Positions 1 through 64,000 of a stretch of 64,000 nucleotides of DNA are shown here, one piece after another. The position numbers and the translations under genes were made by a program. Source of the DNA: Owenia fusiformis (lineage: Eukaryota > Annelida > Polychaeta > Sabellida > Oweniidae); the NCBI GenBank assembly GCA_903813345.2, contig CAIIXF020000012.1:28904684-28968683 (forward strand), read 5' to 3'. The notes under the pieces were generated by a model. It was given only the letters and a program-made list of their open reading frames with translations. It did not search any database and had not been told where the DNA came from. Numbering within the stretch: position 1 is the stretch's first letter; each line of letters starts with the position of its first letter.

Positions 1-79
1 AGTTTAAGAAATCATTTTGTGTGTTCATATATATGTTTTATATGTCTCTGGTTCATAGTTAGTAAATTTTGAATTTCAG

Positions 80-175
80 TTTTTGGAAACGAGAGAACGC
101 GTACGTGTTTTAGTGATGGATGGTATCCAAATGACAACAACTAATGAAGAGCGAAATTTCGTTATGGGGAACAGG
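80..175 (+). CDS. Candidate internal exon of a gene entering from the left
   Basis: A 96-nt open stretch lies between a 3' splice site (gaatttcag, AG at 78-79) and a 5' splice site (AACAGG|GTAAAT, GT at 176). It is 32 codons in one frame, phase 0 at both ends, and reads FLETRERVRV then LVMDGIQMTT and onward. I do not recognise the family. No partner exon can be identified downstream, so it could be a chance open frame or a fragment of a repeat. A tandem repeat unit starts exactly at its donor. Confidence 0.33.
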
Positions 176-360
176 GTAAATGATAATTTCATAAGCTCAG
201 TGAAAATATTGGTTTTTAGAAAATACAAGTGAAAGACAAACTAACATTTGTGATCATAATGATAGTGGGGAAAATATTAATTATTTCATGACTAAGTGAA
301 AATATTGATTTTTAGAAAATACAAGTGAAAGAACTAACATTTGTGATCATAACTGTTATG
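176..360 (+). repeat. Two units of a ~95-bp repeat starting at an exon donor
   Basis: Two diverged units share the core gtgaaaatattg, then tttttagaaaataca, then tttgtgatcataatga. The first begins with the GTAAAT donor of the candidate exon at 80-175. The same unit forms the longer array at 2600-3140, so it is dispersed in this locus. Confidence 0.6.
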
Positions 361-660
361 ATTCGGCCAGTGCGTAATTATATACAATTACTTTATTGTT
401 TATTTATTACTTATATCCAATATAAAATACTATTTAGTCCAGGAGTAAACGACTGAAAAACATTAAATTCTCAGAAATTTAGCTGGCCATAAATATTGTG
501 TCAATGACAGAACAGATTATCTTAATGTTTCAGTTTGAAATTCTATATCTCTGTTCATATGAGTATACTAGTAGATAGAATATCTGTATCAGCTATTTGA
601 ATGTGAAAGCAACTTTTAATACGTGTAGTTCAATGCAGAGTTTTTACATTTCAATTAGAC

Positions 661-952
661 CATAGGCATAGCCATGGGGGGGGGGGGTGCAATTGGCGAT
701 CGCACCCCCCCCCCCTCCCATAACCAATAAAATATAACCATGAGAAGAGCTTTGGAATGCTTTTTATTTGAAGCTTCTAGCTCAATTTATTATGAAGGAA
801 GTTGCATAAATTTTTGAAAAATTCAAGACACAGTAAATCTTAATTATTGGCTTTTTATGCCACAATCGCATCCCCTGACTGAAAATAGAATTTTTTTGGC
901 GATCGCACCCCCCCCCCCCCCCTGCACTGACTGAAAGCTGGCTACGCCCCTG
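661..952. mobile_element. MITE-like element with poly-C tracts
   Basis: The left end CATAGGCATAGCCA and the reverse complement of the right end, CAGGGGCGTAGCCA, match at 11 of 14 positions. Both ends carry long G/C homopolymers next to a GGCGATCGCAC motif. A possible 5-bp duplication (tagac) flanks it. A second, partial copy lies at 47750-47970. There is no coding capacity; it looks like a non-autonomous DNA transposon. Confidence 0.6.
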
Positions 953-2330
953 TAGACATTTCCATTCTTAAACTTCATATCCTGCAAATTCCTATATATG
1001 AGGCAATAAAATAAAATAAAGTTCTATCTGCATAATATCACATTGTGATCTAGATAGATAACTAGCTTGACTGACTGATATTCATTTGCCTTCATCATGT
1101 TATTTGGCTTACAATAGCCAGGATTTTGTGACTGGGAGGGGGTGGTTCATTTTTTAAATTCATGCAAAAATACTTCCCCACCCTCCCCCACACTCAAATT
1201 ACCTCATCTTACATTAAGTAATAAAGGTATCATAATTTGATCATTGTGGAATTTATTTTATGAAAGTTTAAGATGCAGAAATTGGTCATTGGTCTTTAAT
1301 TGGTCTTTAAAAAATAAAAGTATCTTGTATCATTATGAAATAAAATCACAACCATTTTTAGGGATAAACATGAAGTCCCATGCGCAAAAGTATTCAAAAT
1401 ATTTTCAAAGTCGTGAATTACTTATAACACATATCTAGACTTAGATACCCTTTGAGACAGTAATCCATTTAGGCTCATTCTATTTTCAAGATGACATCTG
1501 AATTCAACTTAGTTTTGAAGTGTGAACTCATTCTGATACTCATAGCATCTTTCTGTTTCACCTTTCAGGGCTGAGAATATTTGAGATGGCATGGTTTATC
1601 ATGATGGTGTGAACTAGGCATGAAGTATTAACTACCCTAATAAATTAATAATCTCATGTTTATTTGGTTTTAACAATGGCCATTGTCTCTATCAAAAAAT
1701 ATAATTATACCAAATGAAATTTGGTACTCCATTTTCCATTTTAGAATATTTAACTTGAAACTGGAGTAAATATTATATCTGTCTCTGGGTAGTATAGTAC
1801 ATGTATTGTATACTAGTAACATCTTATTTAGTCTTGAATACTTCAAAGAACACCAGATATTTGCCTTTAAAAATACATTGAATCAGACTGCAATCTGTCT
1901 ATGAGTGGAGGACAGTGAATTCACTCTAGACTAAAACCAAGATGACAAACCCATAACTTACATCTTATCTAAATAATCTGTCAACTTAAACACTAACGAG
2001 TTTTCCAGAGCTGATCAGATTTGATCAGAACTTTGCAGTTATCTGGAGGACTATATTTATGTTCAGCATATTCAGACATTGTAAAGATCTTGCTGCTTTC
2101 TTTTGATTAATGACTATTTAGACCTTAGTTTGCTTTAGTACAGGGGAATCCCTACGCTACTTTATTGAGCCAAAACAGAGATACATCAATGTAATTCTGA
2201 CAAGTTGTTACTTTCAACTACCAATCATAACGCAGAATTACAATTTGAATCTTGCTTACATAAGCATGATATCAGCAATATTCTTACTTAAATTTGCACA
2301 ATTTTGACTGGTAAAATAATGCATTTTACC
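953..2330. other. Non-coding stretch, nothing recognised
   Basis: AT-rich sequence without a convincing open frame, splice-bounded exon or clear element. Only short G-rich (about 1130-1145) and C-rich (about 1170-1190) runs stand out. Confidence 0.5.
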
Positions 2331-2333
2331 TGG

Positions 2334-2404
2334 TATATAAAGAGCCCAGCAAGATCTGATTATTCAGTAACTTTTACTCGATAACAACAACATCAACAAT
2401 GAAG
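2334..2404 (+). promoter_or_regulatory. TATA/Inr core promoter with short first exon
   Basis: A TATA box (tatataaag, 2334-2342) is followed about 30 bp later by an initiator-like TCAGT (2364-2368). Next comes a CAA-rich leader, an ATG at 2399, and after only five coding bases a strong donor ATGAA|GTAAGT (GT at 2404). This spacing is typical of a metazoan TATA promoter with a tiny first coding exon, as seen in some secreted-peptide genes. I could not find its second exon. Spacing is observed; promoter function is inferred. Confidence 0.4.
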
Positions 2405-2599
2405 TAAGTTTTATTCACTCACAACAATGCTAAACAATCGATGAAAGGAGAAACAACAAACAACCCCACTGAAACTCTGCTGATCGAATCAATCTCAAGA
2501 ATAAGAAGGATTGGAATTCAAAATAAAACAAGGAAATCAAATCAAAGGAGTCGGGTTCAATACAGGAGTCGGGAACCCTGGAGTACCGAAGCACCACAA

Positions 2600-3140
2600 G
2601 ATCACAGTTACGATACGTAACAATAATGATAATGGGGTAAATATTAATTTCATGGGCTTCGTGAAAATATTGATTTTTAGAAAATATAATGAAAGACAAA
2701 CCAACATTTGTGATCATAATGAGAATGGGGTAGATATCAATTTCATGGGCTTAGTGAAAATATTGATTTTTAGAAAATATAATGAGAGACAAACTATTTA
2801 TAATCATAATGATAATGGGGTAAATATTAATTTCATGGGCTTGGTGAAAATATTGAATTTTAGAAAAATAAATATCAATTTACAAGTGAAAATATTGATT
2901 TTTAAAACATCAAATTGAGAGGCGAACTAATAACATTCATAATCATATTGATAAGGGGGTGAATGATGATTCCATGGTCTTGGTGAAATTATTGGTTTTA
3001 AAAAAAGACTGAAAGGGCAAACTTACAGAAATAATCATTATGATCATGATAATGGGACAAATGTTTATTTCAAGAAATGAAAATGTTGATGTTTTTTTTA
3101 AAATCCAAGTGGCAAAATATCGTTCATATATAATCATGAT
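2600..3140 (+). repeat. Tandem array of ~93-bp units
   Basis: About five units of gataatggggtaaatatta, then ttcatgggcttagtgaaa, then atattgatttttagaaaa, then tttgtgatcataatga. They diverge toward the right. The unit is the same as at 176-360. The array holds open frames that read the repeat itself (NDNGVNINFMG); I regard these as non-genic. Confidence 0.75.
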
Positions 3141-3346
3141 AACATTAATTTCTTCTTTATACCAACCGTGTACATTATGACACTTCTCTTGTTACCAAAT
3201 TAGGTTGAGTCGAAGCAGCGCCTACTAATGACATTTTGGATCTCAAGTCGGAGATCACATTAATCAACCTAAACATCCAGTTTTCATCAGTTTTGTCTGG
3301 CGGGCAAGGTAAACTTGAAACTTGCTATATAATAGTACCCAGAACC

Positions 3347-3370
3347 AAGGACGTCTAGATAGACGTCCTT
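3347..3370. repeat. 24-bp perfect palindrome
   Basis: AAGGACGTCTA, GA, TAGACGTCCTT: an 11-bp perfect inverted repeat with a 2-nt centre. It would form a strong hairpin or cruciform. No function can be assigned. Confidence 0.8.
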
Positions 3371-3383
3371 GCCAGAACATAAC

Positions 3384-3707
3384 ATAAACATGAGCAAATA
3401 ATTTATCTACTTTCTTATTTATGTATTAATTCACAATTAATGTACAATTGTAACTCTCTTATATAAGAGGTAAATAAAGAATACAATACAACAGCAACTT
3501 GAAAATTCTGTATACGTCTTTAGCTAATATTTCTATAAACATGATCAAATAATTAATCTACTTTCTTAAATTTATTATTTATTTATTTATATGTATTAAT
3601 TCACAATTAATGTACAGTTGTAACTCTCTTATATAAAGAGTAAATAAAGAATACAATACAACAGCAACTTGAGAATCATGTATACGTCTTTAGCTAATAT
3701 TTCTAAA
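3384..3707. repeat. Two tandem copies of a ~155-170-bp unit
   Basis: Copies at about 3384-3537 and 3538-3707 share attaattcacaattaatgta, gtaactctcttatata, taaataaagaatacaataca and tatacgtctttagctaat. The second has extra (ttta)n sequence. Each carries AATAAA-like text (taaataaag), but there is no nearby gene end to support poly(A) use. Confidence 0.75.
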
Positions 3708-3765
3708 ACAGTCCATGGGTCGTTTTGAAGCTAAGAGAATTTCCAACAATTGATTTTCTTCATTT

Positions 3766-3905
3766 TTATGTCACCAACATACAGGCGGCGGTGACATATT
3801 GTTATAGTCTCCAACTTTTTGTGGCGACGGTTGGTGTTCGGCGGTTTGTGTTCGGCGTTTGGTGTTCCGCGTTCGTTTTTTATTATTCTATATTTATTTT
3901 GGAAA
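3766..3905. repeat. Dispersed repeat, 'GTCACC...GTTCGGCG' family, copy 1
   Basis: Contains tatgtcaccaacatac, gttatagtctccaacttttt and several ttcggcg/ggtgttcg words. The same blocks recur at 9767, 44470, 47147, 48607, 53450, 55180, 58005, 60395 and 62600. Other copies add catctgtaacaaatggcag and tgacattttgcatgttaat. The family has no coding frame; class unknown. Confidence 0.6.
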
Positions 3906-4984
3906 CAATCGCACCTTTTATCAAATTTTAGTGTATATTTTAACTGTTTCTCAATTCATTATTTTTTCGGTAAAAATCTAACAAACTATATTAAGATCAG
4001 TTCATTTTTAAAAAATCACAATATTAATGTCAGAATGTACTCGATGGGGACATATTTGAGGAGTTTTTCAGATATGTCAGTTGGGCAGATTAACAAATAA
4101 TTCATTATAAGAGTGTATCCCCCAGATGACGTTCTGTCCAATTTAACATGTTTTGAAAATCTTAGCAGCGTCTGCGTTGCAGCATTGAACCAGTCTTCTT
4201 ACTTATACCTTGATAAACCCGGGACATGAACCCACCTTTAGAAATAATTCTCAAATCGAATGGTCATTCAGATCATGGACCATGTTCAGATTTTAAAAGT
4301 TTGCAATGCTGGGAGCCTCCAAAATTATGAATTTGAGCACTACTCGTATAGTGTTGGAACGTCACCTATGTGAAGAAGCCATACGAGCACACACTTTATG
4401 AGATCGTGAAGGGCAAGTATTTCAAACAGTGGCCCTATGGTGCAGACTGCAGACATGCTTACATAAGTCAACTGAGCGGAAAGTTATCTAATAATGGAAA
4501 TTGTAAAAAAGTTGAAATAACTATTATAATACTGTAATATTGTATTGTATTGTATTGTATTGTATTGTATTGTATTGTATTGTGTCATAATACTTTTATA
4601 TTTCATTGGACATGAGGAAACTACAACTCCTGAAAATCAAAATAGTCTGAGAACGGCACAAGCTTTTCAAGTGCAATTTTCAATAGCTGTTCTAAATATA
4701 AATAGAGATTACTTCTGTGCAAAATGAAGAAAAATATATCAATGAAGCTTTAAAATGACTCATAGAATGAAAAATTTAAGAAATGAGATCCAAAGATTTG
4801 AAATAAAAATTTTGAAAAAATGTGAAATTTGAAAAAAGATTTGAATTTTGAAAAAGAATTGAAGAAAAGGTGATGAAAACCACTGTCTGTTTGACAATAT
4901 AATTCCAAGGTTATGTGCTCAGTAGAAATTAGAAAACAACAACTTTTAGGTCTAATTATTTATGTCCATACATACAAAAATAGC
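3906..4984. other. Non-coding stretch with a (TATTG)n microsatellite
   Basis: The only structured part is a pentanucleotide run of about ten TATTG units at 4533-4585. The 60-residue frame over it is a repeat artefact. Nothing else is recognised. Confidence 0.55.
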
Positions 4985-5115
4985 GACCCATAGGATATAT
5001 ATTCCTATGATTTTCTCGGCTATCATTTTTATCCACTCTTGGATATCGATGGAAATCGATATGGGCAATATCCATGGATAAAAATGGTAGCCCTCAAAAA
5101 ATCATAGGATATTCT
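4985..5115. mobile_element. Short foldback element
   Basis: Imperfect inverted repeats of about 35 bp. The left arm has cctatgattttctcggctat then catttttatcca; the right arm has tggataaaaatggtagcc then tcaaaaaatcatagg. They flank a small inner palindrome (tatcgatggaaatcgata). It would fold into one long hairpin. A tiny MITE is the simplest reading. Confidence 0.5.
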
Positions 5116-6969
5116 CTATATATACATTAGAAAGCACCGAGATATACGCTACAGATATCTCGAATTAAAGACGCTAAACGTAAGATTTTATTAACTTGGC
5201 CTAACTTATGTATGCGAAGTTATATGCAATCGATAACAGTCATCCTGTGTTGTACTTAATCTCATCACGCGGCGACCTCGTGAACTAGGCTCCCCCAAGG
5301 CTTATCGATTTTTAGTTTCAAATAGTACCTGGCACTAAGCCAGGCCCTTCTCATTGGATATTATACACCAATCAGATTCTTTTTCCTTATAGGGATAGCG
5401 TGAATCTATATTTAGACGTTTTCTAGCTTTATTCAGCCAATCAAGACGCGGTCCTTAATGATTACGTGTATTGAATGATATACTCGTTGCTTTTACCGCC
5501 CAATGTCACTCGAGCGAACACTTTAACGAAAGAAGGACATGTGTAATTGAAATATGGAGATAAATAGAGCCCGAATAGCAGGGATATAGCAGAATCTAAA
5601 TAGGTGGGTTTTAATTAAACTAAATTATCAGTACGGTGTGCGACGTTGCATTTCTTCTACTGGTCATTGGATATAATTGCTTAACATGGTTACGCGCCGC
5701 CGACGGAATAAAATGGATCTACATTACATAAATAAATTAGATGCCCTGGGATTAGATGTTTGGATAAACACATTACATTCCAAAATATAATCGCAGCTGC
5801 CTATTTCCCATATATCTATCTATAAGTACCACAGGTATTTCTGTATTCAAAGTTCGCAGTCGTCGAGTGGAATTCAATTTGGTCTCCATAACAACCGTCG
5901 CTAGGGTTGCAATAACGTGTAGCCATCAGCGTATTTTAAGCAGCCTATCTATAGCTTATACGTATGTACTCTACAGTTTGCGCTATAAATAAATGAGTCA
6001 TGGATTTGCTGAAGTGAGGATTGCCCAGTGTTAAAAAAGAGAATTTTCAGTGGATGAGAGTATACAAAATGTAAAATATACACATTTTAGAGATCTATCG
6101 AAGACAATATTGGAAACCATGTATGGCCTCCTCTACAATCAAAATACAAAATTGACACTTTAAATGATATATCAACCGGTAATCGCCTGCTGAAAATTAA
6201 TACCGAAATAAGTGTTATAAAACTTTCTGATGAATGATATTAAAACAGCTTAAGAACTCGAATTTATTTGCACAACGAAGAAAAAATGATTAATTTAAAT
6301 ACTGAATCTCCATTTGATTTTTCTGATGAAATCCAAAAATATATTTAGATAATTGAATTTTCTTAAATTGAATTATTTCATTATTGCCCAATTTTTATTA
6401 GTAATCTCATCCACTGATGTACGGTCTTTTGAAAATTATTTTATTTTTAACATGGAAAATCTTCACTTCAGCAAATCCGAAATACTTAGTGGATAAACTG
6501 AGTAGAAAGAGTTTTTTCGAAACTTACTCCCAGTTTGTCTCTACACTTCTTTCTCGCAATCTATCAAGTTCTGTTAAAGTATATCTGGTTTAACTGCAAA
6601 TGTCCAAAACATCATTTCCCGAGTATTCGGCGATTTTTCCCTCGCATTATACCCGGGAGCAATCATATAATTATTTTGGCAAGTTGAGGCATGTTGAGGT
6701 TACAAACATAGCGACACAACACTAACAGTGCGTTTAGTTGATATCTACTACAAGCCCCGAAATCACGAAGGAGATCGAAGATGTATCCCCGTTTCTCTAT
6801 TGATGAACAATGTATTTTTTTTATCTTTATAGAGATAGACTAAGGCACAAAAATATTAGAGTGAAGATTTAATCCAGATTCCTTTTTGTGATATTGTATC
6901 AGCGAAGCTTAACGAATCATTAATTTCGAATATTTTCTTAAATATTTATAGTGGTTGCATGAGTCAATG
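5116..6969. other. Non-coding stretch, nothing recognised
   Basis: Mostly unique-looking sequence without a supported exon. A CCAAT word (caccaatcag, about 5367) and several E-box-like words occur, but no aligned core promoter or first exon follows. Confidence 0.45.
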
Positions 6970-7209
6970 GAGTGATTTCGCAACTCACTTTCAGTAGTAT
7001 GTTTATTATTCCCGGATTACGTATAACTTATGAAGCGTTTGATTACGTCATCATTTATTGCAAAAGAATATCACACATGGACGACATTGGACGCATAGAG
7101 CTGCGCAATAAATGATGACGTTATCAAACGCTTCATAATCATATGTTAAACGTTATACGGGAATAATAAACAAGCTATAAGCGTATACAGTGAATTGCGA
7201 AATCTCTAA
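6970..7209. mobile_element. Foldback MITE, ~240 bp
   Basis: Inverted arms of about 90 bp. The left reads gatttcgcaactcac, then gtttattattcccg, then ttatgaagcgtttgatta, then cgtcatcatttattgc. The reverse complement of the right arm gives the same blocks with small gaps. No open frame is present. Target duplication is unclear. Confidence 0.65.
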
Positions 7210-8756
7210 TACTACTGCGTTTACCAGTTTACATTTTCTTGTCAAAGTCAAAGTTCGAGTCTCAATGTCTATTATGAGACTTACGGTCGATAACAATAAC
7301 TTAGCAATCGTCACCAGAGTTCTCATTTATGTCCTTTCAAAATTGGAATGGTTTCAACAAGTTTGATCCGGTTTTGACTGAGTTACGGAGAACTATTCAA
7401 GAATTCACGAAGAATGTTATCAAAACAAACAGCAGATGCGAGATGTTTACCATACGTTGTTCATATCTTTATCACCCAATGAGAGCTAAGTTATAATTAT
7501 AATACCTTGTTAACGGATGGGACCAGGTGGAATTACCCCGTCCTTCAAACCAACTTGCAAGTGTTATCTTCTCACTTATATGTCTTAACGTTCGTCACTA
7601 TGGTAACAGAGTAGAGGATCTGATATATCAGGTGGTAACCGTCTGTAAAGTGGACTTTGGTCATTATCATTGTTTTATCAGTATGCCGAAGACAACTCCA
7701 AGTTTGACGGATGGTTTAGTTTGTTTAAAGCGTTTTAATCGTACCGGCTTACCTCTGAACTCTTAAACATTCGATGGGTAAGCATCAGATCATGAGTTCA
7801 CGAACAGGTTAGTTGTGTAATAGGCTTACTAGAATAGTAGGCTAATGGTTAACAAGCTTAACGCTGACCCGCTGTTGAACCGCTCGCGTGATTCACAGCT
7901 CTTTACAAACTTCGGAATGATATTTGCATTGAGAAAGTCTAGTCTTGAAAACAACTTTGACATCGCATAGCAACGCAGTTCTATTATTGGTATGTCGATT
8001 TTATAGTTGTTTACTCAGCGGAATAGCCATACATTATTATAGCTTATTTTCCGTGCTATTAAACTAGCATAAGCACTCGCTCCTGCGATGTTTTTAATAC
8101 GGCGGCGACTTTAGGGGAATTTCTTTTGAGCGTTAAGTTGTAAAGATAATACTATTCAGCCTCATGGCGCCAAAGTTGACGGATAGGCCAAGAAAATTAA
8201 AATGTGTGTTTTACTTATGCCAATGGCAATACCTTACTATAAAAGCATCTTGATTCACAAGGTTTCAGTTTCACAAACTTATAATTTCCATTGACGTCAG
8301 ATGTATGAAAATGTGTCCTCCAAACTTTATTATTTTTTACCAACATAATTATAAAAATGTTAAACATGTGTTGTTCGTTAAATAAGTTGCACAGGTCACT
8401 GAACAAACTCGTTCTTTGAAAAAGTCAAATATAGATTTTATAAAGGGAAGTAGGGGCATCGTCGCTTTCCACTGGGTCTAGAGGTAGGAACAATCAAAAC
8501 CTTGTGAATCAAGATGAAGGAGGGGATGGGAGTCCAAGTAATAAAATATCGTCGACCACCAAAGGCCAGCATCTTCGTCTTTCAGGGTTTTATAACAAGT
8601 GTTAATGGCACCTTCTTACCTATATGAGCTATCCGTCACACTTTCCCGGGGTACACGACCATATGTTTTAGAAGAATGTGACTTTTCCCAAAAAGATTCC
8701 TGTCACTTAAAACTGGCCATTCTTTTTTGATATGACGATTAGAATATAATAATGCT
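7210..8756. other. Non-coding stretch with a weak open frame
   Basis: A 79-codon + frame at 7527-7766 has no recognisable motif and no supporting splice context. The rest shows no element I can identify. Confidence 0.4.
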
Positions 8757-8974
8757 TAACGACCGTTTTGAACTTGGTAATCGAAGTTGGGTTTATGAGT
8801 TTGATTATTCCTTTTTTACGACTTACAGCTGTCAACCTTCTCATCAAATTGCTAGGATTGTACCGTAAGTGCGGGCTGAAGCTAGATTATAAATTCATGA
8901 TAAACCATCCATCAATGTTAATGAGACATTTATTGCCCATTAACCCATGTTATTAAACCCATAGAGGCTAATAA
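8757..8974. repeat. 218-bp duplicated block, copy A
   Basis: Almost identical to 12080-12297, from the acggccgtttcgaac-like start (here acgaccgttttgaac) through gaggctaata. The flanks differ sharply. A short frame of about 60 codons is shared, but it has no motif. High identity at 3.3 kb distance implies a recent duplication or two insertions of one element. Confidence 0.85.
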
Positions 8975-11290
8975 CCACTTCGCTTTACGAATTTGATTCA
9001 TATTTATAATGAATAGTATAGTTTCCATATAGCTTTTGAAATCTCGCTTAATCTCGTTTTTCGTGAGATTTTAAGAGACTTGCATATTAGACCTCTAATG
9101 ACTTACATTACCTTCTTTTAAATGGCATATTTAAATTCAGTGAAATGTTTTCTCCTATAATAGCTTTGATTTACACAGTTATGTAATTTGAATAATTTTC
9201 TATAACAATTTAAAAAAACTTGGGCCAAATGTCCATAGATGCAATGCTAAAATTCTTTAAATCCGTGGATTATTTGTATGTCAATCAACATTTGCATGTT
9301 TAATCACAACAGATTCAACAAACACACTTTGATAAATCATGAAATTAAGCCACTTTTTCAAGATTTTAGCATGTAAATGAATGGAGCTCTAGCCCAAGTT
9401 AAAAGCTGAATAAAAGATGGCAGCACGAGATTTCATTGATTTTTCTGCTATTTAGAAACTATCCAATTTCCAACACACGTCTGAAGGGCAAATGTTTTCG
9501 TTGGAAATTTGTCAGTGAGTTCAATAAAAACATTTTAAAATAACGATAAATATTTACTTCTGAGAACAACAAATTCTGGATGAAGTAAACACATTATTTT
9601 AATGGAATGTTAGCAGCAATTTACTTTGCCATAATTGAAAACCACCGCAAGAACGCTGGTTCATGTAGATTCATTTTACAACTTATTAAATATTTATTTA
9701 CTTAATATAGGCTATTTATTTATACAGTGTAAATGGACATAAACAGAACAATACGTAGTGTTTAAAGTTCGGCGTCTGTAACACATGGCAGGTGGTGACA
9801 TTTTGCATGTTAAACCTTGTTCAAATATAAGTGTCTCTTTACAATATTTTTTCTCACACAATTCCATGCGATCCTTACATGTTCTTCATTTTTTTGTATT
9901 CGTTTGGCTTAGCTTCTTAAATAAAGTCACCCCCACTACTACTTGTGTTGAAATCTTTGGGTTGAAAATAATGTGGATTAGTGGTTATTTAGATAAAATT
10001 CAGCTTTGTGCCAAGTCCTAACAACGTTTTACAACGCCAAGACTTCAAAACACAAGTACATATATGGGGGTACGCCCAGAGTACAATACTTAAAGAAAAA
10101 TATGTCAATTCTGTGCGAAATTGGGCTGAAATATTGATCAGAATTTAGGGATAACGCAATTCCACACCTGAAGGTCAATCCCGTCTACTCTTTGCGAAAC
10201 GGAGTTCAAGAAGGATTGTTTGATACATGTACTTGTTTTTTTAAATGACCAAAATTTCTTGATTATTCTTTAACATAACAAAAGTAGGATTGGAATGGAA
10301 ATATTGTGCTTTTCGCAAGATTACTCTCAACAACAACAAATCAATACACTTTTCTTTGTTATACTGGTTTAAGTTAATTTATCTCTAATATCAACAATAA
10401 AAAACACAATTTGTTGACATGTGATAACCTTCTTATGGAATATCCGTTTAAAGTTCACATATCCGGTTATTTCCAAAACAGGATTTCCCTAATCAACAAT
10501 ATGAACTACTACTGTATAACCTAGGATTTATGTTCTCAATAAAATCCCCAAGTCTATGTTATAATACGACCCCAATTTAAAACTATGATGTGCATCTTAG
10601 ACTTCCAAGGGGGTTATAAGTTACATCTTGATTCACAGGATTCCAGTTGCTCTTACTCAAACAAAGTATTTCTGGACATCCTGTGTTTTACAATTCCTTA
10701 CAATAGAATTTTCACTGCATCATAGAATACCAACTATGGCAGTATCAGAGATTGTTCATTGTAACAACAGAGTAACAATACCTCATTTCAAAGGGCAACT
10801 TAGTGAGATCTTGGCCCATGGTAGCAAGTACTGAACGAAAACTATACGCACTGAACGATATCTCATTTCCCGGGGGATATTACCGGGCGGATAATATCCA
10901 TGATATGGCCCAGTTAGTACTACGACCCGCCATCAATAATGATTTTACTCATTTAATATCTGGTGGTTGTTTTTGTTTCAGATTACAGAAGATTTGGAGC
11001 TAACATTGTGATGTCCGTAGGTTGAGTTTCATAGCAAAGTTTGTCTGGAGGTCAACATTCTATTTAGGTAAAGTATTTCTCGCAGGCTGTAAGCCCAAAC
11101 GACAACACATCACTGTTGATACTGTGTGACATTTGCCGTCCCCTTTATCCCTTGGCTAATCTGTAACATGGAGTTTGAGCAGGGACATATTATTGCTTAT
11201 TAGGATTTCAAAATAGTTGTTTGAAATAGTCAAACGAACGAGATGGCCACATACTTCTCAAGTATTGAATATTCTTCTGGGATAGAAAGG
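8975..11290. other. Non-coding stretch with a dispersed-repeat copy
   Basis: A copy of the 'catctgtaacaaatggcag' family lies at about 9767-9835 (ttcggcgtctgtaacacatg, then gtggtgacattttgcatgtt). A small inverted repeat (aatctcgtttttcgtgagatt) lies near 9050. No supported gene. Frames of 66-78 codons at 9785-11003 have no motif. Confidence 0.5.
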
Positions 11291-11297
11291 AATACGC

Positions 11298-11470
11298 ATG
11301 GGCTGTTTACTTGGGTGGGCCCAGAAAAATAATTGGGCCCAAAAAAAAATTGGGAAAAAGGCCTTTAGGCTTCAAAAAGTGGGCCATTTTGGTCACTACT
11401 GGGCCTTTAAGGCCTTAATTTTTAATTTCAGGCCAAATTTTGAAGAAAATGGGCCTCAAAAGGATGTGTC
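11298..11470. mobile_element. Partial hAT-like MITE copy (GGGCCC-rich)
   Basis: Same internal sequence as the complete element at 18460-18787: tgggcccaaaaaaaaa, aaggcctttaggc, aaaagtgggcc, attttggtcactactgggcc, gaagaaaatgggcctcaaa. Both termini are missing. Confidence 0.65.
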
Positions 11471-12079
11471 CGTATATATGCCCTTTTGGTCCCTCAGTCA
11501 AATGTATGTGAACTATGGTTTTTATTACTGTCCTAGTTATATTTGATAAGTATATTTACTTTTTAACGAGTTTTGATGCATAATTAACCCCCTGCTGAGA
11601 GTCAAAATAAGTATCTTAACAAAAAAAATAGTCCTTATCATAGAAAAAACTCCAATGGCGACATGTATGACATACAAAGAAGAAATAATTTAAGACCCAT
11701 GAAGAATTAAAGAGAAAATCATATTTTTGAAATATATTTAATCTTTTATTCTTTATTAATAAGTGAAAAAATGAAAAAGATTGTTGGATTATGTAATGTT
11801 CTGACATTATATAGTCGTATATGGACTCGGGATGTTGAAATAAGTGAACAATGTAAAATAAGATTTTTGTGAGGCTATACTTGTAAATAAAAATAAATAA
11901 ATTTCAAAATTCCCCCAAAAATTCTCAAGATGTAATTGATCTCATTGTGAAAGCGAGGGGAACAAAACAGGGAATCTACTTTTTTGCCCTTAGTAAACTT
12001 TTATTTATCAATATATCCGTTTAAAGACTGTCTCGATTATTAATTAACCTATCCACAATACTGAAGCTAGATTATCGAT
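11471..12079. other. Non-coding stretch, nothing recognised
   Basis: AT-rich sequence without an exon, clear element or RNA gene that I can support. Confidence 0.45.
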
Positions 12080-12297
12080 TAACGGCCGTTTCGAACTTGG
12101 TAATCGAAGTTGGGTTTATGAGTTTGATTATTCCTTTTTTACGACTTACAGCTGTCAACCTTCTCATCAAATTGCTAGGATTGTACCGTAAGTGCGGGCT
12201 GAAGCTAGATTATAAATTCATGATAAACCATCCATCAATGTTAATGAGACATTTATTGCCCATTAACCCATGTTATTAAACCCATAGAGGCTAATAA
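12080..12297. repeat. 218-bp duplicated block, copy B
   Basis: Near-identical to 8757-8974. It ends at gaggctaata, exactly where the promoter-like segment at 12298 begins. Confidence 0.85.
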
Positions 12298-12465
12298 GTA
12301 CCGGGTCACGTGGCTTATAAATTGACCAATCACAGCGAGGCACGTGATTAAAATTGACCAATCAGAGCGCTTATATTTGACCTCTGCCGAACCTTTCCGG
12401 TCAATTTTTGAATTTCCCGCCAGTTTAATTTAAAGGGGGAAAAAGAAGATGGTTGCCATTTCATG
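12298..12465 (+). promoter_or_regulatory. TATA-less promoter: two CCAAT boxes, two E-boxes, E2F site
   Basis: The order is: E-box ggtcacgtggc, CCAAT box gaccaatcacagcg, E-box gcacgtgatt, CCAAT box gaccaatcagagcg, then tttcccgccag, which fits the E2F consensus. About 30 bp later is an ATG (12449) with AG-rich leader aaagaag, followed after 16 coding bases by a donor TCAT|GTAAGA (GT at 12465). CCAAT spacing of about 40 bp, E-boxes and an E2F site are typical of growth-regulated TATA-less promoters. The downstream gene is not identified. A direct splice to the zinc-finger exon at 19289 would create a stop, so at least one more exon, or another gene, is needed. Confidence 0.5.
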
Positions 12466-12945
12466 TAAGAAATATCAGAAAAAAGTTGCCTTACTCTTAG
12501 TTTTCACAATGAGCACAATTTTCCGGTTTAGGTTTTTTGACTGATTATGATTCTTCATCACCAGGGTCATGTATAGAGATTATAAAATTGAAACCAAAAT
12601 GTTGTGCTCAGCATGAATTTGACTGAAAGATGTATAATTTCACCAACACAATTGAAGTGTCAAAACTGGATACTCAGTAACTTTGAGTGACTATAATCCC
12701 TTGATTACCCAGATAAACACCAATTCACTTATCCAGAAATACCATTCAGTCTATACAAAGAAAGTAACCAATGTTTTGGAAGATATGTTTCAAACTTTTT
12801 GCATAATTAATTCATTTAATATTTGCCATTCATTTTTTTTCAATTCTGACAAAGTGATATGCACTGTCTTTGATGCCAATATTCTTCATCAATTGTGATA
12901 CAAATTGATATTTTTGTAATCTCAGAAGAAGGATAAGATATCGGC

Positions 12946-13018
12946 GCAAGCGCGGACGTTTTTTTCTCTGACCTGAAATTTGCCCCCCCCCCTTGTTGGT
13001 TCCCAGATCCGCCCCTGT
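12946..13018. mobile_element. 3' end of a hAT-like MITE
   Basis: Matches the right end of the 18460-18787 element: cgcaagcgcgga, a C-run, ccttgttggttcc and gatccgcccctg. The rest of the element is absent. Confidence 0.65.
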
Positions 13019-13019
13019 G

Positions 13020-13440
13020 ATTAGGAAACAATAGACCCATGAAGTCATGATTATAGAACAATAGACCCTTGAAGTCATAATTATAGAACCATAGACCCAT
13101 AATTAAGTTATAGAACCATAGACCCATGAAGTCATAATTATAGAACCATAGACCCATGAAGTCATAATTAGAAAAAAGAATAATTATAGATCAATAGACT
13201 CATGAAGTCATAGTTTGAGAAAAGTAACCCATTGAAGTCATAATTAGAAAACATAAGACTCACGACGTAATAATTATAAAACAATGGTCTTGTGACGTCA
13301 TAATTAAAAAAACAATAGAACAAGAAGTCATTATTAGAGAATAACAGACACGTGAAGTCATAATTGAAGGACAATATACCCGTGAAGTCATAATTGTAGA
13401 ACAATACCCATGAAGTCATAGTTACAGAACAAGATAGAGA
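13020..13440. repeat. ~30-bp minisatellite
   Basis: About 14 diverging units of catgaagtcataattataga plus acaatagacc. The repeat opens frames on the - strand (YDFMGLLFYN-type peptides). They are artefacts of a unit whose length is a multiple of three. Confidence 0.8.
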
Positions 13441-15915
13441 CCAGTGAATTCATAACTCTGAGAATACTAACAACGGAAATACACCTCTCAATTTATTTAC
13501 CCGACGCCTTCTACCGAGGTTTCCAATGCATAGGACAAAGCTGTAGCAGGTAAATGGCGAATAAGTCATCAACCAATCATGAAATAAGTCTGATAGCGAC
13601 ACACAAATCTGCCACGTTACAGTCAACGGAGCTATTTTCTGCGCGTAACAACTTTGATTGATTTTCCTCCACTTCATCTAACTTTTTAATTGTACGTCGA
13701 AAATGCTATAATACTTATTAGTTTCATATGGACCCCTTCAAGCACAAGCAGTTAAAGTGAAGTGATAAATTAAAATTGCGATAAATTGTCACGACTGGAT
13801 TCAGTTACCGTGGCAACCTTTATCAAAAGTTAGATATGTCACGTTAACCAGTCAATATTTCAATATTTAGTAGCCTTGTGTTTTGTGCCGGTTTCGTAAT
13901 TCAGTTACGCTACATACAAATCATTGAATGTAAATTTGACAAAAGATATCATACATTCCCTGGCCATATTTGCATTTCATATTGATGTTGAGGATTAATT
14001 TACATTAATAAGATGTAAGGTCCAAAGCCTGACAGACCCAAGTTTGTTTATTACCCGGGAATAAGTACGTGTACTGAACGAAACTATTCGAACTTTGACT
14101 TGATCACTGCAACATGAGCTTTAGGATACCTGGTCTAGATTTTTTCTTACTTTTTAAATTTAAATTTTGTTTCTATTGTCTTAAAATCTAACATAAGGCT
14201 GACAGTCACTGAAAATAGCTTAATTTTACAAAGTTTTTTATATTATATTGAAATTTTATATTTAAACTTAAACGGGTTCAGTCTCTAAATCTTTGTTTAG
14301 ATGCTTCAAATATTCAGTCATAAAATCCAGTAATTTGCAATTTGCTGTAATTCTTTGTACAGTCTTAAGTGCCGTCATCATGTACATATGTACATGCATT
14401 TACACGCCTAACCATCGACAACGTACAGTGACAAAATACACCGTCGTACACTTTAGATGTACGGTGTCACTATTCTAACTGATATGAAGCAAAAACAATG
14501 ATGTGGGTGTGGGGTAGGTTTTAAAAATCGACCTGAGGAACACTTAAGGGGTTTTATGTTTAATTTCGTGTGTATTCGATTTTGAAGACATTTACCTTTC
14601 TAATTCTGTGAAAAGGCTTTTAATTTCTCAGGGAGCTTTAAAACTTTGGTTTGTTTCAAAGTGTTCGATGCTGAAAGTTTAACATTTTAGGGTTCTAATT
14701 TTTTCTAATTTTGGTGTACTAATCTAGTATTTTGATTCCGTGTACTAATCTAGTATTTAACTCCAATTATAAATTGGGAAATAAAAGATGCATACATTGC
14801 ATATGTGTGTTTTTGTAAAAAATTTTGTTTACTCAATGTCATATGCGATTTTATTTTAGCTCCTTGGTACGCACAACTGTTAATTGCATGGGAATGAGTA
14901 TGTGTTTGGGCCACTTTAATTGTTTGATAACAAATAGACCAAGGTAATGGGATCACCCTGCACTTATCGCTGTCTTGTCCATATTGCCCCCCAGTGGGCA
15001 CAGCATGTCTAACAAATGAGCAAGACAGCGGTAAAATCGCATGTGGTATTTGAACGTTTCAGATTATTGAATTATACCATAATGTTCTTTTTATTGATGT
15101 ATTTCATATTTATGATTTTTACCTGTAACTTTACTCATATAATTATTTCGTATTTTCACAAACCAAAGCCTCGTTACTTATTTTGGTATATCTGGACTAG
15201 CTGGCATGGCAAAATATGCATTATAGTAATAGTATATACCCAGTGCTGTAGCTCGTACATTGACCCAAATGGGACAATGCGCTGGCCCTATCAGTAGAAA
15301 CAGCTGGGTCTCAAAATAATTGAAAAACTCTGCAAGTGTGTTAAAGCAGTTTACATTACATGCTTGGAGACGTACGTAGATGCAGAACTGTTAATTGCAT
15401 CTTGAAAACCGAACGTATGCTGGCTGGGATCTGATGTTTAGACCAACTCTGTTATCAGCTTATCACCATGAAGCAACGTGAAGTTCAGCCAGGGGTTCTA
15501 ATAAAGATAACTCGGTTAACAACCAGATATGGATGTTTACCGAGTATCTGTTTAACTTAAGTATCATATTCCTAATCTCGTACTATTAATACATCGTCTA
15601 GATTTCGTTTCATAACTGTTATCAGTGAATCATAGGAACACAGAGTACCCCTTGAGCCAATATTGTATAATCCATAGTTTGCAAACTCGCTTTTATTTCC
15701 AATAAGATTTTTATCGTCAAAACTTACGTAAGTAATCCTGCACTGTACTGATAATATAAGCTAGATGCTTTTGGAGGTACGCCAAATACCCGAATACCCA
15801 GTTTACATCATTCCGGGATGTCTGCCAACGTATGACTAATGGTGTTACGTTGATATGAAAAGGTTGCTTTCTTGTATGGATAATACTAAGCTGCAAATAA
15901 CATACAGTGCCAGAA
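13441..15915. other. Non-coding stretch, small duplications only
   Basis: A doubled tgtactaatctagtattt lies at about 14714-14757. Frames of 60-93 codons at 13450-15932 on both strands show no motifs and overlap one another. No supported gene. Confidence 0.45.
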
Positions 15916-16413
15916 TCACTGGTCATTATCAAGCGATGTTAACGGCCGTCACCTTCGCATTTAAGATGGCGGATGGGAAGTGTCGATTTCGATATTTTTA
16001 GTTTTCATCGAATTAAACTTTATAATTGACGTTATGCTTTGATATTTGAACTAAATCAGACTTATGTGGCATGGAAACTCTGTAACTTATGATCATTTAT
16101 TCATATATCGTGCGTGGGTGCCACAGCACAACGATATCGTCCACCACTTAAGGGAAAGTTACTGGAAATGATACGGTTACCGTCATGAAACCAAAATCCT
16201 AGTAACCTAGTCCGCACATTAATTGAACAATTGATTATCCTCCAGAATTTCCATGTCACATTAGCCTGCTTTTATTCAAATAGCAAAGCATTACGTCTAC
16301 TATAAAATAGTTTGAGATTCAATGAAAACTAAAAAGATAGAAATCAACACTTCCCGTCCGCCATTTTAAATGCGAGGTGACGGCCGTTGCCATCGCTTGA
16401 TACTAACCAGTGA
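15916..16413. mobile_element. MITE with ~110-bp terminal inverted repeats
   Basis: The ends read TCACTGGT, then TATCAAGCGATG, AACGGCCGTCACC, GCATTTAA and ATGGCGGA. The right end repeats the same blocks in reverse complement, through tttttagttttcat. Arms are about 85-90% alike by eye. The internal 250 bp is non-coding. A long-TIR non-autonomous DNA transposon; superfamily not determined. Confidence 0.75.
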
Positions 16414-16888
16414 GAATGGTACATAGCCTATTCACGAGTAGTATGTCAAAATCTATTAATGCTTGATATTAAGCTAAAACACATACATAGTGACGATAAT
16501 ATAAACAGAAACTCCTCTGAATATTTGAACGTGAGAATAAGACTGATTAAGTAAAAGCTGTAAACACTGTAAATGTTGTAAATTCGAGATGCAACCCAGA
16601 AACACTTAAAAGGACCAACAGTCGTGTGCACGGGACATTGGTAGTTAAACCGTGATGGATGCATATTTATACACAGTCATAGTAAAGGATAGTGTAGTAA
16701 TGTCATTGTGCAAAGAAGAGCATTAAGAGGTTAAACCTTTATACACAATGTTAGGCAATATTTAGATAACACAGTTTGAGGATGGTGATGTTGAGTTTCA
16801 TTCTTTTGCACAGTCGGATCTTAAGATGCTTTTAAGTGATGTACAGAAAAAAGGTTTCAGTTTTGTGAACAGAATATTACTTTGAGAT

Positions 16889-17020
16889 GGCTTTGAAACT
16901 TGTTGAACAAGAATTTAATTAGCTAAATGCACAACAAAATATCACAGTCATGTGCTTTGAAACTTGTTGAACAAGAATTTAATTAGCTAAATGCACAACA
17001 AAATATCACAGTCATGTGCA
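16889..17020. repeat. 66-bp perfect tandem duplication
   Basis: gctttgaaacttgttgaaca through atcacagtcatgtg occurs twice back to back, without visible differences. A very recent duplication. Confidence 0.9.
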
Positions 17021-18451
17021 AAGAACGATATTTTGAGAGGATTTGAATCACCGTCAGTATCAGTACTGTTTGAGATAATTCAGTTGTTTGCACAGGACTG
17101 AATAGTATTTTGTAATACATCTTTGCTGTCAACAGGTTAAAAGTTTCGTATCAACGTTTAGTCATCCTAACATGCTATTCTGTGAATAGGACCGAAGGAC
17201 TACCCCAAACTGTAACTGTAAACAAGTATAACTGATTCTGACCATCCTAATATGTTTGTCTGTGTACCCACATGCCTGAACCAACCCTTTAATTTTCGGA
17301 TTAGAATTTGAAACACTTGCATCATTTACAGCGTTCACAGGTTATACTTCATGGGTGATAAAAAGAACTGATGTAGACTATGATTTACATTTTAATTATG
17401 GTTTGGAAAAATCGTGAACTTGTACGTAAGGAGTTGCTTTTATTAAGAACTTGATGATACTACTTATGAAACATGAATTATCTCCTCAATGATAACACTG
17501 CAACTGACACTGACCCAGGGTACCCATTAACTATATGATTTCACCGAGGCTTCGTTTTAGCATGGAATGGATGATCATATCACCTATGAGTTGCTGTGTT
17601 GTATGTTTTAGTTTTTCAAAGTAGTTTCTTTTTGTAATAACATTGTCACAGTCCACTTATTGATTAATATCACTTTAATGTATTAACCTATAATATCACT
17701 GTAATATCAGCGTGATATCAGCATGATACCTAGTAATATCAGCGTTAATCAGTGACTTTTCATCTTTTTTACACTAACATCAGTTTGACCATCATATCAC
17801 AGTACTTGTTTGCAAAGTATTATCAAATACTGTGACTTTATGTACACCTTGAACCACTCATCACTGAAACCCAATTTTACCTGTGATTTAATGAACAAAG
17901 TTCTTGTATGGGAGTGCTATGGAGATCTGCAGACTGAGGACAACGACGAGCCAATAAGAAGAAGTGCAGTTTCACTCACAATTCATGCTAGTAGTCATAA
18001 ATAGAATTCACACATTGCAAAATATTTTGAACGATATGTATTAAAGTATTTTAACCCAAATATTCTTTCCTTATATTTATACAGTGTCAGGGTTTAACAA
18101 AAAATCACATTCTTCTGAAATATAGCAAAATATTTTGGACAGTAATATCGTAAGTTAATCGAATTCAAACTGAAACCTTTTAGGGTTAATGTCAAGGGAT
18201 GTATCCTAATAATATAAACGAGGTCAATTTCTAACGGTATATAACCATAAACAACAAAACAATAACAAAAATATGTTTTTGACACAATGACATGTTTTCC
18301 CTCATTACAATTTCGCCTTATTATCAATGCACTGATGTAAATATAGCATGTTTATACTGTTCTCATTGAACATAAAGTAATGTACCAAAAACATGCTGCT
18401 TAGCTTTGTATGTGATAATAATTAACTATAATTTATTTGCATTTAATCATA
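17021..18451. other. Non-coding stretch; one weak coding-like frame
   Basis: Short imperfect repeats of taatatcac/tgatatcag lie at 17660-17750. A 64-codon + frame at 17810-18004 contains a slightly coding-like stretch (ECYGDLQTEDNDEPIRRSA). It has no splice partner, so I do not call a gene. Confidence 0.4.
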
Positions 18452-18459
18452 ATGCTCTA

Positions 18460-18787
18460 TGGCGGATCCGGGGGGGGGGGGCATGGGGCCCGGCCCCCCC
18501 CCCTAAGGTTGGCCCAAAAAAAAAAGAAGTTGGGCCCAAAAAAAATTTAGGCCAAAAAAGGCCTTAAGGCCCCAAAAAGTGGGCCTTTTGGTCATTATTG
18601 GGCCTTCTAAGGCCTTATTTTTTTAATTTAAGTCAAATTTGGAAGAAAATGGGCCTCAAATTTTCAAAATTTGGGCCCACTTTTTCGGTTTTAGGGGCCC
18701 AAAATTTTTTTTCGCGCAAGCGCGGAGGTTTTTTCTATATTCTCAAATTTGGGCCCCCCCCCTTGTTGGTTCCTGGATCCGCCACTG
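18460..18787. mobile_element. hAT-type MITE with 8-bp target duplication
   Basis: Termini are TGGCGGATCCGGG at the left and the complement of CAGTGGCGGATCCAGG at the right. It is flanked by identical 8-bp repeats ATGCTCTA at 18452-18459 and 18788-18795. An 8-bp duplication with CAGTGGCGGATCC-like ends is characteristic of hAT transposons. The interior is rich in GGGCC and long A/C/G runs, with no transposase. Fragments lie at 11298, 12946 and 41030. Confidence 0.8.
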
Positions 18788-18795
18788 ATGCTCTA

Positions 18796-19288
18796 GTATA
18801 GTGTTGTTTCATTTAAGTCCGATGTAAGGTTTGTTCTATGTACTTTGCATTGTATTAAAATCTTCAATTGGATAAAACACATTAAGAAAATATAAACATA
18901 CAAACAGCCAATGATGCTGTTCTAGTGTAAAAGAGAGTTTCAGTGAAGTCCAACGTATATTTGTTTCATGTACTTTACATTGTATGCAAAGCTTCACTTG
19001 TTTTATGTGCTTTACATTGTATGCAAAACTTCACTTGTTTTATGTGCTTTACATTGTATGCAAAGCTTCACTTGGAGACTAACACATTGATAAAATATAA
19101 ACATACAAACATTCAATGATGCAATGGTGCTGTCCTGGTGTCTAGTGTTCCATTTACTTTGTACTGTATGCAAATTCTGACTTGGACACAACGCACTAAG
19201 TGAAGATAAATACACACAGACATCCATGATGTTCCAGTGTAAAAAGTTTTTTCGAGTCCAACGGAATGCCTGTTTTATGTGCTTTCAG
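18796..19288 (+). repeat. Array of acceptor-like units before the zinc-finger exon
   Basis: Three long units of about 130-150 bp (words: agtgtaaaa, gtccaacg, aaaatataaacatacaaaca) contain a nested 37-bp triplet around 18960-19075 (tgttttatgtgctttacatt, then gtatgcaaagcttcact). The last unit runs into the real 3' splice site tgttttatgtgctttcag (AG at 19287-19288). The array is therefore built from the acceptor's own polypyrimidine tract. Confidence 0.65.
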
Positions 19289-19297
19289 GAGGTCGCC

Positions 19298-22200
19298 ATG
19301 TATTCCAATGAAAGTTCACTCCGGATCTTTATCTGCTCGATATGTTTCAAGAAAGATACTTCAAGGAAGGAAATGGAGCACCATGTCGAAGCTCAGCACA
19401 TTACGATGAAACAGTTCAAATGTTCACTATGTAGTGATCAATTTGTAAATCAAACAGAGCTCGAGGACCATGTGATGACATTCGGAGATGAACATAAGAT
19501 TACTGTGGACATTGATAAGCATGTTCGTAACAAAGAAATGATCAAGAATACCATCGTTTCTTTGTCTGATGATATTGTGATTGCAAATGTATTGACTGAT
19601 GACAAGTTGAAAAGAAAACCAAAGGTTGATTTAAAGCAAACTCAAGTTAAGATCAATGAGCGGTACAAAGTGCCATCGAGTTCTCAAAGACCAGAATCCC
19701 CAGGACCGCCCACACTGACACCAAATAGAAACGTGGGGAAGTTTCCTGTTCGAATACAACTTGGAGGAAAAAGGACACATTCCATCGATGACGAAAATGA
19801 TTCAGACGGGTTTTCTACAGATGTATCTGAGAGAATTACCACAAAAAAGACAGAATGGAAAGAGCTTCCAATCAAGAAACCGAAATATACTGACACAACT
19901 ATTGTTGGGGAAAATGCTATTATAAAAACAAATGTGTCGACTATAACAAAACAGTCATCAAATCATGTAGAGAAACAAACACTCCAGAAACACAACCAAA
20001 CAAATGATACTGCAAAAGCAATCCCTTCAGCTAAACCCCAAACTGCTGAGAATCTCCAAGGAAACTCCAGCTACAAATCCCAACCACCAAGACCAAATCA
20101 AGCAATTGAATGTATTCCAAGGGAGAAACCAGAAAGACCTACGAATGCCCAAAAAAGTTTTGGCTCAAAGACTGAAGAAGCTAAAGTCCCACTATCAAAT
20201 TTGACTTCGAAAAATGCCAAACCTATTTTAGAACACCAAACTACAGGAGCACAGAAAACAGGTAAAAAGGACAAACAGCCTGAAAATGCCAATGAAGACA
20301 ATCACCAACAAAGACTGACATTTCCAGATCCCCACACAACTGTACTGCAATTAGGTAAACCAAGTCCAACAAAACAAAGTGAAGACATTGATACTAATAA
20401 GAATACTAATAATAATGTTTATAGAGATTTTATCGCTATAATTGAAAAGAATCGCAAGCATCTGTCAAAGTTATGCCAAGATATTTTGTGTGAGAAGGAA
20501 CAAAGAATTACAAGTACAATAAATAATCATGGAGAAATATCTTCCCTCAAGAAGCAAGTACTAGAGGTGTCCGCTCAGCTTGGCAGTGCCAATTATATGG
20601 ACAAAAGAACTATTCACATACAAAAGAGATACACTGAGCTGAAACGTCAGTTAGATGATAAAGAGACACAGATGAGTAAAGATGTCGAAGAACTAAACAA
20701 GGATTATGAGCCAATGATAGAATTCTACAAAGAGCAGTTGATATTTATAGAGAATGAGAAAAAGAGAGTGGAGGGTATTCTTAAAACAGGCCACAATTAT
20801 CGAAATATTAACTTCATGGTTGCTGAACTTCAACAAATACTTATACAGTGTGAAAATACTCATGAAAAGGTGCACAATGAAATGAAGGAACAACACGAGA
20901 AAAGATTGAAGGAGTATTTATATGAATATGAAAGACTTCAACAGACAAGTGATACAAGCACCCACACAAACGTGACAAAAGAGCACTTAAAACGGCTTGA
21001 GAATAAACAATTGTCTTCACAAAACAACTTTAGGTTGAGGATGAAGAAACTGTATGAAAACAATCGAAATATGAAAAGTGGCCTTTACAATAATTTGCGG
21101 CTTTGTATCGAAAGCAGACATGATTTAGTTGCACAAAACGAGGTAATGAAAAAGATATCTGCACAAAAGAGTGATGTGGGTAAACTGGATGCTTGGCTTC
21201 AAACAAAGCTTGAGGAGGTAAGGTCATTTTATTGTTATTTTTGCTTTATATTTTGTGTCTTCAATAGCAATTGTAAATCCTCAAACAATATGTCTATAAG
21301 TCTCATTACTTTGAATATGATACATTGTAACCAAATCTTTTTTGTTTTAGTGGTCCAAAATAGACGAGGTACCAAAGAGTAATGAGAGCAAAACCCCAAG
21401 TCCTACTGTGACATCTTCACATCAACCAAATGCAGAAGTAGCATGTGTATCAAATCAAAACATCAGTACTATTGTTACAACTTCCTGTTCATCAAACGGT
21501 GCTGTGCAACAGAGTATCAACCCTATTGCCAAGCCATCATCTCAAGCAAAAAACTCAAATAAGTCACGATCTGCTGCACCATCTTTACAAACTCGAAAAG
21601 GGCTGGAAAAAATGACACAGCTTCCACAATCAGAAAGTTCAGCGGCTATACCCCAAAGAAGCAAGACAGGACAAACATATATTTTGAATGCAGGACAACA
21701 GCGGGAGATAGATAGGCTACTTGCAATAGCAACTAAAGCACTTGACACAGATAAAGATATTCGAATACCCACCTTAGGTCAGCTGGATTGGTTCAAACTA
21801 TCCAGATCTTACCTACCATACCTTGCAAAACTTGCAGGGCGGGTTTATGGTAACTTACTAAAGGAACGAGAAGTTGCTAACTGTTATGGTAATGAACTGC
21901 ACAATATTATTTGGCTCACTAATGATGCAGTTGAATTCGCTCAACGAAATCCTACGAGGGATCTCAATCGAAGCTATTTGTGTCAACTATGCCCGTTCGT
22001 AAGCTTAAAGTTTGACAGCATAGACGGAATTGTACACCACATTATAACCAGACATACAGCCGGGGAGTACCCGTGTATACATTGTGAACGAAAAGAACCA
22101 ACAAAAATGGCCATAGCGCTGCATCTGCAAGTGTAAGTATGTCAAATTTTGATACATACTACTTCCCATTTACCTCACCTTTTGAATTTGTATTACGTAT

Positions 22201-25200
22201 ACTGAAATATAACTTAAATATAATATGATTTTGTATTTCAGAGAACATAAGATGACAAAAAGCTTTGTTGACGATATTGTGGAGACTCTGTCACCATCAG
22301 GCCTTCCATTTTGCCCAAGTATGATCCATAGGTATATGTTCATTGCCATCGACCTTCTACAGGACAGATATGAGTGCTCTTCATGTAGCTATGTACCAGG
22401 TACCTTTGTACGTATGTTTTGTCACATGCCAATGCATTTCATGAATCAGATGAAACAATATTCCATGGAGCAAGTCATCTGTGACCTAAGGCAACAATGC
22501 AAGACTGTGAGGAGAGATTTATGTCATTGTAGCAATCACAGAGTTTCCCAAAATACAAATGCCACCCGAAACATCTGTGATGTGAATGCTACACGTGGAA
22601 AAACTGCAAGTAAAAAACATCCTCTGTCTGATATTAGCTTTCATCCACTTCAAATTACCCCCATTTCTCAAATGGATGTTGTTTATCCCAACCAAGGGGT
22701 CCCTGCAGAACATGTCCGATCTCAACCACATCAACAAAAATCCTCGACTCCAGTCAGCGCTCGATCGCATCAACAGATTCGTGTAACTCACACAGACACT
22801 CTCCCTAATCGGGAGGTGCCTTTGTCATGTAATGTCACTCAATCACATCAACAGATCTCTGAATCTTGCATTAGGCCTCAACCACCAAAGCAGATTCCCT
22901 TCTCTCAAAATGGTACTCGACTACACCAACAGCTTCCTGTGGCTGCCATGGGGACTCAACAACACCAGCAGCTGCCTGTGTCTCAAATTGGTACTGAATT
23001 ACACCAGCAGCTTTCCGTGTCTGCTAAGGGCACTCAGTCACACCAGCAGCTTCCTGTGGATGCCATGGGGACTCGACAACATCAGCAGCTACCTGTGTCT
23101 GGAAAAGGTGCTCAACACCAGCAGCTGCCTGTGTCTTGTATGGGCACTCAGTCACACCAGCACCTTCCTGTGGCTGCCATTGGGACTCAACAATACCAGC
23201 AACTGCCTGTGTCTGATAAAAGTGCTCAGCACCAGCAGCTGCCTGTGTCTGGTATGGGCACTCAGTCACACCAGCAGCTTCCTGTGTCTCAAATTAGTAC
23301 TCGACTACACCAGCAGCTTCCTCTGGATACCATGGGGACTCAACAACACCAGCAGCTACCTGTGTCTCAAATTAGTACTCGACCACACCAGCAGCTTCCT
23401 GTGGCTGCCATAGGGACCCAGTCACACCAGCAGCTGCCTGTGTCTGGAATGGGCACTCAGTCATACCAGCAGCTTCTTGTGTCTCCAATTAGTACTCGAC
23501 TACACCAGCAGCTTCCTCTGGATACCATGGGGACTCAACAACACCAGCAGCTACCTGTGTCTCAAATTAGTACTCGACCACACCAGCAGCTTCCTGTGGC
23601 TGCCATAGGGACCCAGTCACACCAGCAGCTGCCTGTGTCTCAAACTAGTGCTGGACCACACCAGCAGCGTCCTGTGGCTGCCATGGGGACTCAACAACAC
23701 CAGCAGGTGCCTGTGACTCAAATTAGTACTCGACCACACCAGCAGCTTTCTGTGGCTGCCATGGGGACTCAACAACACCAGCAGCTGCCTGTGTCTCAAA
23801 TTAATACTCGACGACACCAGCAGCTTCCTGTGGCTGCCATAGGGGCCCAGTCACACCAGCAGCTGCCTGTGTCTCAAATTAGTACTGGACCACACCAGCA
23901 GCTTCCTGTGGCTGCCATGGGGACTCAACAACACAAGCAGGTGCCTGTGTCTCAAATTAGTACTCGACCACACCAGCAGCTTCCTGTAGCTGCCATAGGG
24001 GCCCAGTCACACCAGCAGCTGCCTGTGTCTCAAATTAGTACTGGACCACACCAGCAGCTGCTTCCTGTGGCTGTCAAAGGGACTCAACAACACCAGCAAC
24101 TGCCTGTGTCTGGTAAAAGTGGTCAACACCAGCAGTTGCCTGTGTCTGGTATGGGCACTCAGCCACACAAGCAACTGCATGTGTCTGGTATGACATCTCG
24201 GCCACATCAGCAGCTGCCTGTATGTGGCATTGGTGCTCAACAAAATGAACAGGTGCCTGTATCTAATATTGACAATCGACTGCACCAACAGACCCCCTTG
24301 TTTGGCATTGGCACAGAGCCACACCAACAGATGCATGCATCTCATGTTGTTCCACAAGATCAACAGGCGTCTGTGTCTACACATATCAGCACTCAACCGG
24401 CTTTACATAAAACAGCTACTGTGTCTCAAAATGGTACTCTGCTATATCGGCTTATGTCTGCTCCTGACAATGGCACCCAACAGCACCAACAGAAACGTGA
24501 CCCTAAAGGTCACAACCAGCAGTGTGATCCGACAACCAATCCAGTACCATATAATAACACTGCATTTGTGCGAAATAATGACATACCACAGAACAATGAA
24601 CCACACTCTATCAATGATAAAATAAGAACACAAATTGAAGCAGTGGTAGATAGAGAATATCAGAGAAGAATAGCCCCAGATCCCCAAGCCAAGAACACTA
24701 CTCCATCACAAGAGCCTGCACCTCCAAGGAGATCAATGTCTACAGTGACCAACACAACAACCCCATTGCCGAGTACAGAACATATGAGCGATGTGCTTGC
24801 AACAGAGAACCAAGAGTCTATGTCACTTGATGCCACCAGTATTTTGGACAATGTCAAGGAGAATCGTATCAAAACCGAGCCAGAAGAGACGGATGATCGA
24901 TATGTGCTTCAGAAAATGTATATGGAGTGTGTGCGTCCCATCCCACATGTCCCAAAGATATCGGTTAGTATACCTTGAAGTATATTGATGTGTAACTCAT
25001 TCATAATATAGGGACAATTCTTTCCCATAGATTACTCATAGTGTGGGTGTGTTCTCAGTGACCCGCTCAAAAAATGAGGTCTTTATGAAAATTGTTATGC
25101 CTCTTCTGAATATAGCAGCATCTTTAGCTTCCAACAAAACCATGCGATGAAATGGTGCTTCTTTATTTTGAGACAGGAATGTAAACTATTCTGGAAGTCG

Positions 25201-27885
25201 ACCCTGACAATTTGATCTCTTATTTTGGTGGAATTTATAAATAGCCAGCTTTACTGTAGGTTATGAATTAATCTTTTTAGCTGACAACTCTAATAGGTAT
25301 TAATAAGTCGCTTAAAAAGACCCTTGTATGCCCACATATCATTCTTTTACTTTTCAGAAAAATGTAAATTCTGTGAACCAAACCACGAGAGACAGTGACC
25401 AAGATGACGAGGTAGCTGAACTCCCTGATATAACACCTCCTAAGCGTCGGAAAGGTCCTTCCATCAAGGTCCCTGAGAACATTAAGAAGCACCTTAAACA
25501 AAATCTAGGAGGTATTAGTATTAAAACTACCAAACCAGCTCCTGATCAAGCCTGCCAGCCTCCAAGTCCCACTGTGACTATCCCATATGGGGATAAAGAC
25601 ACAGAGATTGAGACACGTTTAATGGAAGTTGATGACAAGGAAGATGCTGTTATGGAGTCTGTTGATGAGTCTCCAATGGATTTTGATATCATTATCAATG
25701 CAGATAATGATGAGGAAGACGACCAGGATGATGATGATTCCGATATTGTTGCCAATTCGATTTTTAAAATTTCTTGTGACCAAAGTGGTATTACCACTAA
25801 AACAAAAGACAATCCAAATGAGGCAATGGTAATGGAAGCTGGAGAAAGGGAGGTGCAACAACAACAACAGACTCATGCATCAGATCCCAAGCCATTAATT
25901 CCAAGTGACACTTTGAACATAACTGAAGGTATAAACACTATTGACGATATGAATATAAGCACAGCAGAAGAAACAAGCAGAACCAATGATGTCAACACAA
26001 ACCCTGCAATATATGTCTCAATAGATGAAGATGATCTCCCAGAAATCGAAACGGAGGAAACTGAAATTGATTTATCGGATGACGAAGATGATACAACCGA
26101 CATGGATTGTGATGCAGCCGATATGGAAAAACAAGATAAAACAAAGTCTGAAAACAAAACTGACTCTCTAATTGAATGTACTGATGATGAAGATGACACG
26201 CCTGATATTTTAGTGGATGTAAAACTAGATCAAACAAATAGTGGTCCCTTGGTTGACTCCACTAAAGATGATCACAATTTGACAAGTGAAACTGCTATTA
26301 GTAAACCTGACATTTGCCCTAATGACACAATAAATAAAGCCGACATTCCAATTGATTATATTAATGATCAACAAAATATTGCCGATGATAAAGTAGAAGA
26401 GGAACAAGAGCAAATCAGGTCAGAACCTATGATGAGTAAAGGTGGGACGCTGATGGTGTATGACAAAGAGTCTGAGTACTTACATGAGGTGGATGATGAA
26501 CCCCAACAAGTTGAAGACCTGACAATCGATTCCGATCAAGAAGACGATGATATTGCTATTGTAGAAGAGAAAAATATAGTCAGATATGTGGCGGTATACT
26601 GTAAGAAATGCACTGAGGAGCACAGAATGACCGAGGATGAATACAAAAAGTCATTAGCAAAGGGTAGGATAAATACTGAAATTGAACCGCGATACATCAA
26701 CCCTCCTACTCAAATGAAACCATACAAAAGCAAATTGGATGCAACTATACCAGAAAACACAACAGCTAAACAAACCCCGGGCGTTAGTATGAAAACAAAT
26801 AGTTTATCTGAGAACAAATCTCAGAAAATTTATGAACTTGCTTTGAACCAATTATCAAAATCTAACAAATCAGGGGTTGTTAACATATCCAGCATTTCTA
26901 AACCCACCAATAATGGAGTTGAAAACACGAACCAAGGTGTGTGTAAGATTGCCAAACAACCCATCCAAATACCAAATCAGTTACCGACCATCACATTCAA
27001 TGCTCAACAGTCAGCTAAACCAGACATGGCTACACACCAAGGCACTCATACACAATCAAGACAGCCACCTGTAAACCGCAGTGGACCATTCAGTTTCTTA
27101 GAACAAGGTTTGCAGACTTTGAAGGGAGTTGGCAATGTGATAACTCAGAAAGGAGGAGGTCTGCGCCCTATTCTACCCAAACCATTGAACTCTCACCCCA
27201 ATGTAAGTTCCTTCAATTTATCTATATTGATGATTGCACTCGTAGGTGTTTTCTCGCTATTGTCATGCTCAGTATTTCCTCTATTTTCCATTTTTATATT
27301 GTGCTTTCATATTTATTAGAATTATTCAAATGTCATTTTTGATTCCATTACTTTTCAACCACTGAAAAAATCTTGAGTGTAAATTTTTAACCTTTTCACC
27401 GTATTATTACCTTACTTTAAGCTTGCTCAACAGATGAAAACAACCTCCCAGAAAATAGAATGCAAACAAGTAACAAAGGTGAGACCCATCCTTCCAAAAC
27501 CAGTCGACAGTTTCCTCCCCATAAATGAACAAGATAATGTGGCGAATGATGAGACACATGACGATGAAGGTGGTGTCCCCGCGTCACAGGAAAGTCTCGG
27601 GTCTGTGGCAATGACCCCTCCCCCAGAAGCCTTACCTGATGAAGACCTAGAGGAACAGCAGAACAAGGTTAGTATTTAATACAACATAGTTTCAATTATC
27701 AAAATACTCTGTTGTGCGTTGTAGAATAAAGAACAATTTTTGGGGGAATTTTTTTTATTTAAATTTTTTTTATTTCATTTCAGAGAAGAAAAAACATGTT
27801 GAAGCAAATGCAAAAACGAACAAATTTTTTATGTGTTCTGCAAGAATACGACTTCTTTTCACAGCATTCTGAGTGTAATGTATAA
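19298..27885 (+). CDS. Large C2H2 zinc-finger, coiled-coil and tandem-repeat protein
   Basis: Exons 19289-21217, 21351-22132, 22242-24963, 25358-27202, 27434-27667 and 27784-27885 all have GT-AG ends, and phases join without a break (7,605 nt, 2,534 residues from ATG 19298). The ATG at 19226 lies before a good 3' splice site (ctttcag, AG 19287-19288), so 19298 is the first ATG of this exon; upstream coding exons may exist. Five C2H2 fingers are visible: two at residues 13-66 (the second atypically spaced), two near 850-905 (one split by an intron), and one near 945-965. A charged coiled coil spans about 385-640, a 13-residue repeat about 1125-1587, and an Asp/Glu-rich region the fourth exon. 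The motif RPILPKP occurs twice, at the end of exon 4 and the start of exon 5. Probably nuclear and nucleic-acid binding, by inference only. Family not recognised. Confidence 0.85.
22915..24300 (+). repeat. Coding 39-bp minisatellite (13-residue repeat)
   Basis: About 35 units of the pattern x(G/S)T(Q/R)xHQQLPVSx lie inside exon 3 of the zinc-finger gene. Typical units read MGTQQHQQLPVSQ and ISTRPHQQLPVAA. Larger blocks (two to four units) are themselves duplicated, for example around 23290-23480 and 23490-23640. The frame is kept throughout and the HQQLPV core is the most constant part, which suggests purifying selection on the peptide or recent homogenisation. Confidence 0.92.
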
Positions 27886-28200
27886 TGTATATCTTGGATG
27901 TTGATCCTTGTTACCACGCTATAATGGTTTGATAACTAGAGAACAATGTATAATGTGTTTAAAATACTTCAATATGTATGTACAATTTTATATAATGAAA
28001 TTTAAGTAAGATGATTAAAACATATTTAATATAATTTTTCAGTAGTAGATGACAGCTCCAACTCAAATTCGAACATGCAGATAGAAGTCCATAAAGATAT
28101 TCCAGATGCCACCAGTGTGAGGTCCAATAGCAGACATTCCAAATGGACCAGGCGTATGCGGTTATGTAGACTATTCCCATGCAGTTTGTACTTGCAATAA
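27784..28200 (+). CDS. Alternative 3' end of the zinc-finger gene (exon 7)
   Basis: Exon 6 can stop at TAA 27883-27885. Alternatively it can splice from GAGT|GTAATG (GT at 27875) to tttttcag|TAGTAG (exon from 28043). The phases agree (1 nt + 2 nt), and the joined frame stays open for 52 more codons (VDDSSNSNSN, MQIEVHKDIPDATS and onward, ending CSLYLQ) to TAA 28198-28200. This gives 2,583 residues. The donor is weaker than others in the gene, so both ends are possible. Confidence 0.5.
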
Positions 28201-31200
28201 GAAGTCTAGTATACAATAACTTCCGTGTGTGCAAAATTCACTGTACAAATCACTGCCATGCCGATTTTGCAAATGGGTGAAGACGCACACACATATACAA
28301 ACTGTACTTTATCAGACCTTCAAGGATCTCAACATGATATAAGAACTATTCTTTATTCTACATTTTATGTGGGGTGATCCTTGCCTTGTCATCACGCTAA
28401 CTAGAGAACAATGTATAATGTGTTTAAAATACTTCAATATGTATGTACAATTTATTCACTGTACAAATCACTGCCATGCCGATTTTGCAAATGGGTGAAG
28501 ACGCACACACATACAGTATACATGCTGTACTTTATCCTCTACCTTCAAGGTATTCTATATTCTACATTTTATGTAGGGTGATAGATGGTTGTATTATGCA
28601 AAATGTCTTCCTATGTATCTTTGAAAAATAGAAAATGAGACTTAGTCGTAACAAGGGAGGCGATCAGTATTTTTTGTAATACTTAAGGTCAGTACTTTCA
28701 AGCCGTCCATGACATAAGGATGATGAAAAACAGCATTAAACAATATTAAGAATTTGAACAGTATTGTATATTTACTTTATATAGTCAATTATACTGTACG
28801 TACATAAATGTGATATAACTTATATAGTCAATGTATATAGACATACAACAATGTAATAGGGCCATTGAATATAGACTAACAACAATGTTCAACAACTTGA
28901 GACAACTTATATATAGTCAGTGGAATGTTCAACAACTGGAGACAACTTATATATAGTCAGTGTATATAGACATACAGCAACATTCAATTATCTTATGTAC
29001 AGTCCATTTTAGTGTTTTATTTTCGTCAGTAAAACCTAAAATGTAAGAAATCATAAGACCTCAGTGTCCTATGGAAAAATAGGACACATTATTGTTGTAC
29101 AAGTATAACATTTGTATATTTAATGACGAAATAAAACATTGAAATGAACTTTAGTCAATGTATATAGGCGTACAACTTTCAATAAACTTGTGTAGTCAAT
29201 GTATATAGGATTACGATGCTATCACTGTTATATTCCTCGCTCTCTGATTTGTCGCACACGTGACTTGATTACGTTTCATTAAAAAGCGTATTTCATGTAT
29301 TTAAGAGGCATATTCCAACCAAGTACGTTAGTACTGTAATTTATAGCATCGTCGATATCATATCCTTCCCGGTGGGTCTTCCGTCAAATGAAAATTATCC
29401 CATATTTCGCAGGTTTTATTTAGTTTATTCATTTACATCATTATATTAAAACAGAAAGTCAATTATTTGTCAATAACTAAATAAATCGATAAATAATGAT
29501 GACCTCATCAGGAAATGGGGAGTATTACAGTGAATAATAAAACAAATATTTTTTTTTATATTTTATCAACTATGAATATATATATCTTGTACACTTTGTA
29601 AATAGTGTATTGTCATGTATATACTTCCAATATATAAAGAACATTCAATATAACTTTTTTTATTGGATCATACAACTTCAATACAACTTGCAAGTCATAT
29701 TACACGGTATTTTCAAATAAAAAAAGTGGCGTTGCAAAACACTCTGTGAACAGTAATGTTTAAATGTATCTTAAGCGTTAAAAGACATAGCTGAAGCCGG
29801 TCGCAAAAATGGGAGTACCTCTACTTTTAAATAAAATGATCTCGTGTTAAACAATTTTTCACAGGGGGTCCGAGAGGAGGTGCTATTTTAAGAATTTACC
29901 GGAATTAGCCTGGGAATATCCATTAACATAAAATAGTCCAATACTGTACGGACTAGGGATGTAACAGAATCAGCTTCCAAAAATGTACGGGCAAACTTTA
30001 AAGCGTGAATTTGCGAAAATCTAGACTCCAAAAGAAGTAGCTTCTGCAATACAATTTGTCGTCAATGAGCAACGCAAAATTTCATGGCATTAAGCATTTC
30101 AATGTTTTCCTCTCTGTCTCAAATTGTTTTGTTTTTGGCTAGAAGTTCAAACTTTGATCAGCTGTGCAAAATTGGTTTTGGTGATTAAGCTCATAAAATA
30201 ATCTTTTAAACATATATAATGTACTATGCAATTTAAGCTGGATAAACAGTTGTGTGTGCCAAAAGAAACCATGCCAAATAGTAATTTTATTTCATGGCTT
30301 ATATAAACAATAGGGCAATTATATAAACATGATTTAAACAATCGCAATTCAGTTTGTTGTTGAAAAATGTACACATACCTTAAGTGTATTTATTATAGTT
30401 TTGATATTACTCGCTATATTACAGGGTTGACCAAAAAAGGTAACCCAAACAAATGTTAATAACTCCGACACCAGCAAGGGTCTTTAAAGACGTTGTTTTG
30501 GTTATAGCGGGATAAATAGTGTAAAGTAATCGCCGTTTGCGGAACAAATCGTGAAACTTTCCTCAAATGATCACTGATTGCTACTCTTTAAATAAAGCAA
30601 CTGTGCCAAAATATCGCCCCATAGGAACTACCCTAATTTTACAGTTCTTACCCCCCCCCATGGTCACGGAGGGGGGGGGGGGGCTAAAAAAATTTTGACA
30701 CAATTTTTTTTACTAAATTATGCTCATACTTCAAATTTAATATTACCTTATCATGTTAAGAAGTTGATGTTGAAGTAAAAATATGAAATACCATTGATTT
30801 TCGATTGCTATGTTAAAGGGTGGTGATGGGCGACGCCCACTTTTCTTGTATTGAATATTTTGCACCATATCACAGTAGCAGGAGTAAATCAAATAAGTGA
30901 TATATGATTTTAAAATTACATCTATATCTAATGCTTCACATGACTATTATTTTTCACCTTTTTCACTGTTAAAGGCTTGTTTTGAGTCACACCCATCTTT
31001 TAGATATACAGAAAAAATGGTCGATACGGCTTGACTTGTGGTTTCTTTTGGCTTCTGAGTGCAGTTAGACTCCATATATCAACTATCTATATCTGTTTCA
31101 TAGTTCCTTTAGTTTCACTTTGCACACATTTTTAAATCATAGTTTTATTAATCTTATCAATAGAAGGATTTATACTAGTGTCTATCAGTATCATAGTTAC

Positions 31201-31381
31201 TTTTTGGTATGTTGCAGTGTCCTTATGAAGAACAATTGCCATCACACACACATAATGCTGTACAAACAAGATTTCCTTTCAGGCTCTTGCATCGTGTTGA
31301 TATGCATTGGTTTTTGCAGCTACACTTTATGAGAGCCTGGCAAGCGTCTGATGCTTGGGGTAAGGTTGTCCACCTTGGTAT
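27886..31381. other. 3' flank with duplications; no further gene
   Basis: Likely 3' UTR at the left, with a candidate poly(A) signal (cgaaataaaac) near 29130. A block of about 55 bp (cactgtacaaatcactgcca, then tgccgattttgcaaatgggt) occurs at 28239 and 28457. Another (gaacaatgtataatgtgttt) occurs at 27941 and 28407. Tatatagtcaatg-type words recur at 28780-29205. The remainder, including C/G runs near 30650-30680, holds no supported exon. Confidence 0.5.
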
Positions 31382-33236
31382 TCATTTGGTGTCTTCAAAT
31401 ATCCAGCCCCACTCAGCTGGGGAAGGAACTTGAGGATTCACTGTAAGTGGTTGCCCCCAAATAAATACAGCTTGGTATATGACTCTCTTCATATGCTGTA
31501 AAAGGGCATCTGATGTTGGACGAATGTGTGATATTATTGAAGTCCTTTTTGTGAACATCTCCTTCCTCGCAGCATTGATTGATGTTTCATTGCTTGTTTT
31601 AAGTTGGAGACCAGAATAATGAACTGCTCTAAAATAGGCATCAAGCAGGGTATTGGGTCGTATTGAGATTTCTGTTAATACTGTAGTCAATTCAGGGTAG
31701 GTACTCCGTTGGTTCCAGGCTGATGTCTTAGACTTTCCATTAAAGCCTGGTGTGGTGTCACACCCAGTCATAGCATGGAATATTGGGAAACACATGGCTT
31801 TCTGAGGAGTCATTTCATGGGCAATTTCGTGGGCTGGAAGGTATCTATAGGACTTTCCCTTGCCAAAGGCAAGCCAGATTTGAATGTTAAGTTGTACTAA
31901 CTGTCAGAACAACAATGTCTGAATCAACTGTTCTAATCGTCATTTTTGAGAAGCCTTTTAACATTGCATCATATATGTGCCTCTTCATGGGATGATGGTG
32001 AAATCTCAGAGACATGCTGCTTAGGATATGCCTCTGCAGAATTTCCAATTGTTGTAATCAGGATCTTATTCTCTGGTACTGAAATGGCTGAGACATTTGA
32101 TGCAAGGAAGGTAAAGAGATCACTTTTCTTGTCATCCGAGCGTAGAAATTCTGGCCAATTCCCTGGCAATTTGTTTTCTGGATAAACTATTTGACGCTTT
32201 CCAGATCCATGCTTTTTTCTTGTTGAAGATTTGACACTATTTGGTATATATTGATCCCATAAAATATCAAGTCTTTGTACTCTATTAAGTTGATTGGCAG
32301 TATACTTATTAAATGTCATTTGAGTATTGTAGGAAGGTTCTTGCTTTTTGAGTTTTCAGCTGGTGGACTATTACGGCACCATCAAGAAACAGGGCTTCAA
32401 CATCTGGTGTATTGATCTCTCTATTTGGAACAAGGTCTTCTACTGGTTTTAAGATATTTGCTTTGAGTCCAGTCTTGATTGTGCCATCTGGTGATGGCTT
32501 TTGATCTTTCAATAATTCTCTCCTTTATATATACTTCACATTAACTTTCCCCCTTTTCTCAATTGTGTTCAATGTGTCAACTGCATTGCTTGACATTACA
32601 TCTTTAGTATCAAGTGTCCAAAGTTCCTTTGATGTTGCAATAAAGGGGTTTCCTAAATCATTGATAACCTAAGTAAGGGAATTGACATATTTGTTGAAAC
32701 TGGTTTGATAACTAACACTGTGCTCATGGTTTGCAAGGACCATCATTATTCTTCATCTCATCCTCAAACTCAGTTAACATTCTTGCGATCTCTGGACCAT
32801 CGACCATCCACTTCTGTAATGCGGTTGGATTGTCGAACAACCCCACAGCTCCACCCTCACTTTTGATCACACTATTATTTTGCTCATGGGCTTGGTCTAT
32901 TGACATGGAGGAGAAGCTTTTTATTGACTTGCTGACAGTAAAATGCCCCTTCATGAAACCATTGTGAACTTCAGGGTGTATTTCTTTGAGCTAAACCATA
33001 TCACTTACATGGACAGGTACCCAGCAGGCATAATTGGTATGATCCAGGGAGACAAACCATGGCATGATTTCCATGATAGTTTCTTTGTAAAGCTTGAAGT
33101 CCCCAAGTCTCACAGCTCTAACATTTGTTAGACACAGAACTTGTAATTGGAGTACCATGTACCAGAATTTGAATATAGGTGACCCTGTTTCTTCACTCTG
33201 CTGGGTATCTATCAAAGATTCAAAATCAAGAGGCAA
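31382..33236 (-). pseudogene. Broken copy of a multi-copy invertebrate family ('FHALTGCDT')
   Basis: Read on the - strand from 33236 down to 31382, segments match in order an uncharacterised protein family that I recall from many cnidarian, echinoderm and amphioxus genomes. The segments carry SPIFKFWYMVLQLQVL, LDHTNYACWVPVHV, SIDQAHEQNNSVIK, a region rich in Lys/Asp ending SHEEAHI, VDSDIVVL, and finally FHAMTGCDTT. The Asp and Glu-Glu motifs suggest a PIN-like nuclease fold (inference). The copy is broken in several places and spread over more than one frame. Its multi-copy habit suggests a mobile element or a retro- or DNA-transposed gene. Two CCAAT boxes lie just upstream on the gene's 5' side. 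Confidence 0.75.
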
Positions 33237-33384
33237 AATTGTATTGATTGGTAATCTACCTGAAATCTACCCAAGTAACAAGACCCCCTCCCAATACACA
33301 TAAGACTCATTCTTAACAGTCGATTCCTCAGCTAGCGTGAGGAATCCCCATTAAGTCACACAAGCGCCCACAAGTGCCTTGAAC

Positions 33385-33450
33385 CAGGCAGCCAATCAGG
33401 TTTATGATGAACAAATTCAACGACCAATCAGATAACAGGACGACTTTCCC
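33385..33450 (-). promoter_or_regulatory. Paired CCAAT boxes 5' of the broken family copy
   Basis: gccaatcagg and gaccaatcag lie about 30 bp apart, 150-190 bp upstream (on the - strand sense) of the first recognisable codons at 33236. This fits an NF-Y-type promoter and would mean the copy was inserted with, or near, its own promoter. Position is observed; function is inferred. Confidence 0.35.
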
Positions 33451-36400
33451 GGTATATTCACACTTCAGATTGAATTAATTTCTTCGAAAATAATTAGATC
33501 AGCCAGCACAATCGCGAAATTAACACTGAAAGAGGGGGATTTGGGACTTCTTCTTTGGTAAGTAGATGGGTATATATGTGGTGAAACTCAATATGCAAAA
33601 AGTCCAGAGGGGTCTTGATTTTGCTATCCTATGGCATAGAGCCTCTTTAATCAAAATAGCCAGAACAACTTCTTGATTATTCTTATTAATCATGTAGGTC
33701 AAAATCATACTTACAAAAACTGATCTAGATCCTACGTTTATACGTTGATGCTCATTGTCACTCAAGCATGACCTTGTCAAAAACAAGAAGTGATTTTGGT
33801 AGTTGTTTAGGAAAGATACACTTTTTGCTAGATTATTCTGTATTTGCATTCAAGTCACTCATCAGATGTCACATAGTTTGTCAAACTTTATTTTCAATTA
33901 AAATTACGTTGTTTATTATGTCGAAGTACATGCCACTATGGAAAAGAGATAAAAGAATTAATTAAAGATAAGTAAATATTCATTTTGTTAAAAATTGACT
34001 GCAATCTGACCCATTATCATGTGTATCATGGTAAAAGGTCCCAACATTGAAATTATGGTACTATTTAATGATAATCCTAAAATGTTATGGATGGTCATTA
34101 AGCCTACCCCTATAAATTTTAGGGGTATGGGTAAAAATTGCAAAAAGTAGATAAAAAATGGAGGAAATTTTCGGCACAGTTGCTTTTTACACCCAGGAAG
34201 GTTGTCTGGTCATATATGGAAAGTTCCACGATTTGTTCCGTTTTCGGCGCTTTCGCCCTTTTTTATGTCACTATTTATCTCGCTATTACCTTTTTGGCGC
34301 AGCATGTACACCACGTGAATTTATATACTAGTAGAGGAATGACTTGTCTAAATGTGCAAAAGAGTTCACGTTTCAATAAGTGCGTTGAGTCTGAAACTAT
34401 AGATCGATCCAGTTAATTATGCCACCTATTGGCTATGATGTCATTTTACAGTTTCATGACAGAAACCGGATTTGCTTAATGCTAATTTTCAAAAATTTAC
34501 ATTTTTATTATTATCAATAAATACTAGATAGTATTGCTGCACTGGCAAAGTATGGCATCATAAAATCTAGCCAATAAACCTTATGATAGTTTCAGTGGTT
34601 CAATATAAGGTTCAGGATTTGTCGAAAACGTCCATTAGTATGTATTCTAAATGACTGCAATCAAATTAGCCAAAAATTGTACAAAAATTGTCATATGTAA
34701 TTTGAAACTTCTTTGTTTCAAATCAGATACATTGTATTATATAATCCCGTTTATATACATATTTTATGCTGTGTTAATTTTGTGCTAAAATACTCATGAT
34801 CATACACTCTACTATACCTTGCATTGGGTGTTCATGAGCAACCCTTTTGGCTTATTAGTAATGATTATGTTATTTGTTTTTATTTGTCTGTTCCTTATTA
34901 ATGGTTTATCGGATGACGTTAGATGTTAATAAGGTACTTTCAAAAATATACTAAACAATACAAGTGGACAAACAGAGTATCTTATGCATTTCTAGGGGTT
35001 AGGTATAGTAGAGTGTTATAGCAGTAGTCTGTATTTATAGCATGGTCTCAGTGCATTAGTAAAGTTTGTACTCAGGGGGGGGGGTGTACTCAGGGGGGAT
35101 GTTTGGTTGACTTTTATTCATATACCATTGTCTGATCATTGTGTGATCCACAGCAAGTATTATCCTTTGGAATACTCACCAAGGCGTTAGATAAAATGAG
35201 ACTGATGAATCAGAATGTTGCCTGATCATTGACATTAGCGGTTCTTGAGTTTTGGTGTTTTTGTGTTAGTCTCAGCTTTAACATGTTTAAGATAGATAAG
35301 ATACGCACAAACTTGTTAAACATGAGAGTTCTGATTTTTGATTAATTGTATTACAGCATTGGAGATTTTATTATGTAGTTTGACTCTGTGAGTTTTAACA
35401 CTTTCAGTTGCTGTACTTATTTACTTGATTAAGAATAAACTGTGATTTTTACTTTCTTAACTTGGTGTTATGTTTTGTTATGGACTACTGTAATTAAATA
35501 AATAACATCAACTTTTTGACCTTTCGAGGGTCACTGAATTAGGCCAACCAAAGGTCATATCTAAGGTCAGATGTGAACTCTTGAGAACTGCACTATGATT
35601 TTAAAAAGGTAATAAAGCGCCTTTCGTACCTTTAAAACGCTCATTCAAGTCCAATCTTCAAAAAAAGTTCAAAATATTTTGAAATAAATAATAAAGAGCC
35701 CTTCTGTGCAGATTTAATCTACTGTGACCGAATCTAACGATTTTCTTTTTCGTAGTTTTAGATTTTTCAAGAGAGAATAGACCTACAAATCCATGATACG
35801 AGATGTATAATTTTATAATACAAAGGTTTAGCTGTGACTGGTTGAAAATCAATCCTTTACTACTCTCCGACAACAGACTTTAATAAGGCAAACCGATAAA
35901 ACAACTTGAAAAGATATGATTCAATTAACCAATACCAATGATACTTTGTGCTTCCGTTACTATAGTCTTTTTTTCATTTGGATTCAAATTGCTTCTGATT
36001 ATAATCCATGGAATAACGCGGATACGCCTCATATAATGTATGATGATTAATAATTTACTAAAGGCCGAAATCGTCAACCAACTACCATTCGATATTCCAC
36101 CGCTAGACAATTGGGACATTTCATCACAACATTTACCCATTTGTCATTCATACATATATTCTCTCACCACAGCTCAAAATACCACTCGATACTTCGGAAC
36201 AACCCACGATTGCTTTTTGGAGAGGTGTAGGTTAAGATATTAATTTAACTGAATAGAATCGTCTTACAAAATCTCCTTACAGACTGTCTGAGACTATACA
36301 ATTCAAACTGTGTGAGAAAAAGTAAAAATACTAAGCATATAATGTTTCACTGAACCCATTATCTCCCAAGGCAATCGTAATTAGATTATTTTTCAAGATT

Positions 36401-37171
36401 TTGTCGTACATGTCGTACGTGGAATCTCCAATCCGAGTTGGGGAGGGACTTAGGGACGTTAAGCTACACGTTTTTTAGGAAAACGTGTACGTGAGCGTGT
36501 AATATAATGTGCCCCGGGGGTGGCAGTTGTCCCCTTTCAATTGCTTTTTAGGGACCTAGTTACAACTGTTTTCCTTATACTTTTATTCTCCACGAACAAG
36601 TAAATGCAATGAATGGGAGGACGATGATTATTGCCGGGTAAACGTACGGTTTACGTCAAGCACTTTAATCTCCCAACCGACTTAATGCAAAACCAGAAAT
36701 ATCAATAGTTGATTTTCTATCATTTGTATTGTTTTTCTTGAAATGAGCAGTTTGAATGATTTTCTGTCAAATCCCAATGCCTGAAAGTCAAAACTCAAAG
36801 GAGATCCATGTAGGCTTATGAATATAACGAAATTAAACTTCGATGCAGATGTAGTGTTTTCATATGTAATCTGTCCTTGTTTAAAATAAGCCTAGTTATA
36901 AATAAGATATATACTTTGTTTTGGGTTGTAATAGCCAGTGCGTAGGAATGCTTTACAATGCTTTTTGAAAGGCTTGGGCGAATGGAGATCTTATTTGACA
37001 CATCTGAAAACCTCATGTACAGATTATTGCCGTGGTGAACTTCACGATCGCTTGTACCATAGCTATCTGATCCTTTTTATCTAAATCTTTTATCAATACA
37101 TTTAAATGATTAATTCTCTCGATGGTGCCAAAGTGCTTAATGCCCATGGTGCCATCCACCTAACATGTCTC
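33451..37171. other. Non-coding stretch with repeat fragments
   Basis: A fragment near 35515-35625 (gtcagatgtgaactc, then gattttaaaaaggt) is related to the MITE at 37942-38164. A G-run duplication lies near 35070-35095, and a small hairpin (acacgttttttaggaaaacgtgt) near 36460. Frames at 36040-36243 and elsewhere have no family match or splice support. Confidence 0.45.
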
Positions 37172-37302
37172 AGGCCCGTAGCCAGGATTTGCCAAGGGGG
37201 GTCACTTTTTGGAACATTCTAGGCCAGGGGGTTCACTTTTGACTAATCTGGTCCAAAAATGGGCCAAAATTGTCAAAAGTGACCCCCCTGGCTACGGGCC
37301 TT
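37172..37302. mobile_element. Short MITE, 'GGCCCGTAGCCAGG' family, complete copy
   Basis: A 131-bp near-palindrome starts AGGCCCGTAGCCAGG and ends with its complement CCTGGCTACGGGCCT. Internal inverted blocks are gggggtcacttttt and aaaagtgacccccc. Related copies lie at 41256-41466 and, partial, at 41930-42075, 53340-53450 and 61500-61625. One complete and several decayed copies point to past waves of activity. Confidence 0.75.
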
Positions 37303-37941
37303 TGCCTGGTAGTGCTTATTTCCCGTTCGACTTGTAGCTTATTATAAAAAATGGTATTTCCCCAATGACACTTTCGCTACGATATTTGCACATAACTGAG
37401 TGCCTTGAAAAACATCCAACGGGAACAAGCCTGAACCACGAAACATCTGGTACCCGATCTAGCAGTCTAGTAAGTAGTAAGTACGAATAAAAAACAAGAC
37501 ATTAATTACAAAATGTGAACACAGTTCTCAGTAGCTCTCGGTTAGCTAGATGAGTACTGCGCCGCATTCTGATTTTGCTAAGATCATATGGAAGAAGCAG
37601 GTCCACCGGTGGAGGCTTGTGGGTACTGACTTCATCGGACGCCGAGAGATAATGCCATGTCATAGGGTTTGTGAGATTTGTTCAGATCGTGGGAATACGC
37701 CATGAACAGCTGGATGGGGTCCCATACAGTCTGCATTCCATTGTTTAATAATAAACCATTATCTTTCTGTATTTCTACAGTACAGGGTGTCCCCCCGAAA
37801 TTGTAGCGAGGCAAACATGGAATAACGATGAGGGAATGATTTTTAAAGATGTGGTCATAGGTCATACGACAGACAATTTGATTATCATGAATATCTGTAT
37901 CATACTTGTAAATACCATGGACCTACGAGTATGTAATGTCT

Positions 37942-38164
37942 AGGTCACATTTCCCCGATTCATTGGTCGGCGTCTAGCCGATTGAGTATTTCGTTCAAAA
38001 TTAAAGGTCAAATCTCAAATTTGATGTCAGATGTGAACTCCTTCAGGAGAACTTTTACTTGATTTTAAAAAGGTTTGGTCAATTTGAAGCAAGTTGAAAT
38101 CAGTTTTGAACAAAATACTGCAATCAGGCGGGCGCCGGCCGATGAATCGGAGCAAATGTGACCT
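37942..38164. mobile_element. MITE with ~60-bp TIRs
   Basis: The left end AGGTCACATTT, then CCCGATTCATTGG, and TATTTCGTTCAAAA matches the reverse complement of the right end (aggtcacatttgctccgatt, then catcggccgg, then gtattttgttcaaaa). The interior includes gtcagatgtgaactcc. It is non-coding. Confidence 0.7.
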
Positions 38165-38719
38165 ACTGTAGGCATAAATACACACACAATACTAATCGTG
38201 GGCCACATGTTAGCTTTGAATTATCTTTTATCATTTGAAAAGGTCAGCTTTTTCGATAAAGGAAAAAGAGTTCTAAGTTCGCGTTTCATTCGAGGATAAT
38301 TTTTTGGGACACCCAGTAAACTAGAAACAATAAGTATTTTATTTTCAAACTCGTTGTTAACAAAAATTATAAATCAATTTGAGATAATCGATCGCGATGT
38401 TAATTAAAAGAACAAAGTGTGAGTAAGCATCATTGATGACCTGAAATCACCTTTTTCACAACCTTGATAGAACAGTTCACCTGAAATAAAATCAGTCACA
38501 TAATCCCGCGGTTTTTCCGCACTTTGGGTGTACTACCCTTACTCGGTTTGTTTATTTAGTGGTATGAGAAAGTAGTTATTAAAAACCTGTTTGGGGACTC
38601 CAATGGTACTACTACAGCACAAATTATTTGGAAATCGATGGGTTGCAAGTTGAGAAATTCAAATTGGAATTTGGTTAATTTAACATGCATTACAAAAAGT
38701 AATTTAGGAGAGATCTACC
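38165..38719. other. Non-coding stretch, nothing recognised
   Basis: No supported exon, element or RNA gene. Confidence 0.45.
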
Positions 38720-38945
38720 TTCCAATACCAGTCCCCGCTCTTAGTATTCTTGGGACAATATTGACAAAATTGAAAGAGAAAGAAGAACAACAAAACTAGT
38801 ACCATCATTGAAAGACTTAAGCTATGATGTGAGGAAAAATGTCCTTGGTAACAGAATGGTTAACACCTGGAATAGTCTACCCAAGATCTGCCATAGATGT
38901 TGAAACAATCAACCGTGCCAGTTCAAGAATGAAATACATGTAGAC
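38720..38945 (+). mobile_element. LINE fragment: C-terminal end of a reverse-transcriptase ORF
   Basis: Translation in one + frame gives LVPSLKDLSYDVRKNV, then NRMVNTWNSLPK. This is the R-x-F/V-x-x-R-V-x-N-x-WNSLP signature found just after the thumb region in CR1/L2/jockey-type LINE ORF2. The frame is lost soon after, and no RT core (FADD) or endonuclease remains, so it is a 5'-truncated, decayed insertion. Confidence 0.7.
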
Positions 38946-39339
38946 ACGAGGCTAAGCTTGTATTCGCAAATTCAACAAACGCATGTCGGCTACATGCATA
39001 CATGTATTCGCGAATACAAGCCCCGGGATACAAGCTTATAGCCGGCAGCCAGATGTGGTCAATAGTCGCTGATAAACCCATGTCCAGTTAGCATTTATAA
39101 CAACTACTAACCCCTCCCCACCTAAGAAGTAAGACACAACAACATAAAAAGATCTGGATGATAGAGAAAACATATTTTCCAGAACTATTGGTATAAACGT
39201 ATATAACAAGGGGCCCAAGCAAGAATTGGCCCAAATGACAGCGACATCTTTTATTTCTCTATTTATCATAGAGTAGTTGCACTACTGAGTACTGACAGCA
39301 CCATCTTAAAATACAAATATAAACTAAAATCAAACGGCC

Positions 39340-39442
39340 TAACGCGCGTGCGTAGATTTCAGTTTGGCCAATCAGATCATTTTAGTTTGCGCATGTTCGT
39401 CGTTCAGATAAAATGAAATATTGAGCAATCCCTGAGGTCAAA
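39340..39442 (+). promoter_or_regulatory. SMG6 promoter (TATA-less)
   Basis: The region directly before the first SMG6 ATG holds acgcgcgtgcgtag, a CCAAT box (ggccaatcag, 39366-39375) and tttgcgcatgttc (NRF1-like half site). There is no TATA box. The ATG at 39443 has a good context (caaaATGG). CpG-containing words cluster here, unlike the surroundings, as expected for a housekeeping promoter. Confidence 0.55.
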
Positions 39443-42400
39443 ATGGACATGGAACAAAATAAGTGTAAAATTGTTAAAATAACACACCAAGATCTCATTG
39501 ATGGAGTAAAGAAGCTATCTTTAGAGCCTCATAAAGGTAATGTGAACTAGCAATGCAGTGTAGAGTTTTTAGCGTCATGCATGTTGGTGTTCTTCATAGG
39601 AGCGTTTAGACAAAATTTATGATTTTTTCAAAAAAAGGAAACAAATTTGAACAGTCAAATATCTTTTTGCCACTATTCTGATAGCTTGAATAGCTTCACA
39701 CAGGTTGAAAATGACATAGTAATGTTTGGTCATAACGTTTGATGTGTGCATACTTGGTTACTTGGTGGTTACTTGCAAATTCTATCCCTGGGATTCTATC
39801 CTCTCATTCAATGAAGGGCTGAGAGAAAAAGGTTATCACTCTAAAGTCCATTTCACTGCTTCAGTTCGTCAGTAGAACGGCAAAAATAAGAAATTGGGAG
39901 ACCATTGTGCAATAATATATGGAAAAGTATATTCATAATGTACACGAATGACATTTGTATATCTTGGATTGCTTCTAGTTTGGCTTCAAAAGTGTGTGGC
40001 CTCTTATATTTGGATGTTTCTCTGCCATGTTATTTTCATTAAGATTAACATGGCTGAAATTCTTCAAATTACAAGACGGCACAGGCTTATTGCACAAAAA
40101 ACTAAAAAATCTGAAATATACAAATGTCATTCATGTACATTATGAATATACTTTTCCATATATTATTGCACAATAGTCTCCCAATTTCTTATTTTTGCCG
40201 TTCTACTGACGAACTGAAGCAGTGAAATGGACTCTAGAACTCTAGCCTACAAGAATTGTCATGATACCTAAATTGTGAATTTGTGATTTTGATTTACAAT
40301 TTCAGAGAAAACAGGCAGTCTAGATCGTCGCAGGCGACCAGACAGGGAAATTTACACACCAGGCGCCTCACGCCTTTCAAAAAGCTCTGAGCAGGACACC
40401 CCAAGCCAGGGTATCGAATCTCCCAAAAAAGAAAAGACAAGAAAGAAAAGACCAGATGTTGCGATATATGTACCGAAACCAAGGCAAGATTCACTGGGAG
40501 CTGCAAAGACCAAAGAGGCGGTGCAACCATCTGCACAACCACCTCCAGCTGCACAACCACCTCCTGCTGCACAACCATCAATAGATATTCCTACTAGGAA
40601 AGTAGACATTGAGGATGATAGGTTGGTGATCAATGTTGTCAATGAAGCAGTTGCGGGATTTAATGAGGATGTCAGTGAAGAGAAAGGGTTGAAAAAAACA
40701 GATGGCTCTCCTTCTGAAAAGGTACATGTCTTCCAGAAAAATTCTTTCCCAACGAAACATGTAGTCAATGTGGGGATCTACTGACATGTAGTAAACTGTT
40801 TGCGTTTAATATCGCAACATAAATGTTCCAGTTAGCGTTACATGTAATTACAGAATATTATTGTTGAATGAAGGAACTTAAGATTTGATCATTTAATAAA
40901 GTATTGATTATAAAGCTCATTATCTCCAGTAGCCTTGAACAATTGAACAAAATTTTAGGACCTTCTTCCTACATTAATTGGACAATTTATGTTACAAACT
41001 GCCACTATATTACTGGGTATTATTTTTCAATTAAGTCCTATTTGTAAGAAATTGGGTCCAACTTTTCAACTCTGGGGCCCTAAATTTCTTTCCACACAAG
41101 AGGGGAAATTATCAGACCCCCCCCTTGTGATTTTCAAACAATATTTATTGTTTGTTCCAGGAGTTTGTACATGGTGCAAGTGGAGAGGAGACTGTTAGCC
41201 ATAAACAAGGTATGTATTGTTGTAAAAAACTGGTACTCAAACTCATGCCACAGACAGGACCGTAGCCAGGGGGGGTTCGATGGGTTCGAGCAAAGCCCCC
41301 CTCAGGCCTGGCCAAAAATTCTTTCAAAATCATGCAGTTTTCAAGATTCTGAGCACTTTTTAAGTGATTTTGGCCAATTTTGGAACAAAATTGTCAAAAG
41401 TGAACCCCCCCTGGAATTTTTCAAAAAGTGAACCCCCCCCCCCTTGGCAAGTCCTGGCTACGGGCCTGACAGATCGGTATATTATTCTCAATGTATGGCA
41501 CCAAACTTGGAAAATGATACAAGAACAGTGTACATGTTTAGCTCCAAGTTCAAGCATAATGAATTTCCATCTTAAAATACACAAAACACATGTATACGCT
41601 CATGACTGATTTTGGCATCTTTTATTGTTGTAAATTATTTAACCTTCAAGAAATGTGCTCTACAGTTCATACAATAGATTCTCATAAAATGTCTGCTCAG
41701 TCTTTAGCTTTTTGAATGAAGGATTTGTTGTTTATTATAGAATATTAAAACCGATCAGGTTCTCAAACCTAAATATTTTCAGATTATTTTAAATGACAGA
41801 TTTTAGGAGTTTTGATTTTTATACATTTTCTGTTTTCTCATATTTTAGTAACATATTTTAGGAGGTACATTGAATTAATTGCAACTAGTAAAACGAAATA
41901 GGAAATTAATTTGTGTCATGGGTAAATCAGAGGTGCTCAGACCCTATTTCAAAATCATGTAGTTTTTTATTTTACCAATCTGAGTACTTTTCAAGTGATT
42001 TTTGGTCAAAGTTGTCAAATGTGAACCCCCTTGATTTTTTGAAAAGTAAACACCCTTGGCAAAGCTGGTTATGGGCATGTGCTGCCCCTCAGAGATTCCA
42101 ATGTGGGAAGCGCACTGAGAGTTTATGTGCATGTATGTATATATCAGAATTTATATTCAACAGGTGCCAAAAAGACGAGACAAGTTGAAAAACAACGAGA
42201 TAAACCAACGACAGCTTCTCCTGAGTCTAATAAAGTCCACAAAGAAAGGACCGAACAGAGGAAACCAAAGTTTGAATCAGATACACACGATGGTCCTATT
42301 CCTACAATGGTATTTGAAAATACAAATTTCAACAATGAAAAGACACAATTAGAAAACAGTGCAACAAAATCTAGTAAAAATAAATCATGGAAGAATAATA

Positions 42401-43709
42401 GATGGCGTCATTCCTCAGCTGAAAAAGAGGTTGAGAAAGGTGATATTCAAGATGGTGAGAAAAAAAGAAACAACTCTGGAAATGATGAACATAGAGATTA
42501 TAGTGAACACTATGAAGTTGAAGATGATGAGCTTGAAGCCAGACTTAAAGGTAAAGATGGTGCTGATGAAGACTTCAGGAATAGTAATAGAAATGGCAAC
42601 CATGCCAGGAAAACAAATAGGAAAAGTGCAACTGGAAAAAATAAAGCAGCACATCCAAGTGATTCTGAAAAAGATTTAAAAAAGCACTCAAGGGGGAAGG
42701 ATTCAGAAAAACATTCAAAGTACTCAAGGGGGAGAGATTCTGAAGGGGATTCAAAGTACTCAAGGGGGAGAAATTCAGATGTGGATTCAAAGTACTCAAG
42801 GGGAAGGGATTCAGAAGGGGATTTTAAGTACTCAAGGGAGAGGGATTATGAAGGGGATTCAAAGTACTCAAGGGGGAAGAATTCGGAAAGGGATAGGACA
42901 AACTCAAGGGGTAGGAATTCTGAAGGGGATTCAGAACAATCAAGGAGGAATGATTCAGATAGGGATTTGAAGTACTCAAGGGGGAAAATTTCAGAAGGAG
43001 ATTTGAAGTACTCAAGGAGGAGGGACTCAGAAGGGGATTCAAAGTTTTCAAGGGGGAGGGATTCTGAAGGGGATTTGAAGTACTCAAGGGGCAGGGATTC
43101 AGAAAGGGACAAAAAGCCTGATGATGTACATAGACATGAAAAGCGAAGATTCAGTGAGAATGAGTCTAGATCTCAAAAATGGAGCAATAAAAATGAATAC
43201 AGCAATTCGAGATCATCGAGGAATAGAGTTTCAAGTGACAGCTCAGAGGGTCCTAAAGGTGACACAAGATTAAGAGAAAGTGGTAATAAATCAATAGAAA
43301 ATGACGACCCCTCAAAAAGTGGACATGGAGGAGGAATATTCCGGCTAGAACGTGAACCAGTGGATCCACATAAACAGAGCCACCCTCACGCATCCCACAC
43401 TCACACATCCCATCAGAGGGATCCTCCCCCTCCCAGCAGGGGTAGAGGTCAATACTCATCACGTGGTAGGGGCTCCCATCGGAAGCTGTATGACCCTAGT
43501 AAACCTCACGATCATAAAGTGTCAAACCAGCTCAGGTTTAAGGACGATTATGAGGAAGATTATGAGCAGCAGGGAAGGATAACAGGTGGATATGATCAAG
43601 GAGGATATGATCAGGGGTATGGACATGGGGGATATTATCAGCAAGGCTTGTATTGTGATAGTAGTATATACACAGATGATACATACACTAGGGATCCATA
43701 TTACCATAG
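39443..43709 (+). CDS. SMG6: SMG6 exons 1-4: EJC-binding motifs and disordered region
   Basis: Exon 1 encodes MDMEQNKCKIVKITHQDL. Exon 2 carries RRPDREIYTPGASRL and KKRPDVAIYVPKPR, which match the two EJC-binding motifs of human SMG6 (RRPDLEIYKPGLSRL and KKPDLQIYQPGRR). It then has a Pro/Ala/Gln linker (QPPPAAQPPPAAQP). Exon 3 is only 49 nt. Exon 4 (1,546 nt) is low-complexity: Lys/Asp/Glu-rich, then about twelve 12-residue RS-like repeats, then His/Pro and Gly/Tyr-rich sequence (GGYDQGGYDQGYGHGGYY) before DPYYHR. The DPYY motif and the Tyr-rich tail resemble the human NPYYYPR segment. The region is likely unstructured and phosphorylatable. Confidence 0.93.
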
Positions 43710-46700
43710 GTGAGTATCTATATTGCAACATGTGAGTATTTATATTACCACATGTGAGTATTTATATCACCACATGTGAGTATTTATATAACCACATGTG
43801 ATTATTTATATCACCACATGTGAGTATTTATATAACCACATATGAGTATTTATGTAATCACATGTGAGTATTTATATAATCATGTGTGAGTATTTATATA
43901 ATCACATGTGAGTATTTATATAACCACATGTGAGTATTTATATAACCACATGTGAGTATTTATATAATCACATGTGAGTATTTATATAATCGCATGTGAG
44001 TATTAATATAACCACATGTGAGTATTTATAAATTATATAACCACATGTGAGTATTTATATAATCACATGTGAGTATTTATATAATCACTTGAGTATTGGA
44101 TAATCACATGTTAGTATTTATCAGTGTTCAAACAGCCTGTTTTTAACTTCTCAGGTGGGTGCTGCTCCCACTTGATTAAATGCTGGGGAGATCACTGTGT
44201 ATATATTACACTGCATGAGATTATATTTAATATTTGACAAAGTTAAGTGAAATAAGAAGGTGGCCTCAAATAACTACTTAAGCCTGTTTGAAATAATGAA
44301 ATGTGAACTAGGTCTCTTATTACTAAAAAAGTTGAATGTCAAATTACATATCTTCCCATTGTTCCATAGTGTGATCCCAGCCTCTAATATCCTTTTGAAT
44401 ACACAGACAAAGGTAAAGAAGGGCTCTGATGAATCAGAATGCCATTATTCTAACTCTAACATTTTTTTTATTATGTCACCACCAGAAGTAGTGACTTTTT
44501 GTTATAGTCTCCAACTGTTTTGTGGACGGTGTTCGGCAGTTGGCATTTGGCATCTATAACAATGTCATGCGGACAATGTGTGCGACAAATAGGAGGTGGT
44601 GCCATTTTGTCTTTTATTTTGTATTATGAATCCTATATTTGAAAAAATTCCAGCTATAATGCTAGCACTGAGGAAGCTGGTAGTGGTAAAGAGGAAGAAG
44701 CCAGGAAGTTGTTACATGATGCGTTACCATTGGAGACCCAACTCTCTAGTTTAATTGCTAGGAGGCTACCCTCTAACATCACCCTTGATGCTCTCTTGAA
44801 ACTGAGGTAAGGTTTATTGTCTATAGTGTGGTATTAGAGACCCAACTCTCTAGTTTAATTGCCAGGAGACTGCCCTCTAACATCACCCTTGATGCTCTCT
44901 TAAAACTGAGGTAAGGTTTATTGTCTATAGTGTGGTATTAGAGACCCAACTCTCTAGTTTAATTGCCAGGAGACTGCCCTCTAACATCACCCTTGATGCT
45001 CTCTTGAAACTGAGGTAAGGTTTATTGTCTATAGTGTGGTATTAGAGACCCAACTCTCTAGTTTAATTGCCAGGAGACTACCCTCTAACATCACCCTTGA
45101 TGCTCTCTTAAAACTGAGGTAAGGTTTATTGTCTATAGTGTGATATTAAAGACCCAACTCTCTAGTTTAATTGCTAGGAGACTGCCTTCTAACATCACCC
45201 TTGATGCTCTCTTAAAACTGAGGTAAGGTTAATCGTCTATAATGTGGTATTAGAGACCCAATTATCTAGTTTAATTGCCAGGAGACTGCCTTCTAACATC
45301 ACCCTTGATGCTCTCTTAAAACTGAGGTAAGGTTTATTGTCTATAGTGTGGTATTAGAGACCCAACTCTCTAGTTTAATTGCCAGGAGACTGCCTTCTAA
45401 CATCACCCTTGATGCTCTCTTGAAACTGAGGTAAGGTTTATTGTCTATAGTGTGGTATTAGAGACCCAACTCTCTAGTTTAATTGCCAGGAGACAACCCT
45501 CTAACATCACCCTTGATGCTCTCTTGAAACTGAGGTAAGGTTTATTGTCTATAGTGTGGTATTAGAGACCCAACTCTCTAGTTTAATTGCCAGGAGACTG
45601 CCTTCTAACATCACCCTTGATGCTCTCTTGAAACTGAGGTAAGGTTTATTGTCTATAGTGTGGTATTAGAGACCCAACTCTCTAGTTTAATTGCCAGGAG
45701 ACTACCCTCTAACATCACCCTTGATGCTCTCTTGAAACTGATGTAAGGTTTATTGTCTATAGTGTGGTATTAGAGACCCAACTCTCTAGTTTAATTGCCA
45801 GGAGACTACCCTCTAACATCACCCTTGATGCTCTCTTGAAACTGAGGTAAGGTTTATTGTCTATAGTGTGGTATTAGAGACCCAACTCTCTAGTTTAATT
45901 GCCAGGAGACTACCCTCTAACATCACCCTTGATGCTCTCTTGAAACTAAGGTAAAGTTTATTGTCTATAGTAGGGAGTTTAAGATTAGCGTAAATAGCCC
46001 ATTTACCTATACCTATACGTAGTTTGTTATTACACTAAGCGGTATTTTACCTAAGTTACAGGGTTTACGATACGTAATTACCTATAAATGGCCGAAGATA
46101 GGTAATTCGAAAACGTATGTTTTTATCCAACAAATTATGTCATTTCTAGATCAAATATCATCCATTAAACTTTAAAATAGTAACAACAAACATTTCCCAT
46201 TCGATCTGCATAGAAATTAAGTGGTCGAACACATTCATTGATGCGATAAACGATGCCATGTGATGATGCATGAAATTGTTGAATTTACACATTCTTCGTC
46301 AGTTTTGCTTATTGTAAATGTATGAAATCAGCCATTTTCTTGTGGTTTTAATTGTTTAACTTTACTATTTGGTCACTCTCATTGCTGGATCATGCTAGAA
46401 ATTTAACATTTCGCCTTAAGTCACTGCCCCATTAGCCGGCCCACAAGCAACACCCCCTCCCAACTACAGTAGCTACACCACGAAGTAAATAACAGTTCTT
46501 GGAGGTGACATGTACTGGAATATGCCATATAAGCCATCGCAGGGTTTTCATTCTATAATTAGGATGTTAATTTTATCATTAATTGTAGCATACGGTTTCG
46601 TAGCCTTTTACGTTAATCTTAAACTTATTTTGCAATACGCATTACCTATACGTATCCGTAACAAACATACGGATAGGGATAGGTACACGTATATTTTTAT

Positions 46701-49700
46701 GCTAATCTTAACCTCTCTAATGTGGTATTTAAGACCCAAGGAGTCACAAAAGAAAGAATAATAAATGATGTCACCAGCTAAAAATGAGGTTATGTCACAA
46801 AGAACTTTGTCACAAGCTTGTAATATTCTCTATTATGATTTTATACCTCACCTCTGTGTTTAAGACATTTATTCAAGTTTTAATTTTTTCAGACTAGAGG
46901 TTGAGAGAAGACTAGAGTTGGTCATTCTACAAGATCTTGACTACTCTTGCAAACACAATGTGGATCAGTTACTATGGAAATCTGCCTATTATCAAGTTAT
47001 TGAACTGATGCGCAAACAAGTGGCAGAACATAATGAAGACATGGTGAAGAAACATCTAGTGAAACTTCTAGAGGAGGTCTGTTATTTATATTATTACTAC
47101 CTTAACACATTCATCAAATTGAACATTGTATGCAGTTTTCTTTTCGATTTTTATGTCACCAACAGATATTGTTAAAGTCTTCATTTTTTGTGTATGGTGA
47201 TCAGCAAGTGTTTGGCATCTGTAACAAATGGCGAGATTTTGCATGTGAATGCCTTGTTTATCAACTGGATTAAAATGGTAATTTTATTCATTGCGATGGA
47301 GAAGATATTTTGGTAAAACATTTCCTCATTTTTCCAATTCTCAACTTTAAGCTAATTTATTTTCAACAGGTTGCATTGTGGGCATTTTTTCCATTGGATG
47401 CGTAGTGAGTTTATCCGGATGCAAGGTTTTTTTGAAATGGGTGATTTTCAGTTGGGTGCAAAGCAAGCATGTATATACATGGTGATAGGTGCAGGGTGAT
47501 TTTTAGCTAAGACAGCACCCAATCACTTCCATGCCTCTATCTAATTATGAATTTGTTGTTCTAGGGCTGCTTTTTCTATGAAAGTTTGTTAAGAAAGTTG
47601 GAGAGTTGCTACAAATTTGATCTGAATGTCTTCATCAGTGAACTACAGCGGCATCCTGATAATCTGAGACGAAGTGTTAAATTAGCTATTCTATGGTGAG
47701 TTTAGATACAGTATGAATGATACTGTATGAGCCAGATACAGGTCCATCATAGCCGTACCCAAAAAAAACCAATGAAAATATAACCGTTAGAGAGAGGAAG
47801 AAAAAAGCTTTAAAATGCTTTTTATTTGTAGCTACTACTGTAGCTCAATTTCGAAGGAAGTTACATCAATTTTTGTAGAATTCAAAACAAATCTTAATCT
47901 TTTTGGGCTTATGCCACAATCACACACCCCTGACTGAAAACCGAAATTTTTTTGGCGATTGCACTGAAAGCTGGAAAAGGGGGGTTAGTTTTTAAAAAAG
48001 ATTACGAGGATGTAAAAATTTTACAATTTTGACACCAAATCACTGAAAAGTTCTCAAAAGTTTTACTTCAATTTCTTTGATGAAAAATGCTGTAAGGGAG
48101 GACATCTTTTAATCAAGTCAAAAAGTTCTCTATTGCGAAGTGATCTATGTTACTCTCAGGGTCAGTGAATTGTAGAAAAAACTTATTTTTCTCCAGTTGC
48201 CAACGAGTGATGATTTGCCTTGGTGATCTCGCCAGGTACAAAGAGCAGGTGCACAATGGCGTCAACTATGGTAGAGCCAGGAGTTGGTACCTAAAAGCTC
48301 AGTATATCGCTCCAAAGAATGGACGACCCTATAACCAGCTGGCAATCTTGGCTCTCTACACAGTAAGACAATACAGTAAAATCTGTCTAAGTGAAACACC
48401 TTTGGTACCTCTAAAAGTGTTCCACTTAAAGTCAGTCTGCCTTGGGACTCTGAAAAGTGTTCCACTTCTAGAGGTGTGATTGCACTTATGGTAACTGTAT
48501 ATGAAAATTGAAACAACAGTGCACTCAAAACAATGGTGCAATCAAAACAATAGTGCAATCAATAGTGCAATCAAAACAATAGTGTAATCAAAACCACAAA
48601 GAAAATTTTATGTCACGACCAAGAAGTGATGACATAGTGTGGTAAAGTCTTCCTTTTGTGACTTGCATTAGGAGTTTGACAGTTTGGCAATGAGTGAGTG
48701 TCAATGCTCAATTTCTGTAGCAAATTGCAATAACTTTCCAGATTGTGACATTTTGCCATGTTAAAGGCTTCATTTATTTCTGCGTTTAACTTGAACTCCT
48801 TCACCTTCGATGAAGTTTAACAGTGAAATCTTGCATAATTAAGAATTTCAACTCAGTTTTACTACTCTTTCATATTTGAGACATTCATTTTTCAACTCAT
48901 GAATGGTAACTATTCCAACATTCTGTGTTTCCAGCGCAGGAAACTTGATGCCGTGTACTATTACATGAGAAGTCTGGCAGCCAGCAATCCATTTTTAACA
49001 GCCAGGGAAAGTCTCATGGCGCTTTTTGACGAAGCTAGGAAAAAGGTGATTTATTGTTTTTATTATTTCATTCATAAGTTCAGGTATTATACAATTAGCT
49101 GTGATCCTATCAGCACTAAAATTGAAATTCTCTATCCTAGTCAGAGTGTAGGAATTAATACTAGCCACTGGGCACCAGGGTTTGTTTAGACTTCTTTTTT
49201 GGTTTGTTTAAACTGATGTGAACTGTTGTGTTATAGGCAGAAGTACAGGAGAGGAAAAGGAGAGCAGTCGAGACCCCAACGTTGGAAATTGAACAAGGAG
49301 AGCAGAGTGACAGAATTGAAATCTGGGTCTCACCAGATGGCTCCAGTGTCACAGAGACCGTACAACAGGAAGATGCCCTCTCCAATCTCTCGACCAATGA
49401 ACTCAATAGGAGATTTACGCTCAGTTTTCTTCTTGTTCATGGAAAGCTTTTTACAAAAATAGGGTAGGATAGCTTTAGTAAATGTCACGCCCAAATATAA
49501 ATAGCTCATCTTATTGTCGTAATTCTGTTTTCTCAAAACTGACTAGGATGCAAGAGTAATTCAGAATAGTATGTATGAAGGGAGGGTGTCCACTAGAGAC
49601 AGGTTTTACTGTATTCTTCATTATGTATATTCATTGTACTGTATTCTTCATTATGTATATTCATTGTGTACGATTTATACATTTAGGATGGAGGACTTCG

Positions 49701-52700
49701 ATGAGATGTGCGGGAAGATGTTACAAGAGTTTGAAGCTCTCTTATCGCGTACCCCTCATGAAGTATTGTCCAATCAGAGACTACTACAGCTTATAGCCAT
49801 CAACATGTTTGCCATTGAGAATTCAGCTATAAAAGGTAAAGCATCACATGTCCATTTATTAATGTCCAATATTTCAGATTCACAGATTAGGCAAGGTGTG
49901 TCCTATTCCAGTCAATCAGAACACGCAAACTGCATTCCGTTTCACGTAACTGCGTTCCATTATATAACCAATAACGAACTCAAGGTCACTAGTTAAAGAG
50001 TTGCATGGTGATGACAACTCTACAGATTGAAATTGATACTTTGCCAGCTTGACCCTTGCAAAAAGTTTCATTGGAAATATGTTCATTTAGGGATTTTGTG
50101 TCTTTCAGATGATTTTGTAGAAAATATTTTGCAATGTGTGAAAAGAATTTAAGCCCAAGACTCAATGCGTTGTGTAATGAATGACCATTCATTTCAGGCG
50201 TTGTTTTCTAAACTCGATGCTGTGCATCTCATGTAAATTTTGGAAAGCAACACCTTCAAGAATGGTCATTCCACATTGCACTGAGTCCAGGGCTTAAATC
50301 CTTAATCAATTATGTTTTCTTAAACATGTATAACTGTACCATAAACCATTGTATTATACAATATGTAACTACAGATTATATTTTTTAGATGATCGGGTAT
50401 TGGAAACTGAGTGTAGATCTGTGATTGAAGAACAGGCCACGCAACTAGGTAACATTAACATTATCTCTACTCTATAAATATTAGAGATGTCACGGAACAA
50501 AGAAAAAACGGAACGGTTCGGTTCGGAACATTTTGCTTCGGAACGGAAAAATTTCGGAACGGTTCAGAACAGAGTGACTGCGTGTATAAGTTTAAAATAA
50601 GTTGATCATCTAGGTCTATTTGGTAGCGAAAAGCTCTTTAAAACTCTTCAATGAGAAGGAGTGAAAAGAATGAACCTCTTTTGGTGCAAAATATTGAAAG
50701 AAAAATGCTGTTTTGTGGCGATTTAAGGTCCAAAAGTTGTGAAAGGGTATCCATGACACCTCTAATGAATATAGAGTAGTTCAGCATTTTAACCAGCTTT
50801 TGACTGGTACGTGGAGTGTGCTAGTTTTAAGTTAAATCACCTATGAATCTACAGCAGATAGGTTTTTTTCCTATGGGTTTCAAGGGTATGCCCTCTCATT
50901 ATGATCAAAATCTGTAACTTCAATGCTAATTCTGTCGTAGGTTATATTTGGTAGTTGAGCGTGTCTTGTAATTCCATGGTTTAGTAATAAGTATGTTTTG
51001 TATATTAATATTTACATGGCAAGATTACATGGTTTGAGTAACACAGTAACTTTAATTGCATTAAAAACATTTTGACAAAAAAGCCTCGTAACAAAGGATT
51101 TTTGAGATGTTACACATACACAGGCACAAAATATCTTTGTTTCGAAGCTATTAGTCAAAATGCTTCATAACGAAGCAATTTAACTCTGCTGTGTAACAGA
51201 TACCAATGAAGCATTGAAATCTGAATCTGCAATGGGAATTTTATTTGTAGGTTTAGACATGTTAGGAATGCTTGTTGCGAGGTGCTCCGAACTTCTGAAA
51301 AGTCATTTAGCCAGTCATCATTTTCCCAAGGACCTGGTGTCCCCTGATTTGAGGGAGCTTTTACCAGCAGTGAAGGCATGGTGTGATTGGATGTCGTGTC
51401 ACATGCCTGCCTGGAACCCACCTCCAGTGCAGAGGCCTCCTGGTGTAGGGTAAGTACCTCCTTTATGGAAACCCGGGGTGAAGGGTCAGTACCTCATTTA
51501 CGGAAACCAGGGGTGAAGGGTCACTACCTCTTTTAGGAAAACCAGGGGTGAAGGATTAGTACCTCCTTTACGGAAACTAAGGGTGAAGGGTCAGTACCTC
51601 CTTTAGGAAAACCAGGGGTGAAGGGTCAGTCAGTACCTCCTTTACGGAAACCAGGGGTGAAGGGTCACTACCTCCTTTAGGAAAACCAGGGATGAAGGGT
51701 CAGTACCTCCTTTATGGAAACCAGGGGTGGAGGGTCAGTACCTCCTTTACGGAAACCAGGGGTGAAGAGTCACTACCTCCTTTAGGAAAACCAGGAGTGA
51801 AGGGTCAGTACCTCCTTTACGGAAACTAAGGGTGAAGGGTCAGTACCTCCTTTAGGAAAACCAGGGGTGAAGGGTCAGTCAGAACCTCCTTTACGGAAAC
51901 CAGGGGTGAAGGGTCACTACCTCCTTTAGGAAAACCAGGGATGAAGGGTCAGTACCTCCTTTATGGAAACCAGGGGTGAAGGGTCACTACCTCGTTTAGG
52001 GAAACCAGGGGTGAAGGTCAGTATCTCCTTTAGGAAAACCAGGGGTGAAGGGTCAGTACCTCCTTTACGGAGACCAGGGGTGAAGGGTCACTACTATTTT
52101 TTAAATACCATCTATTCTACTTCATCCATCTTGCCTGAATATTTATGTGGTATAGAATGTATGTAACAAAATTCAGAATTTTTATTTTAGGTTCTCCCAA
52201 ATAATTATCCTTGTCTATTCTCAAAAATAAACTTGACTAATATGCTTCAGGCCAGAGATGGAAATTTGGGAAACACTTTCAAAGTCCATCAACCTATTTA
52301 TTATAAGATTATTGTGTTTATTTCAGTCCTGAGATAGATGTTTGGGAAAAACTTGCCAATATCATCAACCTATTTAAAAGATTAAATTGTTTATTTCAGT
52401 CCTGAGATAGATGTTTGGGAAACACTAGCCAATTTCATCAATCTATTTAAACGATTAAATTGTTTATTTCAGTCCTGAGATAGATGTTTGTGAAACACTT
52501 GCCAATTTCATCAACCTATTTAAAAGATTAAATTGTTTATTTCAGTCCTGAGATAGATGTTTGTGAAACACTTGCCAATTTCATCAATCTATTTAAAAGA
52601 TTAAATTGTTTATTTCAGTCCTGAGATAGATGTTTGGGAAACACTTGCCAATTTCATCAACCTGTTGAGGAGTGTTGACATTTCTGTTATTGACATGTTT

Positions 52701-55700
52701 GAAGAACATAATCTACCATCTGGTAAGTAAGAATGAATACATGTATGTTGGTAGCTCTTGATTTAGGAAAAATAGATAGAGGTTATTTAATGGGAGGGAT
52801 GGAATATGAATTTTATTTTGAGGGAAAATATGATATTGACCAAGGAAAATATCATATTGGCTGAGGGTGACAGCTTGAGTGTTTGAGTGATATTTATTTA
52901 TGGAATAAATAAAGGTTATTTACTGGGAGGGATTGAATATGGGTTTTATTCTGAGGGACAATATGATATTACCTGAGGGCCAGAGGTCACAGACTAGACT
53001 ATTACAGATTTTCACTTGATTCATTTTGAGACCATACTTCTTCAGTACATTGAAGCATTTCATTTTCAGGTGGTATTCCAATACTGTTAAGTGAGGAGGC
53101 TGGCCTTGCAGGGTTTGTACCATTACTGGCACATATGCCCCGTCAACTCTTCACACTCCCCGATGCTGATAATGTAAGTGGTGTACAACAGTAACGCCCT
53201 CTATAGATAATTACCATTAAGACTAAAGACTTGAGAAACAGCTAAACATGTCATGCAAAAACATGTTCACAATTGTGAAACTGTACATCATGGATTTTAA
53301 AGAAAACCCCTAGCTAAAATTGCTTGGATTTCTATAAATTTTTTCAATATCATGGAGCTTTTCACCATTCTGAGCACTGTTCAAGTGATTTTGGACCAAA
53401 GTTGTCAAAAGTGAACCCTCTCCTATATTTTTGGAAAAGTGAACCCCATTGACGTCTTTCGACGTTCAACGTTCAGGATTTGGTGGTCGGCATCTGTAAC
53501 AAGTGGCAGATGACATGGTGACATTTTGCATATTTATGTGTTCTATTTTTATAGGTTCTGGCATGTGATTGTGCTAGGATTGCACTGCTGAGATACTTTG
53601 GTTAATACTTGAATGGCATTGAGCCCCCAATGTTTGGCTAAATGCAATTTTCTATTGTTATAGGTCCTGGCATGCGATTGTGCTAGGATTGCACTACTGA
53701 GGTACTTTGGTGAATACTTGAATGGCATTGCGCCACCAATGTTTGGCTAAATTGCAATTTTCTATTGTTATAGGTTCTGGCATGTGATTGTGCTAGAATT
53801 GCGCTGCTGAGGTATTTTGGTGAATACTTGGATGGCATTGAGCCCCCAATGTTTGGCTAAATGCAATTTTCTATTGTTATAGGTTCTGGCGTGCGATTGT
53901 GCTAGAATTGCGCTGCTTAGGTACTTTGGTGAATACTTGAATGGCATTGAGCCCCCAATGTTTGGCTAAATGCAATTTTCTATTGTTATAGGTCCTGGCA
54001 TGCGATTGTGCTAGGATTGCACTACTGAGGTACTTTGGTGAATACTTGAATGGCATTGCGCCACCAATGTTTGGCTAAATTGCAATTTTCTATTGTTATA
54101 GGTCCTGGCGTGCGATTTTGCTAGGATTGCACTGCTGCGGTACTTTGGTGAATACTTGAATGGCATTGCGCCACCAATGTTTGGCTAAATTGCAATTTTC
54201 TATTGTTATAGGTCCTGGCATGTGATTGTGCTAGGATTGCGCTGCTGAGGTACTTTGGTGAATACTTGAATGGCATTGAGCCCCCGATGTTTGGATATAA
54301 TGTTGAGAAGAAATTGTACTATTCAGTTGCTCCAAAACTGAAGGATGAAAGAGTTAGTAAAGAATCTTCTCAGGCCAAACTTGACCAGGTATGTAATTTG
54401 TAAATGGTATTTGTTGTTAATTTGACATGTTTTTTAGGAATTGTTTTAGGCCTTTTGACATGTTGACAGCTATTTAAGAAGACATTTTTCATGTTAATGC
54501 CTAATGTTTGATACTTGTTAAAATATTCACTGTGTACTGTACCTTGCTATTTATTCCTCCTTTATGAATAATTCCTTTATGAAAATTATTGTGTAATGTT
54601 TTTTCTATATATGTATTGCTTTTAGAGTTTGGAAGATAATGATATGGAGGATCTAGTCACACAAGATGAGAGTCATGGAGAGGGAGACATTGGAGAGTTA
54701 AGGAAACAGAAAGAACTGTTGGAAAAGAAGGTTAAACAGCAACAAGAGCATCAACTTAATATTAATGTAAGAACATTTCTTATTTAACACGAATTGTTAT
54801 CCCACTTGATGGAGTTTGTAGGGATATAGAGAAGCTGTCTGTCTATTCATCCATTTGTACGATCCGCGGATTATGAGGGGGAATCCCCAAGATTTATCCA
54901 ATTTGCATTGGAATTCAGATAAAATTTATCCAAAAAGTAATTTACCTCAAGAGGTGGATTGAGATTTATCCTGAGATAAATCCCAGGATCGCGCGAATTC
55001 ACTGATTTTTGGATTAATTCTTGGATTAATCCCACAATGCATCATTAACATGACGAAATTTATCCGGATCGGATCGCGGATCGTACGAATTCACAGCCCC
55101 GGGTGATAGCTCAAAATGGATGGATTGGTTCAAGTTTCATAGGCTAGTGACTTTTGGATGTAGGACCATGCACAAGAATGAAGTTTCAATGATGCTATAT
55201 TGTTATAGTCTGCAACTTTTTTGTGGATGCGGTAGGTGTTTAGGTGTGTAGTTGATGTTTGTAACAAATTGGCAGTTGGTGTTTGGTGTTCAGCGTTCGA
55301 TGTCTGTAACAAATTGCAGTTGGAGGAATTTGCATACTAATGCCCTGTCTTAATCTAGTTGGTGTTCCATATGTATTCTGATATTGACCTCTTCATTAAC
55401 CGGAGTGACCAGATTTCTTGCCACCACCGAAATGACCTTGAAACCCAGAGTGCCGAAAAATTGCTCTTATATGAAAAATTTTCATCCATTTAACACAAAA
55501 ATCTTTTTAAAAAGTGTAATTTTCTGGTTTCAACCAATTTTAAAAACTCGGATTCAAGAGCTTAAATAATGTTGTCTTTTATCTTGTCAGTTCAGGATGG
55601 GAACTTACATAAGAAAACAAGATTTAGTGTATATAATAAGAACATATTTACAATTTATTATGTACAATTTATACATACAGTACAACATCATTAAATACTT

Positions 55701-58700
55701 GAGCATTTACAACAACATCATTAAATACAATAAATATAAGTAAATATTTACAATTATATATACAATAGATTGACAGAGTTGCTGTGTTAGTGATGGTCTC
55801 TAGCATCGTTCCTTGAAAGTACTACATGGTACCACCCCAAGGTTGATGCAAGGCATACAATTCTCTGCCACCCCCGTGAGAACTAGGTCAGCCATCGGAT
55901 GGTCGATAAATTGGTTGTATTTAGAATAATGAAAAACCAGAGTCATCCTTTATATTCTGCTGGGAACCTTTGTCTTGGTTGTCCAACTTCTCTGATTTTT
56001 TTGTCAGGGCAGCTGAAACAGCATATTTGGCCTCTCTTGCCTTAAAAGAAAATTCAAGTTGTTTGAAATCTTTTTCTACATTGCAAATTTTTTTATGTTT
56101 GTCATTTTGTTTATGTTTGTCATTTTTTATGTTTGTCATTTCATAGATCTAATGTTATCCTTTTTGCTTTAGCATTATTCAGCAAGTATATGTCCTGTTT
56201 ACCATTCATTGATATCGGGTTTTCTCTGCACTTTTAAGGGTCACTAGCAAGACTAGCAAGTGGTACAAATATGACAGAGATCGGATATATATTATGTGAT
56301 CATTGACATTTGAGAAATTCAAAGATGCACATCAAAAATCCAATATCAGAGTTACCCAATGAGAACTAAGTTGCATCGTATCTCATTACACTAGTAATCA
56401 GGATATGGTGTGAATGTGACATTTCTGGTGTTACTTGGTATAAAAAATAATTTTACTACAAACTAACACCAAGTCACACCACAAACTTGGTGTGACTTGG
56501 AGTGAAAGGATTAAGAGATTAAACCCCTGCTGTCTAACACTGAGTCACACCATACCACTGGTGTGAGATGGTATGAAAATTGAATTTAATCCCTTTGATC
56601 TCTGATATCCTGATTACTAGTGTATGTTCTTGGGACATGGTCTATTGCAATTCTGTAGTATTCAAGCTAATACTTACTCTCTTTTCCATTCTATGTAGTG
56701 CTCGTTCAAGTAGGGAACGCTTGTCTTTCTCCTTTTGAGATTGTGAAAACTTTGGGTCATATACTGGAGACATCCTTAGGATAGTTTCCATTGTGCAATC
56801 AGCCTTTGTGTAAAAGCCATTTCTGCCAAATTTGGAAAAGTCTATCTCTGGCCATTCATATACATGTATGGCATTCAGTTCAATTACCATTGTGACCTCT
56901 TCTACTTTCTCCTCATTTTCAACATCATTGAATGGAACAATGCGATTCGTTCGCCTCCATAGCTGTCTGTTTTCTTTGGATTTCCAAATAGCGGTCTTGC
57001 TTATGGCACTTCTAATCCTATGACATCTATTTGGTTGTTTTTCCATCTTCACTTATTTGTGTAACTTTGTCTTTGCAGATCAACTATCAAGAATTTCTTT
57101 TTCAGTTTTGTCTTGCAATTTTTTGTTTGTGTTTACCATAGAAACGATATTTCTGTCGCCGAGTTACTCTTACTGTGTTTTGTGACATCACATGTCTTGT
57201 TGCTATAAAACATAAAGCCTATAGTAACGGCTGCATTATTTACTGTGTGACATCACAATCACATTTCTTAGAATCCTAGTTGTAAATTAATTTAAAACAT
57301 TTATGACATCACAGTAGAATAAGGTTATTTAGTTGTGATGTCATAACCGAGAAATTTCATTCTGGGGAGTCATTTTTGTGTGCCATGGTAACATTTGAAG
57401 TTTAGGGTTTGTTTTATTTTATGTGTTGTGTATCCCTTCAAGTTTAAATTTTTTCACAGCAAATGCATTTTCCCCATATAAAAAAATTGGAATTTGATAC
57501 TGATGCTGTCATCTTACTGTTAATTCAATTTTGAGTCATTATCCAACTGAACATAGTTCGAGAGGGATACCCAGATAGAATCATTCATCTATCTGGGTGA
57601 TAAGTTAAATACCGGTTTATGAATTGGGTTCAAATTTTATAGCCTGATGCATTTTGGGGATTGGATATCAGTCAGCTTGAGAAGGAATTTTCAATATGGC
57701 CACTCAATTCTAAATGGCCACCAGTTTTTTTTAAAAATTTTTAATCTATAACTCAAAGACCAGTGAAGAGATATGCTTATACAACCTGGTGGGAAGAGAA
57801 ACTGTTTAAGAAGTAAATTTTTAAGATGGTAACTGAATTCAGAATGGCTGCCATTTTTCATAAAAATGTAATATGTACATGTACCAGCTAACAGATTTGA
57901 CTCAAATTTTATATGCTGATGCCCTAGGGACATAGGACTCTGCTCAAGAAGGAATTTTCAAGCTGGTCTGTTTGTCCAAAATGGCTGCCATTTTTCATGA
58001 GAAGGATCTTTTTTGTGAATGGTGTTCTGTGGTTGCCATTTGGTGTTGCTGGCATCTGTAACAAATGGCAGCTGGTGATATTTTGCATGTTAATGCTTTG
58101 TAATTTTTTTTGAAACCTTTATTTTTATTTCTTCATTAATAGAGTACATTTATATCTTTGTATCTGGTGATAGAACACACATTTATGAGACGCAATAAAA
58201 CAATGTTATTTTGATTCTTTGAATTTCTTGAATCCCTCTGCAAATCCAGCCAAGACTGTCTTGCTTATATCATCAAAATGCGGCTGTAGTTTGGCCTTTG
58301 TGCGTTCCATCCAAGCTGCCAGCTTAGGTCTGTTCTTCACCATGTCATAACCAGTCGCTCCGACCTGATTGAGCTCTGTGATTCAATGTATATCAGCAAT
58401 TGAGATGTCAATTCCTGCAATATAGGGGGCATCCTTCAACCAGATTGTCTCCAGTTTGTTGAGCAGTTTCTCAAATCCATCCTGTATTTCCTTAACTTGG
58501 TCCTCGGTGATAGTCATACTGAAGAATGCCGGCCCAGCAAACTGTTAAACCAAAAATAGAGATTACAATAAAATAGAGTATATAATAAAAGTACACATTC
58601 AAATGAATCTGATGAAGTAATATTCTTAGTACAGTTTAAATGTTTCAGTTTAGTTTTTTACTGTACATTTATTTTCAATATTGCATTTGGATCATTGTTA

Positions 58701-61700
58701 CTATCGTCTAAGCTGATATTTCAATGGAAATTAAATCTTGAACAATTTTAAGTGTTAATTTCCTTATTTTATATCGATCCATAATTCTAATATGATACTT
58801 GATGTCACAAGAACTAGAACACCTGATTTACTGGTCTATGATCAAGTATGTATGACCTCTAAATTCATGAATGGAGTTTTTTTTTTTGGTTTGTTTATCA
58901 TATTTGAATCATATCATCAGACCTTGATTCTTTGATTTATGGATTTTTTTTCATATTTTAATTTCTTTATTTCCAATTAACTCAATTACATTATGTTACA
59001 AAGATTTTCACAGTAGACACATGCTTATGTGTATATACTGAGTTTACAGTTGAAAATGATTGAATCTTAAAGTAACTTATACTTATAAGAAAGAAAATAT
59101 GAGCAATGTTTTGGAGCAGGTGCAATTGGGGTAACAGACTGATACTAGATGATTTATGGGCTTTATTCCTTAGCAAAGGTCTATAATCGAATACGTATGA
59201 CCACTAGATTTCGTATTAATGCAAATAGTTGTTTTGGTTTGTTTATCATTTTGAATCATAAACAAAGAACTCGATTCTATGATTGATTCTATGGATTTAC
59301 GGGCTTTATTTGTTTTTTTTGTTTTCCTTAACAATGATCAACTACTGTAGATTGGGTTAATTTGGCGCTACTTAATTTGGCGATTTTGCCATTTTTGGCA
59401 TATTGGCGGCTATTTAATTTGGCGGATATGCAAAAAATTTAGCATGTTTGGCTATGTTCATTTTTCTTTTGAGGACCACTGGCGATATTCACCATGTTTG
59501 TACATTTTTGTGAGATCATCCTTTACATTTTGCACCTCGATCGATGCTGCTACTATATCGCGCTTTTCCTTTCTAGTCTTTCCCTGAGTATTAATGAGTG
59601 ACTGACCAGTTCTGAGCCAATTTATGAGACATTTTTTTCATATTTATGGAAAAACTAAACTGGAAGTGACCTAAATACACTGGACGAAATACCCTAGATA
59701 ATTTCCGGGGATTCATTCTGTATTTTGGCGAAGATTTATATTGGCGAATTTTTCAATTTCGCCAAATTCGCCAAATTAAAGCGGGCGCCAAATTAACCCA
59801 ATCTACAGTATTTGGGTAGTATGCAACTTACACTCCTGACAAAGTACCCTGCTGAATGTTTCCTCGTGTCTGTTCCATGTGTGAGGCTAGGTACGTGTTC
59901 ACCATGATTCTTGCCCTCCCACTTCTGGGGTACCAGTGTACTTGGGTAGTATGCAACTTACACTCCTGACAAAGTACCCTGCTGAATGTTTCCTCGTGTC
60001 TGTTCCATGTGTGAGGCTAGGTACGTGTTCACCATGATTCTTGCTCTCCCACTTTTGGGGTACCAGTGTTCGGGAACACCATCCATCTCAGCCAGGTATT
60101 GAAGGGCGGCAGAGCTAGAGGATAATAAAGGATGGATGATTGGTTAGAATGTACCAGTGTTCGGGAACACCATCCATCTCAGCCAGGTATTGAAGGGCGG
60201 CAGAGCTAGAAGATAATAAAGGATGGATGATTGGTTAGAATGTACCAGTGTTCGGGAACACCATCCATCTCAGCCAGATACTGAAGGGCGGCAGAGCTAG
60301 ATAATAATAAAGGATGGATGATTGGTTAGAATGTACCAGTAGAAGAGAATAAGAGTGTAAAATGTTGGCAAAAATGTCAACTTCAAGAAAATCTTTTTTG
60401 TGGATTGTGTTTCATGGTTGGTGTTCAGCGTTTGGTGGTTGGTGTCAGAATTTCCAGGCATACAATACGTCTCTTATAATCCAGTAATTGAGGGAGCTGT
60501 GAAATACGCTATGGTATTTTTGATCACATGGTACTGAATCAGCCAATCAAATCACACGATTTCTAGCAATGATATAATAAATTAAAATATTACCTCTCCC
60601 ATATGCATCCATCACTGTCCACTTCAAGAGTTGGTACCCATTTAAATGGGTTCACATTTGCGACATATTCCTCTTTTTGGCAACTTCCTGAAAACACATT
60701 TTTTATCCTTATATATTATTCATTTAAAGAGTAAATTTTTGATATATTTGGGCATCAGAATTAAAACATTTTTGGATAACTAATTATAGATAAATGAATT
60801 TACATTTATTTTAATAATATTTATTTAGCAAACTATAGTCCACCCATATAGCTCAGCGGTAGAGCGTGCACTAAATATGCGTAGGTACCAGATTCGATCT
60901 ACAGTTTAGGGACTTTGTTGTGTAACATACTTAAGGGTGTTTGACTGAGTGGTCCAATCTCTTAAAAGGTTCTGGTGTGTACTTGTATGCCTAGAACACA
61001 GGACTCCTTCAAGGAGGGGTTCTGTGACTAGTCTTTCAGGATTATTAATGCTTAAATTACAACTTTTCATATATGGGATAGTTACCCAACAGGTATTGCT
61101 CACCTTCATTTGTGGTAAACAAAATAAAAAAAGTGTTCAAGAATCTCAAGGGAGTGTTCCTGTCCAGAACTAAAATATGAAAACAAGTCAAAGTCTATCA
61201 TACCTAGATTTCATAGTAGAGGGAATTCTTATACCATGTACAAATAAAATATCAAACACCTATAATGCTACATAATTAACTTCTACTGTTTCTTGCTCAT
61301 AAAACAAAATTTTCTGAAATATTCAATTGATTTTCGCATAATATATGAATGTATTTTTCCATTTAATAGAACTGTATTGCACTTTTGCCTTTCAATTGTT
61401 TTTTGCTCAAAATTATCATGAAAATTACACAATTACATTCATTATAGTTTAAGATATCCTGAAACATAAAGTATGACATGTCATAAATAATTTATTATCC
61501 CTAGACCCTTTCCCATAATTTGTGGGTCCATTTCAAATTGTCCCTTAATAGTAAAAAGTGAAACATGCAGATGATATCTTCCCATTTTTAGACCCCCCAC
61601 TTAGCAAATGCTGGCTACAGGCCTGTATCTTCCCATTTTTATGAAAAAATTGTATATTCAAAACTCAGAGAATGGTAGGAGAGGTATTGAGACAAAGTCA

Positions 61701-63791
61701 TAGGCGATATTATTTACTTTCATCATAAGCGCCAGTGCTCTACAAGGCTGGGAAAGGTAGTCTCCGTGGAGTTTGATAGGAGCCATGTTGCTAGCCGAAC
61801 TGAGTCTTCTCTTATAGTCTGAGTACATCTGTTAGTGAGTGGTAAGCTTTAACGTGCCAGGCCCTCTGAATCCTCTGTTTTGTATAAGATGCAGAAAATC
61901 CTATGTTTGCCCAAAATATGTTGCTTAAATAACTACGGCAAACAGTTTGAGCTGGACTGAGTGCATTATTTAAATAGTATCAGGGAAAATGTGTGTATTA
62001 TATTTAAAGTTTTCACATGGTATGACTAGGCCAATGTAGATCAATCATGTGTTTGTTGTTCTTTTATTTTAAATTTCAAATCAGTTATTCAGATATTCAC
62101 AATCATTTTCATCTTCATTCTTTCATCTGCATCCTTTTAATGTAGTAAATACTGCAGATTCAGATAAAGTATGGTTGCCCTACATCTAACATTTTACTGT
62201 TTGAGTAAATAGATCAAGTATACATAACTGTATGCATATGCAAGTACTTAAGTACTATAGTTTTAATAGTATAAAACTTTTTTTCGACATCTGAAAAATG
62301 CTGTCATAACATTAATGATTTAAAATATACATGTAAATGTATTTTTATTAATTTTAATAGAAAATACCCCAAGTAAAGAAAAAAAGTGCATGGTGTTATA
62401 TCTTTTTACTTATTACTTAACAACAGAGGTACAATGTATGTCTATTGACCAAATGGAGAAACTCCAAAACATTTTGTAAATATGGTCATATATGGTTAGA
62501 AAGGATAGAATAGAACAACTCACAAGAGTGTGAGTGTGACTTTGAACCATAAATTGATAAATTGATGAATATGAGAAATCTAATTGAATTAAATTAAATG
62601 TGTGTAATGTTCATTGCGTCTGTAACAAATGGCAGTTGGCTACATTTTGCAATGTTAATGCCTTGCTTTAAAATTTAATCTTCTGAAAATAGAAATACCA
62701 GTTCACAGTTTGTTTTTTGGGGGGGAGGGGGGGGGGAGTTAGAATCTATTTGCTGATGCATTATGTACATAGGACTCTGTTTTCGAAGGAATTTCCTAGA
62801 CAGCTGCTAAATTCCAAATAGCCACCATTGTTCTTGACAAAAGTTTTTTGATAACTCAAATACTAGTTGTCAGATTATGGTTTGGATTCCATGTATTAAT
62901 TCCTATGAGACATAGGACTCTTATCAAGAAGGTTTTTTTAAGATGGGAGTTCATACCTCCATTGGAATATTTTGTGTTCTAGGCAGTTCTAGAAAGCAGT
63001 AGAGACCACGGAATCTAGATCACTGTACATCCAGTCTTCTTAGTATAATGTTCTATCTCATTGAAATGTTTTTCAGGCAATTCTAGAAAGCAGCAGAGAC
63101 CATAGAATCCAGGTCATTGTATGTCCAGTTTTCCTTGTATAATGTTCTATCCCATTGAAATGTTTTTCAGGCAATTCTAGAAAGCAGTAGAGACCATAGA
63201 ATCCAGGTCATTGTATGTCCAGTTTTCCTTGTATAATGTTCTATCTCATTGAAATGTTTTTCAGGCAATTCTAGAAAGCAGTAGAGACCATAGAATCCAA
63301 GTCACTGTACATCCAGTCTTCTTAGTATAATGTTCTATCCCATTGAAATGTTTTTCAGGCAATTCTAGAAAGCAGTAGAGACCATAGAATCCAGATCACT
63401 GTACATCCAGTCTTTATAGTATAATGTTCTATCTCATTGAAATGTTTTTCAGGCAATTCTAGAAAGCAGTAGAGACCATAGAATCCAGATCACTGTACAT
63501 CCAGTCTTTATAGTATAATGTTCTATCTCATTGAAATGTTTTTCAGGCAATTCTAGAAAGCAGCAGAGACCACAGAATCCAAATCACTATTCGTCAAATC
63601 TTCTTAATATAATGTTTTATCCCATTGAAATGTTTTTCAGGCAATTCTAGAAAGCAGTAGAGACCATAGAATCCAGATCACTATTCGTCCAGTCTTCCTC
63701 GTGCCAGACACTAACTGTTTCATTGACCATCTTGCCACCATTACAGCAATACTGAACTCAAAGAAGTATAAGCTGATTCTACCTCTAGTAG
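39443..63791 (+). CDS. SMG6: SMG6/EST1A, NMD endonuclease (3' partial at window edge)
   Basis: Eighteen exons: 39443-39536, 40306-40721, 41161-41209, 42164-43709, 44654-44806, 46893-47076, 47565-47695, 48197-48362, 48935-49045, 49237-49463, 49687-49835, 50389-50448, 51251-51449, 52619-52722, 53070-53173, 54212-54388, 54626-54766, 63641-63791. All have GT-AG borders and every junction keeps phase (4,162 nt, 1,387 codons so far). Human SMG6 has 1,419 residues; this protein would be somewhat longer, since most of the PIN domain lies outside. SMG6 cuts mRNA near premature stop codons after recruitment by UPF1 and the exon-junction complex. Matches to the human protein include two EJC-binding motifs, ARSWYLKAQYIAPKNGRPYN, RRKLDAVYYYMRSLAASNP, AWNPPP and the catalytic FLVPDTN. 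The gene has unusual tandem arrays at many exon edges and two antisense genes in intron 17. Confidence 0.97.
39845..40234. mobile_element. Foldback MITE in SMG6 intron 1
   Basis: Terminal inverted repeats of about 120 bp. The left starts agtccatttcactgcttcag, then ttcgtcagtagaacggcaaa, then ttgggagaccattgtgcaat. The right arm is the reverse complement, ending gaagcagtgaaatggact. Arms are nearly identical, so it is young. No transposase. Confidence 0.8.
41030..41115. mobile_element. Decayed hAT-like MITE fragment before SMG6 exon 3
   Basis: Words aagaaattgggtccaacttt, tggggccctaaatttctt and a C-run followed by cttgtgattttc recall the 18460-18787 family in order, with strong divergence. It ends about 45 bp before the exon 3 acceptor. 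Confidence 0.4.
41256..41466. mobile_element. MITE, 'GGCCCGTAGCCAGG' family, in SMG6 intron 3
   Basis: Begins aggaccgtagccaggggggg and ends cctggctacgggcct. Short gac/gacag words flank both ends. The interior holds tgagcactttttaagtgatt and aaaattgtcaaaagtgaacc, shared with the partial copies at 41930-42075 and 53340-53450. Confidence 0.75.
42660..43120 (+). repeat. Coding 36-bp repeat in SMG6 exon 4 (12-residue RS-like repeat)
   Basis: About twelve units of KYSRGRDSEGDS with substitutions (RGKNSERD, RRNDSDRD, RERDYEGD). The frame is intact in all units. Alternating Arg/Lys with Ser and Asp/Glu resembles RS/RD repeats of splicing and EJC-associated proteins. Human SMG6 has charged disordered sequence here but no such repeat that I recall. 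Confidence 0.9.
43710..44110 (+). repeat. 22-bp satellite derived from the exon 4 donor
   Basis: About 18 units of GTGAGTATTTATATAACCACAT start exactly at the exon 4 donor (TATTACCATAG|GTGAGTAT). The unit contains tattaccacatgtgagtat, which differs from the exon-intron junction by only a few bases. The satellite therefore appears to have grown from the splice junction and repeats a donor-like GTGAGT every 22 bp. In frame, retention reads CAT AGG TGA, an immediate stop. Confidence 0.85.
44470..44600. repeat. Dispersed repeat, 'GTCACC...TTCGGC' family, before exon 5
   Basis: Reads attatgtcaccaccagaagt, then gttatagtctccaact, then gacggtgttcggc and gaggtggtgccattttgtc. It ends about 55 bp before the exon 5 acceptor. 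Confidence 0.6.
44654..51449 (+). CDS. SMG6: SMG6 exons 5-13: 14-3-3-like/TPR domain
   Basis: Exon 5 starts the helical domain (LLHDALPLETQLSSLIARR). Exon 6 has NVDQLLWKSAYYQVIE against NVDQILWKNAFYQVIE in human. Exons 7-9 contain the TPR-like core (CCQRVMICLGDLARYKEQ, NYGRARSWYLKAQYIAPKNG, RRKLDAVYYYMRSLAASNP). Exon 10 ends RRFTLSFLLVHGKLFTKIG. Exons 11-13 continue the helical hairpins (LQLIAINMFAIENS; LPAVKAWCDWMSCHMPAWNP). In the human protein this domain binds phosphorylated UPF1. Length and order agree with the family. Confidence 0.95.
44807..45970 (+). repeat. 104-bp exon-5-derived array, 11 copies
   Basis: Units start at 44807, 44911, 45015, 45119, 45223, 45327, 45431, 45535, 45639, 45743 and 45847, with a twelfth start at 45951. 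Each unit holds a GTAAGG donor, ttattgtctatag, tgtggtatt, then the last 73 nt of exon 5. Counting from the TATAG acceptor-like site to the next donor gives 84 nt, phase 2-2, in frame with exon 5 (VVLETQLSSLIARRLPSNIT and onward). The gap between cassettes is 20 nt, GT to AG. Some copies lost a site (TATAA near 45240; CTGATGTAAGG near 45740), but none has a stop that I can see. Confidence 0.92.
45971..46719. mobile_element. ~750-bp transposon inserted into the exon-5 array
   Basis: The left end TAGGGAGTTTAAGATTAGCG and the reverse complement of the right end, TAGAGAGGTTAAGATTAGCA, match well. Both arms continue with CCTATAC/CGTA-rich blocks. It splits a 104-bp unit: gtctatag lies to its left and tgtggtatttaagaccc to its right. 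The array therefore existed before the insertion. The interior is non-coding. Confidence 0.75.
47147..47275. repeat. Dispersed repeat, 'CATCTGTAACAAATGGC' family, intron 6
   Basis: tttttatgtcaccaacagat, then ttaaagtcttcatttttt, then gtttggcatctgtaacaaat, then gcatgtgaatgccttgttt. Confidence 0.6.
47750..47970. mobile_element. Partial MITE related to 661-952, intron 7
   Basis: Shares aaaatgctttttatttg, tagctcaatt, gaaggaagtt, ttatgccacaatc, cccctgactgaaaa and aatttttttggcgat with the element at 661-952. The long C-runs and terminal repeats are missing, so this is an older copy. Confidence 0.65.
48363..48480. repeat. Repeat fragment in intron 8
   Basis: acagtaaaatctgtctaagt, then gaaacacctttggtacctct, with an inverted partner aagtgttccact, then tctagaggtgt. 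A related piece (gtgtccactagagacaggtt, then ttactgta) lies at 49585-49612. Probably a DNA-transposon relic; class unknown. Confidence 0.4.
48607..48775. repeat. Dispersed repeat, 'GTCACC' family, intron 8
   Basis: ttttatgtcacgaccaagaa, then gtgatgacat, then gattgtgacattttgccatg, then ttaaaggcttcattta. A diverged member. Confidence 0.5.
50449..51250. other. Intron 12 with a GGAACGG-rich patch
   Basis: The patch at 50480-50575 repeats cggaacggttcggttcggaa-type words after agagatgtcac, which recalls one end of a transposon, but I could not find the other end. The rest of the intron is unremarkable. Confidence 0.35.
51450..52095 (+). repeat. 35-bp minisatellite starting at the exon 13 donor
   Basis: About 18 units of gtcagtacctcctttacgga plus aaccaggggtgaagg begin at the exon 13 donor itself (GTAGG|GTAAGTACCTCC). 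The units resemble the first 30 bases of the intron. Groups of units (tacgg, tagga and tatgg variants) repeat in the same order, showing higher-order duplication. Retention from exon 13 reads GTA GGG TAA, a stop. Confidence 0.85.
52254..52618 (+). repeat. 73-bp exon-14 acceptor array
   Basis: Copies start at 52327, 52400, 52473 and 52546, with an older diverged copy at about 52254; the true exon begins at 52619. Each copy has tttatttcag, then the first part of exon 14 (tcctgagatagatgtttggg, then acacttgccaatttcatcaa). The exon-derived frame is open in each, to a TGA just inside the next copy. Confidence 0.92.
52619..54766 (+). CDS. SMG6: SMG6 exons 14-17: inter-domain region
   Basis: Exon 14 (GPEIDVWETLANFINLLRSV) matches human VDVWSTLADFCNIL. 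Exon 15 ends FTLPDADN after the LxGFVPLL motif (AGFVPLLAHMP). Exon 16 reads VLACDCARIALLRYFGEYL, against IAADCKRVTVLKYFLEAL in human. Exon 17 is acidic and then coiled coil (GELRKQKELLEKKVKQQQEH), like the human DIRELRAKKLALARKIAEQQ segment. Exons 14 and 16 are each preceded by arrays of copies of their own 5' ends; I chose the last copy because only it continues into conserved coding sequence and a donor. Confidence 0.94.
53340..53545. repeat. Two adjacent repeat relics in intron 15
   Basis: 53340-53450 is a partial 'GTAGCCAGG' MITE (ttcaagtgattttggaccaa, then gttgtcaaaagtgaaccc). 53450-53545 is a piece of the dispersed family (cggcatctgtaacaagtggc, then gtgacattttgcatattta). The exon-16 array begins within 10 bp of the second. 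Confidence 0.55.
53555..54211 (+). repeat. ~110-bp exon-16 acceptor array
   Basis: Copies of the exon 16 5' end start at 53555, 53664, 53774, 53883, 53992 and 54102; the true exon starts at 54212. Spacing is 109-110 bp. Each has ctattgttatag| plus 28 in-frame codons (VLACDCARIALLRYFGEYLN, then GI(E/A)PPMFG) ending at GGCTAA. The first copy reads RYFG with TAA directly after (ggttaatac). Only the last continues as GGATATAATG and has a donor. Confidence 0.93.
54857..55086. mobile_element. Small MITE in intron 17
   Basis: TIR GTACGATCCGCG at the left and CGCGGATCGTAC at the right. The interior holds repeated and inverted tttatccaa, ggattaat and gagataaatccc words, so it would fold on itself. 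No open frame. Confidence 0.65.
55180..55360. repeat. Dispersed repeat, 'CTGTAACAAATTGGCAG' family
   Basis: Contains ttgttatagtctgcaacttt, tttgtaacaaattggcagtt, ggtgttcagcgttcgatgtc and gcatactaatgccctgtc. The tail occurs twice, so this member has an internal duplication. Confidence 0.55.
55921..57046 (-). CDS. Two-exon antisense gene for a 162-residue protein
   Basis: Exon 1 is 57046-56678 (ATG at 57046; 123 codons; donor AAGAGA|GTAAGT). Exon 2 is 56040-55921 (acceptor ttttcttttaag; 39 codons and stop). Phase is 0 across the junction, giving RMEKR|AREAKYAVSAALTKK. The protein starts MEKQPNRCHRIRSAIS and has the block VTMVIELNAIHVYEWPEIDF followed by SKFGRNGFYTKADCTMETIL. The C-terminus is basic/acidic and probably helical. 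No signal peptide or membrane segment. A poly(A) signal (AATAAA, complement at 55654-55659) follows. The conserved-looking core suggests a real gene; I cannot name the family. It lies wholly inside SMG6 intron 17. Confidence 0.75.
57540..58140. repeat. Composite dispersed repeat (longer member of the GTAACAAATGGCAG family)
   Basis: Two to three internal units of gactcaaattttatatgctg, then gggacataggactctgctca, then agaaggaattttcaag, then aaaatggctgccatttttca are followed by gtggttgccatttggtgttg, gcatctgtaacaaatggcag and gatattttgcatgttaatg. The same order of blocks, shifted, occurs at 62600-62950. The short copies elsewhere are probably one end of this larger element. Confidence 0.6.
59345..59808. 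mobile_element. Tc1/mariner-type MITE, 464 bp, TA target site
   Basis: Perfect terminal inverted repeats CTGTAGATTGGGTTAATTTG plus GCG at the left, mirrored at the right (cgccaaattaacccaatcta, cag), flanked by TA on both sides (59343-59344 and 59809-59810). Interior inverted words ttaatttggcg/cgccaaatt repeat several times. Non-coding. It lies in an intron of the GST copy, directly beside the duplicated part of GST exon 3. Confidence 0.85.
59821..59961 (-). repeat. Donor-side duplicate of GST exon 3 (~130 bp)
   Basis: atgcaacttacactcctgac through tacccagtgt-type sequence at 59821-59940 repeats at 59951-60070 with few differences. It is the 3' half of GST exon 3 plus its donor, so a second donor lies downstream of the real one. 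Confidence 0.85.
60115..60350 (-). repeat. Acceptor-side duplicates of GST exon 3 (~91 bp units)
   Basis: Two further copies (60151-60241 and 60242-60340) of gtaccagtgttcgggaacac, then catccatctcagccag, then gcggcagagctag, then ataataaaggatggatgatt. Each carries the 5' half of exon 3 and its 3' splice site on the - strand. The exon is thus flanked by partial copies on both sides. Confidence 0.85.
60843..60912 (+). ncRNA. tRNA-like sequence, probably the head of a SINE
   Basis: A-box-like tagctcagcggtagagcg and B-box-like agattcgatct are at tRNA spacing (about 35 bp), as in an RNA polymerase III promoter. The anticodon stem (TGCAC/GCGTA) and T stem pair poorly and no acceptor stem closes, so it is not a functional tRNA. 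A tRNA-derived SINE head or decayed tRNA copy fits. Confidence 0.5.
62600..62950. repeat. Composite dispersed repeat, second long member
   Basis: Starts gcgtctgtaacaaatggcag, then tacattttgcaatgttaatg, followed by a G-run (62717-62740) and two units of gatgcattatgtacatagga/cctatgagacataggactct. Same family as 57540-58140. It ends about 35 bp before the first exon-18 copy. Confidence 0.6.
62983..63640 (+). repeat. 94-bp exon-18 (PIN) acceptor array, 7 copies
   Basis: Copies start at 62983, 63077, 63171, 63265, 63359, 63453 and 63547; the true exon starts at 63641, all exactly 94 bp apart. Each unit is the first 63 nt of the PIN exon plus atgttctatc, cattgaaatgtttttcag. From 63077 onward all keep the frame (AILESSRDHRIQ, then 9 codons) and then hit TAA exactly where the PIN exon would read CCAGAC of VPDTN. 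The first copy stops earlier (ATC TAG). Confidence 0.95.
63641..63791 (+). CDS. SMG6: SMG6 exon 18: start of the PIN nuclease domain
   Basis: The exon encodes AILESSRDHRIQITIRPVF, LVPDTNCFIDHLATIT and ILNSKKYKLILPLVG. The Asp in VPDTN is the first catalytic metal-binding aspartate of the SMG6 PIN domain, so this homologue keeps that residue (SMG5-type PIN domains lack the full set). The other acidic residues fall in later exons outside the window. The exon ends in phase 1 at GTAAGA (GT 63792). Seven partial copies of it lie upstream. Confidence 0.96.
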
Positions 63792-63808
63792 GTAAGACTG
63801 CCTTTTGA

Positions 63809-64000
63809 CATTATTTGATAGTAACAATCATGGGAAATACATCATTTGATAGTAACAATCATGGGAAATACATTATTTGATAGTAACAATCATGGGAAAT
63901 ACATTATTTGATAGTAACAATCATGGGAAATACATTATTTGATAGTACAAATCATGGGAAATACATTATTTGATAGTAACGATCATGGGAAATACATTAT
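63809..64000 (+). repeat. 31-bp minisatellite after the PIN exon donor
   Basis: Six units of cattatttgatagtaacaat plus catgggaaata start 17 bp after the exon 18 donor and continue past the window edge. Units are nearly identical, so the array is young. Confidence 0.9.

Follow-up and report, generated by a model that had tools for sequence, protein, structure and literature searches.

Why should tandem repeats gather at the exon edges of a single gene? The question is raised by SMG6, a nonsense-mediated decay factor, in a 64,000-nucleotide stretch of DNA from the annelid Owenia fusiformis (the window; positions are those of the whole stretch). A sequence-only reading had listed seven tandem arrays between 43.7 and 64 kb, placed them at exon boundaries, and taken them for independent expansions. 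TRF recovers all seven, with units of 22, 104, 35, 73, 110, 94, and 31 bp. Six include an SMG6 exon edge: the donors of exons 4, 5, and 13, and the acceptors of exons 14, 16, and 18, in the exon numbering of that reading. Since the unit sizes differ, the arrays are indeed separate expansions.

SMG6 exon edges were placed by homology and their splice sites were scored. When the translations of 14 exons are joined, they match human SMG6/EST1A (PDB 4um2, E 1.7e-147), and the exon translations also match a PIN domain (PDB 2dok, E 1.1e-8). Exon 4 (42164-43709) lies outside the homology match; its start is predicted only, by exon prediction, and its end is based on an open frame (42043-43713) and a strong donor, ATAG/GTGAGTAT, with the GT at 43710 (slashes mark exon-intron junctions). 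All SMG6 features are on the forward strand.

A strong splice site is kept in many intronic copies of five of the six edge-spanning SMG6 arrays. The 22-bp array across the exon 4 donor (43698-44121) carries 13 further donor sites downstream, of the form ACAT or GCAT/GTGAGTAT. Across the donor of exon 5 (44654-44806) runs a 104-bp array of 12 copies (44729-45971), 10 of which have the identical donor TGAG/GTAAGG, the first being the true site. At exon 13 (51251-51449), the copies of the 35-bp array across the donor (51442-52094) have GTCAGT and GTCACT, weaker than the true site. On the acceptor side, the 73-bp array at exon 14 (array 52246-52663; exon 52619-52722) retains the signal in five of six copies, and the true exon start is the last copy; the 110-bp array at exon 16 (array 53541-54302; exon 54212-54388) has similar acceptor scores in all seven copies; and the 94-bp array at exon 18 (array 62981-63699; exon 63641-63791, where the PIN domain starts) has TTTTTCAG/GCAATT in seven of eight. 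The 31-bp array in the following intron (63808-64000) starts 16 bp beyond the donor of exon 18, includes no edge, and extends beyond the end of the window.

SMG6 intron 17 holds an antisense gene that resembles GST-theta (PDB 1ljr, E 1.5e-9), and in one of its exons two more arrays, absent from the earlier list, sit at the donor and the acceptor. On the reverse strand, TRF finds a 130-bp unit in two copies across the donor (59808-60069; GAGT/GTAAGTTG in both) and a 91-bp unit in three copies across the acceptor (60060-60340; CTAG/CTCTGC in all three). Counting both genes, eight of the nine arrays with a TRF score of at least 200 in 43.7-64 kb include an exon edge. The weaker arrays of this interval include none: 48511-48594 (score 105), 49607-49667 (score 122), which stops 19 bp upstream of the acceptor of exon 11, and some rows that score under 100.

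Tandem arrays are prone to assembly error, and the whole pattern could in principle be an artefact. We regard this as hardly credible: the contigs, of 32-62 Mb, are chromosome-sized, several independent loci are involved, and the copies are not identical. Mean identity per copy ranges from 0.65 to 0.97. The most diverged copy is the first in the exon 14 array (0.645) and in the exon 18 array (0.815); the end copies of the exon 16 array are slightly lower (0.908 and 0.903, within a range of 0.903-0.930), and the lowest identity in the exon 5 array belongs to an internal copy (0.923).

Which copy serves as the exon edge? The SMG6 homology match runs across the junctions of exons 5-18 without an array-length insertion, so that the normal protein would come from the exon-proximal site, which is the first copy at donors and the last at acceptors. 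Judged from this match, outside which exon 4 lies, the exon-proximal copy is the predicted real SMG6 exon edge and the remaining copies are intronic. We checked the reading frame of 18 decoy sites (six at exon 4; three each at exons 5 and 13; two each at exons 14, 16, and 18). All 18 introduce a stop codon, and the acceptor decoys meet stops in all three frames.

So many strong decoys, every one checked bringing a stop, in a gene whose own product acts in nonsense-mediated decay, could suggest a selected function, in which the arrays tune splicing, for example by yielding SMG6 transcripts that decay can remove, and so a feedback on the decay factor itself. We consider this very improbable. Kinesin, myosin, MDH, and GST-like genes have such structures too; neither the sizes of the units nor the sides on which they lie follow any order; and the present data hold no sign of conservation.

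The sequence-only reading knew of no described system of this kind. One exists: the "mirages" of amphioxus are the same thing, by the published accounts drawn on here (PMC3087553, PMC3902484). These describe tandem repeats over exon-intron boundaries in Adh3, the globins BflGb6 and BflGb9, TnC, and PGBD5, with units that measure between 10 and about 160 bp, on either side of the exon, and with splice signals in many copies; splicing reportedly stays ordinary. Mirages would also be marked by concerted evolution, in which copies at the ends of a cluster are homogenised least, and by length or somatic instability; the copy identities given above bear on the first of these. The mark of a mirage, a repeat unit containing an exon-intron boundary, is found in the six SMG6 arrays, the two GST-like arrays, and the arrays at six kinesin and myosin loci (L038, L043, L078, L079, L081, and L102). 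Boundary-spanning repeats on either side, with splice signals in many copies, are thus shared with amphioxus as described. The differences from those accounts are that the host is an annelid and not a cephalochordate, that several arrays occur in one gene, that arrays reach 12-19 copies versus six and three in BflGb6, and that a per-edge rate is estimated here (6/154). Mirages are already known from lancelets; what is added is their recurrence in several unrelated annelid genes.

Other systems are more distant, as far as their published descriptions go. Human segmental-duplication genes contain variable internal tandem repeats that are likewise minisatellite-like, some at an exon-intron boundary, and that have been linked to novel introns (PMC2812944). 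They differ in belonging to recent paralogs, in having units of about 30 bp in about four copies, and in frequently staying in an alternative transcript; the account of them describes no arrays of decoy splice sites such as O. fusiformis has (PMC2812944). Intron gain through tandem genomic duplication, the Rogers model (cited in PMC3087553), with potato RdRp as a case (PMC4974935), also carries AG/GT signals. It makes a new intron, whereas the O. fusiformis arrays lie in existing introns and no new intron was seen in them. Earthworm metallothionein genes have minisatellites in annelid introns too, for which the source as consulted does not state exon-edge spanning (PMC12783039).

We think it likely that the arrays are mirage minisatellites of this sort, that minisatellites turn over rapidly in this genome, and that duplications straddling an edge survive since splicing takes the exon-proximal copy. 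A short tandem duplication would fall by chance across an exon-intron junction, then expand and homogenise like any other minisatellite. The remaining copies would stay intronic as decoy exon edges, most with a putatively usable splice site. Not every array is a set of strong decoys, given that the copies at exon 13, and those at an MDH exon donor (L011), have weaker donors than the true site. Exon definition would pick the proximal site, nonsense-mediated decay would remove mistakes, and the two together would leave the arrays nearly neutral; we infer this proximal use from the homology match. Within coding exons, arrays may persist mainly if in frame. In the window's long open frames, the stronger arrays have units whose lengths are multiples of three (39, 36, and 18 bp), and a weak row at 40424 (score 52), also inside an open frame, has a 14-bp unit, whose length is not.

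Are edges hit more often than chance allows, as the sequence-only reading had held? Six arrays span SMG6 edges against 0.98 expected (nine arrays, 29 edges; P 6e-5), a value that overstates the case because this stretch was pre-selected as striking. That selection favours pure chance, by which minisatellites are common genome-wide, edges are unfavoured, and SMG6 is a lucky draw. Arrays with a TRF score of at least 150 do occupy 16.5 of 169.5 kb. Another 233 kb of sequence shows no enrichment of exact edge spanning, with 3 arrays out of 33 versus 2.0 expected (P 0.31, or 0.34 on repeat), and two of the three spanning arrays (L008 and L016) are doubtful mirages. The L008 array (201 bp, VWC) appears to contain whole exons, and exon duplication is more likely there; the L013 array, taken by eye for a nucleoside transporter, gave no Pfam match and was left out of the counts.

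Within 40 bp of an edge, the 233 kb hold 6 arrays versus 2.9 expected (P 0.055) once a false hit at 42681, inside coding exon 4, is set aside, and 7 versus 3.05 (P 0.025) if it is included. A stricter exon threshold gives 1 versus 0.86 for spanning (P 0.60) and 4 versus 1.37 within 40 bp (P 0.043). In the 17 unselected stretches alone, taken at round coordinates on six contigs, 3 of 22 arrays span an edge versus 1.31 expected (P 0.14), and 4 lie within 40 bp versus 1.90 (P 0.11). A codon table from the long N-terminal frames of SMG6 seemed composition-biased, and the table used in its place was drawn from kinesin, myosin, and SMG6 exons.

Against chance stand the kinesin and myosin exons, located by homology and chosen with their sequence unseen: for kinesin, the first batch was every third rank to 58, and later batches were hand-picked from unused rows. 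Eighty exon loci became 77 after exclusion of L035, L042, and L072 (trimmed flanks or cut match). Edges were script-picked with splice tables, and a few scored low; those of L028 and L049 (no acceptor call) and of L033 and L034 (matches crossing an intron) are uncertain, and L031 shares 270 bp with L034. Of 154 edges, 6 have a spanning array (acceptors at L038, L078, L081, and L102; donors at L043 and L079). Spanning arrays thus make up 6 of the 16, versus 1.7-2.8 expected (P 0.003-0.03), an excess of about 2-3.5-fold; the expectation is 2.5-2.8 with collapsed flanks and 1.7-2.3 when flanks are left uncollapsed and a limit on visibility applies. Ten of the 16 cross an edge or come within 40 bp of one, versus 3.4-4.8 expected (P 0.0003-0.005), with distance limits set after the data were inspected. 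The array at L063 was entered as non-spanning because the edge it spans, an acceptor, is that of a neighbouring myosin exon. The claim of a hit rate beyond chance has support in the 77-exon sample and not for spanning in the 233 kb, and any bias is about 2-3.5-fold at most. Pure chance we hold to be a tentative possibility. The edge-spanning structure itself turns up repeatedly in this genome, in genes that are unrelated.

The 77-exon excess also bears on our preferred reading, in that tolerance alone predicts no edge excess over deeper intron, and the excess counts against it. The data suggest that exon edges modestly favour the birth or the retention of arrays. One way to this would be a mutational process tied to edges (e.g., transcription-linked breaks, R-loops, or exon chromatin) that initiates tandem duplications; the excess falls on both donor and acceptor sides. 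The excess cannot be put down to a GC-rich flank, since intron GC is not raised near edges (0.312 within 80 bp versus 0.334 further out). Array units are slightly GC-richer than the genome (0.39 versus 0.35), so composition may still contribute. With an excess this small, low counts, post hoc distance limits, and no confirmation from the 233 kb, we judge such a process somewhat unlikely. It is unlikely, too, that exon edges are true tandem-duplication hotspots in this lineage, with a few per cent of junctions carrying decoy arrays that feed new introns and that exon definition and nonsense-mediated decay keep in check.

Some arrays outside SMG6 also bear on clearance by decay. One kinesin exon recurs in genome search rows as 18 copies at 159-bp spacing; in its two ends, the parts read, three copies run into a stop and the final one continues as an open exon. 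At L079 (57-bp unit) the extension is open and in frame, and at L078 no stop was met in the extension, so that decay would not remove decoy use at these loci through a stop within the array. Counting tandem exon copies by eye gave the one 18-copy array in 144 kinesin rows, one irregular cluster of 12 in 92 myosin rows, and none in 107 SNF rows, a count too insensitive to give a rate.

If edge mirages are common beyond lancelets, minisatellite turnover would generally give rise to them, and with a dozen copies 22 to 159 bp apart they would put to a natural test how the spliceosome chooses one site. Intron growth, and possibly the gain of new introns, would then have a source that can be measured. 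Annotators should be warned that gene predictors may call array copies exons, as the exon predictor used here did.

Some minor observations may be added. The haemoglobin-linker family PF16915, which we take to be annelid-specific, gave three matches over the cut-off (best E 5e-7), clustered on C6. A genome search with mitochondrial COX1 gave no match. Edge arrays also seem short of units divisible by three, a post hoc impression: the 57-bp unit of L079 and the 159-bp kinesin unit are divisible, and most others are not.

Seven tandem arrays accompany the exons of SMG6, and Tandem Repeats Finder (TRF) bore out both the arrays and the unit sizes that the sequence-only reading had given them. We set the exon edges independently, by homology, and scored the splice sites. 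Fourteen exons between 44.6 and 63.8 kb, translated and joined, match human SMG6/EST1A in the TPR region (PDB 4um2, E 1.7e-147) and where the PIN domain begins (2dok, E 1.1e-8); exon 4 lies outside this match and was placed by its open frame and donor. Six of the seven arrays contain an SMG6 edge, three at donors (exons 4, 5, and 13) and three at acceptors (exons 14, 16, and 18). The remaining array begins 16 bp into the intron that follows exon 18 and extends past the end of the window. The observation that nearly all arrays sit at a splice junction is sound, even understated; a second gene adds two more.

This GST-theta-like gene lies antisense within SMG6 intron 17 (58206-60340, minus strand; PDB 1ljr, E 1.5e-9 across two exons). 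Its arrays at 59808-60069 and 60060-60340, absent from the original list and similar in strength to the seven, resemble ordinary repeats of intron 17 on the plus strand; in minus-strand orientation, the first spans the donor and the second the acceptor of a single exon. Therefore, 8 of the 9 arrays with a TRF score of at least 200 in 43.7-64 kb contain an exon edge, counting SMG6 and the GST-theta-like gene. Since a later exon carries an in-frame stop, the GST-theta-like copy may, on its sequence, be a pseudogene.

The arrays share a common anatomy. The true edge is the exon-proximal copy: the first copy for donors and the last for acceptors. Other copies are decoys, that is, intronic copies of an exon edge, and many retain the splice site. 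With the true site included, identical donors occur in 10 of 12 copies at exon 5, and the acceptor is kept in 7 of 7 copies at exon 16, 7 of 8 at exon 18, and 5 of 6 at exon 14. Exon 4 is followed by 13 further sites of the form ACAT/GTGAGTAT or GCAT/GTGAGTAT. The exon 13 array differs in that the donors of its copies are weaker. All 18 SMG6 decoys tested for reading frame (6 for exon 4, 3 each for exons 5 and 13, and 2 each for exons 14, 16, and 18) would lead to a stop. Within long open frames of the window, the stronger arrays have units that are multiples of three: 39 bp (22915-24187) and 18 bp (40527-40577) in open frames of candidate genes, and 36 bp (42681-43109) in exon 4, the only one of these frames tied to SMG6. 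The exception is one weak row with a 14-bp unit.

The sequence-only reading knew of no described system of this kind, and here it is superseded. In the accounts available to us, amphioxus "mirages", tandem repeats whose unit contains an exon-intron boundary, are described in the Adh3, globin, TnC, and PGBD5 genes, where splicing is reportedly undisturbed and length is unstable (PMC3087553; PMC3902484). The Owenia fusiformis arrays are the same structures; mirages were reported from lancelets, whereas the present host is an annelid. In keeping with an annelid host, the genome gave three matches to the haemoglobin linker family (PF16915), which is known as annelid-specific; they cluster on contig C6. 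Variable tandem repeats at exon-intron boundaries are also described in human segmental duplications, where they are tied to novel introns (PMC2812944). Earthworm metallothionein introns contain minisatellites, with an exon-edge position absent from the description as available (PMC12783039). In literature surveyed mostly at the level of titles and abstracts, we recognised no annelid mirages. As far as these searches show, the host lineage, the density within one gene, and the rate per exon edge are new.

Are exon edges favored? The SMG6 stretch has 6 spanning arrays against 0.98 expected (P 6e-5), a value qualified by the choice of this stretch for that very feature. We therefore sampled kinesin and myosin exons, located through Pfam matches, of which 77 of 80 were usable (154 edges). 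Among 16 arrays with TRF scores of at least 150, 6 span an edge (acceptors in loci L038, L078, L081, and L102; donors in L043 and L079), against an expectation of 1.7 to 2.8 that varies with the null used (P 0.003 to 0.03). Ten cross an edge or lie within 40 bp of one (3.4-4.8 expected, P 0.0003-0.005), with distance limits set after the data were seen. A second sample comprised 17 10-kb stretches at round coordinates, four further stretches beside the window, and the window's first 43 kb; its 233 kb after collapsing held 33 arrays and 87 predicted exons, the predictions being noisy. Exact spanning was not enriched there (3 vs 2.0 expected, P 0.31), and two of the three spanning arrays, in L008 and L016, are doubtful; the 17 stretches alone gave 3 of 22 arrays against 1.31 expected (P 0.14). 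Within 40 bp of an edge there were 7 arrays against 3.05 expected (P 0.025), or 6 against 2.9 (P 0.055) without one array inside coding exon 4. The proposed enrichment at exon edges is thus supported in conserved genes, where it is modest, and is unproved genome-wide, not being reproduced in the 233 kb.

Similar arrays occur in other genes. A 55-bp array crosses a donor of an MDH gene in L011 (Pfam Ldh_1_N, E 7.3e-38), its copies carrying weaker donors, and a 61-bp array in L063 crosses the acceptor of a neighbouring myosin exon. Profile matches place part of a kinesin exon on contig C2 in 18 copies at 159-bp spacing; at the two ends examined, acceptors are repeated among the copies, three copies are stop-terminated, and the last continues as an open exon. 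The donor-side array at L079:453-783 (gene orientation; 57-bp unit) is open and in frame across the six donors examined, and its decoys, if used, could lengthen the protein. At L008:2226-3215, a 201-bp unit that apparently includes a whole VWC-domain exon is repeated about five times. Twelve irregularly spaced matches to one myosin-head part (G000:C9:37986009-37994334) are perhaps alternative exons.

Frequent birth and turnover of minisatellites in this genome is the best supported background: arrays scoring at least 150 occupy 16.5 of the 169.5 kb in the 17 stretches. Edge-straddling duplications would be tolerated because the spliceosome presumably uses the proximal site when it pairs sites across the exon, and mis-splicing would bring stops. 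If the edge excess is real, an additional mutational or selective cause would be required. It is not accounted for by base composition close to the edge (GC 0.312 vs 0.334 further out), although array units have a GC of 0.39 vs 0.35 for the genome.

Other repeats are also present. A dispersed repeat with core GGCATCTGTAACAAATGGCAG has five plus-strand copies with up to 3 mismatches (9771, 47214, 53489, 58051, and 62615; none in 100 shuffles), one of them directly upstream of the exon 16 array. In L012, 145-bp arrays, tRNA-like by eye (1-1208 and 8308-9853), lie on either side of an open frame (4600-8145) whose 1182 aa include reverse transcriptase and endonuclease domains.
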